Assembly: GCF_028898845.1 (NCBI RefSeq) | Contig: NZ_CP118574.1 | Coordinates: 7,055,001 to 7,119,000, forward strand | Reading direction: 5' to 3' | Length of the DNA stretch: 64,000 bases | From: Streptomyces sp. WZ-12 | GTDB lineage: Bacteria; Actinomycetota; Actinomycetes; Streptomycetales; Streptomycetaceae | In this document: positions 1 through 64,000 of the stretch, in pieces | Layout of the letters: the number at the start of each line of letters is the position of its first letter | Numbering within the stretch: the first letter of the stretch is position 1 | Notes under the pieces: generated by a model | What the model was told of the DNA's origin: nothing | What the model saw: the letters and a program-made list of their open reading frames with translations, nothing else | Database searches by the model: none | Position numbers and translations under genes: made by a program

Positions 1-213
1 CGGCTGCTCCAGCGGCTCGCGGAGGACGTCCAGGACCTCGGCTTCATCGAGTCGAACCCGAAGCAGGACGGCCGGAACATGATCATGGTCCTCGGTCCGC
101 ACAAGAAGAAGACCGAGGCGATGGCCGAGGCCCGCGAGGCGCAGGCTGCCCGCAAGGCGGAGCGCCAGGGTGTGGCTCCCGCGGAGCCCGCTGAGGAGCA
201 CGCCGAGGCGTGA
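1..213 (+). CDS. infC: Translation initiation factor IF-3, C-terminal part (cut by window edge)
   Basis: The frame is open from base 1 and ends with TGA at 211-213, giving the last 70 residues of IF-3. The stretch [11 protein letters not shown] is typical of the end of the IF-3 C-terminal domain, and an Ala/Glu-rich tail follows, as usual in actinobacteria. IF-3 binds the 30S ribosomal subunit and checks initiator tRNA and start codon pairing. Its position just before rpmI and rplT is the classic infC-rpmI-rplT operon, which supports the call. The N-terminal domain and the start lie outside the window. Confidence 0.93.
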
Positions 214-336
214 GCTCTTGGGTGAGCTGCCCCGGATCCAGGCCGGGGCGCCAGCCCCGGAACAATCGACACATCTGACGCTCCCGTATGCCGGTCTCCG
301 CCGGTGGGGGCGCCACTGACGAGGAGAGTACGGCGC

Positions 337-531
337 ATGCCGAAGAACAAGACGCACAGCGGTGCCAGCAAGCGCTTCAAGATCACTGGCTCCGGCAAGG
401 TGCTGCGCGAGCGCGCAGGCAAGCGCCACCTGCTTGAGCACAAGTCGTCCCGCGTGACGCGTCGCCTCACCGGCAACGCCGAGATGGCCCCGGGCGACGC
501 CGCGAAGATCAAGAAGCTTCTCGGCAAGTGA
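337..531 (+). CDS. rpmI: Large ribosomal subunit protein bL35
   Basis: A 64-residue, strongly basic protein beginning [14 protein letters not shown], which is the signature N-terminus of bL35; the length is normal for the family. It is a structural protein of the 50S subunit. The ATG at 337 is preceded by GAGGAGAG, a good ribosome binding site; an ATG further upstream at 304 would add a non-homologous tail and is rejected. It lies 123 bp after infC and 108 bp before rplT, and is probably co-transcribed with both. Confidence 0.97.
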
Positions 532-639
532 GCCGGGGCGCTCCGCCACGTGAAGCGGAGCGCGCCGACCGGACCGGGACCTAACGTCGATTCGGGCCGT
601 GTGATGACCAACCACGGCCCCGCTACAAGGAGTTAACAA

Positions 640-1026
640 GTGGCACGCGTCAAGCGGGCAGTCAACGCCCAGAAGAAGCGCCGGGCGATCCTGGAGCAGG
701 CCAGCGGTTACCGCGGCCAGCGCTCCCGCCTCTACCGCAAGGCCAAGGAGCAGGTCACCCACTCCTTCGTCTACAACTACAACGACCGCAAGAAGCGCAA
801 GGGCGACTTCCGTCAGCTGTGGATCCAGCGCATCAACGCCGCTGCCCGCGCCAACGGCATGACCTACAACCGCTTCATCCAGGGTCTGAAGGCCGCCAAC
901 GTCGAGGTGGACCGCAAGATCCTCGCCGACCTGGCCGTGAACGACGGCAACGCGTTCGCCGCGCTGGTCGAGGTCGCGCAGAAGGCGCTGCCGAGCGACG
1001 TCAACGCCCCGAAGGCTGCCGCCTGA
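640..1026 (+). CDS. rplT: Large ribosomal subunit protein bL20
   Basis: A 128-residue basic protein with the bL20 hallmark sequence from residue 1 ([14 protein letters not shown], then [17 protein letters not shown]). bL20 binds 23S rRNA early in 50S assembly, and in many bacteria also represses its own operon. The start is GTG at 640 with AAGGAG seven bases upstream. It closes the infC-rpmI-rplT operon. The tail after about residue 118 is Ala-rich, as usual in Streptomyces. Confidence 0.97.
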
Positions 1027-1165
1027 GGCTCAGCCTGACAGCGCACTGGCGTCGGCAAGACGTCGGGATTGCGGACCCGCGGGCCCCGGCCTGCGGGTCC
1101 GCCGCGTTTCCGGCCCCGGTCCGCGCCGGGTCCCCGCACCGAACGAAAGAAGCGAGCCGCCGCCC

Positions 1166-2029
<864 letters not shown>

Positions 2030-2103
2030 TCGCGATCCCGACGGCGGGGCCGGGCCGAGCTAGTAGTGTGACCAGCTCCGGCCCGGAAGGGGGTAACACG
2101 GCG

Positions 2104-3228
2104 ATGACGGCGAGGACTTCGGCCAGCGCGGCGACCGCTGCCGACGGCGGGCCCGAGGCGTCCGGGGCGGTCGCGGGGCCGCTCGGAGTGGTGCCCGACG
2201 ACCTCCCCGACGGCCTGGTCGTCGCCGACGAGGACGGCCGGGTGATCTGCTTCAACGCCGCCGCCGCCCGGATCACCGGGATCGCCGCGCCGGACGCGCT
2301 GGGCCGCCCGGTGGGGGACGCCCTGCCGCTCCAGGACCTGGAGGGTCGCCGGTGGTGGCAGTTGACGGACCCGTACGGGGGGTTGGCCATCCGCCGCGGT
2401 CAGCCGGAGCGGAACCTGCTGCTGGGCGGGCGGGAGGTGCTGGTCTCCGCGCGCTACGTCCGCAGTCGGCCGGCCGGGCCGGTGCGGCGGCTGGTGATCG
2501 CGCTGCGCGGCACCGAGGCCCGGCGGCGCACCGAGCTGAGCCACGCCGAGCTGATCGCCACCGTCGCCCACGAGCTGCGCTCGCCGCTCACCTCCGTCAA
2601 GGGCTTCACCGCCACCCTCCTCCAGAAGTGGGAACGCTTCACCGACGACCAGAAACGGCTGATGCTGGAGACGGTGGATGCCGACGCCAACCGCGTCACC
2701 CGGCTCATCGCCGAGCTGCTGGACATCTCCCGGATCGACTCCGGGCGGTTGGAGGTCCGTCGGCAGCGGGTCGACATGATCGCCGCGGTGCGGCGGCACG
2801 TGCAGGCGCAGACCACCGCGGGCCAGCGGCCGGACCGCTTCCTGATCCGGATGATGGAGCCGCTGCCCGACCTGTGGGCGGACCCGGACAAGGTGGACCA
2901 GGTGCTCGGCAACCTCCTGGAAAACGCGGTGCGCCACGGCGACGGAACGGTCACCATCGAGGTCGGACCGGTGAAGGACACCGGCGGGGGAAAGGGGACG
3001 AGCGTCACCGTGAGCGACGAGGGTCCCGGCATCCCGGAGGAGTCGATGAGCCGTGTCTTCACCCGTTTCTGGCGGGGCAGCAAGCGCGGCGGCACCGGGC
3101 TCGGCCTCTACATCGTCAAGGGCATCGTCGAGGCCCACGGCGGCACGATCACGGTCGGCCGGGCCCCGGCCGGCGGCGCCCAGTTCCGATTCAGCCTGCC
3201 CGTCGCGGCGCCGGCCTTTTTGAATTAG
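2104..3228 (+). CDS. PAS-domain sensor histidine kinase, cytoplasmic
   Basis: A 374-residue kinase: a PAS-like sensor domain at about residues 30-115, a HisKA dimerisation domain with phospho-accepting His156 in VAHELRSPLTSVKGF, and a HATPase domain with N box (NLLENAVRHGDG), G1 box (DEGPGIPEE) and G2 box (GGTGLGLYIVKGI). No membrane segment is present, so it should sense an internal signal. The ATG at 2104 follows GGAAGGGGG. No response regulator gene is adjacent, so it is an orphan kinase in this window. It lies between the methyltransferase and pheS, as in other Streptomyces. Confidence 0.92.
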   Translation: MTARTSASAATAADGGPEASGAVAGPLGVVPDDLPDGLVVADEDGRVICFNAAAARITGIAAPDALGRPVGDALPLQDLEGRRWWQLTDPYGGLAIRRGQPERNLLLGGREVLVSARYVRSRPAGPVRRLVIALRGTEARRRTELSHAELIATVAHELRSPLTSVKGFTATLLQKWERFTDDQKRLMLETVDADANRVTRLIAELLDISRIDSGRLEVRRQRVDMIAAVRRHVQAQTTAGQRPDRFLIRMMEPLPDLWADPDKVDQVLGNLLENAVRHGDGTVTIEVGPVKDTGGGKGTSVTVSDEGPGIPEESMSRVFTRFWRGSKRGGTGLGLYIVKGIVEAHGGTITVGRAPAGGAQFRFSLPVAAPAFLN

Positions 3229-3341
3229 CAGTGTCGCGAAGCGTCGTGCAAGGGTGGCGGTGGGCGCCGGGCGGGCTGAGCGGCGCGGCGGGCGCCCCGA
3301 CGGCAGGGGCGGGCGGGCCGCCGGCGGCCCGACCCTTAGAC

Positions 3342-3370
3342 TTGACCTTTGGCACCTTTGGCGCACAGGC
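3342..3370 (+). promoter_or_regulatory. Candidate pheST promoter
   Basis: TTGACC at 3342-3347 and ACAGGC at 3365-3370 are separated by 17 bp, a reasonable -35/-10 pair 75 bp before the pheS start. The rest of the 216-bp gap after the kinase gene shows no T-box or leader peptide that I could recognise. Confidence 0.35.
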
Positions 3371-3444
3371 ATCGCGGACACGCGGGCGCAGAGCCGAGGC
3401 GAAGCGAGCCGCGCCAAGCCACACCACCGGAAGCACGGGAAGAG

Positions 3445-4596
3445 ATGTCCGCACCCAATAAGTCGTACGACCCTGTCGAGGTCGAAGCCCTGAAACCGGA
3501 AGAGATCGCCCGACGGGTCTACGAGGCGCTGGCCGCCATCGCCGCCGCGGGTGACCTCGACGCGCTCGCTCAGGCGAAGGTGGCGCACGCCGGGGGCACC
3601 TCGCCGCTGGCGCTCGCCAACCGCGAGATCGGCGCCCTCCCGCCGCAGGCCAAGGCGGACGCCGGCAAGCGCGTCGGCCAGGCCCGCGGGCGGGTCAACC
3701 AGGCGCTCAAGGCCCGTCAGGAAGAGCTGGAGGCGGAGCGCGACGCGCGCGTCCTGGTCGAGGAGGCGGTGGACGTCACGCTGCCGTACGACCGGGTCCC
3801 GGCCGGCGCCCGGCACCCGCTGACCACCTTCATGGAGCGGGTCGCGGACGTCTTCGTCGCGATGGGCTACGAGGTCGCCGAGGGCCCCGAGGTCGAGGCC
3901 GAGTGGTTCAACTTCGACGCGCTCAACTTCGTGCCGGACCACCCCGCGCGCCAGATGCAGGACACCTTCTTCGTGCAAAGTGGGGGCACCTCTCAGACGG
4001 AGTCTGGGGGAGGGCCCCAGGGCGACGAGTCGGGCGTGGTGCTGCGCACCCACACCTCGCCGGTGCAGGCCCGCACGCTGGTCGACCGGGAGCCGCCGGT
4101 CTACGTCGTCTGCCCGGGGCGGGTCTACCGCACCGACGAGCTGGACGCCACGCACTCCCCGGTCTTCCACCAGATCGAGCTGCTCGCCGTCGACGAGGGC
4201 CTGACCATGGCGGACCTCAAGGGCACCCTGGACCACATGGTCCAGGCGCTGTTCGGCCCGGACATGAAGACCCGGCTGCGGCCGAACTACTTCCCGTTCA
4301 CCGAGCCGTCCGCCGAGATGGACATGGTCTGCTACGTCTGCCGCGGCGCGTCCGTGGGCAACCCGGACCGGCCGTGCCGCACCTGCTCCAGCGAGGGTTG
4401 GATCGAGCTGGGCGGCTGCGGCATGGTCAACCCCAAGGTGCTGGTCGCCTGTGGTGTGGACCCCGAGAAGTACAGCGGTTTCGCCTTCGGGTTCGGAATC
4501 GACCGGATGCTGATGTTCCGGCACAACGTGGAAGACATGCGCGACATGTTCGAGGGCGACGTCCGGTTCACCCGGCCGTTCGGGATGGAGATCTGA
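3445..4596 (+). CDS. pheS: Phenylalanine--tRNA ligase alpha subunit
   Basis: A 383-residue class II aminoacyl-tRNA synthetase catalytic subunit: N-terminal coiled-coil at about 1-110, then the catalytic core with motif 2 (FHQIELL) and motif 3 ([10 protein letters not shown]). With PheT it forms an alpha2-beta2 enzyme that charges tRNA-Phe. The ATG at 3445 follows GGAAGAG and gives the expected N-terminus. Oddity: between FFVQ and [14 protein letters not shown] there is an extra Gly/Ser/Thr-rich stretch of about 14 residues (about 179-192), encoded by a palindromic repeat (see the repeat at 3977-4018). The frame is kept and all catalytic motifs are intact. Confidence 0.96.
3977..4018 (+). repeat. 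Palindromic Streptomyces-type repeat inserted in frame in pheS
   Basis: The sequence starts GTGGGGGCACCTCTCAGAC, then GGA, then GTCTGGGGGAGGGCCCC, so the arms CTCAGAC and GTCTGGG pair with flanking G/C runs. It resembles the short GGGGGCACCTCCC...GGGGGAG palindromes commonly met between Streptomyces genes. Here it lies inside an essential gene and adds codons without changing frame. Confidence 0.6.
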
Positions 4597-7121
4597 TGCG
4601 GGTCCCGCTTTCTTGGCTGCGGGAATACGTCGACCTGCCGGCGACGACGACCGGCCGCGACGTGCAGGAGAAGCTCATCACGGTCGGCCTGGAGGTCGAG
4701 ACCGTCGAGCAGCTCGGCGCAGACCTCACCGGCCCGCTGGTCGTCGGCCAGGTGCTGACCATCGAGGAGTTGGAGGGCTTCAAGAAGCCGATCCGCTTCT
4801 GCACGGTGGACGTCGGCCAGGCCAACGGCACCGGCGAGCCGCAGGAGATCGTCTGCGGTGCGCGGAACTTCGCGGTCGGCGACAAGGTCGTGGTCGTCCT
4901 CCCCGGCGCCGTGCTGCCCGGTGACTTCAAGATCGCCGCCCGCAAGACGTACGGCAGGAAGTCGCACGGCATGATCTGCTCCGGCGACGAGCTGGGCATG
5001 GGCGACGACGGCACGCACGGCATCATCGTGCTGCCGCCGGAGACCGAGGTGGGCCTCGACGCGATCGAGCTGCTGGAGCTCCGCGACGAGGTGCTGGACA
5101 TCGCCGTCACCCCGGACCGCGGCTACTGCCTGTCGATGCGCGGTGTGGCCCGCGAGGCGGCCACCGCCTTCGGCCTGCCGTTGCGCGACCCGGCACTGCT
5201 GGACGTGGCGCCGCCGAACGCCGGCGGCTACCCGGTCCAGGTCGCCGACCCGATCGGCTGCGACCGCTTCACCGCCCGTACGGTCAGCGGTCTGGCCCCC
5301 GAGGCCCGCACCCCGCTCTGGATGCAGCGCCGGCTGCAGAAGGCCGGCATGCGCCCCATCTCGCTGGCCGTGGACGTCACCAACTACGTGATGCTGGAGC
5401 TGGGTCAGCCGCTGCACGCCTACGACCGGGCGACCGTCGACGGTCCGATCGGCGTCCGCCGCGCCACGCCCGGCGAGGAGCTGGTCACCCTCGACGGCAC
5501 CAAGCGGGTGCTGGACGGCGAGGACCTGGTCATCACCGACAACCGCGGCCCCATCGGGCTGGCGGGCGTGATGGGCGGCGCCAACACCGAGATCGCGGCG
5601 CCGACCGTGGACCCGGAGTCCGGCCAACTGCACGGCACCACCGACGTGGTGATCGAGGCCGCGCACTTCGACGCGATCTCCATCGCCCGCACCGCCCGCC
5701 GCCACCGGCTCTCCTCCGAGGCCGCCAAGCGCTTCGAGCGCGGGGTGGACCCGGAGGCGGCGTCCGCAGCGGCACAGCGCACCGTGGACCTGCTGGTGCT
5801 GCTCGCCGGCGGCACCGTCGAGGACGGCGTCACCGAGATCGTCTCGCCGCGCGGGCCGCGCACCGTCAGCATCCCCGCCAACCACCCGGACAAGGTCGCG
5901 GGTGTCCCGTACGGCCGGGAGACCGTCGTCCGCCGCCTCCAGCAGGTCGGCTGCGACGTCTACGGCCAGGACGAGCTGGTGGTCACGGTGCCGTCCTGGC
6001 GCCCCGACCTCAGCGACCCCAACGACCTGGCCGAGGAGGTCATCCGGCTGGAGGGCTACGAGAACCTGCCCTCCACGCTGCCGCTGCCGCCGGCCGGCCG
6101 CGGGTTGACGGAGCGTCAGCGGCTGCACCGCCGGGTCGGCCGGGCGCTGGCCGGCGCCGGCTACGTCGAGGCGCTGAACTACCCGTTCACCGGCTCGGCC
6201 GTCCTGGACCAGCTCGGCATCGAGGCGGACGACCCGCGGCGGGACGCGGTCACGTTGGTGAACCCGCTCTCGGACGAGGAGCCGGACCTCCGCACCACCC
6301 TGGTCCCCGGACTGTTGGGCACGCTGCGCCGCAACGTCGGCCGGGGCAACCACGACCTGGCGCTCTTCGAGACCGGCCCGGTGTTCCGGGCCACCGGTCA
6401 GGAGCAGCCGGCCCGCCGGCTGGTGGTCGACCGCCGGCCGACCGACGACGAGATCGCCTCGCTGGACGCCTCGCTGCCGCAGCAGCCGCGGCGGGCCGCC
6501 GTGGTGCTGGCCGGCGCGCGCGAGCAGGCCGGTTGGTGGGGCGAGGGCTACCCGGCCGGTTGGGCGGACGCTATCGAGGCGGGCCGGACCGTGGCCCGTG
6601 AGGCGGGCGTCGAGCTGATCGTCCGTCAGGACCAGCACGCCCCGTGGCACCCCGGCCGGTGCGCGGCGCTGCTCGCGGTGGTCGACGGCGAGGAGATCCT
6701 CGTCGGCAACGCCGGTGAGCTGCACCCGCGGGTCGTCAAGGCGCTCGGGCTGCCCGAGCGCACCAGCGCGATGGAGATCGACCTGGACCGGCTGGAGCGG
6801 GCCTCGGCCGGCGCCCAGCAGGCGCCGCGGATCTCCACCTTCCCGGTCGCCACGCAGGACGTGGCGCTGATCGTCGACGCGTCGGTGGCGGCGGCGGACG
6901 TCGAGGCCGCCCTCCGGGCCGGCGCCGGCGAACTGCTGGAGTCGGTGCGGCTGTTCGACGTGTTCACCGGCGAGCAGGTGGGCGAGGGCAAGAAGTCCCT
7001 GGCGTACGCGCTGCGGTTCCGGGCGTCCGACCGGACGCTGACGGCCGAGGAGGCCACGGCGGCCCGGGACGCGGCGGTCGCCGTCGCGGTCGAGCGGGTG
7101 GGCGCGGCCCTGCGCGGCTGA
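4596..7121 (+). CDS. pheT: Phenylalanine--tRNA ligase beta subunit
   Basis: An 841-residue protein with the PheT domain order: N-terminal tRNA-binding (EMAP/OB) domain at about 40-160, B3/B4 editing domain, B5 domain, the catalytic-like core, and the C-terminal ferredoxin-fold anticodon-binding domain ([20 protein letters not shown]). It edits mischarged Tyr and binds tRNA-Phe together with PheS. Its ATG overlaps the pheS TGA by one base (TGATG), showing translational coupling. A strong hairpin terminator follows. Confidence 0.97.
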
Positions 7122-7145
7122 CGCCCGGCCCATCGAGGCCCCGAA

Positions 7146-7180
7146 CGGGCCCCCGTCCACGCTCCGTGGACGGGGGCCCG
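7146..7180 (+). terminator. Rho-independent-type hairpin after pheT
   Basis: CGGGCCCCCGTCCAC and GTGGACGGGGGCCCG form a perfect 15-bp stem with a 5-base loop, 25 bp after the pheT stop. There is no clear T-run, as is common for Streptomyces terminators. Confidence 0.75.
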
Positions 7181-7257
7181 TCGCTTTCCGGCCACCCCCA
7201 ACCCACCCCCAACCCGCCCATACCCGACCCCGGACGGGCCCGCGCCCCGCTCGTGGC

Positions 7258-7277
7258 CGCTTCACACCCCGTGCGAA
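7258..7277 (+). promoter_or_regulatory. Palindromic operator copy 1 upstream of the HTH/TPR regulator
   Basis: CGCTTCACACCCCGTGCGAA, whose core is TTCACAC-CCC-GTGCGAA (one mismatch to a perfect dyad), lies 54 bp before the regulator start at 7332. The same 20 bases recur at 9637-9656, and a perfect version is at 9675-9691. This spacing suggests autoregulation by the regulator encoded at 7332; that is inference. Confidence 0.5.
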
Positions 7278-7331
7278 CTCCCCCTGATTACGCTGGACTT
7301 AAGGAGTCCTTACGTCCCTGGGGGGCGAGCC

Positions 7332-8669
7332 ATGGAGCCCAACACGTTGCTCGACGCGATCCTGGACGAGGCCGGCATCTCGCACGCCGGGCTGGCGGCC
7401 CGGATCAACGAACTCGGGCGGCGGCGCGGGCTCGCGCTGCGCTACGAGCACACCGCCGTGGCGCGCTGGCTCAAGGGGCAGCGCCCGCGCGGCCAGGTGC
7501 CGGACCTGATCTGCGAGGTGCTCGGCGAGCGGCTGCGCCGGCCGGTGGGCCTGGGCGACATCGGATTCAGCGGCCCGGGGGCGCGCCGGACTCCGGACAC
7601 CCAGCTGTCGGGGTTCGTCGAGCGGGCCACCGCGCTGTGGCGGTCCGACGAACAGCAGCGGCCGCACGTGGTCGCGGCGCCCGCGCTCACCGGAACGTCG
7701 GCGATCATCCCGGTCTGGGAGTGGGAGAACCCGCCGGAGGACTTCGACGTCTCGCGCGAGGGGCTGACCCGGGTCGGCTTGGCCGACATCGAGATGCTCC
7801 GGGCGGCGCGGACCCACTACGAGCAGATGTACCGGAAGGCGGGTGGTATCGCTACCAGAACACGCATCGTCGGATTCCTCAACACCGAGGCGGCGCCGCT
7901 GCTGCGGGGCAGCTACAGCGATGCGACGGGGCGTCAACTGCACCGGGCCACCGGTGGGTTGGTGGCCGTCGCGGGCATCTGCGCGTACGACTCGGACGCT
8001 CTCGGGCTGGCCCAGCGCTACTTTCACCAGGCGCTGCGGTTAGCCAAGGCCAGCGGGGACCGCGGGCTCGGCGCGTACATCATCGCGCTGCTGGTCAACC
8101 AGTCCCTCTTCGTACGGGAATACCGCCAGGCGGTCGCCTTCGCGGAGGCCGCGCTGCGCACCGCCGGCGGGCAGCTCACCCCGGCGCTGTCGGCCGATCT
8201 CCACGCGATGCAGGCCAAGGCGTACGCGCGGCTGGGCGACGGCTCCGGCGCGCTGGACTGCATCCGACGGGCCGAGACCGCGGCGGACCGGATCCGCCCT
8301 GGGCTGGAGCCCGCCGAGACCGGCTATGTGCAGCCGGGCCTGGTGAACGTACAAGTGGCGGAGGCGCTGCTCAGCCTGGGGGACCTGCGGTCCGCCCGGG
8401 AGCAGGCGGACGCCGCCGTGGACACCCCCGCACACGACCGCGGCCGGGTTCACCGGCTGGCCATGCTCACCCATATCGAGCTGCGCCAAGGGGATGCGGA
8501 CCGGGCCGTGGCCAATGCCGCGGAGATGACGGAGCAGGCTCGGGGCATGGAGTCGCAGCGCCTGCGGGACCGGCTGCGGGCCGTGCGCGAGCATCTGGCG
8601 GAGACCGGGAGTTCCGCGACGGACGAGGCTGCCGATCTCATCGACGAGGTGCTGCGCGTTCCGCTGTGA
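7332..8669 (+). CDS. HTH-type transcriptional regulator with TPR-like repeats
   Basis: A 445-residue protein with an N-terminal helix-turn-helix region at about 8-75 (GISHAGLAARINELGRRRG, then AVARWLKGQRPRGQVPDL) followed by helical, Ala/Leu/Arg-rich TPR-like repeats from about 190 to 430. This architecture is common among Streptomyces developmental and antibiotic regulators such as NsdA; I cannot assign it to one of them. The ATG at 7332 follows a GGGGGG run. It is 48 bp upstream of the Nudix gene on the same strand. Palindromes at 7258 and 9637-9691 flank this gene, the Nudix gene and the small membrane gene, and are candidate binding sites. Confidence 0.8.
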   Translation: MEPNTLLDAILDEAGISHAGLAARINELGRRRGLALRYEHTAVARWLKGQRPRGQVPDLICEVLGERLRRPVGLGDIGFSGPGARRTPDTQLSGFVERATALWRSDEQQRPHVVAAPALTGTSAIIPVWEWENPPEDFDVSREGLTRVGLADIEMLRAARTHYEQMYRKAGGIATRTRIVGFLNTEAAPLLRGSYSDATGRQLHRATGGLVAVAGICAYDSDALGLAQRYFHQALRLAKASGDRGLGAYIIALLVNQSLFVREYRQAVAFAEAALRTAGGQLTPALSADLHAMQAKAYARLGDGSGALDCIRRAETAADRIRPGLEPAETGYVQPGLVNVQVAEALLSLGDLRSAREQADAAVDTPAHDRGRVHRLAMLTHIELRQGDADRAVANAAEMTEQARGMESQRLRDRLRAVREHLAETGSSATDEAADLIDEVLRVPL

Positions 8670-8717
8670 CCGGGCTCGTGTCACCTTGCCGGCCCTCAAG
8701 CGGAAGGTGGCAGTTAC

Positions 8718-9248
8718 GTGCGTTGGAACAACCTCAGCGAAAAGCCGGTCTACGCGAATCCCTGGTTCCGGGTCAACCTGGCCGATGTGGAGCTCCCCGA
8801 CGGCCGTCATCTGGATCACTTCCTGATCCGGATGCGGCCGGTCGCGGTGGCCACCGTGGTCAACGAGGCCAATGAGGTGCTGCTGTTGTGGCGGCACCGC
8901 TTCATCACCGACAGCTGGGGCTGGGAGTTGGCCGCCGGCGTCGTGGAGGACGGGGAGGACCCGGTCATCGCGGCCGCGCGCGAGATGGAGGAGGAGACCG
9001 GGTGGCGACCCGGACCCCTCCACCACCTCCTCTCGGTGGAGCCGTCCAACGGCCTCACCGACGCGCGGCACCACATCTACTGGTCCGAAGAGGCCGAGTA
9101 CCTGGGCGTTCCGCAGGACGACTTCGAGTCGGACCGGCGGGAGTGGGTCGACCTCAAGCTGGTGCCCGACATGGTGGCGAGGGGGGAGGTGCCGGCCGCG
9201 AACATGGCCGCGGCCCTGCTGATGCTCCACCACATCCGGCTCGGCTGA
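8718..9248 (+). CDS. Nudix hydrolase, ADP-ribose pyrophosphatase-like
   Basis: A 176-residue protein with a complete Nudix box: GVVEDGEDPVIAAAREMEEE followed by TGW, matching G-x5-E-x7-REUxEExGU. The N-terminal strands (RMRPVAVATVVNEANEVLLLWRHRF region) resemble ADP-ribose/NDP-sugar hydrolases. The GTG at 8718 is preceded by GGAAGG. It lies in the same transcription unit as the HTH/TPR regulator. Its substrate cannot be decided from sequence. Confidence 0.88.
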   Translation: MRWNNLSEKPVYANPWFRVNLADVELPDGRHLDHFLIRMRPVAVATVVNEANEVLLLWRHRFITDSWGWELAAGVVEDGEDPVIAAAREMEEETGWRPGPLHHLLSVEPSNGLTDARHHIYWSEEAEYLGVPQDDFESDRREWVDLKLVPDMVARGEVPAANMAAALLMLHHIRLG

Positions 9249-9270
9249 TGCCGGTCGGGTCGGCCCGGCC

Positions 9271-9528
9271 CTAGCGTCCGTACGCCTGCCACAGGGCGGC
9301 GGCCCCCGCTACGAGCCCGGCCAGGGCGGCGAGCGAGGGCAGTGGCCAGCGCCGACTCTCCAACCGCGTGACGCGGGCCTGGAGTTCGTCCGCTTCGCGG
9401 GTGGTCTGTTCGCAGCGCTGGGCCTGGAGCCTGAGTTGGCCGTCGACCGTGGCGGTGCGTACGTCGAGTAGGCGCCGCAGCTCCGCTAAGTCGGCGGCGA
9501 TCAGATCGGGGTCCCGATGGGCGGTCAC
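9271..9528 (-). CDS. Small coiled-coil protein with C-terminal membrane anchor
   Basis: An 85-residue protein: residues about 8-62 are charged and heptad-like (coiled coil), and the last 22 residues (LPSLAALAGLVAGAAALWQA) form one membrane helix. The start is GTG at 9528 because GAGGAG lies a few bases upstream; longer readings have no ribosome site. It is convergent with the Nudix gene (22 bp apart). Its upstream region carries two copies of the same palindrome found in front of the HTH/TPR regulator, so it may be a target of that regulator. The family is not recognised. Confidence 0.65.
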   Translation of the reverse strand: MTAHRDPDLIAADLAELRRLLDVRTATVDGQLRLQAQRCEQTTREADELQARVTRLESRRWPLPSLAALAGLVAGAAALWQAYGR

Positions 9529-9636
9529 GTTCCGCTCCTCTTTCCTTCTCCTGGTGGCGGTCGGGGGGTTACCGGAACCAGTCAACTGCCCTGGGGGAGA
9601 AGGCGGGAGCGTGTGCGGCGGGGAGATACGGGTCAG

Positions 9637-9691
9637 CGCTTCACACCCCGTGCGAAGTGACGCTCCGTGAGCGTTTCGCACGGGGTGCGAA
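9637..9691. promoter_or_regulatory. Palindromic operator copies 2 and 3
   Basis: CGCTTCACACCCCGTGCGAA (9637-9656) is base-for-base identical to 7258-7277, and TTCGCACGGGGTGCGAA (9675-9691) is a perfect dyad of the same core. Centres are about 35 bp apart, and together they form a larger inverted repeat. They lie 109-163 bp upstream of the small membrane-protein gene at 9528. The rest of the 411-bp gap (9529-9939) holds only a terminator hairpin. Confidence 0.55.
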
Positions 9692-9899
9692 GCGCGCGCG
9701 CCGAGTTGGCGCATTCACCCTCTGTCATCAACGGCCAGAAGGGAGTTCACTCTTCTTACGGGGACGAACGCCGGCGGTCGGGCGCCTGCCGGCCGGGTCC
9801 GCCCGCCGAACTTTCCCCCGAGCGGCGGGCGGACGGCCCTCGTATCCCGCCCGGGCGGAGGGCCCCCCTCTTTCCGCCCGGGCGGCCGGCCCACGCAAC

Positions 9900-9933
9900 C
9901 TCCCCCGGCGAAGCGGCGGCTTCGCCGGGGGAG
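9900..9933 (-). terminator. Hairpin terminator of the dehydrogenase gene
   Basis: CTCCCCCGGCGAAGC and GCTTCGCCGGGGGAG form a perfect 15-bp stem with a 4-base loop, directly after the stop (9940) of the minus-strand dehydrogenase gene. Confidence 0.75.
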
Positions 9934-9939
9934 CCGGGC

Positions 9940-10809
9940 TCAGTAGGAGTAGAACCCGGACCCGGACTTCCGCCCCAGCCGCCCCGCGTCCACCATCCGC
10001 TGCAGCAACGGCGGTGCGGCGTAGAGCGGTTCCTTGTACTCCTCGTACATCGAGGCGGCGACCGAGGCGACGGTGTCCAGGCCGATCAGGTCGGAGAGCT
10101 TGAGCGGGCCCATCGGGTGGGCGCAGCCCAACTCCATGCCGTTGTCGATGTCCTCACGGCTGGCGATGCCCGACTCGAACATCCGGACCGCGGAGAGCAG
10201 GTAGGGGATGAGCAGCGCGTTCACCACGAAGCCGGAGCGGTCCTGGGCGCGGATCGCGTGCTTGCCGAGCACGTCCTGGGTCAGCGACTCGGCGCGCTTG
10301 AGGGTCTCCTCGCTGGTGGTGAGCGCGGGGATCAGCTCGACCAGCTTCTGCACCGGTGCCGGGTTGAAGAAGTGGATGCCGATGACATGGTCGGGTCGGG
10401 AGGTCGCCACCGCCAGCTTCACCAGTGGGATGGACGAGGTGTTGGAGGCCAAGATGGCGTCCGAGCGGACCACGACCTGGTCGAGGACCTGGAAGATCTC
10501 CGTCTTGACCTGCTCGTTCTCGACAACCGCCTCGATGACGAGGTCACGGTCGGCGAACTCGCCGAGGTCGGTGGTGAAGCTGAGCCGGCCGAGCGTCGCA
10601 TCGCGCTCGGCGACCGTCATCTTGCCGCGCTCGGCGGCCTTGTCGAGCGAGTTGGTCAGACGGGTGCGCCCCAACTCCAGTGCCTCACCGGTGGTCTCCG
10701 CGACCTTGACGTCCAGCCCGGCGCGGGCGCACACCTCGGCGATGCCAGCGCCCATCTGGCCACAGCCGACCACTCCGACGCGTGCAATGTCGGCGAATGA
10801 GTCCGTCAC
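9940..10809 (-). CDS. 3-hydroxybutyryl-CoA / 3-hydroxyacyl-CoA dehydrogenase
   Basis: A 289-residue NAD(P)-dependent dehydrogenase. The Rossmann motif GVVGCGQMGAGIAEVCARAG is at about 12-31, the N-terminal catalytic region contains SNTSSIP and HFFNPAP, and the C-terminal helical domain contains DRSGFVVNALLIPYL. It oxidises or reduces 3-hydroxyacyl-CoA in butyrate, PHB and fatty-acid metabolism and supplies reduced C4 units. Length and motifs match the Hbd/FadB2 family. The start is GTG at 10809. It is a monocistronic minus-strand gene with its own terminator. Confidence 0.92.
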   Translation of the reverse strand: MTDSFADIARVGVVGCGQMGAGIAEVCARAGLDVKVAETTGEALELGRTRLTNSLDKAAERGKMTVAERDATLGRLSFTTDLGEFADRDLVIEAVVENEQVKTEIFQVLDQVVVRSDAILASNTSSIPLVKLAVATSRPDHVIGIHFFNPAPVQKLVELIPALTTSEETLKRAESLTQDVLGKHAIRAQDRSGFVVNALLIPYLLSAVRMFESGIASREDIDNGMELGCAHPMGPLKLSDLIGLDTVASVAASMYEEYKEPLYAAPPLLQRMVDAGRLGRKSGSGFYSY

Positions 10810-10968
10810 CTCGTGCCTTTCGCTGATCTACAGGACCGGCGGTCCGCCGTAAGGGTTAGGCGGCCGCCTCGCCCTTGACGTTACTCCGCGCGGTGCCGGA
10901 AGGAGGGCGCAGGGGCGGGCATTCTGAGGCTGCTACTCGGGACGAAACGGACGAGATGGGGGCTTTTC

Positions 10969-12189
10969 ATGCGAGGTATCTCACGCCGCGGGTTCGGTGC
11001 GGCGGCGCTGGGGGCGGCCTCCTGGCTGCTCGGCGCGGGTGCCGGGGCGGGCCGGGGCGCCCCGGCCGGTCGGGAGCTGCGCGGGATGTGGCTGGCGACG
11101 GTGGCCAATCTGGACTGGCCGTCCCGGCCCGGGCTGGACCGGGCGACCCAGCAGCGGGAACTGGTCGGGCTGCTGGACGCCGCGGTCCGGCGGCGGTTGA
11201 ACGCGGTGTTCTTCCAGGTGCGGCCGACCGCGGACGCGCTGTGGCCGTCGCCGTACGAGCCCTGGGCGCAGGTCCTGACCGGGGTGCAGGGCCGCGACCC
11301 GGGCTGGGACCCGCTGGACTTCGCGGTCCGGGAGGCGCACCGGCGCGGCCTGGCGCTGCACGGGTGGTTCAACCCGTACCGGATCGCCAACCACGCCGAC
11401 CCCGGCCGGCTGGTCCCCGGTCACCCCGCCCGCCGGCACCCGGGCTGGGTGGTGCCCTACGCCGGCAAGCTCTACTACAACCCCGGGCTGCCCGAGGTCC
11501 GCCGCTTCGTCCAGGACGCGATGCTGGACGCGGTTCGCCGCTACCCGCTCGACGGGGTGCACTTCGACGACTACTTCTACCCGTACCCGGTCGCCGGCCA
11601 GGGGTTCGGCGACGACGCGGCCTACGAGGAGTACGGCGGCGAGTTCGCGGGCCGCGGCGACTGGCGGCGGGACAACGTCAACCTGCTGATCCGGGAGATG
11701 CACGAGCGGCTCGCCGGGGTCGGCCGCCAAGTGCCGTTCGGCGTCAGCCCGTTCGCGGTCTGGCGCAACAGCGCGACCGATCCGCACGGCTCCCGGACCG
11801 AGGCCGGGGTGCAGGCGTACGACGACCTCTACGCCGACACCCGGCGCTGGGTGCGGGAGGGCTGGGTCGACTCGATCGTGCCGCAGGTCTACTGGCCGCT
11901 GGGCTTCGCCGCCGCCGACTACGCGGAGCTGGTGACGTGGTGGGCCAGGACCGTGGCGGGCACCCGGGTGGCGCTCTACATCGGCGAGGCGCTCTACAAG
12001 GCGGGCCCGTCCGCGCAGCCCGCGGCCTGGCAGGACCCGGCCGAGCTCTCCCGACACCTCACCTTCGCCGCCCGCCATCCGCAGGTCGCCGGGCACGTCT
12101 ACTTCTCGACCAAGGACGTGGTGAAGGACCCGCTGGGCGCGCTGGCCCGGGTGGTGAAGGACCACTACGGCGGCCCGGCCCGGCCGTGA
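10969..12189 (+). CDS. Tat-exported glycosidase-like protein, GHL10 family
   Basis: A 406-residue protein with a twin-arginine signal (SRRGFGAAALGAASWLLGAG at residues 5-24) and a glycosyl-hydrolase-like 10 domain (PF02638 type): RGMWLATVANLDWP, then LDGVHFDDYFYPYP, then VDSIVPQVYWP. The DD pair and the strand-end acidic residues fit a TIM-barrel hydrolase. It is probably secreted or lipid-anchored and acts on a cell-wall or extracellular glycan; the substrate is not known. The ATG follows GATGGGGG. A strong hairpin follows the stop. Confidence 0.85.
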   Translation: MRGISRRGFGAAALGAASWLLGAGAGAGRGAPAGRELRGMWLATVANLDWPSRPGLDRATQQRELVGLLDAAVRRRLNAVFFQVRPTADALWPSPYEPWAQVLTGVQGRDPGWDPLDFAVREAHRRGLALHGWFNPYRIANHADPGRLVPGHPARRHPGWVVPYAGKLYYNPGLPEVRRFVQDAMLDAVRRYPLDGVHFDDYFYPYPVAGQGFGDDAAYEEYGGEFAGRGDWRRDNVNLLIREMHERLAGVGRQVPFGVSPFAVWRNSATDPHGSRTEAGVQAYDDLYADTRRWVREGWVDSIVPQVYWPLGFAAADYAELVTWWARTVAGTRVALYIGEALYKAGPSAQPAAWQDPAELSRHLTFAARHPQVAGHVYFSTKDVVKDPLGALARVVKDHYGGPARP

Positions 12190-12191
12190 GC

Positions 12192-12234
12192 ACCGCGGCG
12201 GCGGTGGCGGGCGACCCGCCACCGCCGCCGCGGT
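12192..12234. terminator. Bidirectional hairpin between convergent genes
   Basis: ACCGCGGCGGCGGTGGCGGG and its complement pair almost perfectly (about 20 bp) around a 3-base loop between the stops of the GHL10 gene and the minus-strand DUF1918 gene. Confidence 0.75.
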
Positions 12235-12237
12235 CCG

Positions 12238-12447
12238 CTAGCGGATGGTGTGGGGTTGGGTGGACTTGGGGTGTTGGACGACGCAGTCCGGACCGGGCCA
12301 CATGATCGTTTCGTGGCCGTCCTCGGCGCGGACGCGGAAGGGCGGTTCGCCGTTGGTCCCCAGCACTTCCACGATCTCGACGACGTGGTCGCCGTGACCG
12401 ACGGTCCTGCCGTGCACCAGCAGCCGGTCGCCCGTCTTCGCGTGCAT
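12238..12447 (-). CDS. DUF1918 domain protein
   Basis: A 69-residue protein beginning MHAKTGDRLLVHGRTVGHGD and ending in DGHETIMWPGPDCVV, the complete pattern of the small actinobacterial DUF1918 family (SH3-like fold). The ATG at 12447 has GGAGGAG five bases upstream; longer readings have no ribosome site. The function of the family is unknown. Confidence 0.85.
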   Translation of the reverse strand: MHAKTGDRLLVHGRTVGHGDHVVEIVEVLGTNGEPPFRVRAEDGHETIMWPGPDCVVQHPKSTQPHTIR

Positions 12448-12632
12448 CTGGGCTCCTCCGCTTCGGGCGGCCGCCGACCGGGGTGGCCGACGCGCACGGC
12501 GGCCGGGCGGTGGGGCGGCCAACGGTTTGCGGGCCCGCGAGCGGCCCGGACGGCACTACCTGCCGTCGTTCGCCAGTTTAGGTCCGGGGTGCCGGGGCGC
12601 ACCCGGTGAGGGCGGGCCCCGGCGCCGGGCCG

Positions 12633-13587
<955 letters not shown>

Positions 13588-13589
<2 letters not shown>

Positions 13590-15054
13590 GCATGAGCGTA
13601 GCAGTGGGGCTGAACTGGTCGCGAGCCTGCGGGAAGAGCTGGAGCGCTACTCCCCGGGTGAGAAGCTGCCATCGAGTCGGGCGCTGGTCGAGCGGCACCG
13701 GGTCAGCCCGGTGACCGTCTCCCGGGCGCTGGCCGTGCTCGTCGCCGAGGGGCTGGTCGTCACCCGCCCCGGCGCCGGGGCGTTCCGCGCCGAGCCGCGT
13801 AGCGCGGCGCCCCGCCGGGTCGACACCTCCTGGCAGGAGATCGCGCTGAGCGCCGAGCCGGCCGGCGACCAGGTGCCGCGCAGCGTCGACGCCACCGGGG
13901 TGCTGGCCACCCTCGCCGCCCCCGCGCCCGGCGTCATCGAGTTCAACGGCGGCTATCTGCACCCCTCCCTCCAGCCCGAACGTGCCCTGGCCGCCGCGCT
14001 GGCCCGGGCCGGACGGCGCCCCGGCGCCTGGGGGCGGCCGCCCCTGGACGGGGTGCCGGAGCTGCGCGAGTGGTTCGCCCGGGAGATCGGCGGGCCCGGC
14101 GGACCGCTCGCCGCCAGCGACGTCCTGATCACCGCCGGCGGCCAGAGCGCGCTGACCGCCGCGCTGCGCGCGCTGGCCGCCCCCGGCGCCCCGGTCCTGC
14201 TCGAATCACCCACCTATCCCGGCTTGTTGGCGGTCGCCCGGGCCTCCGGACTCCGCCCCGTCCCGGTCCCGATGGACGCCGACGGCGTGCGCACCGATCT
14301 GCTCGCCGACGCCTTCCGGGCCAGCGGCGCCCGGCTGTTCCTCTGCCAGCCGCTGTTCCAGAACCCCTCCGGCGCGGCGCTGGTCGCCGAGCGCCGCCGG
14401 GAGGTGCTGCGGATCGCCCGGGCCGCCGGCGCGTTCGTCGTCGAGGACGACTTCGCCCGCTTCCTGGGCCACGCCGATGCGCCCGCGCTGCCGCCGACGC
14501 TGCTCGCCGACGACCCGGACGGCACCGTCGTGCACGTCCGCTCGCTCACCAAGATCACCTCGCCGAGCCTGCGGGTGGGCGCCCTCGCGGCCCGCGGCCC
14601 GGTGCTCGACCGGCTGCGCGCCATCCAGGTCGTCGACAGCTTCTTCGTGCCGGGGCCGCTCCAGGAGGCCGCGCTGGAGCTCGTCGGCTCGCCCGCCTGG
14701 GGCCGTCATCTCCGGCTGGTGGCCGGGGAGTTGGCGACCCGTCGGCAGGCGATGCGGACCGCGCTGGAGCGCGAGGTGCCGGCGCTGGTCGCCGCGGGCC
14801 CCGGCAGCCGCACCGCCCGCGGCGGCTGCCACATCTGGCTGCGGCTGCCGGACGGCACCGACGAGGCGGCGCTGACCGGCGCCGGGCAGCGCGCCGGCGT
14901 CGCGGTGGCGGCCGGCCGCCCCTACTTCCCCGCCGAGCCGCCCGCCCCTCACCTGCGGCTGAGCTTCGCCTCCGCGGCCGGCCCCGGCGAACTGGACGAG
15001 GGCGTCCGCAGGCTCCGCACCGCCTGCGAGGAGTTGGGCGTCCCGGTCGGCTGA
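13588..15054 (+). CDS. MocR-type regulator: GntR wHTH fused to aminotransferase fold
   Basis: A 488-residue protein: a GntR winged helix at about 5-75 (LPSSRALVERHRVSPVTVSR) and a fold-type I aminotransferase domain at about 110-480. The PLP-binding lysine is in VRSLTKITSPSLRVG. Such proteins sense PLP or amino-compound aldimines and control a divergent gene, here the EamA exporter. The ATG at 13588 has no ribosome site and sits at the likely transcript start, consistent with leaderless translation. The length is normal for MocR proteins. Confidence 0.9.
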
Positions 15055-15118
15055 ACGGGCCGGGGTCGGCACCGGGTACCCGTTCGACTCCGCGCGCCCC
15101 ATCTGCCAGTCTCCCGGC

Positions 15119-15580
15119 ATGAACGCGCGCGCCCTCGACGGCTACGAGATCTCCACCGACCCCGACCGGCTCGACGTGGCCCTGGTCCACCACTGGCTGG
15201 CCACCGACTCCTACTGGGCCCTGGGCCGGACCCGCGAGCACCACGACCGGGCCGTCGCCGGATCGCTCAACTTCGGCCTGTACGAAGCCGCTTCGGGCCG
15301 CCAGGCCGGCTACGCCCGGATCGTCACCGACTACGTCACCTTCGCCTGGCTCTGCGACGTCTACATCTGCCCCGACGACCGCGGCAAGGGTCTGGGCACC
15401 GCCCTGGTGGAGGCGGTCGCAGCGGAGCTGGAGCCGCACGGGCTGGCCCGGATCACCCTCGCCACCAAGGACGCGCACGGCGTCTACGAGAAGGTCGGCT
15501 TCCGGCCGCTGGTCGCGCCCGAGCAGTGGATGACGCTCGGGCTGCTCGACCCGGGGCCCCTCGCGCCGGAGGCCGCCTGA
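15119..15580 (+). CDS. GNAT-family N-acetyltransferase
   Basis: A 153-residue protein with the GNAT acetyl-CoA loop in VYICPDDRGKGLGTALVEAV (residues about 79-98) and the late strand KDAHGVYEKVGF. It resembles the short single-domain acetyltransferases that act on small amines. It lies 64 bp after the MocR gene on the same strand. The acceptor is unknown. Confidence 0.85.
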   Translation: MNARALDGYEISTDPDRLDVALVHHWLATDSYWALGRTREHHDRAVAGSLNFGLYEAASGRQAGYARIVTDYVTFAWLCDVYICPDDRGKGLGTALVEAVAAELEPHGLARITLATKDAHGVYEKVGFRPLVAPEQWMTLGLLDPGPLAPEAA

Positions 15581-15617
15581 CGGTCAAGTCACCGCGGCCG
15601 CCGGGCACATGGCGGCC

Positions 15618-16391
15618 TCACGCCCCGGCGTCCGGGGCGCGGTCCGCCGGCGCACCCGTCCGCATCAGCCAGGCGTTGGCCGCCGCGACCCGGCCGCCGA
15701 CCCGCAGCTTGGCGTAGGCGTGCTCCAGGTGCTTGTCGACGGTGCGCGGGCTGATCGCCAGCCGGTGCGCGATCTGTTGGTTCGTCAGACCGTCGGCGAG
15801 CAGGCCGAGCACCGCCGATTCGCGGCGGGTGACCAGGTCCCGGGCCGGCTCCGGGGGCGGCGGGGCGAGGCGGCCCAGGGCCCGGATCAGGCGGGCGCGC
15901 AGCAGGCCGGCGGCGGCCACGTCGGCGTCGCTGAAGTCGCGGTCCCGCCGGCCCCGGCTGACCACCACCGCGACCCGGCGCGGCCCGCCCGCGGCGTACC
16001 CGGCGGGGAAGGACATCGCCAACTGCCGCTCGGCGCCGAACGGTCGGTAGACGTCGGGGTAGACGGGCAGGGCGTGGAACTCGCCGGTGGTCTGGAGGGC
16101 GGAGCGGCGCATCGGGGTGCCGCTGCCGAGCCGGGTGTGCCGCACGAAGGAGTCGCACCACCACCCGCGGTCGAAGGCGTCCAGCACGTCCCGGCTCAGC
16201 AGGCCGGCGGGGAGGGTGCACAGCGGATGGGCCGGGTCCGGGCGGGGCGACCAGATGACGCTGTCGCCGGGGACCGCGTCGAGCAGCAGCGGCAGCAGCG
16301 CCGGGACCAGGGCGTCCTCGTCCACGGCGTCGATGAGGAGGTCCACGACGGGGAGGATGCGCCGCACGCCGGCCTCCGCGGCCGTGCTCAT
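15618..16391 (-). CDS. LuxR-type transcriptional regulator
   Basis: A 257-residue protein with an N-terminal sensory domain of no recognised family (residues 1-190) and a C-terminal LuxR helix-turn-helix (TRRESAVLGLLADGLTNQQI, then SPRTVDKHLEHAYAKLRVGG). The ATG at 16391 is chosen because upstream readings pass through low-complexity Arg/Pro sequence. It is convergent with the GNAT gene. The 310-bp gap upstream (16392-16701) has two hairpins (16440-16462 and 16510-16534) and no gene that I can support. Confidence 0.82.
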   Translation of the reverse strand: MSTAAEAGVRRILPVVDLLIDAVDEDALVPALLPLLLDAVPGDSVIWSPRPDPAHPLCTLPAGLLSRDVLDAFDRGWWCDSFVRHTRLGSGTPMRRSALQTTGEFHALPVYPDVYRPFGAERQLAMSFPAGYAAGGPRRVAVVVSRGRRDRDFSDADVAAAGLLRARLIRALGRLAPPPPEPARDLVTRRESAVLGLLADGLTNQQIAHRLAISPRTVDKHLEHAYAKLRVGGRVAAANAWLMRTGAPADRAPDAGA

Positions 16392-16701
16392 ACGTCCAGC
16401 CTGCCGAGCCCCCCGGCAGCGGTCAAGGCCGCTCGGGACGGCTCCCGAGGCGCCCGGGAGCCGCCCGGAGCGGGGCCGCCCGGCCGGCCGGGGGAAGACC
16501 GGCCGGGGGCGTCGGGCGCGCGAGGCGCCCGACGGCATGGACGCGCTTCCCGCCCGAGCGGGCGGAGACCGCCGTGACCGCCGTCTTCTCCCTTCTACTG
16601 CACCAGTTGCGGCCGCCGCAGCGCCATACGCGGTTCCCCGTACCCGCCGGGCCGGCCCGGCGCCGCCGGCCGAGACTGGAAGGACGAGGAGGTGGTGGGG
16701 C

Positions 16702-16893
16702 ATGCGCAAGATGATCGACTGTCGGGACTACCCGAGCGAGAAGAAGTGCACCCTCGTCATCGCCGGCGAGGAGGAGGAAGTGCTCCGCGCCGCCACCGCG
16801 CACGCGATCGCCGTGCACGGCCACACGGACAGCCCCGAACTGCGCGAGCAACTCCGTAAGTCCCTCAGGAACGAGATGCCACAGCCCGCCTGA
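16702..16893 (+). CDS. DUF1059 small protein
   Basis: A 63-residue protein with the DUF1059 pattern: MIDCRDYPSEKKCTLVIAGE, then ATAHAIAVHGHTDSPELREQ. The two Cys residues and the His-rich AHAIAVHGH segment are typical. The ATG follows GAGGAGGTGG. The function of the family is unknown; it is often small and stress-linked in Streptomyces. It stands alone. Confidence 0.85.
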   Translation: MRKMIDCRDYPSEKKCTLVIAGEEEEVLRAATAHAIAVHGHTDSPELREQLRKSLRNEMPQPA

Positions 16894-17103
16894 GCCACCG
16901 GTGGAGCGGTGGTCGTGCCCGGTCGTTCCCAGGGGCGGCCGGGCACGCGCGCTCCCGGTACCCGCGTTCGGGCCCGCTGCGGTCGTCGGGCCGCGCCGCC
17001 CGGCGCAGGATCGTCCTGGAACGGGCACCCGGCGCCCGCCCGGCGGCACCGCCGCGACGCGTCCGCCGGGCACCACCGGGAACGCACGGACGGGAGCGGG
17101 CCG

Positions 17104-18681
17104 ATGGCGGACGGCGCGGCGCACGACGCGGGGGAGGGCGCCCCCGGGGACCGCCCGCGGCCCGGCCTGGACCGCCGGCGCTTCCTCGGCGCGGCCACCG
17201 GCCTCGCGGCCCTGGCCACCGGCCTGACCGGCTGCGCCACCTCCGGCGACGGTCCGCGCGGCGGCCGCCCAGCGGACCCGCTCGCCGCCGAGCGCGACCG
17301 CCCCGGCAGCCCCGACTGGCGACTGCGCACCACCGGCCCGCCGGACGCGATCGAGGGCTACCCGGACCGCGTCAGCGTGCTCCCCGGCGAGGAGTTCGGC
17401 CTGCACGTCTCCACCACCGCGCCCGGTTTCCGGGTCTCCGCCTACCGGGTCGGCTGGTACGGCGGCGCCCAGGCCCGCCTGGTGTGGCGCTCGGACCGCC
17501 TCGCCGGACGCCGCGCCCCCGCGCCGCACCTGCTGCCCAAGACCCGTACGGTACGGGCCGGTTGGCCGCGCACCACCGCCGTCCGCACCGACGGCTGGCC
17601 GCCCGGCGCCTACCTGCTGCGCCTGGACGCCGACCACGGCCACCAGCGCTACGTCCCGCTCGTGGTCCGCTCGCCCGCCGCCGCGGGCCGCACCGTGCTG
17701 ATGCACGCGGTGACGACCTGGCAGGCGTACAACGCCTGGGGCGGCCACAGCCTCTACCGCGGCCGGGACGGCGACTACGCCGGCCGCTCCCTCGCCGTCA
17801 CCTTCGACCGCCCCTACGACGCCACCGGCGCCGAGAAGTTCCTGGTCTACGAGCGCGCCCTGGTGGTGCTGGCCGAACGCCTCGGGCTGCCGCTGGCCTA
17901 CACCACCTCGCTCGACGTCCACCGCGACGCCGACGCGCTGCGCGGCGCCACCGCCGTGCTCTCCCCGGGCCACGACGAGTACTGGACGCCGCAGCAGCGC
18001 GAGCACGTCACCCGGGCCCGCGACGCCGGCACCAACGTCGCCTTCCTCGGCGCCAACGCCTGCTTCCGCCGGGTCCGCCTGGACGCCGGCCCGAACGGCG
18101 GGCCGCCCACCGTGACGTGCTACAAGACCGCCTACCGCGACGACCCCGCCTTCGCCGCCCACCAGGCCCCGCCCACCCACGACTTCCGCGCCCCGCCCGC
18201 CGCCGACCCCGAGTCCTCCCTCACCGGCGTCTTCTACGAGGGCTACCCGACGGACGCGCCCTACGTCGTCCACGGCGCCGACCACTGGCTCTTCGAGGGC
18301 ACCGGGGTCAGGCCCGGGGACGCCTTCGCGCACCTGGTCGGGGTGGAGTACGACCGGGTCACACCGGAGGCCCCCACCCCTGCCGACCTGGAGATCGTCG
18401 CGCACTCCCCGCTGGTCTGCCGCGGCCGTGCCAGCCACGCCGACTCCGCCTACTACACCGTGCCCAGCGGGGCCGGGGTCTTCGCCACCGGCACCATGCG
18501 CTGGGTCGAGGCCCTCATGGCCGGCACCCGGGACAATGGCCGCAACCACGGCCTCGACCGCCGCACCGGCGCGTTCGTCACCCGCACCACCGAGAACCTG
18601 CTGCGCGCCTTCGCCGCGGGCCCGGCGGCCCGCCACCGCCCGGCCCCGCAGCGCAACACCGACCGCGTGTACGGGGGATGA
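17104..18681 (+). CDS. Secreted N,N-dimethylformamidase beta-subunit-like protein
   Basis: A 525-residue protein with a twin-arginine motif and lipobox (DRRRFLGAATGLAALATGLT, then GC), so it is probably a Tat-exported lipoprotein. The body resembles the C-terminal domain of the N,N-dimethylformamidase large subunit family: AYRVGWYGG, TWQAYNAWGGHSLY, LSPGHDEYWT, and a late GAGVFATGTMRW. Actual amidase activity is not shown by sequence. The ATG at 17104 follows GGGAGCGGG. It ends just before the argC promoter. Confidence 0.75.
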   Translation: MADGAAHDAGEGAPGDRPRPGLDRRRFLGAATGLAALATGLTGCATSGDGPRGGRPADPLAAERDRPGSPDWRLRTTGPPDAIEGYPDRVSVLPGEEFGLHVSTTAPGFRVSAYRVGWYGGAQARLVWRSDRLAGRRAPAPHLLPKTRTVRAGWPRTTAVRTDGWPPGAYLLRLDADHGHQRYVPLVVRSPAAAGRTVLMHAVTTWQAYNAWGGHSLYRGRDGDYAGRSLAVTFDRPYDATGAEKFLVYERALVVLAERLGLPLAYTTSLDVHRDADALRGATAVLSPGHDEYWTPQQREHVTRARDAGTNVAFLGANACFRRVRLDAGPNGGPPTVTCYKTAYRDDPAFAAHQAPPTHDFRAPPAADPESSLTGVFYEGYPTDAPYVVHGADHWLFEGTGVRPGDAFAHLVGVEYDRVTPEAPTPADLEIVAHSPLVCRGRASHADSAYYTVPSGAGVFATGTMRWVEALMAGTRDNGRNHGLDRRTGAFVTRTTENLLRAFAAGPAARHRPAPQRNTDRVYGG

Positions 18682-18709
18682 GCGGGTAGCGCCGCGAGCC
18701 CCGCAGAAC

Positions 18710-19799
<1,090 letters not shown>

Positions 19800-19926
19800 G
19801 CCGGGCGCTTCCCGGCGGGGCGCGCGTGGCCGCCGGGCCGCGGCCCACGACCGAAGGGGCGTCGCCGCACCACGCGGCCGACAACGACACGAGCCGCTGC
19901 TGCGGCGGGGCGAACGAGGAGAAGCA

Positions 19927-21084
19927 GTGAGTGTGACGGCAGCCAAGGGCTTCCTCGCGGCGGGCATCGCCGCCGGGATCAAGGAGAGCGGGAACCCCGA
20001 CCTCGCCCTCGTGGTGAACAGCGGGCCGCGGCTGGCCGCCGCCGGCGTGTTCACCGCCAACCGCGTCAAGGCCGCGCCGGTCCTCTGGTCCGAGCAGGTC
20101 CTCAAGGGCGGCCGGGTCTCCGCGGTGATCCTCAACTCCGGTGGCGCCAACGCCTGTACGGGCCCGCTCGGCTTCCAGGACACCCATGCGACCGCCGAGA
20201 AGGTCGCCGAGGTGCTGGACGGGCACAGCGCCGGCGAGGTCGCGGTGGCCTCCACCGGCCTGATCGGGGTGCGACTGCCCATGGACAAGCTGCTGCCCGG
20301 CGTGGCGAAGGCCGCCGCCGAACTCACCGGCCACGGCGGCGAGAAGGCCGCCATCGCCATCAAGACCACCGACAGCGTCCACAAGACCGCCCAGGTCACC
20401 ACCTCCGAGGGCGTCACCGTCGGCGGCATGGCCAAGGGCGCCGGCATGCTCGCGCCCGGCCTCGCCACCATGCTCGCGGTGCTGACCACCGACGCGGACG
20501 TCCCCGCCGAGCAGTTGGACGCCGCGCTGCGCGGCGCCACCCGCACCACCTTCGACCGGGTCGACTCCGACGGCTGCATGTCCACCAACGACACCGTGCT
20601 GCTGCTGGCCTCCGGCGCCTCCGGCGTCGTCCCGGACCCGGACTCCTTCGCCGCGGCGGTCCGCGAGGTCTGCGACGACCTGGCCCGGCAGTTGATCGGC
20701 GACGCCGAGGGCGCCAGCAAGGACATCCGCATCGAGGTGATCAACGCCGCGAGCGAGGACGACGCGGTCGAGGTCGGCCGCTCCATCGCCCGCAACAACC
20801 TCCTCAAGTGCGCCCTGCACGGCGAGGACCCCAACTGGGGCCGGGTGCTCTCCGCCATCGGCACCACCGCCGCCGCCTTCGACCCGGACCGGCTCAACGT
20901 CGCGATCAACGACGTCTGGGTGTGCAAGAACGGCTCGGTGGGCGAGGACCGCGAGCTGGTGGACATGCGCTACCGCGAGGTGCGGATCACCGCCGACCTC
21001 GCCGCCGGCGCGCACTCCGCCGTCATCTGGTCCAACGACCTCACCGCCGACTACGTCCACGAGAACAGCGCGTACTCCTCATGA
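19927..21084 (+). CDS. argJ: Bifunctional glutamate N-acetyltransferase / ornithine acetyltransferase
   Basis: A 385-residue Ntn-fold enzyme that recycles the acetyl group between ornithine and glutamate. The precursor is cleaved before Thr181 in [13 protein letters not shown], and Thr181 is then the nucleophile. The start is GTG at 19927 with GGAGAAG upstream. It lies 127 bp after argC and 85 bp before argB in the arginine operon. Confidence 0.97.
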
Positions 21085-21169
21085 CCGGCCCCACGGCCGC
21101 CCCCGCCGCGGACCCGCGGTCGCCCCACGCACCCCACGCCTCCCCCACCGAGCGGAACGAGACCGTCGC

Positions 21170-22123
21170 ATGACGACCCGTAAGCACACCGCGCTCCCCA
21201 AGGCCCGCACCCTCGTCGAGGCGCTGCCCTGGCTGACCCGGCACCACGGCAAGACCGTGGTGATCAAGTTCGGCGGCAACGCGATGGTGGACGAGGAGCT
21301 CAAGCGCGCCTTCGCCCAGGACGTGGTCTTCCTGCGGCACGCCGGACTGCGCCCGGTCGTGGTGCACGGCGGCGGCCCGCAGATCAGCGCCCAGCTCGAA
21401 CTCCTCGGCATAGCATCGGAGTTCAAGGGCGGCCTGCGGGTCACCTCGCCCGAGGCGATGGACGTCGTCCGGATGGTGTTGGTCGGCCAGGTCCAGCGCG
21501 AGCTGGTCGGCCTGCTCAACGAGCACGGCCCGCTCGCCGTCGGCATGACCGGCGAGGACGCCCATCTGATGTCCGCCACCAAGCACTATGCCGACGTCGA
21601 CGGCGAGCGGATCGACATCGGCCGGGTCGGCGAGATCACCGCGATCGACCCGGGCGCCGTGCATGCGCTGCTGGACGACGGCCGGATTCCGGTCATCTCC
21701 TCCATCGCCCGCAGCAGCGACGAGGGCGAGCTCTCCGGCGTCTTCAACATCAACGCCGACACCGCCGCCTCCGCACTGGCCGCGGCGCTCGGCGCGGAGA
21801 CGCTGATGGTCCTCACCGACGTCGAGGGCCTCTACGAGGACTGGCCGCAGAGCGACGAGGTCATCGCCCGGCTCACCGTGAGCCAACTGGAGAAGCTGCT
21901 GCCCGAGTTGGCCAACGGCATGGTCCCGAAGATGCGGGGCTGTCTGCACGCGGTGCGCAACGGGGTGCGCACCGCCCGGGTCATCGACGGCCGGGTGCAA
22001 CACTCGATCCTGCTGGAGATCTTCACCGACGAGGGCATCGGCACCATGGTCGTCCCGGACCCCGATCCGTGCTCCGGCGACGCCCAGGCCACCGCACACC
22101 ACACCGCACAGGGGACGGAATGA
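21170..22123 (+). CDS. argB: Acetylglutamate kinase
   Basis: A 317-residue amino-acid kinase with the phosphate-binding KFGGNAMVD at about 34-42 and VVHGGGPQI at about 64-72. It phosphorylates N-acetylglutamate, usually the arginine-inhibited step. The C-terminal region (GIGTMVVPD) is typical. Its stop overlaps the argD start (ATGA). Confidence 0.97.
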
Positions 22124-23370
22124 ACACCGCGGCAGCGACCCCGGCCACCGGGGACACCACGACCGACCACGGACCGGCCACCAACGAAGGGCTCACCCGG
22201 CGCTGGCAGGGCGCCATGATGGACAACTTCGGCACCCCCCGCCTCCCGCTCGTCCGGGGCGAGGGCGCCACCGTCTGGGACGCCGACGGCAACGCCTACC
22301 TCGACTTCCTCGGCGGGATCGCGGTCAACGCGCTGGGCCACGCCCACCCCGCGGTGGTCCGCGCCGTCACCGACCAGATCGCCACCCTCGGCCACGTGTC
22401 GAACTTCTTCGTCGCGCAGCCCACCGTCACCCTCGCCGAGCGCCTGCTCGCGCTCGCCGGCCGGCCCGGCCGGGTCTACTTCTCCAACTCCGGCGCGGAG
22501 GCCAACGAGGCCGCCTTCAAGATCGGCCGGCTGACCGGCCGCACCCACATCGTCTCCACCTCCGGCGGCTTCCACGGCCGCACCATGGGCGCCCTGGCGC
22601 TCACCGGCCAGCCCGCCAAGCAGGATCCGTTCCGCCCGCTGCCCGGCGACGTCACCTTCGTCCCGTACGGCGACGCGGACGCCCTGCGGGCCGCCGTCAC
22701 CACCGACACCGCCCTCGTCATCCTCGAACCCGTCCAGGGCGAGAACGGCGTGATCGTCCCGCCCGCCGGCTACCTCAAGGCCGCCCGCGAGATCACCGCC
22801 GCCACCGGCACCCTGCTGGTCCTCGACGAGATCCAGACCGGCATCGGCCGCACCGGGTACTGGCTGGCCTCGCAGGCCGAGGGCGTCGAGGCCGACGTCA
22901 TCACCCTCGCCAAGGGCCTCGGCGGCGGCCTCCCGATCGGCGCCACCCTCGCCTTCGGCCCGGCCGCCGAGCTGCTCACCCCCGGCTCGCACGGCTCGAC
23001 GTTCAGCGGCAACCCGGTCGTCTGCGCCGGCGCCCTCGCCGTCCTGGACACCATCGAGGCGGACGGCCTGCTCGACCACGTGCGGCGGACCGGCGAGCGG
23101 TTGCGCTCCGGGATCGAGGCCGTTGCGCACCCGTTCGTCGGCCAGGTCCGCGGAGTCGGCCTGCTCCTCGGTATCGTCTTGAGCGGGCCCCACGCATCCC
23201 AGGTGCAACAGGCGGCCCAGGACGCGGGCCTTCTGGTCAACGCGGTCGCGCCGGACGTCATCCGGCTCGCCCCGCCCCTGATCGTCTCCGACGAGCAGGT
23301 GGAGACCTTCCTCCAGAAGCTCCCCGGCGTCCTGTCGACGGCCGAGCAAGCGGCCAACGGGGAACGATGA
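22120..23370 (+). CDS. argD: Acetylornithine aminotransferase
   Basis: A 416-residue fold-type I PLP enzyme; the Schiff-base lysine is Lys265 in [13 protein letters not shown], and [12 protein letters not shown] and [12 protein letters not shown] are the usual cofactor motifs. It makes N-acetylornithine from the semialdehyde. The ATG at 22120 overlaps the argB stop by four bases, showing translational coupling. The first 25 residues form a Thr/Ala-rich extension. Confidence 0.96.
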
Positions 23371-23389
23371 TCCGGAGACTGACGCAACG

Positions 23390-23932
23390 ATGACCGAGCC
23401 GCAGGAGACCGAGCCGCCGATCAACGGCCCGGCCGTGCCGCAGACCCGCACCGCCCGCCACCGCCGGATCGTGGACATCCTCAACCGGCAACCGGTCCGC
23501 TCCCAGAGCCAGCTCGCCAAGCTGCTCGCCGACGACGGCCTCTCCGTCACCCAGGCGACGCTCTCCCGCGACCTGGACGAGCTGGGCGCGGTCAAGATCC
23601 GCAACACCGGCGGCGAGCTGATCTACGCGGTACCGAGCGAGGGCGGCGACCGCACGCCGCGGGCGCCGCTGGGGGAGTCCGCCAAGGAGGAGCGGATGCG
23701 CCGCCTCTCCGGCGAACTCCTCATCTCCGCCGAGGCGTCGGCCAACCTTGTCGTCCTGCGCACCCCGCCGGGAGCCGCCCAGTTCCTGGCCTCCGCCATC
23801 GACCAGGCGGAGCTGCACGACATCCTCGGCACCATCGCCGGCGACGACACCCTCATGCTGATCAGCCGCGACCCGTCGGGCGGCCAGCAGCTCGCCGACC
23901 ATCTCCTCCAGCTCGCGCAGGGGGCGCGCTAG
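23390..23932 (+). CDS. argR: Arginine repressor
   Basis: A 180-residue ArgR: N-terminal winged helix ([20 protein letters not shown]) and C-terminal arginine-binding, hexamer-forming domain ([17 protein letters not shown]). With arginine bound it represses arg genes through ARG boxes; candidate sites are before argC and argG. It follows argD by 19 bp and closes the operon. A 25-residue N-terminal extension is usual in Streptomyces. Confidence 0.96.
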
Positions 23933-23944
23933 CGTCCGTCCGAG

Positions 23945-23989
23945 GGGTCGGGGGTCGCGGGCACCAGGGCCCCCGCGACCCCCGACCCG
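23945..23989 (+). terminator. Hairpin terminator after argR
   Basis: GGGTCGGGGGTCGCGGG and its complement CCCGCGACCCCCGACCC pair around a short loop, 13 bp after the argR stop. Confidence 0.75.
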
Positions 23990-24001
23990 CACGCAAAACG
24001 A

Positions 24002-24043
24002 CCGGAGGCCGCTCCTCGCATCCCTGCGAGGAGCGGCCTCCGG
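24002..24043 (-). terminator. Hairpin terminator after tRNA-Pro
   Basis: CCGGAGGCCGCTCCTCGCA and its complement form a perfect 19-bp stem with a 4-base loop, 17 bp beyond the 3' end of the minus-strand tRNA-Pro gene. Confidence 0.7.
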
Positions 24044-24059
24044 CCTGTGTTCTGCACCG

Positions 24060-24133
<74 letters not shown>

Positions 24134-24318
24134 GTGCTCGTACCGACCGGGCGTTCCCGGTCGGGGCGTGCAGACAGAAAAATACCCTGTCCCGGCCGAT
24201 GAATCCAAAGCGGGGTCTTTTCGGGGTGACTCCGGGTCCCCTGGCAGGGTCCAACGCGCGCTCCGGAGCGCCCCGTACGTCCTCTCATCACCTCCCTGAC
24301 CTGCACTTTCCCCCTTCA

Positions 24319-24370
24319 TTGACGAATCATACGGGCGAGTGCATACTTATGCCTATCAGGGCATGCACGC
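24319..24370 (+). promoter_or_regulatory. argG promoter with ARG-box-like palindrome
   Basis: TTGACG (24319-24324) and CATACT (24342-24347) are separated by 17 bp. The overlapping palindromic stretch GTGCATACTTATGCC followed by GGCATGCAC (24340-24369) resembles a pair of ARG boxes, so ArgR repression is likely. An AAGGAGG ribosome site follows directly. Confidence 0.65.
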
Positions 24371-24382
24371 AAGGAGGCCCCC

Positions 24383-25585
24383 ATGACCGAGCGCGTTGTA
24401 CTCGCCTACTCGGGCGGACTGGACACCTCCGTCTGCATCGGCTGGCTCGCCGAGGAGACCGGCGCCGAGGTCATCGCCGTCGCGGTCGACGTCGGCCAGG
24501 GCGGCGAGGACCTGGACGTCATCCGCAAGCGGGCGCTCGCCTGCGGCGCCGTCGAGGCCGAGGTCGTCGACGCCAAGGACGAGTTCGCCGACGCCTACTG
24601 CCTCCCGGCGATCAAGGCCAACGCCCTCTACATGGACCGCTATCCGCTGGTCTCCGCGCTGTCCCGGCCGGCCATCGTCAAGCACCTGGTCGCCGCCGCC
24701 GGGCGGTACGGCGCGGGCGCGGTCGCGCACGGATGCACCGGTAAGGGGAACGATCAGGTCCGCTTCGAGGCGGGGGTCTCCGCCCTCGCCCCCGACCTCA
24801 CCTGCCTCGCCCCGGTCCGGGACTACGCGATGACCCGGGACAGGGCCATCGCCTTCGCGGAGAAGGCCGGCCTGCCGATCGCCACCACCAGGAAGTCGCC
24901 GTTCTCCATCGACCAGAACGTCTTCGGGCGGGCCGTGGAGACCGGCTTCCTGGAGGACATCTGGAACGCGCCGACCGAGGACGTCTACGCGTACACCCGG
25001 GACCCGGCCGTCGCCCGCGAGGCCGACGAGGTCGTGGTCTCCTTCGAGCACGGCGCGCCGGTCGCCCTCGACGGCGCGCCGGTCACCGTCCTCCAGGCGA
25101 TCTCGCGGCTCAACGAGCGGGCCGGCGCCCAGGGCGTCGGCCGGATCGACCTGGTCGAGGACCGGCTGGTCGGCATCAAGTCCCGCGAGGTGTACGAGGC
25201 GCCGGGCGCGATCGCGCTGATCACCGCGCACCAGGAGCTGGAGAACGTCACCGTCGAGCGCGAACTGGCCCGCTACAAGCGGGGAGTTGAGCAGCGCTGG
25301 GGCGAACTGGTCTATGACGGCCTGTGGTTCTCGCCGCTGAAGCGGGCGTTGGACGGCTTCGTCGAGGAGGCCAACCGGTCCGTCTCCGGCGAGGTGCGGA
25401 TGACCCTGCACGGCGGCCGCGCGGTGGTCACGGGGCGCCGCTCGGAGCAGTCCCTCTACGACTTCGACCTCGCCACCTACGACACCGGTGACACGTTCGA
25501 CCAGTCGCTCTCCAAGGGGTTCATCGAACTCTTCGGCATGTCGAGCAGGATTGCCGGGCAGCGCGACCTGGCAGGCAGAGCCTGA
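24383..25585 (+). CDS. argG: Argininosuccinate synthase
   Basis: A 400-residue enzyme joining citrulline and aspartate with ATP. The pyrophosphatase P-loop SGGLDTS is at residues 10-16, and [13 protein letters not shown] and SIDQNVFGR are typical. The ATG at 24383 follows AAGGAGG. It is transcribed from its own promoter and probably continues into argH 93 bp later. It belongs to the short argG subtype. Confidence 0.97.
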
Positions 25586-27109
<1,524 letters not shown>

Positions 27110-27141
27110 CCTAAGGCGGCCGGGTCACGCCCGGCCGTCCG

Positions 27142-27176
27142 GGGCGGCCTCCACCCGATGCGGGTGGAGGCCGCCC
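27142..27176 (+). terminator. Hairpin terminator after argH
   Basis: GGGCGGCCTCCACCCG and CGGGTGGAGGCCGCCC form a perfect 16-bp stem with a 3-base loop, 33 bp after argH. Confidence 0.75.
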
Positions 27177-27228
27177 TCGTGCGTGGGGCCCGTTCCGCAG
27201 CGGGGGAGAGCCAGGCGCCGCCCCCTCG

Positions 27229-27248
27229 ATGAGACATCGACGTCTCAT
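27229..27248 (+). promoter_or_regulatory. Operator of the TetR/MFS operon
   Basis: ATGAGACATCGACGTCTCAT is a 7-6-7 inverted repeat 18 bp before the TetR start. Further GTCTC half-sites lie at 27256 and 27262. TetR repressors typically bind such sites over their own promoter. Confidence 0.6.
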
Positions 27249-27266
27249 TCGGTTAGTCTCTGTCTC

Positions 27267-27818
27267 ATGGCTGTGGATCGGGAACGCGTACTCACCGAGG
27301 CCGCCGCGCTGCTCACCCGCCGCTCCACGACGTCCATGGACGAGATCGCGCGCGCCGCGGGCATCAGCCGGGCGACCCTGCACCGGCACTTCGCCGGCCG
27401 CGATGCGCTGATCCGTGCCCTGGAGGAGCACGGCATCGAGATGTTCGCGCGGGCGATGGACGCCGCCCGCCTCGACGACGGCAGCGCCGTCGAGGCGCTG
27501 CGCCGACTGGTCGGCGAGGCCGAACCGGTCGCCGCGGTACTGGCCTTCCTCTTCACCGAGAACCAACTCTTCGAGGGCGGGACGGTCAACGCCGGCTGGG
27601 CCCGGCTCGACGCCCGGCTCGCCGCGCTGTTCCGGCGCGGCCAGGAAGAGGGCGACTTCCGTGTCGACCTCAGCGCGGTCTGGCTGACCGAGGCGTTCTA
27701 CGGCCTCCTCGGCGCGGGCGCCTGGTCGGTCCACGAAGGACGCCTGGCCCGCGGCGACCTCAACCACTCGATCGCCGAGCTGCTGCTCGGTGGCATCCGA
27801 CGGAGCATGGAGAAATGA
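27267..27818 (+). CDS. TetR-family repressor
   Basis: A 183-residue TetR protein: the N-terminal helix-turn-helix (TSMDEIARAAGISRATLHRH) at about 22-41, then an all-helical ligand domain. The ATG at 27267 has no ribosome site and lies 18 bp after an inverted-repeat operator, suggesting a leaderless autoregulated transcript. Its TGA overlaps the start of the MFS exporter gene (ATGA), so it most likely controls that exporter. Confidence 0.9.
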   Translation: MAVDRERVLTEAAALLTRRSTTSMDEIARAAGISRATLHRHFAGRDALIRALEEHGIEMFARAMDAARLDDGSAVEALRRLVGEAEPVAAVLAFLFTENQLFEGGTVNAGWARLDARLAALFRRGQEEGDFRVDLSAVWLTEAFYGLLGAGAWSVHEGRLARGDLNHSIAELLLGGIRRSMEK

Positions 27819-29422
27819 GCGAGCGCATAGCGCCACCCCGGGCCGGTGCGGCCCATGTCGATGACCAACCCCGTCCGGGCCGCTGGCTCGCGCTCTCGGT
27901 CCTCGTCCTGGCGGTGCTGCTGGTCGGCGTCGACGCCACCGTCCTCGGCCTCGCCACCCCCTTCCTGAGCGAGGATCTGCGGCCGTCCGGCACCCAGTTG
28001 CTGTGGATCGGCGACATCTACTCCTTCGTCATCGCCGGCCTGCTGGTCTCCATGGGCAGCCTCGGCGACCGGATCGGCCGCAAGAAGCTGCTGCTGATCG
28101 GCTCGATGGCGTTCGGCGCGATGTCGGTGCTCGCCGCCTACGCCAGCACCCCGGAGATGATGATCGCCGCCCGGGCCCTCCAGGGCGTGGCCGGCGCGAC
28201 GTTGATGCCCTCCACCCTCGCCCTGATCCGCAACCTCTTCCACGACCCCAAGGAACGCAGCCTGGCGATCGGCATCTGGGGCGCGATGGCCTCGGCCGGC
28301 ACCGCGGTCGGGCCGGTCCTCGGCGGCTTCCTGCTGGGCCATTTCTGGTGGGGCTCGGTCTTCCTGATCAACCTTCCGGTGATGCTGCTGCTGGTCGTCG
28401 TCGGCGCCAAGGTCATCCCCGAGTCCCGCAACCCCGACCCGGGACCGTGGGACGTCCCCAGCGTGCTGCTGTCGCTGGTGGGCATCGTCGGCGTCGTCTA
28501 CGCCATCAAGGAAGCGGCGGTGCACGGTCTCCGCTGGGACATCGGGCCGGCCGCCGTCATCGGCCTGCTCGCCCTGGTGTGGTTCGTCCGCCGCCAGCTC
28601 ACCCTCGACTCGCCGCTGTTGAACATGAAGCTCTTCCAACACCGGGGCTTCTCCGGCGCGGTCCTGGCCGACCTGCTGACCATCCTCGGCCTGTCCGGAC
28701 TGGTCTTCTTCCTCTCCCAGTTCCTCCAGATGGTGCAGATGCGCTCGCCGCTCAACGCCGGTCTGGTCGAACTCCCGGCCGCGGTCGGCGCGGTGGGCGC
28801 CGGGCTGGCCGCCGGCTGGGTCGCCCGCCGGCTGTCGGTGCGGCTGGTGGTGGCCGGCGGCCTCGCGGTGGTCGGCCTCTCGCTCGCCGGCTGCATGGCC
28901 CTGCACGGCGACACCGGCACCCTCGCGCTGTGCGTCATCCTCTTCGTCGTCGGCATCGGCGCCGGCTTCGCCTTCACCGTCACCGCCGACGTGATCCTCT
29001 CCAGCGTGCCCAAGGAGGAAGCCGGCTCCGCCTCCGCGGTCTCCGAGACCGCCTACGAGCTCGGCGCCGCGCTCGGCATCGCCCTGCTCGGCTCCATCGT
29101 CACCAGCATCTACCAGGGCTTCACCGCCCCCGTCGGGGTGCCAGGACACGTCGTCGACGCGGCCCGCTCATCGCTCGGCGGCGCCGTGGACGCCACCGCC
29201 CAACTCCCCGCCGACCAGAGCGCCGCCCTGCTGAAGGCCGCTCAGGACGCCTTCGTGAGCGGCGTGGACACCGCGGCCGGCATCGGCGCGGTGGTGTTGC
29301 TCGGCGCCGCGGTCGCCGCCTGGTTCCTGCTCCGCGGCCAGGAACTGGCGGACAGCGCCCCCGTCGTGCAGCCGGCGACGGACCCCGAGACCGCTCCGGT
29401 GGCCGGCTCCGAACGCCGCTGA
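27815..29422 (+). CDS. MFS drug exporter, DHA2 (14-TM) family
   Basis: A 535-residue membrane protein with about 14 hydrophobic segments, the MFS motif A (MGSLGDRIGRKKLLLIG) in the loop after TM2, and the antiporter motif C-like GTAVGPVLGGFLLG in TM5. This matches EmrB/QacA-type proton-driven drug exporters. It overlaps the upstream tetR gene by four bases and is probably induced by the exported compound through that repressor. Confidence 0.92.
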   Translation: MSERIAPPRAGAAHVDDQPRPGRWLALSVLVLAVLLVGVDATVLGLATPFLSEDLRPSGTQLLWIGDIYSFVIAGLLVSMGSLGDRIGRKKLLLIGSMAFGAMSVLAAYASTPEMMIAARALQGVAGATLMPSTLALIRNLFHDPKERSLAIGIWGAMASAGTAVGPVLGGFLLGHFWWGSVFLINLPVMLLLVVVGAKVIPESRNPDPGPWDVPSVLLSLVGIVGVVYAIKEAAVHGLRWDIGPAAVIGLLALVWFVRRQLTLDSPLLNMKLFQHRGFSGAVLADLLTILGLSGLVFFLSQFLQMVQMRSPLNAGLVELPAAVGAVGAGLAAGWVARRLSVRLVVAGGLAVVGLSLAGCMALHGDTGTLALCVILFVVGIGAGFAFTVTADVILSSVPKEEAGSASAVSETAYELGAALGIALLGSIVTSIYQGFTAPVGVPGHVVDAARSSLGGAVDATAQLPADQSAALLKAAQDAFVSGVDTAAGIGAVVLLGAAVAAWFLLRGQELADSAPVVQPATDPETAPVAGSERR

Positions 29423-29514
29423 CCCGGCCCGGCGCGCCTCCCCCTCCGAGCACCCGTAAGGGTCCACCCCGGCGGGCGAACGAGGGACACCACCGCGCAC
29501 CGCGCCCCCGTTCA

Positions 29515-29569
29515 GGCGTGTCCCGTGGATCGTGACCGCGCGCACCGGCCATGATCCACGGGACACGCC
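29515..29569 (+). terminator. Hairpin terminator after the MFS gene
   Basis: GGCGTGTCCCGTGGATC (29515-29531) and GATCCACGGGACACGCC (29553-29569) are perfect 17-bp complements around a 21-base loop. Confidence 0.65.
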
Positions 29570-29693
29570 CCCGGGGGCGACTGTCCCCCGCCGTTCACGC
29601 CCGGTACGCGCCCTGGTGGCCGGTTGTCCCGCGCGGCGCGTTTGACTCTCCCGTCGTCCCCCAACGGTCGGACCCGCTCAGGAGAGTGACGCA

Positions 29694-31664
29694 GTGCGCG
29701 ACATCGGACGACGGTCCTTCGTAACCGCCGCGGGGGCGATGGCCACCGCCAGCGCGATCGGCACCAACGCCTACGCCACCGGCCACGCCCGCGACGCCGC
29801 CACGGCACACGAGTACGTCGACGTCCAACTGCTCAACATCACTGATCTGCACGGCTATCTGCACAGCGCCCCGGGCGCCAACTCGGTCATCACCGGTGCC
29901 GGCGGCAAGCGCTACACCGTCGGCGGCGTTGCCTACATGGCCGCCCACTTGGCGCGGTTGCGCGCCGGGCGCCGCAACTCCCTCTTCTTCGCCCCCGGCG
30001 ACCTCTTCTCCGGCTGGGAGTTCGACGCCGCCTCCTTCGCCGACGAACCCACCATCGAGGCTCTCAACGCCATGCGGCTGGACTTCGCCTCGGCCGGCAA
30101 CCACGAGTTCGACAAGTCCACGGTCTTCCTCCGTGACCACATGGAACGCGGCCGCGCCTTCCCCGTCGTCGGCCGCGACGCCTCCTTCACCGACTCCACC
30201 GGCCACCGCTTCCGCGGCGCCAACTTCCCCTACTACAGCGCCAACATGGTCCGCCGGGACACCGGCGAGCGGGTGCTGCCGCCGTACAACATCGTGCACG
30301 TGGACGCCGGCCGCGGCCGGCGGCTGCCGATCGGCTTCATCCACCTGACCGCCATCGGCACCGAGTCCTTCCCCGGCTCCTACCAGCCAGGACTGCGCAC
30401 CCTGGACGAGTTGGAGACCGCCAACCGCTGCGCCAGGGCGCTCAAGAACCGGGGCGTCAACGCGATCGTGCTCAGCATGCACGACGGCGCGGTCGCCGGC
30501 GGCAACTTCGAGAGCGGCAGCAACCCCTCCGGGCCGGCCTACGAACTGGCGCTGCGGGTCTCGCCGGACATCGACGCCATCGTCACCGGCCACTGGCACT
30601 GTGCGTTCACCATGATGCTGCCGGATCCCAAGGGCGTGCCCCGCCCGTTCGTCGAGGCCGGCTGCTACGGCCAGATCATCAACGAGATCAACCTCCGGCT
30701 CGACCCGGTGAGCGGAAAGGTCATCAGATCCCTGACCACCTCCGTCAACCACCCCAACACCCGTGACATCGCGCCCGATCGGGAGCTGAAGGAGATCGCC
30801 GACTACTGGGCCGGCTACGGCGCCCGCCGCGCCCGCACCCGGATCGGCACCCAGACCGCCTCCTTCACCCAGCGCCGCAACGCGGTGGGGGAGTCCACCA
30901 TGGGCAACCTCGTCGCCGACTGGGCGCTCTGGGCGGGCAGTCAGCCGCACGGCCCGATGGACGACCGCGGCGGGCACCGCAACGTTCCGGCCGAACTCGC
31001 GGTGATCGCGGTGGCCCCGCGGGTCGGTGCCGCGATCATCTCCGGGGACCTGGTGCGCGACGAGGCGTCCGACGGCGCGGTCACCTTCGGGCAGGCGTGG
31101 AACGCGGTCGGCTTCGGCGACCCGATCGTCACCGTCACGGTCACCGGCCGGCAGATCCACGAAGCCCTGGAGCAGCAGTGGGCGTCGACCGCGGACGGCG
31201 GCCTCACCTTCGCCCCGCTGGCCGTCTCCGGCAACGTCCGCTACCGCTTCGACGCCACCGCCCCGGCCGGACGGCGGATCGACCCCGCCGAGGTCCTGAT
31301 CGACGACGAGCCGCTCAGACCGGCCCGCCGCTACCGCCTGGCCGCGCCCTCCTACACCCTGACCAACCAGGACGGCTTCAGCGCCTTCACCGGCTTCACC
31401 GAACCGGTCCGGCACACCCGGGACTTCGAGAGCTTCGTCGCCTATGTCCGCGCCAAGCGGCGGCTGTCGCCGGCCGAGCCGGACCGCGTCACGGCCAAGA
31501 ACGCCCATCTCCCCGGCGCCCGCATCGGTTCCGTCGCCGTGCACCAGCAACTCCTCGCCGCCGACGGCAATCTGGTGCCGCGGGTGGAGGCGGCCCTGCG
31601 CACCGCGCTGATCGGCGATGCCGAGGGCCAGCGGGCGCTCGGCGGCTTCCGGGTGCCGTGCTGA
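29694..31664 (+). CDS. Tat-exported 5'-nucleotidase / metallophosphoesterase
   Basis: A 656-residue protein with a Tat-like signal (GRRSFVTAAGAMATASAIG at 5-23), a calcineurin-type metallophosphatase domain with metal ligands D51-x-H53 (NITDLHGYL), N136-H137 (AGNHEFD) and G299-H-W-H302, and a C-terminal 5'-nucleotidase domain (GESTMGNLVADW) from about residue 400. It should hydrolyse nucleotides or cyclic phosphates outside the membrane. The start is GTG at 29694 after GGAGAG. Confidence 0.88.
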   Translation: MRDIGRRSFVTAAGAMATASAIGTNAYATGHARDAATAHEYVDVQLLNITDLHGYLHSAPGANSVITGAGGKRYTVGGVAYMAAHLARLRAGRRNSLFFAPGDLFSGWEFDAASFADEPTIEALNAMRLDFASAGNHEFDKSTVFLRDHMERGRAFPVVGRDASFTDSTGHRFRGANFPYYSANMVRRDTGERVLPPYNIVHVDAGRGRRLPIGFIHLTAIGTESFPGSYQPGLRTLDELETANRCARALKNRGVNAIVLSMHDGAVAGGNFESGSNPSGPAYELALRVSPDIDAIVTGHWHCAFTMMLPDPKGVPRPFVEAGCYGQIINEINLRLDPVSGKVIRSLTTSVNHPNTRDIAPDRELKEIADYWAGYGARRARTRIGTQTASFTQRRNAVGESTMGNLVADWALWAGSQPHGPMDDRGGHRNVPAELAVIAVAPRVGAAIISGDLVRDEASDGAVTFGQAWNAVGFGDPIVTVTVTGRQIHEALEQQWASTADGGLTFAPLAVSGNVRYRFDATAPAGRRIDPAEVLIDDEPLRPARRYRLAAPSYTLTNQDGFSAFTGFTEPVRHTRDFESFVAYVRAKRRLSPAEPDRVTAKNAHLPGARIGSVAVHQQLLAADGNLVPRVEAALRTALIGDAEGQRALGGFRVPC

Positions 31665-31687
31665 CCGTCCGTCGATAGCCGCAACGA

Positions 31688-31728
31688 CGCCGAGGGCCCC
31701 GTCCGTTGAGCGGACGGGGCCCTCGGCG
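31688..31728. terminator. Bidirectional hairpin between convergent genes
   Basis: CGCCGAGGGCCCCGTCCG and CGGACGGGGCCCTCGGCG form a perfect 18-bp stem between the nucleotidase and the minus-strand acyltransferase. Confidence 0.75.
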
Positions 31729-31747
31729 CGAGTGCGTGGGCGGGGTC

Positions 31748-32419
31748 TCAGGCGGCCGTGCGCACCTTCGTGGCGTAGACGTCGACGTACTCCTGACCGG
31801 ACAGCTCCATCACGTCGCTCATCACCTCGTCGGTGACGGCCCGCAGGACGTAGCGGTCCCGGTCCATGCCCTCGTAGCGGGAGAAGTCCAGCGGTTCGCC
31901 GAAGCGCACGGTCACCGGGGCGATGTGCGGGCGGCCCTTGCCGCCGGGCTGCACCTTGTCCGTGCCGATCACCGCGAACGGGACGACCGGGGCGCCGGTC
32001 ATCAGCGTGAGCCGGGCGATGCCGGTCCGGCCGCGGTAGAGGCGGCCGTCGGGGGAGCGGGTGCCCTCCGGGTAGATGCCGAAGGCGCGGCCCTCGTCCA
32101 GGATGCGGCGGCCGGTCATCAGCGCGGCGACCCCGCCGTGCCCGCCGTCCCGGTCCACCGGGATCATCCCGGCGGAGGTGAAGAACCAGGCCATCAGCCG
32201 GCCCTTGAGGCCCTTGCCGGTGACGTACTCGTCCTTGCCGATGAAGTACACCGGCCGCTTGACCACCAGCGTCAGGAACATCGAGTCGATGAACGTGACG
32301 TGGTTGCCGGCCAGGATCACCGGCCCGGTCCCGGGGATCCGCTCCAGGCCCTCGACTTTCGGACGGAACAGGACGCGCATCACGAGTCCGAGAATCGCCT
32401 TCAGCACAATGCGGGACAA
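31748..32419 (-). CDS. 1-acylglycerol-3-phosphate O-acyltransferase family (PlsC-like)
   Basis: A 223-residue acyltransferase with the catalytic NHVTFID (N-H-x4-D) and the substrate motif EGTRS, followed by GAPVVPFAVIG; these are PlsC motifs I, III and IV. It acylates lysophosphatidic acid or a related lipid at the membrane. I chose the TTG at 32419 because GGAGGA lies four bases upstream. A TTG at 32452 would add 11 residues but has no ribosome site. Confidence 0.87.
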   Translation of the reverse strand: MSRIVLKAILGLVMRVLFRPKVEGLERIPGTGPVILAGNHVTFIDSMFLTLVVKRPVYFIGKDEYVTGKGLKGRLMAWFFTSAGMIPVDRDGGHGGVAALMTGRRILDEGRAFGIYPEGTRSPDGRLYRGRTGIARLTLMTGAPVVPFAVIGTDKVQPGGKGRPHIAPVTVRFGEPLDFSRYEGMDRDRYVLRAVTDEVMSDVMELSGQEYVDVYATKVRTAA

Positions 32420-32746
32420 CGGGTCCTCCGGGTCGCGGCTGGTCAGGTTCAAGGGGGCGCAGCACTCTGCAGCCCAGGACCATACTCGCGAGTTACTCCC
32501 GCGCGCACATCGGGTTCACCAGGCCGATACGCAGAGTTGACGTGCGTTACGTCCATGTTCCCCACAGTCCTCCCGGACGTCTCCCCGACATCACCCGTCC
32601 GTGCTTACGATCAAGGAGCTTTCCGGGAGGGGTGTCGACCACGCCTTCCTGGGCAGCCGAGAGGCCGAGAGACAAGCACAGAACCCTGCCGGGCCGGGAT
32701 GCCACCGGGCCCGGCAGGGGCGCAACGGACAGCGAGGAGCGCGGGC
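32420..32746. promoter_or_regulatory. Divergent promoter region, acyltransferase / phosphodiesterase
   Basis: This 327-bp gap separates two divergent genes. I see a possible minus-strand -10 (TATGGT near 32483) and a plus-strand TTGACG near 32537 followed by ACGT-rich sequence, but no convincing full promoter or operator and no gene. Confidence 0.25.
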
Positions 32747-33928
32747 ATGGAGAAGCGGCACGAGCCGGGGCGGCGGACGGTACTGGGAGCCGCCGCCTTG
32801 GGCGCGGGGGCGGCCGTACTGGCCGGTGCGGGGCAGGCGAGCGCGGCCGGCCGGTCGGAGTCCGCGGCGGCGCAGGCGGCCCGGTCGACGCCCGCGGGGC
32901 GGCCCAAGAAGCTGCCGTTCCCGCTGGTCGTCGGCCACCGCGGGGCCAGCGGCTACCGCCCCGAGCACACCTTCGGCTCCTACCAACTCGCCCTCGACAT
33001 GGGCGCGGACGTCATCGAGGCCGGTGACCTCGTCCCCACCAAGGACGGGCACCTGATCCTGCGGCACGAGCCCGACATCAGCGGCACCACCGACGTCGCG
33101 GACCACCCGGAGTTCGCCGGCCGCCGGACGACCAAGACCATCGACGGCAAGAAGATCACCGGCTGGTTCACCGAGGACTTCACGCTCGCCGAGATCAAGA
33201 CGCTGCGCGCCAAGGAGCGCATACCGGACATCCGCCAGCACAACACCCTCTACAACGGCGTCTGGGAGATACCCACCTTCGAAGAGGCCCTGCGCTGGGC
33301 CGAGAAGAAGGGGCGCGAGCGCGGCCGCCCGGTCTGGCTGCACATCGAGACCAAGCACCCGACCTACTTCCGCAAGCTGGGCCTGGGCCTGGAGGAGCGG
33401 CTCGCCAAGCTGCTGCGCCGGTACGGCCGGCACACCGCCCACGCCCCGAACTTCCTGCAGTCCTTCGAGCCCAGCAGCCTCAAGCGGCTCGGCGAACTGG
33501 GCGTGAAGTGCCCGAAGGTCGTCCTGCTCGACGAGCCGTCCGTCCGGCCCTGGGACTTCGTCGAGGCCGGTGACCCGCGCACCACCGCCGACCTGCTCAA
33601 GCCCGCGGGGCTCAAGTGGATCGCCGGCTTTGCCCAGGGCATCGGCCCCTGGCTGCCGCAGATCATCGCGCAGGACGACAAGGGCGCGTTGGGCAAGCCC
33701 ACCACCCTGGTCCGCGACGCGCACGCGGCGGGCCTGGTCGTCCACCCGTACACCGTGCGGAACGAGAACAGCTTCCTGCCGCTGGACTTCCAGGTCGGCA
33801 AGAACCCGGGCGATTACGGGAATGCGCTCGCGTACTTCAAGGCGCTCTTCGCCACCGGCATCGACGGCCTGTTCTCGGACAACCCGGACACCGCGCTGGT
33901 CGCCGCCGAGGAGTTCCGCCGGCACTGA
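32747..33928 (+). CDS. Secreted glycerophosphodiester phosphodiesterase
   Basis: A 393-residue protein with a Tat-type signal (GRRTVLGAAALGAGAAVLAG), then a GDPD TIM-barrel: VVGHRGASGYRPEHTFGSY at about 61-79 (catalytic His and Arg), VIEAGDLVPTKDGHLILRHE (metal-binding Glu), and FSDNPDTAL near the end. It releases glycerol-3-phosphate from deacylated phospholipids or teichoic-acid-like polymers. The ATG follows GCGAGGAGC. Confidence 0.9.
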   Translation: MEKRHEPGRRTVLGAAALGAGAAVLAGAGQASAAGRSESAAAQAARSTPAGRPKKLPFPLVVGHRGASGYRPEHTFGSYQLALDMGADVIEAGDLVPTKDGHLILRHEPDISGTTDVADHPEFAGRRTTKTIDGKKITGWFTEDFTLAEIKTLRAKERIPDIRQHNTLYNGVWEIPTFEEALRWAEKKGRERGRPVWLHIETKHPTYFRKLGLGLEERLAKLLRRYGRHTAHAPNFLQSFEPSSLKRLGELGVKCPKVVLLDEPSVRPWDFVEAGDPRTTADLLKPAGLKWIAGFAQGIGPWLPQIIAQDDKGALGKPTTLVRDAHAAGLVVHPYTVRNENSFLPLDFQVGKNPGDYGNALAYFKALFATGIDGLFSDNPDTALVAAEEFRRH

Positions 33929-34146
33929 CGCGCCCGACGCCCCGGACCGGCGCCCGGCCCCCATCCACCCGCCCACTCATCTGAGTTGGGAATGTCACAG
34001 GGGAGCTTGGCGCCGGTCCGTTCCGCTTGTCCCATATGCCCGCGCAGAATGCTCTCCGCGGAGATTGCCGCGGCCGCAGTCCGGGGAGTCCGGAAGCGGA
34101 CAGCGAACCACAGCGGACATTGAACCGAATGGGGAGGCACACGCGC

Positions 34147-34635
34147 ATGGGCACGAGCGTGACGATCTCGACGGCGACCGACGACGACGCCGAGCAGATC
34201 CTCAAACTCCAATACCTCTGTTACCAGTCCGAGGCCGCGCTCTACGACGACTACGGGATCGAGCCCCTGACCCAGACCCTGGACTCGCTGCGCGCCGAAC
34301 TCGCCGACGGCTGCGTCATGGTGGCCAGACTCGGCCAAGAGGTGGTCGGCTCGGTACGCGGCACGGTCGACGCCGACGGCACCGCGAAGATCGGCAAGTT
34401 GATCGTGCACCCCCGGCTCCAGCGGCATGGGCTCGGCGGCCGACTGCTGGCCGCCGTCGAGCAGCGGCTCGCGACGGAGCGGTCCGCCAAGCGCTACCGC
34501 CTGTTCACCGGCCACCGCAGCGAGGCCAACCTCCGCCTCTACCGCGACCACGGCTACGCCCCCGTCGGCACCGAGCAACTGACCCGCCGGCTCAGCCTGA
34601 TCACGCTGGAGAAGACGCTCACCGCCGCGCCGTGA
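34147..34635 (+). CDS. GNAT-family N-acetyltransferase
   Basis: A 162-residue protein with the acetyl-CoA motif KLIVHPRLQRHGLGGRLLAA at about 82-101 and LYRDHGYAPVGTEQL near the end. GGGGAGG lies nine bases before the ATG at 34147; an ATG at 34129 is possible but less well placed. The acceptor is unknown. Confidence 0.85.
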   Translation: MGTSVTISTATDDDAEQILKLQYLCYQSEAALYDDYGIEPLTQTLDSLRAELADGCVMVARLGQEVVGSVRGTVDADGTAKIGKLIVHPRLQRHGLGGRLLAAVEQRLATERSAKRYRLFTGHRSEANLRLYRDHGYAPVGTEQLTRRLSLITLEKTLTAAP

Positions 34636-34686
34636 CGCCGTCACCGGGCCCGCACCACGGGCGGGCCCGGAGACCTCCGTACGGGG

Positions 34687-35148
34687 TCAGACCTTCGCGG
34701 TACGGGCCCGGCGCAGCCACATCAGACCGGTGACCGGCAGGGCGACCGGGATGAAGAGGTAGTCCATGCCGTAGTACGACCAGACCGTGGAGTCCGCGAA
34801 CGCCGCCGGATCCACCAGCGTCCAGGTGCCGATGCCCAGCACCCCGAGGATCTCCAGCGCGCAGCAGACGATCGCCGCCCGTCGGGCCACCTCGCCGCCG
34901 CGCACCAGCGAGAAGGTGATGAAGCCGTAGATCAACGCGGAGACCGCCGACAGCACGTACGCCAGCGGGGCGCGGTCGAACTGGGCGATCAGTTGGTAGA
35001 GCGAGCGGGACGCGGCGGCCACGGTGAAGACGCCGTAGACGGTGACCAACAGCCGCCCCGGGCCGGCGCCCAGCCTCGTGCCCGGATCCCGCTCCGTGGT
35101 CTGCTGCGCGGCCCGTGCCGCAGTGGTCTTCGGGGCAGCCTCAGGCAC
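34687..35148 (-). CDS. Four-TM membrane protein of unknown function
   Basis: A 153-residue protein with a basic N-terminal tail of about 30 residues and four hydrophobic segments (LLVTVYGVFTVAAASRSLY, VLSAVSALIYGFITFSLV, IVCCALEILGVLGIGTWTL, YLFIPVALPVTGLMWL). The start is GTG at 35148 and overlaps the end of the upstream gene by eight bases, so the two membrane proteins probably act together. No characterised family was recognised. Confidence 0.75.
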   Translation of the reverse strand: MPEAAPKTTAARAAQQTTERDPGTRLGAGPGRLLVTVYGVFTVAAASRSLYQLIAQFDRAPLAYVLSAVSALIYGFITFSLVRGGEVARRAAIVCCALEILGVLGIGTWTLVDPAAFADSTVWSYYGMDYLFIPVALPVTGLMWLRRARTAKV

Positions 35149-35509
35149 TGCCGCCTCCCCAGATGTCGAAGAGCCGTACTTCCAAAACCGCCAGCACCAC
35201 GGAGCCCGCGGCGACGGTGGCCGAGCCCCACCGGGTCCGCTCGGAGAGCGACATGAACCCGGTCGCCGGCACGCACGCGGCCGCCCCGAGCAGATACGCC
35301 AGGAACAGCGCGGTGCCCTTGTCCGGGTGCTGCCCGCGCGCCAACTGCACGAGGGAGATGACCAGTTGGACGATGCACAGCAGGGACACCACGGCCATGC
35401 CGATGAAGTGCCAGTCCTTGGTGGGCTCGTTGCGGTACGCGGCGAAGCCGCACCAGGCGGCCAGCGCGAGAGCGGTCACGCCGACCGCGAGCGTCAGCGC
35501 GTCGATCAC
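35141..35509 (-). CDS. Small four-TM membrane protein of unknown function
   Basis: A 122-residue protein made almost entirely of four membrane segments (LAVGVTALALAAWCGFAAY, IGMAVVSLLCIVQLVISLV, ALFLAYLLGAAACVPATGF, ATVAAGSVVLAVLEVRL). It is the first gene of a two-gene minus-strand operon and overlaps the next gene by eight bases. Function unknown. Bases 35510-35874 upstream hold no gene I can support. Confidence 0.72.
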   Translation of the reverse strand: MIDALTLAVGVTALALAAWCGFAAYRNEPTKDWHFIGMAVVSLLCIVQLVISLVQLARGQHPDKGTALFLAYLLGAAACVPATGFMSLSERTRWGSATVAAGSVVLAVLEVRLFDIWGGGSA

Positions 35510-35874
35510 CGCGGCCTCCGGGCGAGGCGGCCGCGCGCCGTGGGGTTGTGGGGCATGGGCCCGATGCTAATCGGCGCCGGGCGGCCCGCCGCGTCCGGCC
35601 CCGCCGCGGCCCGCCGGCCCGATGGCCGCCCGATGCCGGCCCGTCGTCCCGGCGGGCGACCGGCCCACCGGCCGTGGTGTTGGCCACAGCCCGCGCCGCC
35701 ACCGCCCGCCGGCTGGACCACCGGGCCCCGCGCCCCCGCCGACATCCGCCCAGGCCACCGGCGACCGCACCGAGATCGTCCGGCTCCGGCGGCCCGGTCC
35801 AGGGAGCGAGCGGCACTGTCCGCTATGCGGACGGGCTTGATTCGGCCACACCGCCGTCTGGTTTACTGGCCGCC

Positions 35875-35961
35875 ATGACCACGACGAGCCGCCGCACCCC
35901 CGCGACCGAGGCATTCCTCATGCCCGGTGCTCGTTGCATGTGTCGAATGTGTGACCGCTGA
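35875..35961 (+). CDS. Putative Cys/Met leader peptide of the methionine transporter operon
   Basis: A 28-residue reading frame starting at ATG 35875, with TTTACT as a likely -10 seven bases upstream, so the transcript would be nearly leaderless. The last nine residues, RCMCRMCDR, contain three Cys and two Met codons. Short Cys-rich leader peptides precede sulfur-metabolism genes in many actinobacteria and regulate them by ribosome stalling; here it lies about 210 bp before metN. The role is inferred; the attenuator hairpin downstream was not resolved. Confidence 0.6.
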   Translation: MTTTSRRTPATEAFLMPGARCMCRMCDR

Positions 35962-36171
35962 GGGCCCCCGCCGTACGCCTCGCGCCCCGAAGCGAGCCTT
36001 CCGCCATGAGCCGGACGACGCAGCACGCGCCCTTCGGCCGCCCCGCGTCACCGGAACCCGGAGCCGGGCCCCGCGCCCACCGCCGCTCCCCGTTTCCCCC
36101 TGCCGCACTCGCCAGAATGCCCCGTGCCCGGCGGGCCAGCCGCCGAGCACTCGACAGTGACGGAATTCCCT

Positions 36172-37220
<1,049 letters not shown>

Positions 37221-37224
<4 letters not shown>

Positions 37225-37955
37225 GCTGGAACGACATGCAGCCGCTGCTGTCCGACGCCACCCTCGACACCCTCTTCATGGTGTGGTGGTCCACGTTCTA
37301 CGCGGTCCTCGTCGGCATCCCCGTCGGCGTCCTGCTGCACCTGACCGTCCGCGGCGGCCTGCTCCAGAACGTCGTGGTGAACAAGGCCCTCGGCGCGATC
37401 GTGAACATCGGGCGGTCCTTCCCGTTCCTGATCCTGATCGTGGTGCTGATCCCCTTCACCCGGCTCGTCGTCGGCGTCTCCATCGGCCCGACCGGCGCCG
37501 TGGTCCCGCTCGCCATCGCGGCCATCCCGTTCTTCGCCCGCCTCGTCGAGGCCGCGCTGCGGGAGGTCGACCACGGGCTGGTCGAGGCCGCCCAGGCGAT
37601 GGGCGGCGGCACCTGGACCGTCATCTTCAAGGTGCTGCTCCCGCAGGCGCTGCCGGCCCTGGTCGCCGCCATCACCACCACCGTCATCACGCTGATCGGC
37701 TACTCGGCGATCGCCGGCGCGGTCGGCGGCGGCGGACTGGGCAACCTCGCCTACACCTACGGCTACCAGCAGTACGAGACCTCGCTCATGATCATCACCG
37801 TGGTCGAGCTGATCGTCATCGTCACCGTCGTCCAGTTGCTCGGCGACCTGATCGTCCGCCGGCTCGCCCGCCGCGGCTCCCGCGCCTCCTCCCTGCGGGT
37901 CGGCCTGCGCCGGGTCCGCACCGAGGAGCCCGCGCCGGTCACCGAGGCTGCCTGA
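37221..37955 (+). CDS. metI: Methionine ABC transporter permease
   Basis: A 244-residue permease with about five membrane segments and the EAA loop (EAAQAMGGGTWTVIFKVLLP) that contacts MetN. The start is GTG at 37221 after AGAAGGAAGG, overlapping the metN stop. Middle gene of metN-metI-metQ. Confidence 0.95.
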
Positions 37956-38057
37956 CCCCGCGCACCACCCGTACCCTCCGCGTCACCCCGCAAGCCCGGA
38001 CCCTTTGCCGGGCGCAGCCCACACGGACCCCGTGTGCACAAGAAAGAGGCACTCTTC

Positions 38058-38915
38058 GTGCGTAACACCATCAAGATCACCGTGGCGATAGCCGCAGCCT
38101 CCGCCGTCGCTCTCGGCGCGAGCGCGTGCAGCGCCCCCTCCGACGCCACCGCGAGCAGCGACAAGAACGACAAGAACGCCCCCCTCGTCGTCGCCGCCAG
38201 CCCCACCCCGCACGCCACGATCCTCGACTACGTCAAGGACAAGCTGGCGCCGCAGGTCGGCCTCAAGTTGGTCGTGAAGACGTTCAACGACTACAAGATG
38301 CCCAACAAGGTCACCGACGACGGCCAGGTAGACGCCAACTTCTTCCAGCACAAGCCGTTCCTGGACACCTTCAACAAGGAGAACGGCACCCACATCGTGC
38401 CGGTCGTCAACGTCGAGATCGAGCCGCTGGGCGTCTACTCCAACAAGGTCCACAAGCTCTCCGACCTCAAGGCCGGCGACACCATCTCCGTCCCCAACGA
38501 CCCGTCCAATGAGGGCCGCGCGCTCAAGCTGCTCGCCGACAACGGCGTCATCACCCTCAAGCCGGGCGTCGGCTCCGACGCCAAGCTGACCGACGTCAAG
38601 GACAACAAGGGCATCAAGATCACCGAGCTGGAGGCCGCGCAGACCGCGCCGCGCCTGGCCGACGTCGACGCCGCCGTCATCAACGGCAACTTCGCGGTCG
38701 GCGCCCACCTCAAGCCCTCCAAGGACGCCCTCGCCCTGGAGAAGGCGAAGGGCAACCCCTACGCCAACTTCCTCGCCGTCAAGAAGGGCAACGAGAACGA
38801 CCCCCGGGTGAAGAAGCTGGCCAAGCTCCTCAACTCCGACGAGGTCAAGAAGTTCATCGAGGACAAGTACAAGGACGGCTCGGTCATTCCGGCCTTCGGC
38901 CCGGTCAAGAGCTGA
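38058..38915 (+). CDS. metQ: Methionine-binding lipoprotein
   Basis: A 285-residue lipoprotein of the NlpA/MetQ family: signal TVAIAAASAVALGASAC with the lipobox cysteine, then the binding domain (NDYKMPNKVTDDGQVDANFF, and SNEGRALKLLADNGVI). It captures methionine outside the cell for MetNI. The GTG at 38058 is chosen because GAGG lies about eight bases upstream; a GTG at 38034 would add eight residues. Confidence 0.94.
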   Translation: MRNTIKITVAIAAASAVALGASACSAPSDATASSDKNDKNAPLVVAASPTPHATILDYVKDKLAPQVGLKLVVKTFNDYKMPNKVTDDGQVDANFFQHKPFLDTFNKENGTHIVPVVNVEIEPLGVYSNKVHKLSDLKAGDTISVPNDPSNEGRALKLLADNGVITLKPGVGSDAKLTDVKDNKGIKITELEAAQTAPRLADVDAAVINGNFAVGAHLKPSKDALALEKAKGNPYANFLAVKKGNENDPRVKKLAKLLNSDEVKKFIEDKYKDGSVIPAFGPVKS

Positions 38916-38934
38916 CGCCCCGGTAGCGGGGGCG
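38916..38934 (+). terminator. Short hairpin after metQ
   Basis: CGCCCC and GGGGCG pair around a 7-base loop, directly at the metQ stop. The stem is short, so this is a moderate call. Confidence 0.45.
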
Positions 38935-38964
38935 CGCCGCTCTGCCCCTGAGGCGGGCGGGCGC

Positions 38965-39170
38965 TCCCCCGACTACGGGGCGGGAGAGCCGTCCCCTCGC
39001 CTACGGGGTGGACGGGCGACTCGCTCGCCTACGGGCGGACGGGTCGCTTCCTTGCCTACGGGTGGGCGGGCTGCTCGCTCGTCTACGGGCGAGAAGCCCG
39101 TCCCGTCAAGGACGAGGCGTCCGGCGGTGGTTCGGGCGCTCACCTACGGGCGAGGGGGCTGTCCCGTATA
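38965..39170 (+). repeat. Degenerate tandem repeats, unit about 27-30 bp
   Basis: At least six imperfect copies of a unit containing CTCGCCTACGGGCGGACGGG follow one another, each with the anchor CTACGGG. Together with a GC hairpin at 39207-39238 preceded by a T8 run they fill the 407-bp gap between metQ and the next gene. No coding potential was recognised. Confidence 0.6.
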
Positions 39171-39322
39171 GCCCGCCGCCCACCCGCGCCTCTTGTTTTT
39201 TTTCCCCGCCGCCCACCCCCCTTCGGGGGGTGGGCGGGACTGGTCAGCGGGCCCCGGCCGCGCGGCGCACAGGGTCCGCGCGACGTCCGGGAGCACCCAG
39301 TCAACGGCGTTGGAGCATCGGC

Positions 39323-39958
39323 ATGACATCCACCTTCCCGGACATCTCCCTCAGCACGGACCGGTTGGTGCTGCGCCCGCTCGACGAGGACGACGCCCCC
39401 GCCCTGGCCGCGATGATGGACGACGAACTCATCGCCGCCTGGACCGCGGTGCCCCAGCCCTATTCCGAGGACGCCGCCCGCGCCTGGATCACCAGATACG
39501 CCCCCACCGAACGCATCGCGGGCCGCGGCCTGGACCTCGCGGTCACCGAGTTCCTCACCCAGCGCCTGGTCGGCATCATCCAACTCAGCCGCACCAACTG
39601 GCGCGTTCGCTCCACCGAACTCTCCTACATCGTCGCCTCCTGGGCCCGCGGCGAGGGATACGCCTCCGAGGCCGCCCTCGCCACCGCCCGCTGGCTCTTC
39701 CAGGACCAGAAGTTCGAGCGCCTGGAACTGCGCACCGCCGCCGGCAACACGGCCTCCCAACAGGTCGCCCAGAAGATCGGCTGCATCAGCGAGGGCGTAC
39801 TGCGCAACGCCTGCATAGCCAGGAGCCGCGCCGAGGACGGCACCTGGACCGACCTCCGCACGGACCAGATCGTCTGGAGCCTGCTCCCCGAGGACCTCGA
39901 CGGACTCCCGCCCCAGATGGTCGACGCCAACGGCTTCGCCTACCCCGAGTGGAACTGA
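39323..39958 (+). CDS. RimJ/RimL-like GNAT acetyltransferase
   Basis: A 211-residue protein with the RimJ/L pattern: TDRLVLRPLDEDDAPALAAM near the N-terminus, ELSYIVASWARGEGYASEAA for acetyl-CoA binding, and NTASQQVAQKIGCISEGVLR near the end. Such enzymes acetylate protein N-termini or small substrates. The ATG at 39323 follows TTGGAG. It stands alone between a repeat region and the cobalamin genes. Confidence 0.85.
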   Translation: MTSTFPDISLSTDRLVLRPLDEDDAPALAAMMDDELIAAWTAVPQPYSEDAARAWITRYAPTERIAGRGLDLAVTEFLTQRLVGIIQLSRTNWRVRSTELSYIVASWARGEGYASEAALATARWLFQDQKFERLELRTAAGNTASQQVAQKIGCISEGVLRNACIARSRAEDGTWTDLRTDQIVWSLLPEDLDGLPPQMVDANGFAYPEWN

Positions 39959-40133
39959 CCCCCGCGCCACCTCCCACCCGCCACCCCCGCGGTACCCTCG
40001 GCCTGCCGGACACCGGCCGGGCCTGCCCGACCAGCGCGGACCGGCACCCCGCAGCGCCCCCGCCCGCCGGCCGGCCGACGCGCCTGCCAGCCGCCCGCCC
40101 GGAAACCCCACCAGCCCCAGGAGACAGACCAGC

Positions 40134-41354
40134 ATGGCCGACCGGGTCACGGTGATCGGATGGGACGGCTCTCCGCTGACCGCGGTCGCCCGCGCCGCCC
40201 TCGGCGCCGCGACCCTGGTCGCCGGCGCCGCCCACCACCTCGCGCTGCCCGAGGTCCCGCCGGCCGCCGAACGGATCCGGCTCGGCAGCGTCACCCTGGC
40301 CGCCCGCCGCATCGCCCAGCACCGCGGCACCGCCGTCGTCCTCGCCGACGGCGACCCCGGCTTCTTCGGCGTCGTCCGCACCCTGCGCGCCCCCGAACAC
40401 GGCCTGGAGGTCGAGGTGGTGCCGGCCGTCTCCGCCGTCGCCGCCGCCTTCGCCCGGGCCGGCATGCCCTGGGACGACGCTCAAATCGTCGTCGCCCACA
40501 GCCGCGACCTGCGCCGCGCGGTCAACGTCTGCCGCGCCCACCCCAAGGTCGCGGTGCTCACCTCGCCCGGCGCCGGCCCCGCCGAACTCGCCCTCCTCCT
40601 GGACGGCGTGCACCGCACCTTCGTCATCTGCGAGGACCTCGGCACCGAACGGGAACGGGTGACCGTCCTCACATCCGACAAGGTCGCCGACCACGTATGG
40701 CGCGACCCCAACGTCGTGATCGTCGTGGGCGGTTCGCCCGCCGGCGCCGCCGCCCAGGGCACCGGCTGGCTCGCCGGCCACGAGGTCGGGTACCCGACGG
40801 GCCCGCGCGGCTGGGGACTTCCGGCCCGCGCCCACGGAGGCGTGCTCGGAGAGGGCGAGTCCGCCCAACTGCGCACCGCACAACTCGCCCGCCTCGGGCC
40901 GCGGATGGGCGACCTGGTCTGGGACATCGGCTCGGGCAGTGGGGCCGCGGCAGTGGAGGCCGCGCGGTTCGGCGCCGCGGTCATCGCGGTCGACGCCGAC
41001 CCGGACGCCTGCGGCCGCGCCGCCGCCCTGGCCCGCCGGCACGGAGTCCAACTCCAGGCCGTGCACGGCCGCGCACCGCAGATCCTGGAGGACCTCCCCG
41101 AGCCCGACGTGGTGCGGATCGGCGCCGGGGGAGTGGCCGTGGTCACCGCCTGCGCGGCCCGCCGCCCCGAACGGATCGTCACCCACGCCGCCACCCGCGA
41201 CGAGGCCGAGGAGCTGGGCCGCGCGCTCGCCGACGGCGGCTACGAAGTCGAGTGCGCCCTCCTGCAGTCCGTAGAACTGGACACTTCCGTTTGGGTCGAA
41301 CGTGAACGCGCTGTGGTGTTTTTGCTGAGCGGCTATCGCGTTCCTCACCCGTGA
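40134..41354 (+). CDS. cobL: Precorrin-6Y C5,15-methyltransferase (CbiE-CbiT fusion)
   Basis: A 406-residue fusion: the N-terminal tetrapyrrole methylase domain (CbiE, about 1-210) methylates C5 or C15, and the C-terminal class I SAM methyltransferase (CbiT, about 225-400; VWDIGSGSGAAAVEAARFGA) methylates the other position with decarboxylation. This is a cobalamin ring step. The ATG at 40134 follows CAGGAGAC. The next genes are the lower-ligand and sirohaem-type genes, so cobalamin functions are grouped. Confidence 0.92.
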   Translation: MADRVTVIGWDGSPLTAVARAALGAATLVAGAAHHLALPEVPPAAERIRLGSVTLAARRIAQHRGTAVVLADGDPGFFGVVRTLRAPEHGLEVEVVPAVSAVAAAFARAGMPWDDAQIVVAHSRDLRRAVNVCRAHPKVAVLTSPGAGPAELALLLDGVHRTFVICEDLGTERERVTVLTSDKVADHVWRDPNVVIVVGGSPAGAAAQGTGWLAGHEVGYPTGPRGWGLPARAHGGVLGEGESAQLRTAQLARLGPRMGDLVWDIGSGSGAAAVEAARFGAAVIAVDADPDACGRAAALARRHGVQLQAVHGRAPQILEDLPEPDVVRIGAGGVAVVTACAARRPERIVTHAATRDEAEELGRALADGGYEVECALLQSVELDTSVWVERERAVVFLLSGYRVPHP

Positions 41355-41589
41355 CCAGGAAGACCACCCGCGCGGGGTAGGCTGGCGGATCGTTGCGCCG
41401 CCGTTCCGCGTTCGGCTTCGTACGCCAATATCCCGAATTTGCCGTGGTTTTGGACGAAAATGAAGCTCTTGAGGGCGGACGTGCCGGGAGGCGTGCTCGC
41501 TCGTTCTCGCTATTGGGGCGTCGGTGCGCACCGGTCGGCGCGTCGCACGAGCGGTTGGAAGGAGCACTAGCAGTGGGCGAGGGGTACGC

Positions 41590-44500
41590 ATGACCGACAC
41601 CGGCCAGGTCCCGGGCCAGGGACAGCCGGAGAGCGCAGGCGGACACCGCGGGCAGCCGCAGGCCGTCCCCACCCCTGCCGCCCCCGGCTCCGCCCAGCAC
41701 CCCGGCGACTACCCCTACCTCGGCCCCGGTGACGGCGCCGTCGAGGAGGACGACCTGCTGATGCCGGGCGCCCAGGGCGCCTGGAGCGAGCAGGGCGCCC
41801 AGCAGATGCCGCAGCCCGCCCAGCAACTCCCGCAGCCGCAGGCCGTACCGCCGCAGCCGGCCGCACCGTACGACCCCGCCACCGGCGCCCCGGTCGCCGC
41901 CTACGAACCGGTGGCCGCCCCGGCCGGCGACCACGAGACCGGGGGCCGGGACTCCGGTTCCGTCGACCTCGGTGCCGTCCGCATCCCGCCGCCGGCCGCA
42001 CCCCAGCAGCCGGCCCGTGCCCGTGGTGTCGCCGCGCCCCGCCGCCCGCTCCACATGGGCCCGCCGGTCCCGGACGCGACCGGCGGCGTGGTCCGTTCGC
42101 TGGCCGACCGCGGCCCCGCGGACGCGCCCCAGCCGGCCGCCCGGCAGGCCGCCCCGGCCCCCGGCCCCGAGTACCTCGACGCCCCCGTCGAGACCGCTCC
42201 GCCGCTCCCGCAGCCCACCGAGGGCCAGCCCGCGGAGCCGCAGCCCGCCGCCGACGGGTCGGCGCCCGGCCAGCCCTCCCCCCGGCCCGTCGCGCCCGCG
42301 GACGCCGCCCACCAGGCCCCGCCGGCCGCACCGCTGCCGGCTTCCGACCAGCAGCCCTACGCAGGCCAGGCGTACGCCGAGCAGTCCTACGGGGCCGCGG
42401 GTCAAGGCCCGCTGCCCGGGCCGCAGTTGGGCCAGATCCCGCCCCATGCGCCGGTCCAGGCGCAGCCGTGGCCCGAGGCGCCCGCCCAGGCCGCGGTGGA
42501 AGCGGCCGTGCCGCAGGGGCCGGCGCCGGAGGCTCAGGTGCCCGTCAACCAGGCGCCGGAGGGCCCCGGTTCGGAGGCCCGGCCGCCGGTCGCACCAGTG
42601 CCGCAGGACGTCCAGGGAGATGTCCGGGCAGACGTCCCGCAGGACGCCCGGCCGCACGTTCAGCCCGACGCCCAGGACGGCGCGCTGCCCACCGAGCAGC
42701 CGCCGGCCACGCACCTGCCGGCCGAGCAGCCGTCCGTTGAGCAGCCCCCCACCGAGCAACTGCCGGCCGAGCAGGCCGCGGTGGCGCAGACGGCGGCGGA
42801 GCAGATGCAGCAGGCCGAGGCCGTACAGGCGGAGCAGCCGCCGCAGGGTGTGGCGGCGCAGCCGCAGGAGGTGCCCGAGGAGCAGCCCCAGCAGGAGCCG
42901 GCGGCGGAGGCCGCCGCCCCTGGGGTCGTCGAGAGTGCCGCCGCTCCCATCGTTGTGGACGCGACCGGCGTCGCCACTCAGGACGTTCCGGCCGAGGCCC
43001 CGGCGGAGGCCGGCACCCCCGAGGCCGCCGCCGCTCCGGCCCCCGCGCAGGCGCCCGCCGAGCAGTCGTCACCCCAGGCCGAGACCCCCGCCCCGGCCCC
43101 GGTCGCGGAGCCCGCGGCCGACGCCGCTCAGCAGGCCGATACCGTCGAGCCCGCCGCCCCGCAGGCCCAGCCCCAGCCGACCCCGACCTCCGAGCAGCCC
43201 GCCGCCGACGCCGCCGGCCCGGCCGCCCAGGACACCGTCCCGGTCGCGTCGCAGCAGCCCGAGGCGGCGGAGGCGCCCGCCGCCGGCCAGCCGCCGGTCG
43301 CCGAGCCGGCCCCGGCCCCCGCGGAACCGGCCGAGCGGCCCGCCGCCCAACAGCCGGCCGACGCCCCGGCGGACCAGGCCCCGGCCCCCGCCCCGGACCA
43401 GCCGCAGCCCGAAGCGGCCGCCGCCCCGCAGCCCACCCCCGAGGCCGCGGAAGCGCCGGCCCCCGAGGCCTCCGTCGAGGCCCCCGAGCCCGCCGCCACC
43501 CCGGAACAGCCGGTCCAGCAGCCCGAGCAGCCCGCCGTCGAGGCCCAACAGCCCGCCGACGCCCAGCAGTCCACCGAGGCCGAGCCGGCCCGCGCGGACG
43601 TCACCCCGGCCGACCAGCAGCCGGCCGCCCAACAGCCCGTCATAGAGGCGCCCGAGGCACAACCCCAGGACGCAGCCGGCCAGTCGCAGCCCGCCGCGGC
43701 CGCGGAGACCGAGGTCCGACCGCCCGCCGCGGAGCCCGCGCAGCCGCCGGCCGCCCCGGCCGACGAGCAGCCGACCGCGCAGCCCGAGGCCGCCGACGCC
43801 GCTCAGGCCGAGGCCCCCACCGAGGCCCCCGCCCAGCCCGCCGCCCCCGAGGCGCCGGCCGCCACCCCCCAGATCCCGGCCCAGGCCACCCACGAGCGGG
43901 ACTCCGTCCCGGCCGCCGAAGCCACCCCGCAGGAGCCCGCCGCCGAGGCCCCGCAGGCCCCCGCCCCCGACCAACTCGTCCCGGCCGAGGCCGACGACCG
44001 CCCGCACGCCCAGGACGACGCCCAGTTCGTCGAGCACGCCGACGGTGACGACGGGCACCCCGCCGAGGCCCAGGCCCCCACCGCACAGCCCGAGCCGACG
44101 ACCGCTCCCGCGGCCGCCTACGACGACTCCGAGCGGGCCGCCGTCCACCGCGTCATCCGCGAACGCCGCGACATCCGCAACGGCTTCCGCCCCGACCCGA
44201 TCCCCAACGAGGTCCTGCTGCGCGTCCTGGAGGCGGCCCACACCGCCCCCAGCGTCGGCCACTCCCAGCCCTGGGACTTCGTCGTCATCCGGTCGGAAGA
44301 GACCCGCGCCAAGATGCACGAGCTCGCCATGCGGCAGCGCGAGGCGTACGCCCAGTCGCTGCCCAAGGCCCGCGCCAAGCAGTTCCGCGAGCTGAAGATC
44401 GAGGCGATCCTCGAAACGCCGGTGAACATCGTCGTCACCGCCGACTCCACCCGCGGCGGCCGGCACACCCTCGGCCGGCACACCCAGCCGCAAATGGCCC

Positions 44501-45837
44501 CGTACTCCTCCGCGCTCGCCGTCGAGAACCTCTGGCTCGCCGCCCGCGCCGAGGGCCTGGGCGTCGGCTGGGTCAGCTTCTTCGACGAGCGGGAGATGGT
44601 CCGCGAACTGGGCCTGCCCGAACACCTCGAAGTCGTCGCCTACCTCTGCGTCGGCTACGTCGACGAGTTCCCGGACGACCCCGAGCTCCTCCAGGCCGGA
44701 TGGTCCAAGCGCCGCCCGCTGTCCTGGGTCGTCCACGAGGAGACCTACGGCCGCCGCGCCCTCCCGGGCGAGGACCCGCACGACCTCCTCCAGGAGACCC
44801 TCGCCGGCATCCGCCCGCTGGACGCCAAGGCGCTCGGCGAGGCGTGGGAGCGGCAGAAGCGGATGACCAAGCCGGCCGGCGCGCTCGGCATGCTGGAGAT
44901 CATCTCCGCGCAGCTCTGCGGCCTGTCCCGCAAGTGCCCGCCGCCCATCCCGGAGCCGGCCGCGGTCGCGATCTTCGCCGGTGACCACGGCGTGCACGCC
45001 CAGGGCGTGACCCCCTGGCCCCAGGAGGTCACCGGCCAGATGGTCGCCAACTTCCTGGGCGGCGGCGCGGTCTGCAACGCCTTCGCCAACCAGGTCGGCG
45101 CCGAGGTCTGCGTCGTCGACGTCGGCGTCGCCGGCGAACTCCCGGCCACACCCGGCCTGTTGCCCCGCAAGGTCCGCCCCGGCACCGCCGACTTCACCCA
45201 GGGCCCGGCGATGACCCAGGAGGACGCCCTCAAGGCCATCGAGGTCGGCATCGAGACCGCCCGGGACCTCGTCGCGGCCGGCAACAAGGCGCTGCTGACC
45301 GGCGAGATGGGCATCGCCAACACCACCGCGTCGGCCGCCCTGATCGCCGTCTACACCGGCGTCGACCCGGCCGAGGTCACCGGCCGCGGCACCGGCATCA
45401 ACGACGAGACGCACGCCCGCAAGGTCGAGGTGGTCCGCCGCGCCCTGGAGCTCCACCAGCCGGACCCGGCCGACCCGATCGGCATCCTCGCCGCCCTCGG
45501 CGGCCTGGAGCACGCGGCCATGGTCGGCCTGATCCTCGGCGGCGCCTCGCTGCGCACCCCGGTGATCCTGGACGGCGTCAGCGCCGGCGCCGCCGCCCTG
45601 GTCGCCCGGGCCATCGCCCCCGAGGCCCTGGCCGCCTGCATCGCCGGCCACCGCAGCGCCGAGCCCGGCCACGTCGCCGCGCTCAACAAGCTCGGCCTGC
45701 GCCCGCTGGTCGACCTCGACCTGCGGCTCGGCGAGGGCACCGGCGCCCTGCTGGCGCTCCCCGTCGTGCAGAGCGCCGCCCGTGCCATGCACGAGGTCGC
45801 CACCTTCGACGCCGCCGGGGTCACCGAAAAGGGCTGA
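41590..45837 (+). CDS. cobT: Giant BluB-CobT fusion with long disordered N-terminus
   Basis: A 1415-residue protein. Residues 1 to about 840 are low-complexity and rich in Pro, Ala, Gln and Glu (repeats such as AEQP and QPAA), with no fold expected. Residues about 842-1060 are a BluB nitroreductase domain (ERRDIRNGFRPDPIP, PSVGHSQPWDFVVI) that makes dimethylbenzimidazole from FMN. Residues about 1065-1415 are CobT (LTGEMGIANTTASAALIA, GRGTGINDETH), which attaches that base to ribose phosphate. Two successive steps are thus fused. The ATG at 41590 follows GAGGGG. The 235-bp gap upstream showed no cobalamin riboswitch that I could recognise. Confidence 0.9.
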   Translation: MTDTGQVPGQGQPESAGGHRGQPQAVPTPAAPGSAQHPGDYPYLGPGDGAVEEDDLLMPGAQGAWSEQGAQQMPQPAQQLPQPQAVPPQPAAPYDPATGAPVAAYEPVAAPAGDHETGGRDSGSVDLGAVRIPPPAAPQQPARARGVAAPRRPLHMGPPVPDATGGVVRSLADRGPADAPQPAARQAAPAPGPEYLDAPVETAPPLPQPTEGQPAEPQPAADGSAPGQPSPRPVAPADAAHQAPPAAPLPASDQQPYAGQAYAEQSYGAAGQGPLPGPQLGQIPPHAPVQAQPWPEAPAQAAVEAAVPQGPAPEAQVPVNQAPEGPGSEARPPVAPVPQDVQGDVRADVPQDARPHVQPDAQDGALPTEQPPATHLPAEQPSVEQPPTEQLPAEQAAVAQTAAEQMQQAEAVQAEQPPQGVAAQPQEVPEEQPQQEPAAEAAAPGVVESAAAPIVVDATGVATQDVPAEAPAEAGTPEAAAAPAPAQAPAEQSSPQAETPAPAPVAEPAADAAQQADTVEPAAPQAQPQPTPTSEQPAADAAGPAAQDTVPVASQQPEAAEAPAAGQPPVAEPAPAPAEPAERPAAQQPADAPADQAPAPAPDQPQPEAAAAPQPTPEAAEAPAPEASVEAPEPAATPEQPVQQPEQPAVEAQQPADAQQSTEAEPARADVTPADQQPAAQQPVIEAPEAQPQDAAGQSQPAAAAETEVRPPAAEPAQPPAAPADEQPTAQPEAADAAQAEAPTEAPAQPAAPEAPAATPQIPAQATHERDSVPAAEATPQEPAAEAPQAPAPDQLVPAEADDRPHAQDDAQFVEHADGDDGHPAEAQAPTAQPEPTTAPAAAYDDSERAAVHRVIRERRDIRNGFRPDPIPNEVLLRVLEAAHTAPSVGHSQPWDFVVIRSEETRAKMHELAMRQREAYAQSLPKARAKQFRELKIEAILETPVNIVVTADSTRGGRHTLGRHTQPQMAPYSSALAVENLWLAARAEGLGVGWVSFFDEREMVRELGLPEHLEVVAYLCVGYVDEFPDDPELLQAGWSKRRPLSWVVHEETYGRRALPGEDPHDLLQETLAGIRPLDAKALGEAWERQKRMTKPAGALGMLEIISAQLCGLSRKCPPPIPEPAAVAIFAGDHGVHAQGVTPWPQEVTGQMVANFLGGGAVCNAFANQVGAEVCVVDVGVAGELPATPGLLPRKVRPGTADFTQGPAMTQEDALKAIEVGIETARDLVAAGNKALLTGEMGIANTTASAALIAVYTGVDPAEVTGRGTGINDETHARKVEVVRRALELHQPDPADPIGILAALGGLEHAAMVGLILGGASLRTPVILDGVSAGAAALVARAIAPEALAACIAGHRSAEPGHVAALNKLGLRPLVDLDLRLGEGTGALLALPVVQSAARAMHEVATFDAAGVTEKG

Positions 45838-45876
45838 CACCGGGGCCGGCCGGTAGGCGGCCGCCCCCGCATGACC

Positions 45877-45909
45877 CCCGGCCCGCAGCCCCATAGGCTG
45901 TGGGCCGGG
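45877..45909 (+). terminator. Hairpin after the BluB-CobT gene
   Basis: CCCGGCCCGCAGCC and GGCTGTGGGCCGGG pair over 14 bp with one G-T wobble, about 40 bp after the stop. Confidence 0.6.
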
Positions 45910-46010
45910 GCCGTACGTTCCCCTCGGCCGTACCCCTCTGCGCCGCTCCGGCGCCGCAGCGACTGACACGGTCGTCGAACTCGCACCACTCCACGAGGAG
46001 CCACACCACC

Positions 46011-47252
46011 ATGGCCGAGCCCGTCGCCGAACACGTCGCCTACCCCGTCGGACTGCGGCTCTCCGGCCGTCGCGTGGTCGTCCTCGGCGCCGGCCAGGTC
46101 GCCCAGCGCCGCCTCCCCTCGCTCCTCGCCGCCGGCGCCGACGTGCTGCTGATCTCCCCGTCCGCCACCGCCTCCGTCGAGGCCATGGCCGACGCCGGCG
46201 AACTGCGCTGGGAACGCCGCCGCTACCGCCCCGGCGACCTCGACGGCGCCTGGTACGCGCTGATCTCCACCGACGACCCCGAGGCCAACGCCGCCGCCTC
46301 CCAGGAGGCCGAGGAGCGCCGCGTCTGGGCGGTCCGCTCCGACGACGCCGGCGCCGCCACCGCCTGGACCCCGGCCACCGGCCGCAGCGAGGGCGTCACC
46401 GTGGCCGTCCTCACCGGCCGCGACCCGCGCCGCTCCGCCGCCGTCCGCGACGCCATCGTCGAGGGCCTGCACAACGGCAGCATCGCCGCCCCGCACCACC
46501 GCCGCTCGCACACCCCCAGCGTGGCGCTGGTCGGCGGCGGCCCCGGCGACCCCGACCTGATCACCGTCCGCGGCCGCCGCCTGCTCGCCGAGGCCGACGT
46601 CGTCATCGCCGACCGGCTCGGCCCGCGCGACCTGCTCGCCGAACTCCCGCCGCACGTCGAGGTGATCGACGCCGCGAAGATCCCGTACGGCCGCTTCATG
46701 GCCCAGGAGGCCATCAACAACGCCCTCATCGAGCACGCCAAGGCCGGCAAGGCCGTGGTCCGCCTCAAGGGCGGCGACCCGTTCGTCTTCGGCCGCGGCA
46801 TGGAGGAGGCCCAGGCGCTCGCCGAGGCCGGCATCCCCTGCACCGTCGTCCCCGGCATCTCCAGCACCATCTCCGTCCCCGGCGCCGCCGGCATCCCCGT
46901 CACCCACCGCGGGGTGGCCCACGAGTTCACCGTCGTCAGCGGCCACGTCGCCCCCGACGACGCACGCTCCCTGGTCGACTGGCCGGCGCTCGCCACGCTC
47001 CGCGGCACCCTCGTCATCCTCATGGGCGTGGAGAACAGCGGCGCCATCGCCGCCAAGCTCATAGCGTGCGGCCGCCCCGCCGACACCCCCGCCGCCGTCG
47101 TCCAGGAGGGCACCACCGCCGCCCAGCGCCGCGTGGACGCCACCCTCGCCACCCTCGGCGAGACCGTACGGGCCGAAGGCGTCCGCCCGCCCGCCGTCAT
47201 CGTCATCGGCGACGTGGTCGGCCTCACCCCGCCCGCCCCCGCAGCCGAATAA
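46011..47252 (+). CDS. cobA: Uroporphyrinogen-III C-methyltransferase with sirohaem-synthase N-terminal domain
   Basis: A 413-residue protein. The N-terminal third (SGRRVVVLGAGQVAQRRLPS, a Rossmann motif) resembles precorrin-2 dehydrogenase, and the C-terminal part is a SUMT domain (VALVGGGPGDPDLITVRGRR, LKGGDPFVFGRG, PGISSTISVPGAAGIPVTHR). It methylates uroporphyrinogen III to precorrin-2, the branch point to sirohaem and cobalamin; a CysG-like double role is possible. The ATG at 46011 follows ACGAGGAGCC. This is the last uninterrupted chromosomal gene before the mobile element. Confidence 0.92.
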   Translation: MAEPVAEHVAYPVGLRLSGRRVVVLGAGQVAQRRLPSLLAAGADVLLISPSATASVEAMADAGELRWERRRYRPGDLDGAWYALISTDDPEANAAASQEAEERRVWAVRSDDAGAATAWTPATGRSEGVTVAVLTGRDPRRSAAVRDAIVEGLHNGSIAAPHHRRSHTPSVALVGGGPGDPDLITVRGRRLLAEADVVIADRLGPRDLLAELPPHVEVIDAAKIPYGRFMAQEAINNALIEHAKAGKAVVRLKGGDPFVFGRGMEEAQALAEAGIPCTVVPGISSTISVPGAAGIPVTHRGVAHEFTVVSGHVAPDDARSLVDWPALATLRGTLVILMGVENSGAIAAKLIACGRPADTPAAVVQEGTTAAQRRVDATLATLGETVRAEGVRPPAVIVIGDVVGLTPPAPAAE

Positions 47253-47305
47253 CCCCCGCGCGCCCGCCCATTGGCACCCCGACACCGACAAGGCACCCTC
47301 TCCCC

Positions 47306-48214
47306 GTGGCAGAAATCATCACCGTCGAGGACCCGGACGACCCGCGGCTGCGCGACTACACCGACCTCACCGACGTCGAGCTGCGCCGCCGGCGCGAACC
47401 GGCCGAAGGACTCTTCATCGCCGAGGGCGAGAAGGTCATCCGCCGCGCCCGGCACGCCGGTTACGAGATGCGCTCGATGCTCCTGTCGTCCAAGTGGGTC
47501 GACGCGATGCGCGACGTCATCGACGAGGTCCCGGCCCCGGTCTACGCCGTCAGCCCCGACCTCGCGGAGCGCGTGACGGGCTATCACGTGCACCGCGGCG
47601 CGCTCGCCTCCATGCAGCGCAAGCCGCTGCCCACCGCCGCCGAACTCCTCGCCGGCACCCGCCGGATCGCGGTCATGGAGGCGGTCAACGACCACACCAA
47701 CATGTGTGACACAGCATCATACCCAAGTACGCAAGGGGCTCTGACCTGCGAAAACGTGGCGCCGCCCCGTCGGATCGCCCTCCTGGAGGGCATCGTGGAC
47801 CACGCGAACCTAGGCACGGTGTACCGAAGCGCTGCCGCCCTGGGCATCGAAGCTGTGCTGCTGTCCTCCGACTGTGCCGACCCTCTCTACCGGCGGGCTG
47901 TGAAGGTCTCCATGGGGGCGGTGTTCACTATCCCCTACGCCCGACTTGAACCTGGTCCTCGCGCTCTTGAGGTGGTGAGGGACGCGGGCTTCAAAATGCT
48001 GGCATTGACGCCCGACGTGAAGGCAACACTGCTCGACGAGGTAGACCGAGAGGAACTCGAAAAATTCGGAGTGATGCTTGGTTCTGAGGGGCATGGGCTC
48101 TCGTCGAATTGGCTGCGAGCCGCCGATGAGTGGGTGCGCATTCCCATGTCCCACGGAGTTGACTCCCTCAACATCGCTGCTGCGGCAGCGATCAGCTTCT
48201 ACACGCTGCGGTGA
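47306..48214 (+). CDS. Chimeric SPOUT (TrmH) RNA methyltransferase: host 5' half, element 3' half
   Basis: A 302-residue frame starting at GTG 47306. Residues 1-132 are host sequence (substrate-binding domain) ending in RRIAVMEAVNDHTN. From residue 133 (ATG 47702) the DNA is less GC-rich: 22 unrelated residues, then a second version of the same segment, RRIALLEGIVDHAN, followed by a full SPOUT domain (LGTVYRSAAALG, MLGSEGHGLS, VRIPMSHGVDSLNIAAAAAI). Normal homologues would lack the extra 36 residues. This is what an element integrated into the gene and supplying a replacement 3' end would leave. The ATG at 47702 could also start a 170-residue element-encoded SPOUT domain. Activity of the chimera is uncertain. 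Confidence 0.8.
   Translation: MAEIITVEDPDDPRLRDYTDLTDVELRRRREPAEGLFIAEGEKVIRRARHAGYEMRSMLLSSKWVDAMRDVIDEVPAPVYAVSPDLAERVTGYHVHRGALASMQRKPLPTAAELLAGTRRIAVMEAVNDHTNMCDTASYPSTQGALTCENVAPPRRIALLEGIVDHANLGTVYRSAAALGIEAVLLSSDCADPLYRRAVKVSMGAVFTIPYARLEPGPRALEVVRDAGFKMLALTPDVKATLLDEVDREELEKFGVMLGSEGHGLSSNWLRAADEWVRIPMSHGVDSLNIAAAAAISFYTLR
47699..47760 (+). mobile_element. Left junction of the integrated element inside trmH
   Basis: Base composition and similarity to the SPOUT family change right after GACCACACCAAC. The following 52 bases fit no SPOUT protein, and then a diverged repeat of the host segment (47663-47701 compared with 47771-47812) begins. The crossover point is therefore near 47,700. 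The right junction, which should carry the displaced host 3' end of the gene, is not in the window. Confidence 0.7.
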
Positions 48215-48223
48215 TTAACCGGC

Positions 48224-48604
48224 TCAGTAGGGCGCGCCGCGAGATTCATCATTGTTGTCGGCGTTCGAGGGATGTCTGTCGTGCGAGGCGGATGTTCCTT
48301 CGGTTGCGAGATGCACCTCCGCTTCGGATCTCTGTGCAATGTTGATGAGCGCTGTGCGTTGAGCTGAACTGTCAGTGGCCTCAACGTCATTGAGCGCGAC
48401 GTCGTTGTGCTTTCCCGAAAGGAGGCCGTTCAGCAGGTCCAAGTACCGATCATGCTCGCCGATGGAATCGCAGGACTCCACAATCTCCAGCCCTTGCTCT
48501 AGCGCCCAGCGCGTAGCTTGCTCCCACTGTTCTTCTATAGGGGTGTTGCTTGAGGTTGTGCGAATAGACGCAGGTCTATCGCCTTTTTTGTCGGAGTTCG
48601 TCAT
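48224..48604 (-). CDS. Unknown element protein
   Basis: A 126-residue acidic protein with a Trp/Glu-rich helical middle (IEEQWEQATRWALEQGLEIV) and a polar Asn/Asp/Ser-rich tail. No family was recognised. The ATG at 48604 overlaps the stop of the upstream gene (ATGA), so it belongs to the minus-strand operon 49209-48224. It ends convergently, nine bases from the chimeric methyltransferase. Confidence 0.65.
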   Translation of the reverse strand: MTNSDKKGDRPASIRTTSSNTPIEEQWEQATRWALEQGLEIVESCDSIGEHDRYLDLLNGLLSGKHNDVALNDVEATDSSAQRTALINIAQRSEAEVHLATEGTSASHDRHPSNADNNDESRGAPY

Positions 48605-48864
48605 CCCTGCGCCCGCCACTTGCGGATCTCGCGCTGAATCTTGCGGATGGCCGGGGAGCTGAGGTCTCCACCCATGTCGATGCCACGACCGTCTTCTAGG
48701 CTGTACTTCTCCATGCGGTCCCAGACGTTCTCCCAGTCGACCGGTCCCTCGTTGTACCAACCCTCGACGATGCCCTGGACGATTTCTAGGATTTCCTCGG
48801 TGACATCCTCGGCCGTGACGACCTCGTAGTCCTCTGACTCGCTCTTTTGATCCTCAAGGCTCAT
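48601..48864 (-). CDS. Unknown element protein
   Basis: An 87-residue acidic protein (ESEDYEVVTAEDVTEEILEI, then a basic C-terminal IRKIQREIRKWRAQG). The ATG at 48864 is preferred because it gives the compact protein after GGGGAC; an upstream ATG would add ten residues. It is coupled to the next gene by a four-base overlap. Function unknown. Confidence 0.65.
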   Translation of the reverse strand: MSLEDQKSESEDYEVVTAEDVTEEILEIVQGIVEGWYNEGPVDWENVWDRMEKYSLEDGRGIDMGGDLSSPAIRKIQREIRKWRAQG

Positions 48865-49003
48865 AGGTGTCCCCGGTCTCATCATTCTGTGCATAAACGT
48901 CGTATCGGCCTTCTTCGGCGAGCATGGTCTTTGCCTCGCCGTGCGTCAAGTTCGGGTAGAGGGGCTCAGGTTCGTCGCCTTACACCTTCCAATCCCTCTT
49001 CAT
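48854..49003 (-). pseudogene. Small element gene broken by one nonsense codon
   Basis: An ATG at 49003 with a good ribosome site (AGAGGCTGGAA) starts MKRDWKV, then TAA (48982-48980), and the same frame continues with GDEPEPLYPNLTHGEAKTML and further protein-like sequence to TGA at 48854. One base change (TAC or TAT to TAA) explains it. The full product would be 49 residues. Alternatively the ATG at 48915 (MLAEEGRYDVYAQN) starts a shorter product. Confidence 0.5.
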
Positions 49004-49020
49004 TTCCAGCCTCTTGGTCA

Positions 49021-49209
49021 CTAGATCCCCTTCATGTGCTCTTGCGCCTGCTTAACGACTGTTTCGACCTCTTCAGAGGTTAAATCTGCTGGCACACTGA
49101 TACGCACTACGGATCCCCCCGGAAGAAGTACCTGTGCTTCCTTCTGTCCCGCTACCTCCTCTTCGAAAATCGCTGCTCCGAGAATCCCGAAGACGTTTCC
49201 CTGCTCCAT
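49021..49209 (-). CDS. Unknown small element protein
   Basis: A 62-residue protein (MEQGNVFGILGAAIFEEEVA start, VVRISVPADLTSEEVETVVK in the middle). GAGAGAAG lies before the ATG at 49209. The glycine/hydrophobic N-terminus and the strand-helix C-terminus suggest a small folded protein. No family was recognised. It is the first intact gene of the minus-strand operon. Confidence 0.65.
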   Translation of the reverse strand: MEQGNVFGILGAAIFEEEVAGQKEAQVLLPGGSVVRISVPADLTSEEVETVVKQAQEHMKGI

Positions 49210-49271
49210 GGCTTACTTCTCTCTCCACTCAGAGGCCCGCTTGTAGCTGCTGGCAGCCGTTCTAACGAGAG

Positions 49272-49313
49272 TAGCCCCTCCCAGAACTGCCCCAAACTGC
49301 CTGGGAAGGGCTA
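49272..49313 (-). promoter_or_regulatory. Long hairpin between the AT-hook gene and the small-gene operon
   Basis: TAGCCCCTCCCAG (49272-49284) and CTGGGAAGGGCTA (49301-49313) form a 13-bp stem with one mismatch. It begins two bases after a TAGGTACGAC repeat and lies in the leader of the gene at 49209, so it may be a terminator or attenuator. No T-run follows. Confidence 0.5.
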
Positions 49314-49315
49314 AT

Positions 49316-49325
49316 GTCGTACCTA
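49316..49325 (-). repeat. TAGGTACGAC repeat, copy 1
   Basis: The minus-strand 10-mer begins with the TAG stop of the AT-hook gene and is followed by a hairpin. Confidence 0.7.
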
Positions 49326-49436
49326 CTCGGCCTTCTTGGGCCTGCCCCGCTTCTTGCGCACTGGCTTCGAATCGGGAGTCTCTGAGCCACGAGCTACGGC
49401 GACGAAGGGCTTGACGGCCTCCTGGAGCTTGGCCAC
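49323..49436 (-). CDS. Short AT-hook-like protein, start uncertain
   Basis: The frame ends KPVRKKRGRPKKAE, a canonical AT-hook (RGRP flanked by Lys/Arg) that binds the minor groove of AT-rich DNA. Only a GTG at 49436 is a usual start near the end (37 residues). The frame is protein-like further upstream (GGELLFLLVPPGVEVGAENV) back to about 49500 but has no ATG, GTG or TTG in that stretch, so the true N-terminus is unclear. It is divergent from the integrase. Confidence 0.45.
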   Translation of the reverse strand: MAKLQEAVKPFVAVARGSETPDSKPVRKKRGRPKKAE

Positions 49437-49509
49437 GTTCTCGGCGCCGACCTCGACGCCTGGTGGGACCAGCAGGAAGAGTAACTCGCCGCCTGATCCA
49501 TCCGCCGCT

Positions 49510-49536
49510 GCGGGCCCGGCAGGTAGTCGGGCCCGC
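49510..49536. promoter_or_regulatory. Perfect hairpin between the AT-hook gene and the integrase
   Basis: GCGGGCCCG and CGGGCCCGC pair over 9 bp around GCAGGTAGT. It lies upstream of both divergent genes, so an operator or leader structure is more likely than a terminator. Confidence 0.4.
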
Positions 49537-49577
49537 TCCCATCTCTGGAGTCTCCCCTGCTGACCTTCGAGTTCACG

Positions 49578-50942
49578 ATGTACGAGATCCGCGTGCGGCC
49601 GCAGTACCCGAAGCCCTACCAGGTCCGTTGGCTGGTCGGTCCGAGGACACATGCCAAGAGCTTCGCCACCAAGCCCCTGGCCGACGGCCGGCGGTCCCAG
49701 TTGATGGCCGCTGCTCGAAAGGGCGAGCAGTTCGACGTCGAGACGGGTCTCCCCAAGTCCGAACTCGCCGCGCTCCAACCTCGGATGACCTGGTTCGACC
49801 ACGCCAAGGACTATGCGGAGATGAAGTGGTCCGAGGCCGCTTCGGCGAAGGGCCGGGCCACGCGTGCGGACGCCCTCGCCGCCGTCACCGCTGCTCTGGT
49901 CAGGGACATGAACGGAGCGCCCGCGCCGGCGGTACTACGGAGGGCGCTCACCGGCTACGCCTTCAACTTCTCCGAGCACCGGGCCGATCCGCCTGATCAG
50001 CTCATGGCCGCGCTCACGTGGCTGTCGGCCAAGGCCCTGCCCATGTCCGCCCTGGAGGACGACTCCGAGCCGGTCCGCTCCGCGCTGAAAGCGCTGAGCA
50101 CGCGGCTCAACGGGAAGCGAGCGGCGGCGACCACGATCACGAACCGCCGGACGGTCTTCAACAACGCGCTGCGGTACGCCGTTGAGCGGAAGCGCATCGC
50201 GATCAATCCGCTGCCGGCCATCGACTGGTCTCCTCCGGCGACGGACGACGAGATCGACTTCCGATACGTCCCAAACCCGCGACAAGCAGAGGAACTCATC
50301 AACGCCGTCGGGACGCTCGGCGCTCGCGGTGAACACCTCCATGCCTTCTTCGCGTGCATCTACTACGCGGCCACGCGCCCAGCCGAGGCGATGAACCTCC
50401 GGAAAAGCGACTGCACCCTTCCCAAGGACGGGTGGGGCGTCCTGCTGCTCTCCGGCAGCGCGTCGCGGGTGGGAGCGGCCTGGACGGACGACGGTAAGTC
50501 CTACGAAGAACGCGGGCTGAAGCGCCGGGCTCGTTCGTCCGTGCGCGACGTTCCGATCCCACCGAAGCTGGTGAAGATGCTGCGTGCCCACATCGACCGG
50601 TACGGCACGGCTCCGAACGGGCGGCTGTTCCGAGCGGCCCAGGGTGGGGTCGTGCTCAGCAAGGAGTACACAGACCTCTGGCAGGAGGCTCGCAAGGTGG
50701 CGCTCACTGCCGAGCAGATCGCTCAGCACTTCGCAGAGGTGCCGTACGCCGGGCGCAAGGCCGGCATCTCCCTCTGGATCACGTCAGGCGTCGCCCCGAC
50801 CGAGGTGGCCCGTCGCGCGGGCCACAGCGTGGCCGTCCTCTACAAGTTCTACGCCAAGGTGCTGGACGGGCAGCGGGACCAGGCCAATGCACTGATCGAG
50901 CGAGCGATGCGCGCGGAGCGGCCGCGGGTCTCGGAGCCCTAA
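49578..50942 (+). CDS. int: Tyrosine recombinase (integrase) of the mobile element
   Basis: A 454-residue integrase with an N-terminal arm-binding domain, a SAM-like core-binding domain at about 65-200, and a catalytic domain with Arg267 (ATRPAEAMNLR), Arg393 (YAGRKAGISLW), His416 (AGHSVAVLYKF) and the nucleophile Tyr425 (FYAKVLDGQ). The residue after Arg393 is Lys where relatives have His. It catalyses site-specific insertion and excision. Its 3' end points at a tRNA-Ser fragment 135 bp away, the usual place for the attachment site of this type. It is the only plus-strand gene in the element apart from the chimeric methyltransferase. Confidence 0.9.
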   Translation: MYEIRVRPQYPKPYQVRWLVGPRTHAKSFATKPLADGRRSQLMAAARKGEQFDVETGLPKSELAALQPRMTWFDHAKDYAEMKWSEAASAKGRATRADALAAVTAALVRDMNGAPAPAVLRRALTGYAFNFSEHRADPPDQLMAALTWLSAKALPMSALEDDSEPVRSALKALSTRLNGKRAAATTITNRRTVFNNALRYAVERKRIAINPLPAIDWSPPATDDEIDFRYVPNPRQAEELINAVGTLGARGEHLHAFFACIYYAATRPAEAMNLRKSDCTLPKDGWGVLLLSGSASRVGAAWTDDGKSYEERGLKRRARSSVRDVPIPPKLVKMLRAHIDRYGTAPNGRLFRAAQGGVVLSKEYTDLWQEARKVALTAEQIAQHFAEVPYAGRKAGISLWITSGVAPTEVARRAGHSVAVLYKFYAKVLDGQRDQANALIERAMRAERPRVSEP

Positions 50943-51012
50943 TCCCCGTCCACGCTCCGTCCACACAGGCTGGTCAGCGGTGCGCCAGACCGAACCGAGG
51001 TGAGACAAGAAA

Positions 51013-51059
51013 GCAGGTGGGCGGGGCCCCGGACCGCGCCGGAAACCCCACCCACCTGC
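51013..51059 (+). terminator. Hairpin after int, next to the tRNA fragment
   Basis: GCAGGTGGGCGGGG (51013-51026) and CCCCACCCACCTGC (51046-51059) pair over 14 bp with one mismatch; GAAA and TTTTC extend the dyad. A TTTTCTC tract follows. It can end int transcription or serve as an integrase arm site. Confidence 0.55.
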
Positions 51060-51076
51060 ACGTTTTCTCACCTGCG

Positions 51077-51126
51077 CGGAGGCTGTGGGATTTGAACCCA
51101 CGGTGGCGTTGCCGCCACGACAGTTT
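51077..51126 (-). other. 3' half of a tRNA-Ser gene (attachment-site-like)
   Basis: Read on the minus strand: AAACTGTC (end of an anticodon arm), GTGGCG-GCAA-CGCCAC (the long variable arm of a class II tRNA), the T arm GTGGG-TTCAAAT-CCCAC, and the acceptor strand AGCCTCCG. The 5' half is missing: upstream sequence does not pair. Class II arm plus AGCCTCC acceptor indicates tRNA-Ser, probably GCU. Such 3' halves mark att sites of tRNA-targeting integrases, and int is next to it. Confidence 0.75.
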
Positions 51127-51228
51127 GAGGGGGTGTGGGGATGCGTTGAGCGCTGTGATCACTTCGTCTGCACTCGGGTGGTACAAGCTCTGACGACTGT
51201 TCATCAAGGTCTCCTTCCGTATGAGAAA

Positions 51229-51260
51229 GGGAGCCTATCCGGAAGGTCGGACAGGCTCCC
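51229..51260 (-). terminator. Hairpin terminator after the nuclease-helicase gene
   Basis: GGGAGCCTATCCG and CGGACAGGCTCCC form a 13-bp stem with one mismatch and a 6-base loop, 21 bp after the minus-strand stop at 51281. The remaining DNA of the 338-bp gap 50943-51280 holds the tRNA fragment and a second hairpin but no gene. Confidence 0.75.
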
Positions 51261-51280
51261 TAAGTTGCGGCTATTTACGG

Positions 51281-53164
51281 CTATTGATCATCTACGAGGC
51301 TGCGGAGCATGTCGCGGGTCTCCTTGTCGGGGGAGAAAAGCACGGTGCCCTGCATGCCTCGGGTGAGGAGGACCTTGTAGGTGTTGCGGATGAGGTTCTC
51401 GAACTCGTCCTGCTTGGCGCGGGCGACGACGGTGTCCTCGCTGGCCTTCTTGTTGGCGATCCAGACGCCGTCGCGCCAGACGAAGTCGGGGCCGATGATG
51501 ACGCCGTTCCAGTCGTACTCGAAGCCTTGGGCGGTGTAGACGCAGCCGACTTGGGAGAAGCCGGCGGGGTCGGTGGCCCACAGATTCTTCGAGGGATAGC
51601 CTCCAACAGCGCGATCTCCCTGGACATTCCAGGGACGCTTCCAGTCAAAATCGGGGAGTTGGACATCATCGACGAGTCCAACGAACGTCTTGTTGTCATC
51701 GATGACGGGTTCGCTCCACGGCCAGCAGAAGCCTGCGGTCATGCGGGCCTGGTATCCGTTGCCCTGGTGGGACTGGAGGATGGCTTCCATCTCTTGGGGA
51801 GTGTCGGCGACCTGGACCTGGAAGTGATCGTCGCCCGCCCAGGGAGCAGGGCCGCCGGGAGCCAGGCCGAGGAGACGCAGGACCCACTCTTCGTAAGCGC
51901 GGCTTCCGCCGCAGCGGAACTGGCCGTCGAGGTTAACGTGACGGACGGCGAGGCCCTTGGCTGCGGCTGCGTCGTCGATCTCCTGAACGGTGCCCATTTC
52001 GCCGGGGCGTACCACCTGGTGCTCGTCGAGGAGGAAGACGGGGACGCGTGCTGCGTCGAGGAGTTCTTCGATCTGGCGGCGGTTGCTGCGCTTCTCGGTG
52101 CGTGTGAAGCGGGTGTTGGAGCTTTCCCGGATGCGGTGGGACTCGTCGCAGATCAGCACGTCGAGGCCGTTCTTCTCGGCTTGGACGAAGTTGTTGAAGT
52201 AGCGGAAGAGCTTCTGGATTCGGGAAGAGCCCTTGCCTGCGACCTTCTGCAAGGTCGTGGTGAAGGACTTCGAGCCGGTGGCGTGTACGGCGGTGTAGTT
52301 GTTGCGGTACATCTCGCCGAGGATTTCGAGGGCGATGACGCTCTTGCCTGAACCAGGGCCGCCTGTGACGACGATGACTTCCTTGAAGTCAGACTGCTTG
52401 GCCTTCTTCACCGCTCGCAGGACCAAGGAGTAGGCGACCTGCTGTTCGTTGAGGAGGTTGAACTGGGCGCGTTCCTTGATCTCTTCGGCGGCGACCTGCA
52501 TGAGCTGCTTGCTCGGGGCGATGGCTTCCGGGTGCAGGGCGTCTGCGGCTTCGGCGCCCGTTACGGGGGCAAGGCGGTCGGTGAGGTACTGCTGGAACTT
52601 GCCCTTGCTGGAGCCGGTGAACAACTGCCCGTACTCGTTTGGGTCTAGGTCAAACAGCGGGTCGACGCCGAAGTCTGTGGCGTTGTGGAGGAAGGCTGCT
52701 CCGCTAATGCGGTGTTCGTTGCCATGAAGGGACTTGGTGAAGTCGGCGATGTGGTCGCAGTAGCGGCGGACTTGGGCGACGGGGTGCAGCTTCGCGTGGT
52801 TCCCCATGCCCTTGACTACGACGAGGTCGTCGGCATCGGGAACCACGCTAACCTCGGTCCACTGCTTGAGTTCGACGACCACGTAGGAGGGCTCACCGGT
52901 CTTGGGGTGAGCACCGGCGAGGAGAGCGTCTACTCGGTAGCTGGAGAGCGGTACGGGGTATTCGATGAAGACCTCAACGTCTCCCAGCCCAGCGTCGAGC
53001 AGAGTGTTGGCCAGGGCCGGGAGGCTGCGCTTCCAGGATCGCTGCTCGCTCACGCCTGCCTCGTACCCGTAGGTGAACCGGAACTGCCCGGCGAGGTTCT
53101 CGACGAGCGTGTTGGCAGCAGCTTCCTTAACGAGGGCACGAGCAGACATGCGCAGTAAAGACAC
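51281..53164 (-). CDS. PD-(D/E)XK nuclease fused to Schlafen-group-3/DUF2075 SF1 helicase
   Basis: A 627-residue protein. The N-terminal part has a PD-(D/E)XK-like pattern (Asp79 in YRVDALLAG, Glu98-Leu-Lys100 in YVVVELKQW). From about 255 it is an SF1 helicase of the PF09848 (DUF2075) type: Walker A GGPGSGKS (268-275), Walker B DVLICDESHR (Asp340-Glu341), LLDEHQVVRPGE, and late motif YTAQGFEYDWNGVIIGPD. Such proteins process nucleic acids and turn up in defence and mobile loci; the role here is inferred. The start is GTG at 53164 with GGGGA six bases upstream; ATG at 53149 is possible. The next gene upstream starts 194 bp away. Confidence 0.82.
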   Translation of the reverse strand: MSLLRMSARALVKEAAANTLVENLAGQFRFTYGYEAGVSEQRSWKRSLPALANTLLDAGLGDVEVFIEYPVPLSSYRVDALLAGAHPKTGEPSYVVVELKQWTEVSVVPDADDLVVVKGMGNHAKLHPVAQVRRYCDHIADFTKSLHGNEHRISGAAFLHNATDFGVDPLFDLDPNEYGQLFTGSSKGKFQQYLTDRLAPVTGAEAADALHPEAIAPSKQLMQVAAEEIKERAQFNLLNEQQVAYSLVLRAVKKAKQSDFKEVIVVTGGPGSGKSVIALEILGEMYRNNYTAVHATGSKSFTTTLQKVAGKGSSRIQKLFRYFNNFVQAEKNGLDVLICDESHRIRESSNTRFTRTEKRSNRRQIEELLDAARVPVFLLDEHQVVRPGEMGTVQEIDDAAAAKGLAVRHVNLDGQFRCGGSRAYEEWVLRLLGLAPGGPAPWAGDDHFQVQVADTPQEMEAILQSHQGNGYQARMTAGFCWPWSEPVIDDNKTFVGLVDDVQLPDFDWKRPWNVQGDRAVGGYPSKNLWATDPAGFSQVGCVYTAQGFEYDWNGVIIGPDFVWRDGVWIANKKASEDTVVARAKQDEFENLIRNTYKVLLTRGMQGTVLFSPDKETRDMLRSLVDDQ

Positions 53165-53358
53165 AGAACATCCCCAGGCAACACGACGAAACGTGTGCGG
53201 GTGGGGGCATGTCCGCGTCTGCGCGCAGAAGCCCGGCGGGCCGCAACCAGAACGACGATCACTCTAATGGGTGCCACCGGCAGTTGAGAGCCTGCGTACA
53301 GAACTCACGGCCTTGCCCGGCCTACCAGACGACAGCAGGCAGGGCCAGGCCGCTGAGG

Positions 53359-53952
53359 TCAGTCGTCTCGGTGACCGCCCAGCTCAGCGAAGAGGAACCC
53401 CATCAAGAACCCGTCTTCCCACTGCGCCGCGTGCGCGGACCGCAGTTTCAGTGGGTCAGGACGATCCAGCTTGAGCATCTGGACAGCCTGAGTACTGCGA
53501 GCTTGAGCAACATGCACCATCGTCTTCGGATCGATGCGTCGTGCCCACTGTTGCTCGCGGTCGTGGCTCCAGTGGCCACCAATGATGCTGTTGGTAGCGC
53601 CCAGGAGATTGTGATCGGGCAGCTTCCCGAAGATCGAAGTCGTCTTGCGTTGCTCTACGAAAACAATTCCGTGCATCAGTCCTTCCGACCAGACGTGGAT
53701 GAAGTTCCTGAGGATCTCGTCAGCCCGAGGGCTAGGGGTCGACCAGAGGCCAGATGTCTCATCCGCTCGCTTCATGGCCAACTTGTCGACAGCGTTCATG
53801 TCAAAGCGCTTGCTGGCGGCAGCGCGAGTTCCCCCGTCGACATGGATGTCCCACTCGACGGTCATGTCTGTGGCCTCGGTAAGGCGCTGATAGTCAAGTG
53901 TGTCTGGCGTGGGGTGGCTAGTGCCGTCGAGCCGGGGGTCGTTCTGGCTCAT
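53359..53952 (-). CDS. Unknown protein coupled to Lsr2
   Basis: A 197-residue protein with a basic helix (AAASKRFDMNAVDKLAMKRA) and an aromatic-rich second half (HAAQWEDGFLMGFLFAELGG). No family was recognised and no membrane segment is convincing. The ATG at 53952 overlaps the lsr2 stop by four bases (ATGA), so both are made together. It could assist or modulate Lsr2, but that rests on coupling only. Confidence 0.65.
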   Translation of the reverse strand: MSQNDPRLDGTSHPTPDTLDYQRLTEATDMTVEWDIHVDGGTRAAASKRFDMNAVDKLAMKRADETSGLWSTPSPRADEILRNFIHVWSEGLMHGIVFVEQRKTTSIFGKLPDHNLLGATNSIIGGHWSHDREQQWARRIDPKTMVHVAQARSTQAVQMLKLDRPDPLKLRSAHAAQWEDGFLMGFLFAELGGHRDD

Positions 53953-54284
53953 ACCTGCGCCGCCTCGTACGCCTCGCGGATGTCAGCGGGCACGCGGCCA
54001 CGCTCGTTGATGCTGTAGCCGTTCTCCTTCGCCCAGGCGCGGATCTTCGCAGTGTCGGGGGACCCGTTGGACGCTGCACGCGCCTTGCCGCGTCCGGGCG
54101 TGGCACGCCCACCGGTCTTGCGGCTGGCCTTCACGAAGTTGGCCAGCGACTTGCGCAGCTTCTCCGCGTTGGCGTCGGAGAGGTCGATCTCGTAGGACTT
54201 ACCGTCGAGTGCGAAAACGACCGTCTCGTGGGCCTCGCCGCCGTCGAGGTCGTCGACGAGCAGGACCTGAACCTTCTGTGCCAC
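53949..54284 (-). CDS. lsr2: Lsr2-family nucleoid-associated silencer, element-encoded
   Basis: A 111-residue Lsr2: N-terminal dimerisation strands (MAQKVQVLLVDDLDGGEAHE), then a basic linker rich in Gly/Arg/Ala, and the C-terminal DNA-binding domain (IRAWAKENGYSINERGRVPA, with the Arg95-Gly96-Arg97 hook that enters the minor groove). Lsr2 bridges AT-rich DNA and silences foreign genes. The GTG at 54284 follows AAGGAG. An element-borne copy may cover its own DNA or interfere with the host Lsr2. Confidence 0.93.
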   Translation of the reverse strand: MAQKVQVLLVDDLDGGEAHETVVFALDGKSYEIDLSDANAEKLRKSLANFVKASRKTGGRATPGRGKARAASNGSPDTAKIRAWAKENGYSINERGRVPADIREAYEAAQV

Positions 54285-54397
54285 TGGTATTTCTCCTTGC
54301 GTATAGAGGTGGCGAGGCTAGCAGCCTGATGGCATTGACTTTAAGCCGTTCAATTGCCACCTACTGTGTGATGTCGAATTTGCGGATTTTGAGGGGG

Positions 54398-55444
54398 CTA
54401 TGTGCTAGGCCGTTTCCTCGGAGCTTTGACCGCGATGACCTTCTCGCCGCCGAGGACTGGCTTGTCCTCCGGACCCTTCCAGTGGCCCGGGATGTACTGC
54501 TGACGGTGCGAGTCGATGCTGGAATAGTAGGTGTTGCGCCAATAGCCGTTGACCCACCACTGGTGCTTCCACTCCACCTCCCGGGAGTCGCCCGTCGTAC
54601 CTGGGTCCCGAGTGGTGTGGCGACGTTGCAGGCTCACGATGCGCACTGGTTGGTCGGGGCGTCGAATGCCTGCGTTGGCAAATCGCCTGGAGTCGCCCCG
54701 CTTGATGCCTGGGCCGTTCTCCTGATCGGCGACGTTGTCCTGCTTGCAGAGTGCCCAGAACGCTGCGAGGAGCTGCTGGTAGTGCTCTGGTGTGGCTCCT
54801 TCAGGCGGTGGAGCACCCTTGATCATCTGGCCCCACTTGTTGCCATAGGGCCAGATCACGGAAGCTGTGCAGTAGAGCTTCGGGACTCTCCCGACGATCT
54901 CACGCTGGTCTGTTAGCCGTGCGACGGTCTCGGTGGAGACCCAGGGCAGGATGCAGATGCCTTCCTCTTCGATGGAGGCAGGTCGTTGAGGCGGGAGTGG
55001 GTACCACAGCATCGCTTCGATGGGCAGCAGGTGTGTTCCGATGTCGGCCAGCGGCTTCTGGAAGTACACCAAACCGTAGGGAGAGATCGGGTCGTCCTCG
55101 CGCAGTGGCTGGTCCGGCATGCTGGGGCCGGCCTGTTCCACGAGGTCGCACATGCTGGCCTCGGCCAAGAAGAGGTCAGCGAACTGGGTTCCTACACGAG
55201 CGATGTCGGCCAGCCTCCGCGCGGTAGCGGAGATGTCTACTTGTTCTCGCGCTACTTCACCGGGTTGGTAGGTGTGCGGCCGTGTGGCTCGGCGGGTCTG
55301 TTCGGCGATTCGTAGCTGCTCGGCAGTGAGAGGGCGCTCGTTCATGAGCACTCGCATTGTGTTCTCGCCCTGGTCCCCGGTGAACCATTCGAGCAGTTGC
55401 TTTCTGGTGTTGGCGGCCCGAGCGGCGTCAGCCTGAAGTGTCAT
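54398..55444 (-). CDS. Unknown element protein with HWR-type C-terminal motif
   Basis: A 348-residue protein, mostly helical at the N-terminus (1-110), with a central PYGLVYFQKPLADIG and a basic C-terminal segment EWKHQWWVNGYWRNTYY followed by HRQQYIPGHWKGPEDKPV (about 291-330). The spacing of aromatic, Arg, Trp and Pro residues there recalls the C-terminal motif of the AcrVA2-like genes upstream, so it may be a distant relative; I cannot show homology. The ATG is at 55444, 40 bp after the previous gene. Confidence 0.65.
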   Translation of the reverse strand: MTLQADAARAANTRKQLLEWFTGDQGENTMRVLMNERPLTAEQLRIAEQTRRATRPHTYQPGEVAREQVDISATARRLADIARVGTQFADLFLAEASMCDLVEQAGPSMPDQPLREDDPISPYGLVYFQKPLADIGTHLLPIEAMLWYPLPPQRPASIEEEGICILPWVSTETVARLTDQREIVGRVPKLYCTASVIWPYGNKWGQMIKGAPPPEGATPEHYQQLLAAFWALCKQDNVADQENGPGIKRGDSRRFANAGIRRPDQPVRIVSLQRRHTTRDPGTTGDSREVEWKHQWWVNGYWRNTYYSSIDSHRQQYIPGHWKGPEDKPVLGGEKVIAVKAPRKRPST

Positions 55445-55484
55445 GGTGTTCTTTCGGTGTGAACAGGGCGCGTTGTACCTGGAC

Positions 55485-56558
55485 CTACTTCTGGACGGGC
55501 ACGATAGTTCCCTCGATTGTGATCTGCTCGCCGTGAGAGTTGACGAAGATCGGGGGGAGCCACTTCACCTTGGATAGCGTTCGTCCCGGGCCGTGCTTGA
55601 AGGTATGCAGGTGTGCCTTGCGGATGTGAGGCGTCACCGTTCGACCAGCGCCGCTTTGAGAGCGACGGTCGTTTTCGATCATCTCGCGAGTGGCCTTGAT
55701 GGTGGGGCCAATACGCCAGCCAACTTGGTGGAGTTGGAGCGGGCGTGGAGGGCGCTGCCCCTTCTTGGGAGGCTTGCGGCCGACGGGCCTGCGCTGACTG
55801 TCCGCCTTGTCTGAGCACACGTACAGCAGGTGGGCCACGCCGAAGTGGGCGAGAGTTTCTAGGTAGGTGCGTTTTTGCTCTTCGCTGGCATGGTCGCCGA
55901 GCAGCGGTTCCCAGGCGTAATCCTTGAGGACTTTGTCGATGACGCTGCGGATGGTGAAACTGTGTTCGGTGAGGTGGATGGAGATGCGGACGCTGTCGCC
56001 GTCGATCACGTTGCCTTCGTCGTTGACGAGGTCGGAGTTAAAGGTCAGCTGGTACTGCGTGGCTTCAGGGTCGCTGGTGTCACACATGGTGTTGTCAGCA
56101 CGGCGGCCAGTGACATACATCGCCCGCAGCAGGCCGGGCATCTGATCCTTGTGAAGGATGGGATACCCGGAGGTGAAGACGAAGACCGGATTGGGGTGGG
56201 GCAGTTGACTTAGAACACCGCCGGGAAGGATATCGGTGGTGTCCATCTCAGCGAGGGATCGCATCAGTGTCGGTTCGACGTCGTAGACGATCTTCGCCTT
56301 CTGCCAGGTCCAGTAGACGGCGTAGTCGCCTGCGCTGATCTGGATCGACTTGGCGATGTTCTCTGTTGGCAGGCGCAGTTCCTTGTTCTCTTGGCCAGGC
56401 AGGGGATTGCCGCCGTTGGAGAGCGTCTTAGCGTAGTCAAGCGCGTTGAAGCGGCGGAGGTACTGCTCGACGGTTTCGACCTGAACCTTCTGGATTGACT
56501 CAATCAGGGTTGAGGCCGTAATGGGCAACTGCCGCTTGAACGGGAACGGGCTAGGCAT
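55485..56558 (-). CDS. AcrVA2-like protein A
   Basis: A 357-residue protein. The C-terminal segment VTPHIRKAHLHTFKHGPG followed by VKWLPPIFVNS (about 308-341) closely matches the C-terminus of AcrVA2 (PHIRRGHWHGYWQG, then VRWQPAVFVNS), the anti-CRISPR protein that lowers Cas12a expression. WTWQKAKIVYDVEP and LSQLPHPNPVFVF (about 83-128) and LLYVCSDKAD (about 244-253) match other blocks of that family. AcrVA2 relatives also exist in hosts without Cas12a, so the target here is unknown. It follows an HTH/coiled-coil gene (56616-57098). Confidence 0.7.
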   Translation of the reverse strand: MPSPFPFKRQLPITASTLIESIQKVQVETVEQYLRRFNALDYAKTLSNGGNPLPGQENKELRLPTENIAKSIQISAGDYAVYWTWQKAKIVYDVEPTLMRSLAEMDTTDILPGGVLSQLPHPNPVFVFTSGYPILHKDQMPGLLRAMYVTGRRADNTMCDTSDPEATQYQLTFNSDLVNDEGNVIDGDSVRISIHLTEHSFTIRSVIDKVLKDYAWEPLLGDHASEEQKRTYLETLAHFGVAHLLYVCSDKADSQRRPVGRKPPKKGQRPPRPLQLHQVGWRIGPTIKATREMIENDRRSQSGAGRTVTPHIRKAHLHTFKHGPGRTLSKVKWLPPIFVNSHGEQITIEGTIVPVQK

Positions 56559-56615
56559 GGCGGTTCCAGTTGGTCTGTGCTGCTTTGAGTGTGAAATAGG
56601 GGGCGGGAAGGTCCG

Positions 56616-57098
56616 TCATGCAGCATCTAGCTTCTTGAGAAGGCGCTGGGCTTCAGCGAGAACCTTCTTACTGGCGAGGATCTCCTTGGGCAGCTTCACA
56701 TAGTTCTTGTGCGCCTCGTCAAGCTGCTTTTGCAGTTTGGGCCGTTCCCGGTTGGAGTAAAGGGCCAAGCCGAGGCGGGCCCGGGATACGGCTGAAGACA
56801 GATCGACGAGCGCGTCCAGGTCCTTTGCTCCCGTGCTGATCTGGAGCGTCTTGACTGCCTCGCTCAGTCGCTTTTCCTCCAGGGCCACCATGTCCTCGTA
56901 GAGGTCGATGAACCAGCCACAAAGCTCCTCAACGTCGAAGATCACAGTGGTCTTGTATTCGTACACCTCCGTCGGAAATGGTTTCTGATCGGGCGGTGCG
57001 TTGCGGAGAAGGGTGCGGTAGCGCTTGAAGCGGGCCATGGTCAGGCCCGTGATTTCACAAAACTCCTGGGCGGAGATCATGACGTAGGGGGCAGGCAT
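56616..57098 (-). CDS. HTH / coiled-coil protein A
   Basis: A 160-residue protein: an N-terminal MerR- or KfrA-like helix-turn-helix (MISAQEFCEITGLTMARFKR) and a long charged C-terminal helix (PKLQKQLDEAHKNYVKLPKE, then LAEAQRLLKKL) likely to form a coiled coil. The ATG at 57098 is used; ATG at 57080 is possible. It lies 57 bp upstream of AcrVA2-like gene A and just after a TAGGTACGAC copy. The layout repeats that of 58655-59098 before AcrVA2-like gene B. Confidence 0.65.
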   Translation of the reverse strand: MPAPYVMISAQEFCEITGLTMARFKRYRTLLRNAPPDQKPFPTEVYEYKTTVIFDVEELCGWFIDLYEDMVALEEKRLSEAVKTLQISTGAKDLDALVDLSSAVSRARLGLALYSNRERPKLQKQLDEAHKNYVKLPKEILASKKVLAEAQRLLKKLDAA

Positions 57099-57146
57099 GT
57101 CAGCCGTTCTTCGTGATGGGCGTGAGGGCTTCAGGGCTCCTGGACG

Positions 57147-57156
57147 GTCGTACCTA
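57147..57156 (-). repeat. TAGGTACGAC repeat, copy 2
   Basis: The 10-mer begins with the TAG stop of the 111-residue gene and lies 49 bp before the start of HTH/coiled-coil gene A. Confidence 0.7.
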
Positions 57157-57489
57157 TCCTCCGAGCCAGACGCGGCGATCGTTGCCCCACAGGTAGACGT
57201 ACTTCATCTCACGGTCGAACTGCTCCACGCTGCCTGCCTCCTTCAGATCCCTGATCAAGCGGGCCAGAACCAAGCCCTCACCACGCTCATTGGTGCGGGG
57301 GTTGGAGCGGAGCTGCTGGAGCTGTTCGTCTGTGCGGTAGTGACGAGACTTGCGCAGCTCCGTGCACACAGCCTCCTTCACCTGCTCAAAGCGGGCGGCG
57401 CCCTCCTCAGTGGTGAGGTCAAGCCCCCTGGCGGCGTCGATGTGCTGGTTGACGTCCAGCTCCTCGATCCAGACATTGACCGGGCTCAT
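57154..57489 (-). CDS. Unknown small element protein
   Basis: A 111-residue charged, mainly helical protein (TTEEGAARFEQVKEAVCTEL, LARLIRDLKEAGSVEQFDRE). The ATG at 57489 follows AAGGAGAAGAAG, an unusually strong ribosome site created by a 20-bp tandem duplication at the end of the upstream gene. No family was recognised. It sits between the AcrVA2-like genes A and B. Confidence 0.65.
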   Translation of the reverse strand: MSPVNVWIEELDVNQHIDAARGLDLTTEEGAARFEQVKEAVCTELRKSRHYRTDEQLQQLRSNPRTNERGEGLVLARLIRDLKEAGSVEQFDREMKYVYLWGNDRRVWLGG

Positions 57490-57528
57490 TGCTTCTTCTC
57501 CTTGCTCATTGCTTCTTCTCCTTCATCT
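57487..57528 (-). repeat. 20-bp tandem duplication at a gene junction
   Basis: AAGGAGAAGAAGCAATGAGC is present twice in a row. The first copy encodes the C-terminus KEKKQ and stop of AcrVA2-like gene B and opens a 7-codon frame; the second ends that frame and provides the ribosome site and ATG for the next gene. Confidence 0.8.
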
Positions 57529-58639
57529 TCACGGGGCGGACTGCAACGTCGTGGACAGATCCTTGGTCGAGGAGGTCCTGAGAAACCCAGTAGGGCTTGA
57601 CCCACTTCAGTCTCTCGGTTGCGCGCCCCTGCCCGGTCCAGAAGGTTCTCCAGTGACCAGAACGCTGGTGAGGACGCTGACGTCGACCGCTCTCCTCGCC
57701 GCCGCTTTGGGCGTTGGCGCCCGAGCGTTGCTTCGCGGCATGCAGCGCGGGACCGAGCCGGAAACCCACCTTGACGACGGTGTCGATGTCGCTGGGGCGG
57801 GACCGTCGCTGCTTCTTGCCGGCCTTCGCCTTCCCGGCACGGTTGACCGCAGGCTGGTAGGTCTCGGTATCGGGCTGGTCCGTGCAGACGTACAACAGCG
57901 AGTTGAACACCTGCGTGACGTAGCGACGCAGCCATGCCTCCAGCTTGCTGTTGTCCTCTTCGCCGAGGTCATCGTTGAAGTGGAACTTCGCAACGGTCGC
58001 GTTGACTACGTCGTCGACCGTCAAGTGCTCGCCTCGTAGAGGAATGGTGCAGCGCAGAGTTTGGAGGACCGGCCCACGACCGGGGGCGTCGAGCCATCCG
58101 ACGAACATCAGGCCGAGATCCTCGCGGCGTACCTCGTTGGTGGAGCACACCTGCCGGGCCGAGTTGAAGCGGCCGAAGACGATCGCTCCTATGGGTACCC
58201 CAATGTGCTCCCGATAGTAGGCGACCTCGGGGTCGGACCAGTCGGGCCGAGGAAGCATCACGAACGGGTTCGAGTGCGGAAGATCCTCCAGGACGGTCGT
58301 GGGGATCTTGCTCACGGAAGACTCAGAGAGGTAATGGAGCATGAGATCGTCCATGGCGTAGACGACCTTCGACTTCCCCCACAAGTTGAAGATCGCGGTA
58401 TCCCGAGCCGACGCCATGAAGTCGCTGTACGCTGCCGCACTGTGAGTGGGGAGGAACTTGATCAGGTGCGGAGGTACACGAGTGTCCTCCCTGGCCTCCA
58501 ATAGCAAGGCGGCGTATTCGCGCACCCCAGGAGTGGACGTGCAGTAGCTGATGTGCCCTGCAAGCGCCTCGATGCATTTCTTCGCGATTTCGAGAACTTG
58601 CTTGCTCGTGCGGCGTTCAGGCACAGCTTGCGTACTCAC
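57506..58639 (-). CDS. AcrVA2-like protein B
   Basis: A 377-residue protein, paralogue of the product of 55485-56558. Matching blocks: FNLWGKSKVVYAMDDLMLHY and VLEDLPHSNPFVML (about 84-129), NSLLYVCTDQPD (about 246-257), and the C-terminal RPHQRSGHWRTFWTGQGR followed by LKWVKPYWV (about 322-352), the strongest match to the AcrVA2 C-terminus. A basic Lys/Arg-rich linker (about 267-281) precedes it. The GTG at 58639 follows AAGGGG. It is 15 bp after HTH/coiled-coil gene B. The biological target is unknown. Confidence 0.72.
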   Translation of the reverse strand: MSTQAVPERRTSKQVLEIAKKCIEALAGHISYCTSTPGVREYAALLLEAREDTRVPPHLIKFLPTHSAAAYSDFMASARDTAIFNLWGKSKVVYAMDDLMLHYLSESSVSKIPTTVLEDLPHSNPFVMLPRPDWSDPEVAYYREHIGVPIGAIVFGRFNSARQVCSTNEVRREDLGLMFVGWLDAPGRGPVLQTLRCTIPLRGEHLTVDDVVNATVAKFHFNDDLGEEDNSKLEAWLRRYVTQVFNSLLYVCTDQPDTETYQPAVNRAGKAKAGKKQRRSRPSDIDTVVKVGFRLGPALHAAKQRSGANAQSGGEESGRRQRPHQRSGHWRTFWTGQGRATERLKWVKPYWVSQDLLDQGSVHDVAVRPVKMKEKKQ

Positions 58640-58654
58640 TGCTCCCCTTCATTC

Positions 58655-59098
58655 TTAATTAGTGATGCCGTGTTCGCGCTCGTAAGATTTCACGAACGGC
58701 TCCAGGCTCAGATTGCGATCTTGAAGCTTCTTTTCCTCTTCACGGAGGGCCGTAAGTTGACTCTCTACCGCCTGTTTCTGCTCAGCCAGCCATGTCAGGC
58801 GTCGATTGTTCTCGCTCAGCTCCTTACATGAATTCTTGTAGCGTTCCTCACTCTTTCCATCGCGGAGTCGCTCGCTGTACTTCTCGATGTAGGAAGCGAC
58901 CTCAGCCTCGACGAAATAAGGGACGGGATGGCCCCCGCCAGACTGACGCTTCTTTAGGCATACGGTCTTGAGGGACTTGCGCCAGTTGGAGAAAGTCTGG
59001 CGCGAGATCCCCGCACGCGAAACCACATCAGGGCCTGAGATCAGTTCGCCCCACTTGTCGCGAAAATCCGGCCGCAACCATTCGACGTCTTCGGCCAT
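58655..59098 (-). CDS. HTH / coiled-coil protein B
   Basis: A 147-residue protein with an N-terminal helix-turn-helix (SGPDVVSRAGISRQTFSNWR, about 21-40) and a heptad-like helix from about 80 to 140 (LSENNRRLTWLAEQKQAVES). This resembles KfrA-type plasmid regulators in layout. The ATG at 59098 directly follows a TAGGTACGAC repeat, and a perfect 9-bp inverted repeat lies 19 bp further upstream, so autoregulation is plausible. It forms a pair with AcrVA2-like gene B. Confidence 0.68.
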   Translation of the reverse strand: MAEDVEWLRPDFRDKWGELISGPDVVSRAGISRQTFSNWRKSLKTVCLKKRQSGGGHPVPYFVEAEVASYIEKYSERLRDGKSEERYKNSCKELSENNRRLTWLAEQKQAVESQLTALREEEKKLQDRNLSLEPFVKSYEREHGITN

Positions 59099-59108
59099 GT
59101 CGTACCTA
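59099..59108 (-). repeat. TAGGTACGAC repeat, copy 3
   Basis: The 10-mer touches the ATG of HTH/coiled-coil gene B without any gap; it lies between the AGGAAGAGG ribosome site and the start. Confidence 0.7.
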
Positions 59109-59116
59109 GCCTCTTC

Positions 59117-59139
59117 CTGGGAAATAGTTCATTTCCCAG
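59117..59139 (-). promoter_or_regulatory. Palindromic operator before HTH/coiled-coil gene B
   Basis: CTGGGAAAT (59117-59125) and ATTTCCCAG (59131-59139) are perfect 9-bp complements around 5 bases. TAGAAT, a possible minus-strand -10, overlaps its upstream edge (near 59140-59145). This suits binding by the HTH protein just downstream. Confidence 0.5.
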
Positions 59140-59195
59140 ATTCTACTGGGCTCAGATGCAAGGACCGGGGCCTGGCAGACGTGGGCTGTACCAGG

Positions 59196-59951
59196 CTAGG
59201 GAGCCGGAACGTACACTCGCATAGCCGGCGGCACCCAACGCGACACCAGGCGCAGCAACTCCCGAGCAGCGAACAGCTTCGCCACCTCGCTCGCGCCGTC
59301 CAGGCTGACCTCCATCCGGCTCGCGGAGGTGAAGAAGAGCATCCGACGAGCCTGATTGATCAGCTCGATCACCGCCGGATAGTAGCCCCCCTCCTGGTAC
59401 GCCAGCCGCGCGCTCACCGCAGCCTCCGCCAGGTAGAGCGAGACCATGCTGCTCATCCCGTACCGCTTCATGTTGTACACACTCTCGGAGCTGCTCTCGC
59501 CTTCCAAACGCCCCACGATGCCAGCCGCCTCGTCCTCCAGATCCTGAAGCTGACTCGGCAGTTGCTTGAGCGCGGCGCGCCAGCTATCGAACTGGTGGTA
59601 GGACTGTCGCGCGTCCTGGTACGCCTTCCAGACCACATTGCTGTGCCACTCCATCTCCAGCACGGCGGCCATCAGCGCGCCCTTCCGTGAGGGCCACGGG
59701 CCGGATGACATCTCCTTGAGCATCTCGGCCAACTGGTTGACGGTCAGGGCTGCTAGCCTCGGCTTCCGCTGGGCTTCCCGGCGCATGCGACGCGTCTCCT
59801 CATAGCTGCACACGTCTTTCCAAAGCATCTCGATCTCGGCGGCCTGAGCATCGAAGTGAGGCAGATCGACCTTCTCGACCAGCTCCTGGATTGCCTCCAC
59901 CCGCTGGCGCAGCCACGGGTCCACCACGTCCATGTAGCTCTTCTCGGACAT
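59196..59951 (-). CDS. Unknown element protein, helical
   Basis: A 251-residue, mostly alpha-helical protein with acidic and aromatic patches (FDAQAAEIEMLWKDVCSYEE, LYLAEAAVSARLAYQEGGYY). No motif was recognised. The ATG at 59951 has AAGGA six bases upstream; ATG at 59966 is possible. An IS element now separates it from the gene cluster further right, so it may have lost its original promoter. Confidence 0.62.
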   Translation of the reverse strand: MSEKSYMDVVDPWLRQRVEAIQELVEKVDLPHFDAQAAEIEMLWKDVCSYEETRRMRREAQRKPRLAALTVNQLAEMLKEMSSGPWPSRKGALMAAVLEMEWHSNVVWKAYQDARQSYHQFDSWRAALKQLPSQLQDLEDEAAGIVGRLEGESSSESVYNMKRYGMSSMVSLYLAEAAVSARLAYQEGGYYPAVIELINQARRMLFFTSASRMEVSLDGASEVAKLFAARELLRLVSRWVPPAMRVYVPAP

Positions 59952-60062
59952 CTGCATCCTTGTCATAGTCGGAGCAGTGGCTCGGCCCTAACTTGAACCA
60001 CCACCAAGCGAATTGAGCATGAGAACGTGACAGCGCGCATGAGCTGAAAGTCATTGAGCACT

Positions 60063-60964
60063 GAGCCTTTGCCAACCTCACTTTGAGCAGTTCAGGTGAA
60101 GCGTCAGCACTGCTTGAACGACGCCGGTGATGCGGGTGGTGCTGCAGCGGAGTTTGCGCAGGAGGCGCCACGTTTTGAGCGTGGCCATCGCCTGCTCTCC
60201 GAGAGCCCGAATGCGCGCATGTGCGACGTTAACAGCTTGCTGACCTGCGGAGAGGTTGTTGTGCCGGCCGCGGAAGGGCACCCGGACACTCCCGCCGGCG
60301 CCCTGGTATCCCTTGTCCGCCCAGCAGGCCAGGTCGGCATCAGACAGGGCGTTGATGATGCCGTGAGTGCGGGCGGCCTTGATGTCGTGGACGGCGCCGG
60401 GCAGGGCGGGCGATGCCCACAACAGTCGGCCGTGCGGGTCGGTGAGGACCTGCACGTTCATCCCGTGCTTGCGATGCTTGCCCGAATAGAAGGGTCGGTC
60501 GGCGGCGATCCGGTCGATCGGCAGCAGGGTCCCGTCCAAGATGACGAACGCCTTGCCCTGTGCCGCCTTCACCGCCGCCGCGAGCTCCGGCGCCAGGGCG
60601 GCCAGCAGTTCCACGGCTTCGGCGACATATCGGTAGACGGTGCTGAGACCAACCTTGAACCCGGCTGCGAGCTGCGCATACGTGTGCCCACAGCGCAGGT
60701 GCGCCAACACCAGCAGGGCCTGTCGGCCAGCGGGCAGCCGGCGCCAGCGCGTACCCCGCCCGGCCCGGTGTGCAGCCAGTTGAGCCGTCAGAAACCGCAG
60801 GTGGGAAGTGGACAGGTCGAGCGCGGACGGGTAGACAAGCACGCGAAGCTCCTGGAGCAGACGAGCGATCTTGGTCGTGAACTCGTCTACCAGGAGCTTC
60901 GTCATGTCACGCACCTGGGCCCCACCCCAACACCCCATCAAGCCCAGCAGGTTGGCAAAGGCTC
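60063..60964 (-). mobile_element. IS5-family insertion sequence, 902 bp
   Basis: Perfect 16-bp terminal inverted repeats: GAGCCTTTGCCAACCT (60063-60078) and AGGTTGGCAAAGGCTC (60949-60964). Both ends are flanked by ACT, consistent with a 3-bp target duplication, so the copy is probably recent and complete. It carries one transposase gene. Confidence 0.9.
60078..60905 (-). CDS. IS5-family DDE transposase
   Basis: A 275-residue transposase with an N-terminal helix-turn-helix domain (LRCGHTYAQLAAGFKVGLST) and a DDE_Tnp_4-type catalytic domain: Asp in FVILDGTLLPIDRI, Asp in CWADKGYQGAG, and Glu in RIRALGEQAMATLK. The chosen ATG at 60905 starts MTKLLVDEFTTK; a start at 60941 would add 12 residues. 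The stop lies at the inner edge of the left terminal repeat. Confidence 0.9.
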   Translation of the reverse strand: MTKLLVDEFTTKIARLLQELRVLVYPSALDLSTSHLRFLTAQLAAHRAGRGTRWRRLPAGRQALLVLAHLRCGHTYAQLAAGFKVGLSTVYRYVAEAVELLAALAPELAAAVKAAQGKAFVILDGTLLPIDRIAADRPFYSGKHRKHGMNVQVLTDPHGRLLWASPALPGAVHDIKAARTHGIINALSDADLACWADKGYQGAGGSVRVPFRGRHNNLSAGQQAVNVAHARIRALGEQAMATLKTWRLLRKLRCSTTRITGVVQAVLTLHLNCSK

Positions 60965-61022
60965 ACTGTCACGGGTGCATCAAGTGCTGAGAATCGAACG
61001 ACAGGCAACGGAGCGCAGCGAG

Positions 61023-61499
61023 CTACCGTGCCCCAGCGCGCTTGCGGTCCTCAGGCCGATACACGCGGATCGGGTCAGGAATGGTGCGCCAAAGGGCCGT
61101 GCGGCCTTCTCTGGCCCGCGTCACGGTCATCACGGCGTCGGTCTCCGGCAGCATGCCCGAGCTGTACAACTGCTGAGCGATGAACCGCAGGGCATCCCGT
61201 CGCACGCCGGGCTGCACGACCACACCCCAGTCGTACTCAGCACGCCAGGCCCGCCACTTCTCCACCGGAACGTCCACGCTCCAGTGCATACGCACAATAA
61301 TCCGGCCGTTGACCACCCGAGCGGCCCCAGTGCGCAGCCCGTAGAACCACGTCTCGGTCTCCTCTACCCCGGGAATGGTCTCCACGGCCGTCGACAGGTA
61401 GTACGTGAACTCGACGGGGCCCCTGTCAACCGCGCACTCGTAGGTGCTCACCCATGAGTCCAGGCCGACGGACCAGTGGGTGTACAGCCGCGCCCTCAC
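61023..61499 (-). CDS. Unknown element protein
   Basis: A 158-residue protein with several Trp and Tyr residues (ETWFYGLRTGAARVVNGRII, VRMHWSVDVPVEKWRAWRAE), suggesting a compact beta-rich fold. No family was recognised. The GTG at 61499 overlaps the stop of a 24-codon gene just upstream (GTGA), so it is translationally coupled. It ends 58 bp before the IS. Confidence 0.62.
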   Translation of the reverse strand: MRARLYTHWSVGLDSWVSTYECAVDRGPVEFTYYLSTAVETIPGVEETETWFYGLRTGAARVVNGRIIVRMHWSVDVPVEKWRAWRAEYDWGVVVQPGVRRDALRFIAQQLYSSGMLPETDAVMTVTRAREGRTALWRTIPDPIRVYRPEDRKRAGAR

Positions 61500-61570
61500 A
61501 GGCGCTGCTTCTGAAGAGCTGCACCGAAACCGTAGATGACGCTGCTGAGTTGAACGACGTAGAGTGCCAT
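61496..61570 (-). CDS. 24-residue micro-protein, hydrophobic
   Basis: ATG 61570 to TGA 61496 encodes MALYVVQLSSVIYGFGAALQ followed by KQRL. GGAGG lies seven bases before the ATG, an excellent ribosome site, and the stop overlaps the next gene's GTG by four bases. It may be a small membrane protein or a translational coupler. No homologue is known to me. Confidence 0.55.
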   Translation of the reverse strand: MALYVVQLSSVIYGFGAALQKQRL

Positions 61571-61605
61571 ACTGAGCCTCCAGTGCTCTGTGGAGTGACT
61601 GGCTG

Positions 61606-61649
61606 GCAGGGCGGCCCCGCTGATGTGACGAGACGTAGGGCCGCCCTGC
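61606..61649 (-). terminator. Long hairpin between 61664 gene and micro-protein gene
   Basis: GCAGGGCGGCCC (61606-61617) and GGGCCGCCCTGC (61638-61649) are perfect 12-bp complements with a 20-base loop, 15 bp after the minus-strand stop at 61664. Confidence 0.65.
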
Positions 61650-61663
61650 GCACGCACTGATAT

Positions 61664-61975
61664 CTACTTTTCGGATTGAGGCTCGTAGCCGGGGCCGCGC
61701 AGATCGAGCCGATGGATCATGTCGTTGGCTTCGTCGATGGCCTCCAACAGAGTGCTGCTCGCGTAATCGCCGAAGAAGTTGCCGTCCGGGGCGCCGCTGC
61801 TGTACAGGTACCAGCCGGTGGCTCCCTGCTCGACCGTGGACCTGCGGCGCTTCTCCAGCTCGTAGATCACACCAAACAGCCCGGCCTGGTACGTGCCCGT
61901 CGACTGGCGCTCCCAGCCGATACCACCCTCTCCTTCAATGAGCGTCTTGCCACCGGACTGGACCCGCTTAGCCAT
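61664..61975 (-). CDS. Unknown small element protein
   Basis: A 103-residue protein (MAKRVQSGGKTLIEGEGGIG start; GVIYELEKRRRSTVEQGATG; a charged helical end LLEAIDEANDMIHRLDLRGP). The ATG at 61975 overlaps the stop of the upstream gene by eight bases, with GGAG before it. No family was recognised. Confidence 0.62.
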   Translation of the reverse strand: MAKRVQSGGKTLIEGEGGIGWERQSTGTYQAGLFGVIYELEKRRRSTVEQGATGWYLYSSGAPDGNFFGDYASSTLLEAIDEANDMIHRLDLRGPGYEPQSEK

Positions 61976-62483
61976 CCGCCAGCTCCAGGCTTGCCAGGGA
62001 GGCATACCGGGTAGCGAACTGCTGCGCCGTGCTGCCGGGATCCGACCGGTAGGAACCGTGGGCCCACTCGTACGGGATCCCTTCAGCCGGGATAGTGGCC
62101 ACCACGAACTCCTCGGGACCGCGTTGGGCGAAGATCAGCCGACGGTCGGCAACGGGGTAGCACAGCTTGACTTCCCAGCCCTGGATCATCACCGGGTCCT
62201 TCACCACGGGAGCGTTGAATCCGGTAGGCGGGATGTAGAGCCGCAGCCCGTTGACGAGCTTGTCGGAGAAGGTGCCTCTGGCCTGCGGGATGATCCCCTC
62301 GATGCCAGGCGGGAAGTTCTCCGCATCCGCAGCGTCCGAAGCCGCCTTGTACGTCTTGAACAGAACACCCCCCGCGCGCTGGATGCGGGCTTGCTCCCCC
62401 TTGGTGGAGACCGAAACTTCCTCCACCGCCCTCTCGAACCCCAACCCGCCGGAGTGCTGGACCAGGGTGTACATCGTCGACAT
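61968..62483 (-). CDS. Unknown element protein
   Basis: A 171-residue protein starting MSTMYTLVQHSGGLGFERAV, with FSDKLVNGLRLYIPPTGFNA and a C-terminal helix (TAQQFATRYASLASLELADG). GGGAGAG precedes the ATG at 62483 by three bases. Function unknown. Its leader contains a CGGGC/GCCCG hairpin and starts at a TAGGTACGAC repeat. Confidence 0.65.
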   Translation of the reverse strand: MSTMYTLVQHSGGLGFERAVEEVSVSTKGEQARIQRAGGVLFKTYKAASDAADAENFPPGIEGIIPQARGTFSDKLVNGLRLYIPPTGFNAPVVKDPVMIQGWEVKLCYPVADRRLIFAQRGPEEFVVATIPAEGIPYEWAHGSYRSDPGSTAQQFATRYASLASLELADG

Positions 62484-62555
62484 CGTCTCTCCCAGAGTTT
62501 TCGGGCATGAAAAGCCCGGCCTCCTACATCCACGTGTGTCTCGGGCCAGGCAGGT

Positions 62556-62565
62556 GTCGTACCTA
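62556..62565 (-). repeat. TAGGTACGAC repeat, copy 4
   Basis: The 10-mer begins with the TAG stop of the 118-residue gene and lies 72 bp before the next start. Confidence 0.7.
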
Positions 62566-62919
62566 CAGCTCGCGCCACGACTGAGTGGCGGAGTCGAAGT
62601 AGTGGATCTCAGTGCAGCCCACATTGGGCTCGCCGAAGCCATCGAGCGGGGCGAAGTCGTCCTCGTTGCCCTCGTCGTCCTCCGAGGTGATGATCCGGCC
62701 CGTGTAGTTCAGGACCTGATCGGCGTCGTACATGCGGAAGGTGCGCCCCTCGCCCTTACGCAGCCGCGCCTCAATCTGGGGGGCGATGTTGCGCGGACCC
62801 ATGGTGCCGGTCTCGTCGCGTCCCCCCGACGGTTCGTGCTCGATGTCAATGATCCAGCCGTACGACGCTGTACTGGCTTCCTCGGCCCCAATCTGGTGCG
62901 CTACTTCAGCTCCCGGCAT
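62563..62919 (-). CDS. Unknown small element protein
   Basis: A 118-residue acidic protein (TSEDDEGNEDDFAPLDGFGE near the C-terminus; IEARLRKGEGRTFRMYDADQ in the middle). GGAGCAGG precedes the ATG at 62919. It overlaps the stop of the Cys-rich gene upstream by 14 bases. No family was recognised. Confidence 0.62.
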   Translation of the reverse strand: MPGAEVAHQIGAEEASTASYGWIIDIEHEPSGGRDETGTMGPRNIAPQIEARLRKGEGRTFRMYDADQVLNYTGRIITSEDDEGNEDDFAPLDGFGEPNVGCTEIHYFDSATQSWREL

Positions 62920-63073
62920 GATCCTGCTCCGTCTCTCGGTCCGTGTCGCACTTCCTGCACAGGCAGAACACGGACGCGCTCATCAGCGTCTCCGGGCAAA
63001 TCTCCTGGTAACAGATGTTCTCGTTGTCTTCACCGCAGTCTCGGCAGCGGTCCGAGTTGTCCCGCACGATCAC
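62906..63073 (-). CDS. Small zinc-ribbon-like Cys-rich protein
   Basis: A 55-residue protein with seven Cys in zinc-site spacing (CRDCGEDNENICYQEICPET, then FCLCRKCDTD). The GTG at 63073 has CAGGG five bases upstream and is the first plausible start after the preceding stop. A structural zinc protein or a small regulator is likely; the function is unknown. Confidence 0.55.
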   Translation of the reverse strand: MIVRDNSDRCRDCGEDNENICYQEICPETLMSASVFCLCRKCDTDRETEQDHAGS

Positions 63074-63085
63074 GAAGCCCTGGTC

Positions 63086-63095
63086 GTCGTACCTA
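63086..63095 (-). repeat. TAGGTACGAC repeat, copy 5
   Basis: The 10-mer begins with the TAG stop of the 120-residue gene and lies 13 bp before the next start. Confidence 0.7.
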
Positions 63096-63455
63096 CGCGG
63101 CACAGCAAGCACCGTCCATCCGCTTCACCCAGAACGCGATCTTCTGGAGGCCGGGTGGGCCGAACACCTCGCCGTCCCGACCGTTCTCTAGGAGGCGGTG
63201 CCAGATTGAGTCGTCACCGATGTCGTCCCGGTACCTCTCGACCTGGAGGACGAGGGCGCACCAGGCGCACGAGCACCCGACCCACTCCGAATCATTTCCG
63301 AAGTGGGCGCACTGCTCCGCAGACTCGTCGATGTAGTCCGTCAGCAGGTCCTCGAACGCCGAGACTGCCAAGACGTCGTCGTCAAGGCACTGCACATCTT
63401 CCGGGTTCGGCTCGAAGCCGACGGTGTTGAACCCGATGTGAAAGTGGTCGCCCAT
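63093..63455 (-). CDS. Unknown Cys/His-containing element protein
   Basis: A 120-residue protein with CAHFGNDSEWVGCSCAWCAL in the middle, a possible metal site, and an acidic N-terminal half (EDVQCLDDDVLAVSAFEDLL). GAGGAG precedes the ATG at 63455. It ends at a TAGGTACGAC repeat. Function unknown. Confidence 0.62.
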   Translation of the reverse strand: MGDHFHIGFNTVGFEPNPEDVQCLDDDVLAVSAFEDLLTDYIDESAEQCAHFGNDSEWVGCSCAWCALVLQVERYRDDIGDDSIWHRLLENGRDGEVFGPPGLQKIAFWVKRMDGACCAA

Positions 63456-63456
63456 A

Positions 63457-63768
63457 TCAACTCCTCTTCAGACGGTCGTGCTTGGGGCACCAGTCCAGCC
63501 CCTTGCCCTTGAGACTGGCGCAGTACCTTGTACCTGAGCCGTTGCCCTCCCACACCGGACTGCCGCACAAGGTGGAGTGATAGCCGGGCTCAGAAGGGAC
63601 CGACGTGCCATTGGCATCGCACCAGGCGTGCCACTTGCCGAACATGTCAGGGGATGCCGTGTGGTGCTCGGCATCGCCTCCGCACTCGACGCAGTACTCG
63701 AACTCAAACAGCTCGGCCAGGAACTGCTCAGCGGTGCCCCCGTCAACGGTGAGCTGATTTGTAGTCAC
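63457..63768 (-). CDS. Unknown Cys-rich element protein
   Basis: A 103-residue protein with paired cysteines (EYCVECGGDAEHH; WCDANG; RYCASLKGKGLDWCPKHDR), consistent with one or two zinc sites. The GTG at 63768 follows GGAGGGGG and overlaps the end of the upstream gene by four bases. Function unknown. Confidence 0.62.
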   Translation of the reverse strand: MTTNQLTVDGGTAEQFLAELFEFEYCVECGGDAEHHTASPDMFGKWHAWCDANGTSVPSEPGYHSTLCGSPVWEGNGSGTRYCASLKGKGLDWCPKHDRLKRS

Positions 63769-64000
63769 GCCCCCTCCTTCGCGTGGATGCCGTCACCGAC
63801 ACAAGCTGCGCACTCACATGCGTGCACGTCGTGCAACTCGCTCACCTTGTAGGCAGCCCTCAGTGCCCACTCGTTCGCCGTGCTCCACGTCAACTGGACC
63901 GAGACCATGTCGTCGGACCAGGCCCGCGTGACCCTGGCCTCGAACGCGTAGGGGCTTCGCACCGGCGTCAGGCAGCTCCTGCTTTCGGCGACCTGGTAGA
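63765..64000 (-). CDS. Unknown element protein, probably cut by window edge
   Basis: The minus-strand frame is open from the window edge (YQVAESRSCLTPV) through RSPYAFEARVTRAWSDDMVS to a Cys-containing end (VHACECAACVGDGIHAKEGA). A GTG at 63962 could be the start (65 residues) but has only a distant AGGAG, so the gene probably begins outside the window. It is coupled to the next gene by a four-base overlap. Confidence 0.5.
   Translation of the reverse strand, partial: YQVAESRSCLTPVRSPYAFEARVTRAWSDDMVSVQLTWSTANEWALRAAYKVSELHDVHACECAACVGDGIHAKEGA

What the first reader, a model, noticed from the sequence alone, without database searches (positions are those of the whole stretch)
49316..63095. 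Five copies of TAGGTACGAC at gene boundaries, all in one orientation, only in the element
Exact copies lie at 49316-49325, 57147-57156, 59099-59108, 62556-62565 and 63086-63095 (minus strand). In four the first three bases are the TAG stop of the upstream gene; in the fifth the repeat touches the next ATG. A random 10-mer is expected far less than once in 16 kb. Near matches occur at 55472-55481 (gene boundary, two mismatches) and 54594-54603 (inside a gene, one mismatch). It could be a stoperator-like repressor site as in mycobacteriophage L5, an RNA processing or stop-start signal, or a binding site of one of the element's HTH proteins. I did not see it in the chromosomal part, but that scan was by eye.
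Basis: partly seen in the sequence, partly recalled or inferred. Interest (0 to 1): 0.78.

Follow-up and report, generated by a model that had tools for sequence, protein, structure and literature searches.

The report
Oriented gene-boundary signal in Streptomyces prophages
A ten-letter DNA word recurs, always facing the same way, between the early genes of a large virus lying dormant in a Streptomyces chromosome, and three related dormant viruses carry the same word in the same kind of place, so it is very probably a control signal for those genes whose reader is still unknown.

Summary
TAGGTACGAC occurs five times exactly in the window; a sixth copy lies just beyond. All six face one way in the early leftward genes of a ~110-kb Streptomyces prophage; the 9.5-Mb genome has nine copies. 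Three related prophages repeat the pattern: 28 exact copies in four early regions, no exact copy on the opposite strand of anything fetched from them. In all four it is the most over-represented oriented 10-mer. The conserved unit is 10 bp with no conserved flank. At two orthologous spacers it is unchanged while the next 60 nt are only 37% and 33% identical. Its TAG closes a frame open for 60 or more codons in 19 of 28 copies; sites occupy 26 of 75 gene boundaries with gaps of 40 nt or more, against 1 of 37 tighter ones. So it is a real, selected site. Best reading: it works like the stoperators of phages L5 and R4. Membership is not supported: no L5/R4-type repressor was found in the prophage, no late-gene array, and no copy upstream of its early operon. 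An RNA-level signal is a strong rival. A MerR/BldC-like protein is only a weak candidate reader.

The parts
49316..49325 (-). exact site; TAG closes a frame open for 203 codons; followed after 2 nt by a terminator-like hairpin
54594..54603 (-). one-mismatch copy (CAGGTACGAC) inside gene 54398-55444; probably incidental
55472..55481 (-). two-mismatch copy (CAGGTACAAC) just after the stop of gene 55485-56558; uncertain
57147..57156 (-). exact site; TAG is the stop of gene 57154-57489; the orthologous boundary in G394 has the same site
59099..59108 (-). exact site directly before the ATG of the winged-HTH gene 58655-59098
62556..62565 (-). exact site; TAG is the stop of gene 62563-62919; the orthologous boundary in G394 has the same site
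63086..63095 (-). exact site; TAG is the stop of gene 63093-63455; the orthologous boundary has the site in all four prophages
58655..59098 (-). winged-HTH protein with a long C-terminal helix (MerR/BldC-like), weak candidate reader of the site
48215..64000 (.). left part of the ~110-kb prophage (left end in the 3' part of a TrmH-like gene; right end at G000:C1:7212723-7212815)

Best explanation
TAGGTACGAC is a selected, asymmetric cis-acting punctuation site of the early leftward operon of a family of ~110-kb temperate Streptomyces phages. The most likely mechanism is stoperator-like: a sequence-specific protein binds the 10-bp site in the DNA and, in the one orientation relative to RNA polymerase, blocks or alters elongation at the ends of translated blocks, so that early genes stay off in the lysogen or are tuned during infection. 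Shown: the sites, their orientation, their place at gene boundaries, their 10-bp extent and their conservation in four prophages. Inferred: that a protein binds, that it binds DNA, and that it acts on elongation.
For: Six of nine genomic copies lie in 16.3 kb on one strand. It is the top oriented 10-mer of the examined stretch in four prophages, with 28 exact early copies and no exact copy on the opposite strand of any fetched stretch. Ten conserved columns and no flanking column above 0.25 bit among 47 core matches. Orthologous boundary 63086 keeps the site in 4 of 4; at 62556 and 57147 own and G394 share the exact site with 37% and 33% ungapped identity in the next 60 nt. Sites at 26 of 75 boundaries with gaps of 40 nt or more and at 1 of 37 tighter ones. 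The R4 comparator shows a repeat with similar habits: 17 copies, 12 outside genes, 14 on the strand opposite to the neighbouring genes.
Against: No L5/R4-type repressor family in the prophage. No copy with up to 2 mismatches upstream of own early operon (the relatives have scattered 2-mismatch hits there). Copies confined to the early arm, whereas R4's repeat is in both arms. In own and G394 the first exact copy is more than 2 kb into the operon. Two of six boundaries that own shares with G394 lack the site in G394. No binding or transcription data.
Confidence: 0.45

Rival explanations
1. RNA-level signal: UAGGUACGAC in the early message is read as RNA where translation ends, as an endonuclease processing or decay site or as an antitermination (nut-like) entry site.
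For: Sense strand only; placed at the stop codon or in ribosome-free gaps; 13 of 46 terminator-like hairpins of the early regions start within 80 nt after a site, some within 2-4 nt; the same spacers hold tRNA-like minihelices in G394 and G393.
Against: The 60 nt after a site fold no better than other gene ends (median -19.4 against -16.1 kcal/mol, 28 against 49, p=0.13); 33 of 46 hairpins have no site within 80 nt upstream; no complement of 7 nt or more in own upstream noncoding region; known nut sites are single, not repeated (recalled).
Confidence: 0.32
2. Translation-associated sequence like the SAS repeats of Cluster K mycobacteriophages: it helps initiation or stop-start coupling.
For: An ATG or GTG follows the site directly in 5 of 28 exact copies, and in 3 of these a gene is seen to start there (own 59099, G394 23773 and 9202); TAG doubles as stop codon in 14 of 28 by my gene calls. 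G224 has a true start-associated repeat, AGAGGAGAG, at 7 of 8 copies 4-6 nt before ATG/GTG.
Against: Most copies are not at a start codon; several stand before a hairpin; the word has no GGAGG core; almost absent from tightly coupled boundaries (1 of 37).
Confidence: 0.1
3. Boundary sequence that serves recombination between gene modules.
For: At 63086 the gene on one side is conserved in four phages while G392 has another gene on the other side.
Against: One orientation only and confined to the early arm; four of six boundaries shared with G394 keep the site with the same two genes.
Confidence: 0.06
4. Promoter element (TAGGTA as a -10 box, a recalled resemblance).
For: Other Streptomyces elements carry repeated TTGAC...TAGAAT promoters at boundaries.
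Against: No -35 signal: mean best match to TTGACA 2.64 of 6 at the 28 sites against 2.70 at 2000 random positions; several copies stand directly before a terminator-like hairpin.
Confidence: 0.03

Closest known systems
Stoperators of Cluster A mycobacteriophages (L5, Bxb1, TipsytheTRex) and of Streptomyces phage R4
   Same: Short asymmetric site, many copies, predominantly one orientation relative to transcription, in short intergenic spaces (passages of PMC6550527, PMC9283540, PMC10276819).
   Different: 10 bp instead of 13; different sequence; early arm only; no copy upstream of own early operon; no L5/R4-type repressor in the prophage.
Start Associated Sequences (SAS) of Cluster K mycobacteriophages
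   Same: Asymmetric, oriented repeat in non-structural genes; the stop codon of the upstream gene may lie inside it (passages of PMC3203893).
   Different: SAS are 13 bp, contain AGGAG and lie typically 3-7 bp before the start; here few copies are next to a start. G224, a relative without this motif, has an SAS-like repeat.
17-bp repeats of Cluster O mycobacteriophages (Corndog)
   Same: Many copies, many intergenic, function unknown (passages of PMC4351075).
   Different: Those are inverted repeats without meaningful orientation.
nut sites of lambdoid phages (recalled)
   Same: Lie after a stop codon and before terminators in an early operon.
   Different: One per operon with a boxB hairpin; here up to ten exact copies and no shared hairpin.

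Membership tests
L5/R4 stoperator system | multi-copy asymmetric site oriented with transcription | tested here: met
   28 exact early copies, 0 exact on the opposite strand of the fetched stretches. With one mismatch allowed, plus/minus counts are 3/11, 1/12, 5/14 and 3/18.
L5/R4 stoperator system | sites mostly in short intergenic spaces | tested here: met
   26 of 28 exact copies are outside called genes or overlap only a gene end; 2, both in G393, are inside called genes. Gene calls are rough.
L5/R4 stoperator system | same site also acts as operator at the early promoter | tested here: inconclusive
   No match with up to 2 mismatches on either strand of own 68.0-72.7 kb; G392, G393 and G394 have 2-mismatch hits there; the promoter is not mapped.
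L5/R4 stoperator system | sites spread over both early and late arms | tested here: not met
   Own: 6 of 6 exact copies in the early arm. Four same-strand copies lie outside it in relatives; one of them is antisense in the terminase gene, the other three I did not resolve. In R4 the repeat is in both arms.
L5/R4 stoperator system | cognate Gp71/gp29-type repressor in the phage | tested here: not met
   phrog_357 and phrog_3929 find R4, but nothing in this prophage or in virus record G396; other hits are on other contigs or elsewhere in the chromosome; blastp of R4 gp29 gives no significant hit.
L5/R4 stoperator system | protein binding that halts elongation in one orientation | not testable with these tools
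   needs binding and reporter assays
Cluster K SAS | 3-7 bp before the start codon of most carrier genes | tested here: not met
   ATG or GTG follows directly in 5 of 28 exact copies.
Cluster K SAS | contains a Shine-Dalgarno core (AGGAG) | tested here: not met
   seen directly in the 10-bp word
nut-type antitermination site | hairpin (boxB) after the linear element | tested here: not met
   no extra folding after the sites, p=0.13; RNA fold only, a small hairpin could be missed
sigma-70 promoter | -35 element 15-19 nt upstream | tested here: not met
   2.64 against 2.70 of 6 matches

The most novel reading that the evidence does not exclude
A new RNA-level punctuation code of phage operons: UAGGUACGAC marks the end of each translated block of the early message and recruits a phage factor that cuts or licenses the transcript there, side by side with tRNA-like minihelices, in phages some of which also carry a 16S-rRNA-like segment upstream of the same operon.
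Probability: 0.15. Interest if true: 0.85.

Novelty: new variant of a known kind. Interest (0 to 1): 0.6.

Why it matters
It gives a family of ~110-kb temperate Streptomyces phages (relatives of Alone3 and BRock by terminase) a sharply defined, testable control site whose reader is unknown. If DNA-bound, it is a stoperator-like system with a different repressor and bears on how a bound protein stops RNA polymerase in one orientation only. If RNA-bound, it would be a new way of punctuating a polycistronic phage message. Either way, clusters of the word mark these prophages in Streptomyces genomes.

Tried and rejected
Chance: rejected. Genome counts: of 392 genomes of the genus only G000 (7) and G048 (9) have more than 4 copies on a strand, but the same word read backwards, the tool's control, reaches 9 in G094 and 7 in G255 and G284, so it is the clustering and not the count that is telling. 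Promoter: rejected, no -35 signal. Conserved hairpin or terminator partner: not significant. Base pairing with own upstream noncoding RNA: no complement of 7 nt or more in the region searched; G392, G393 and G394 have a few, near the number expected. A TTTTCATGCC tail shared by some terminators also occurs without the motif, G091 included. HTH gene 71339-71848 as reader: present in own, G393 and G224, not found in G392 (partial) and G394, so it does not follow the motif. wHTH 58655-59098: kept as weak. Genes shared by own, G393 and G394 but not G224, G091 or Alone3 were listed; none is an evident nucleic-acid binder to my eye, and I did not scan them all against family libraries. The 377-aa early protein: nothing in phages or IMG/VR; six of 392 genomes, whose G025, G147, G351 and G224:C7 regions do not show the motif among their top repeats. 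120-aa family: only the S. rimosus virus record. An 18-letter pattern of the 63086 site: 6 virus records, one the S. rimosus one; the other 5 not examined. Literature: the string TAGGTACGAC is in 5 papers, none about phages by title (listing only); searches for 'stoperator', start-associated sequences, BRock and oriented intergenic repeats in Streptomyces prophages (0 papers) showed no description of this motif in listings; only passages of five papers were read. Rfam: nothing for the motif.
Full report
WHAT WAS CHECKED. The five exact copies of TAGGTACGAC are at 49316, 57147, 59099, 62556 and 63086, all on the minus strand. With one mismatch there are six hits in the 64-kb window against 0.95 expected, and 0 of 100 shuffles reach six. 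The 9.55-Mb genome has nine exact copies, six of them within 16.3 kb on one strand, the other three scattered. The sixth lies just past the window (L001:1584-1593). Of 392 genomes of the genus only this one (7 on one strand) and G048 (9) have more than four copies on a strand; the backwards control word reaches 9 in one genome, so counts alone would not convince, the clustering does.

WHAT THE ELEMENT IS. The stretch is the early leftward region of a prophage of about 110 kb. Its left end is in the 3' part of a TrmH-like gene; a 76%-identical copy of 93 bp of that gene end lies at G000:C1:7212723-7212815. To the right follow terminase, portal and major capsid genes on the plus strand, recognised by homology to annotated Alone3 genes. 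The terminase is 55.8-56.4% identical to those of six Streptomyces phage records (Alone3, LuckySocke, BRock twice, GiJojo, pSt2308). Alone3 has no exact copy of the motif.

RELATIVES. Terminase searches gave three prophages with the motif: G392 (Streptomyces sp. UNOC14_S4), G393 (S. rimosus NRRL WC-3904; same terminase coordinates as in G048, and taken to be the prophage of virus record G396) and G394 (Streptomyces sp. NRRL F-4489). Two more distant ones have none: G224 (terminase 72%) and G091 (57%). In each of the four the motif is the most over-represented oriented 10-mer of the stretch examined, 35-60 kb each. Exact copies plus/minus in everything fetched: own 0/6, G392 0/6, G393 0/8, G394 0/12, G224 0/0, G091 0/0, Alone3 0/0; with one mismatch 3/11, 1/12, 5/14, 3/18, 0/1, 0/3, 6/4. 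Four of the exact minus copies lie outside the early regions (G392 32541, antisense in the terminase gene; G393 78536; G394 55633 and 82232) and were left out. That leaves 28: 6, 5, 7 and 10. G392 is known over 35 kb only, and the G394 contig may be partial.

ANATOMY. Over 47 early core matches (28 exact, 19 near) no flanking column from -30 to +50 exceeds 0.25 bit. The matches were chosen mainly by their core, so only positions 1-2 (T 39 of 47, A 37 of 47) and the flanks are independent measures. In 19 of 28 exact copies the TAG closes a frame open for at least 60 codons, against 4 and 5 in the two other frames; in 14 of 28 a gene of my own caller ends exactly there. That caller is rough, so boundary counts are approximate. 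Sites, near copies included, sit at 26 of 75 called boundaries with gaps of 40 nt or more and at 1 of 37 tighter ones (Fisher p=1e-4). ATG or GTG follows the site directly in 5 of 28; in own 59099, G394 23773 and G394 9202 a gene is seen to start there, in G392 15351 the ATG is followed at once by TGA, and G393 34551 is open. Two exact copies are inside called genes, both in G393 (39793 and 30931).

CONSERVATION. The boundary at 63086 keeps the exact site in all four prophages. The gene downstream reads through the site and is itself conserved in G393 and G394 (80% and 87% over 60 nt), while G392 has another gene there (32%). At 62556 and 57147 own and G394 share the exact site with 37% and 33% ungapped identity in the next 60 nt. 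At 64740 (L001:740-749) both have the site touching ATG, 9 of 10 identical. Of six boundaries that own shares with G394, four keep the site and two (65584 and 59099) do not.

COMPARATOR. R4 is described as having a repressor-stoperator system (PMC10276819, passages). The same k-mer method finds ACTTRCACA as its top repeat; that this is the stoperator is my inference, since I did not see the published consensus. It occurs 17 times, 12 outside genes, 14 on the strand opposite to the neighbouring genes, in both arms. Our motif resembles it in orientation and placement but is confined to the early leftward arm.

PARTNERS. R4 gp29 (annotated 'similar to L5 gp71') belongs to phrog_3929 and more weakly phrog_357. 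Six-frame searches with both find R4 but nothing inside this prophage and nothing in G396; own has a hit at G000:C1:1349982, elsewhere in the chromosome (E 2e-6), and G048, G392 and G394 have weak hits on other contigs for phrog_357. The two families also ring in 8 and 5 of 14 control genomes at the lax threshold used. The wHTH protein 58655-59098 is shared by the four prophages at 28-37% identity to own and more distantly by G224. Its model (pLDDT 91.9) shows a winged HTH and a helix of about 60 residues. Structural neighbours are not significant at 0.001: BldC-DNA complexes (E 0.075) and a phage MerR-like protein (E 0.0027). The site lies directly before this gene in own, 63 nt before it in G392 (one mismatch) and about 150 nt before it in G393, and is missing within 170 nt in G394. 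Thirteen loci with distant relatives of the protein have no copy within the 20 kb fetched. So it is a candidate only.

DNA OR RNA. Nothing here decides. For DNA speaks the precedent of stoperators. For RNA speak the sense-only placement at the ends of translation and a setting with other RNA elements: tRNA-like minihelices, a 16S-like segment and, in G224, a Pistol ribozyme match. Against a hairpin-coupled RNA site: no extra folding after the sites (p=0.13), and 33 of 46 terminator-like hairpins have no site within 80 nt upstream. Against classical repression: no site upstream of own early genes, and the first exact copies come more than 2 kb into the operon in own and G394, though not in G393.

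VERDICT. The class, an oriented gene-boundary repeat of an actinobacteriophage, is known; the sequence, the phage family, the early-only distribution and the missing known repressor make it a new variant.

Noticed in passing
L001:4279-4325 (-) and L015:3528-3683 (-): 16S-rRNA-like segments in noncoding DNA near the early genes of own prophage (32.6 bits, below the gathering score of 50, E 4e-7) and of the G224 prophage (67.3 bits, E 5e-18). A paired change keeps the hairpin (TTGGTGAG/CTCACCAA in G224, TAGGTGAG/CTCACCTA in own). Not seen in G392, G393 or G394 by a simple pattern.
   Followed up: partly
L015:3000-3038 (-): Pistol ribozyme match, cut by the end of the stretch searched, 39.7 bits (gathering 34.5), in the G224 prophage.
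   Followed up: no
L052:12163-12224 (+), L014:19582-19625 (-), L050:19580-19655 (-), and after sites G394 21136 and 17826: tRNA-like minihelices (acceptor-like stem plus T-arm) in early spacers; ARAGORN reports no tRNA in the stretches scanned. Folding against shuffles is mixed: z 0.07, -1.42 and -2.11.
   Followed up: partly
L014 and L015 (G224:C1:6142438-6148366): AGAGGAGAG repeated 8 times on the early strand, 7 of them 4-6 nt before ATG or GTG: a start-associated repeat in a relative that lacks TAGGTACGAC.
   Followed up: no
window 51076-51126: tRNA-3'-end-like segment beside the tyrosine recombinase gene 49578-50942, with an identical 51-bp copy at G000:C1:4489048 and a 97% copy at 4479119, 10 kb apart: possible attachment sites of another element.
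   Followed up: no
window 49348-49450: 88% identical 103-bp segment at G000:C1:938085, elsewhere in the chromosome.
   Followed up: no
window 59117-59139 (-): Perfect inverted repeat CTGGGAAAT-gaact-ATTTCCCAG between a TAGAAT box and the winged-HTH gene; a likely operator of that gene (by eye).
   Followed up: no
window 60078-60941 (-): DDE transposase gene (DDE_Tnp_4) inserted in the early leftward region.
   Followed up: no
L107, L111, L112: Other Streptomyces elements with repeated, oriented TTGAC...TAGTAGAATT promoter-like units (6, 5 and 4 copies).
   Followed up: no
L002:9497-13534 (+): Genes that by eye read like a nucleotidyltransferase, a sulfatase, a formylglycine-generating-enzyme-like protein and a sugar epimerase, downstream of the capsid gene in the prophage (ORFs; no family search).
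   Followed up: no
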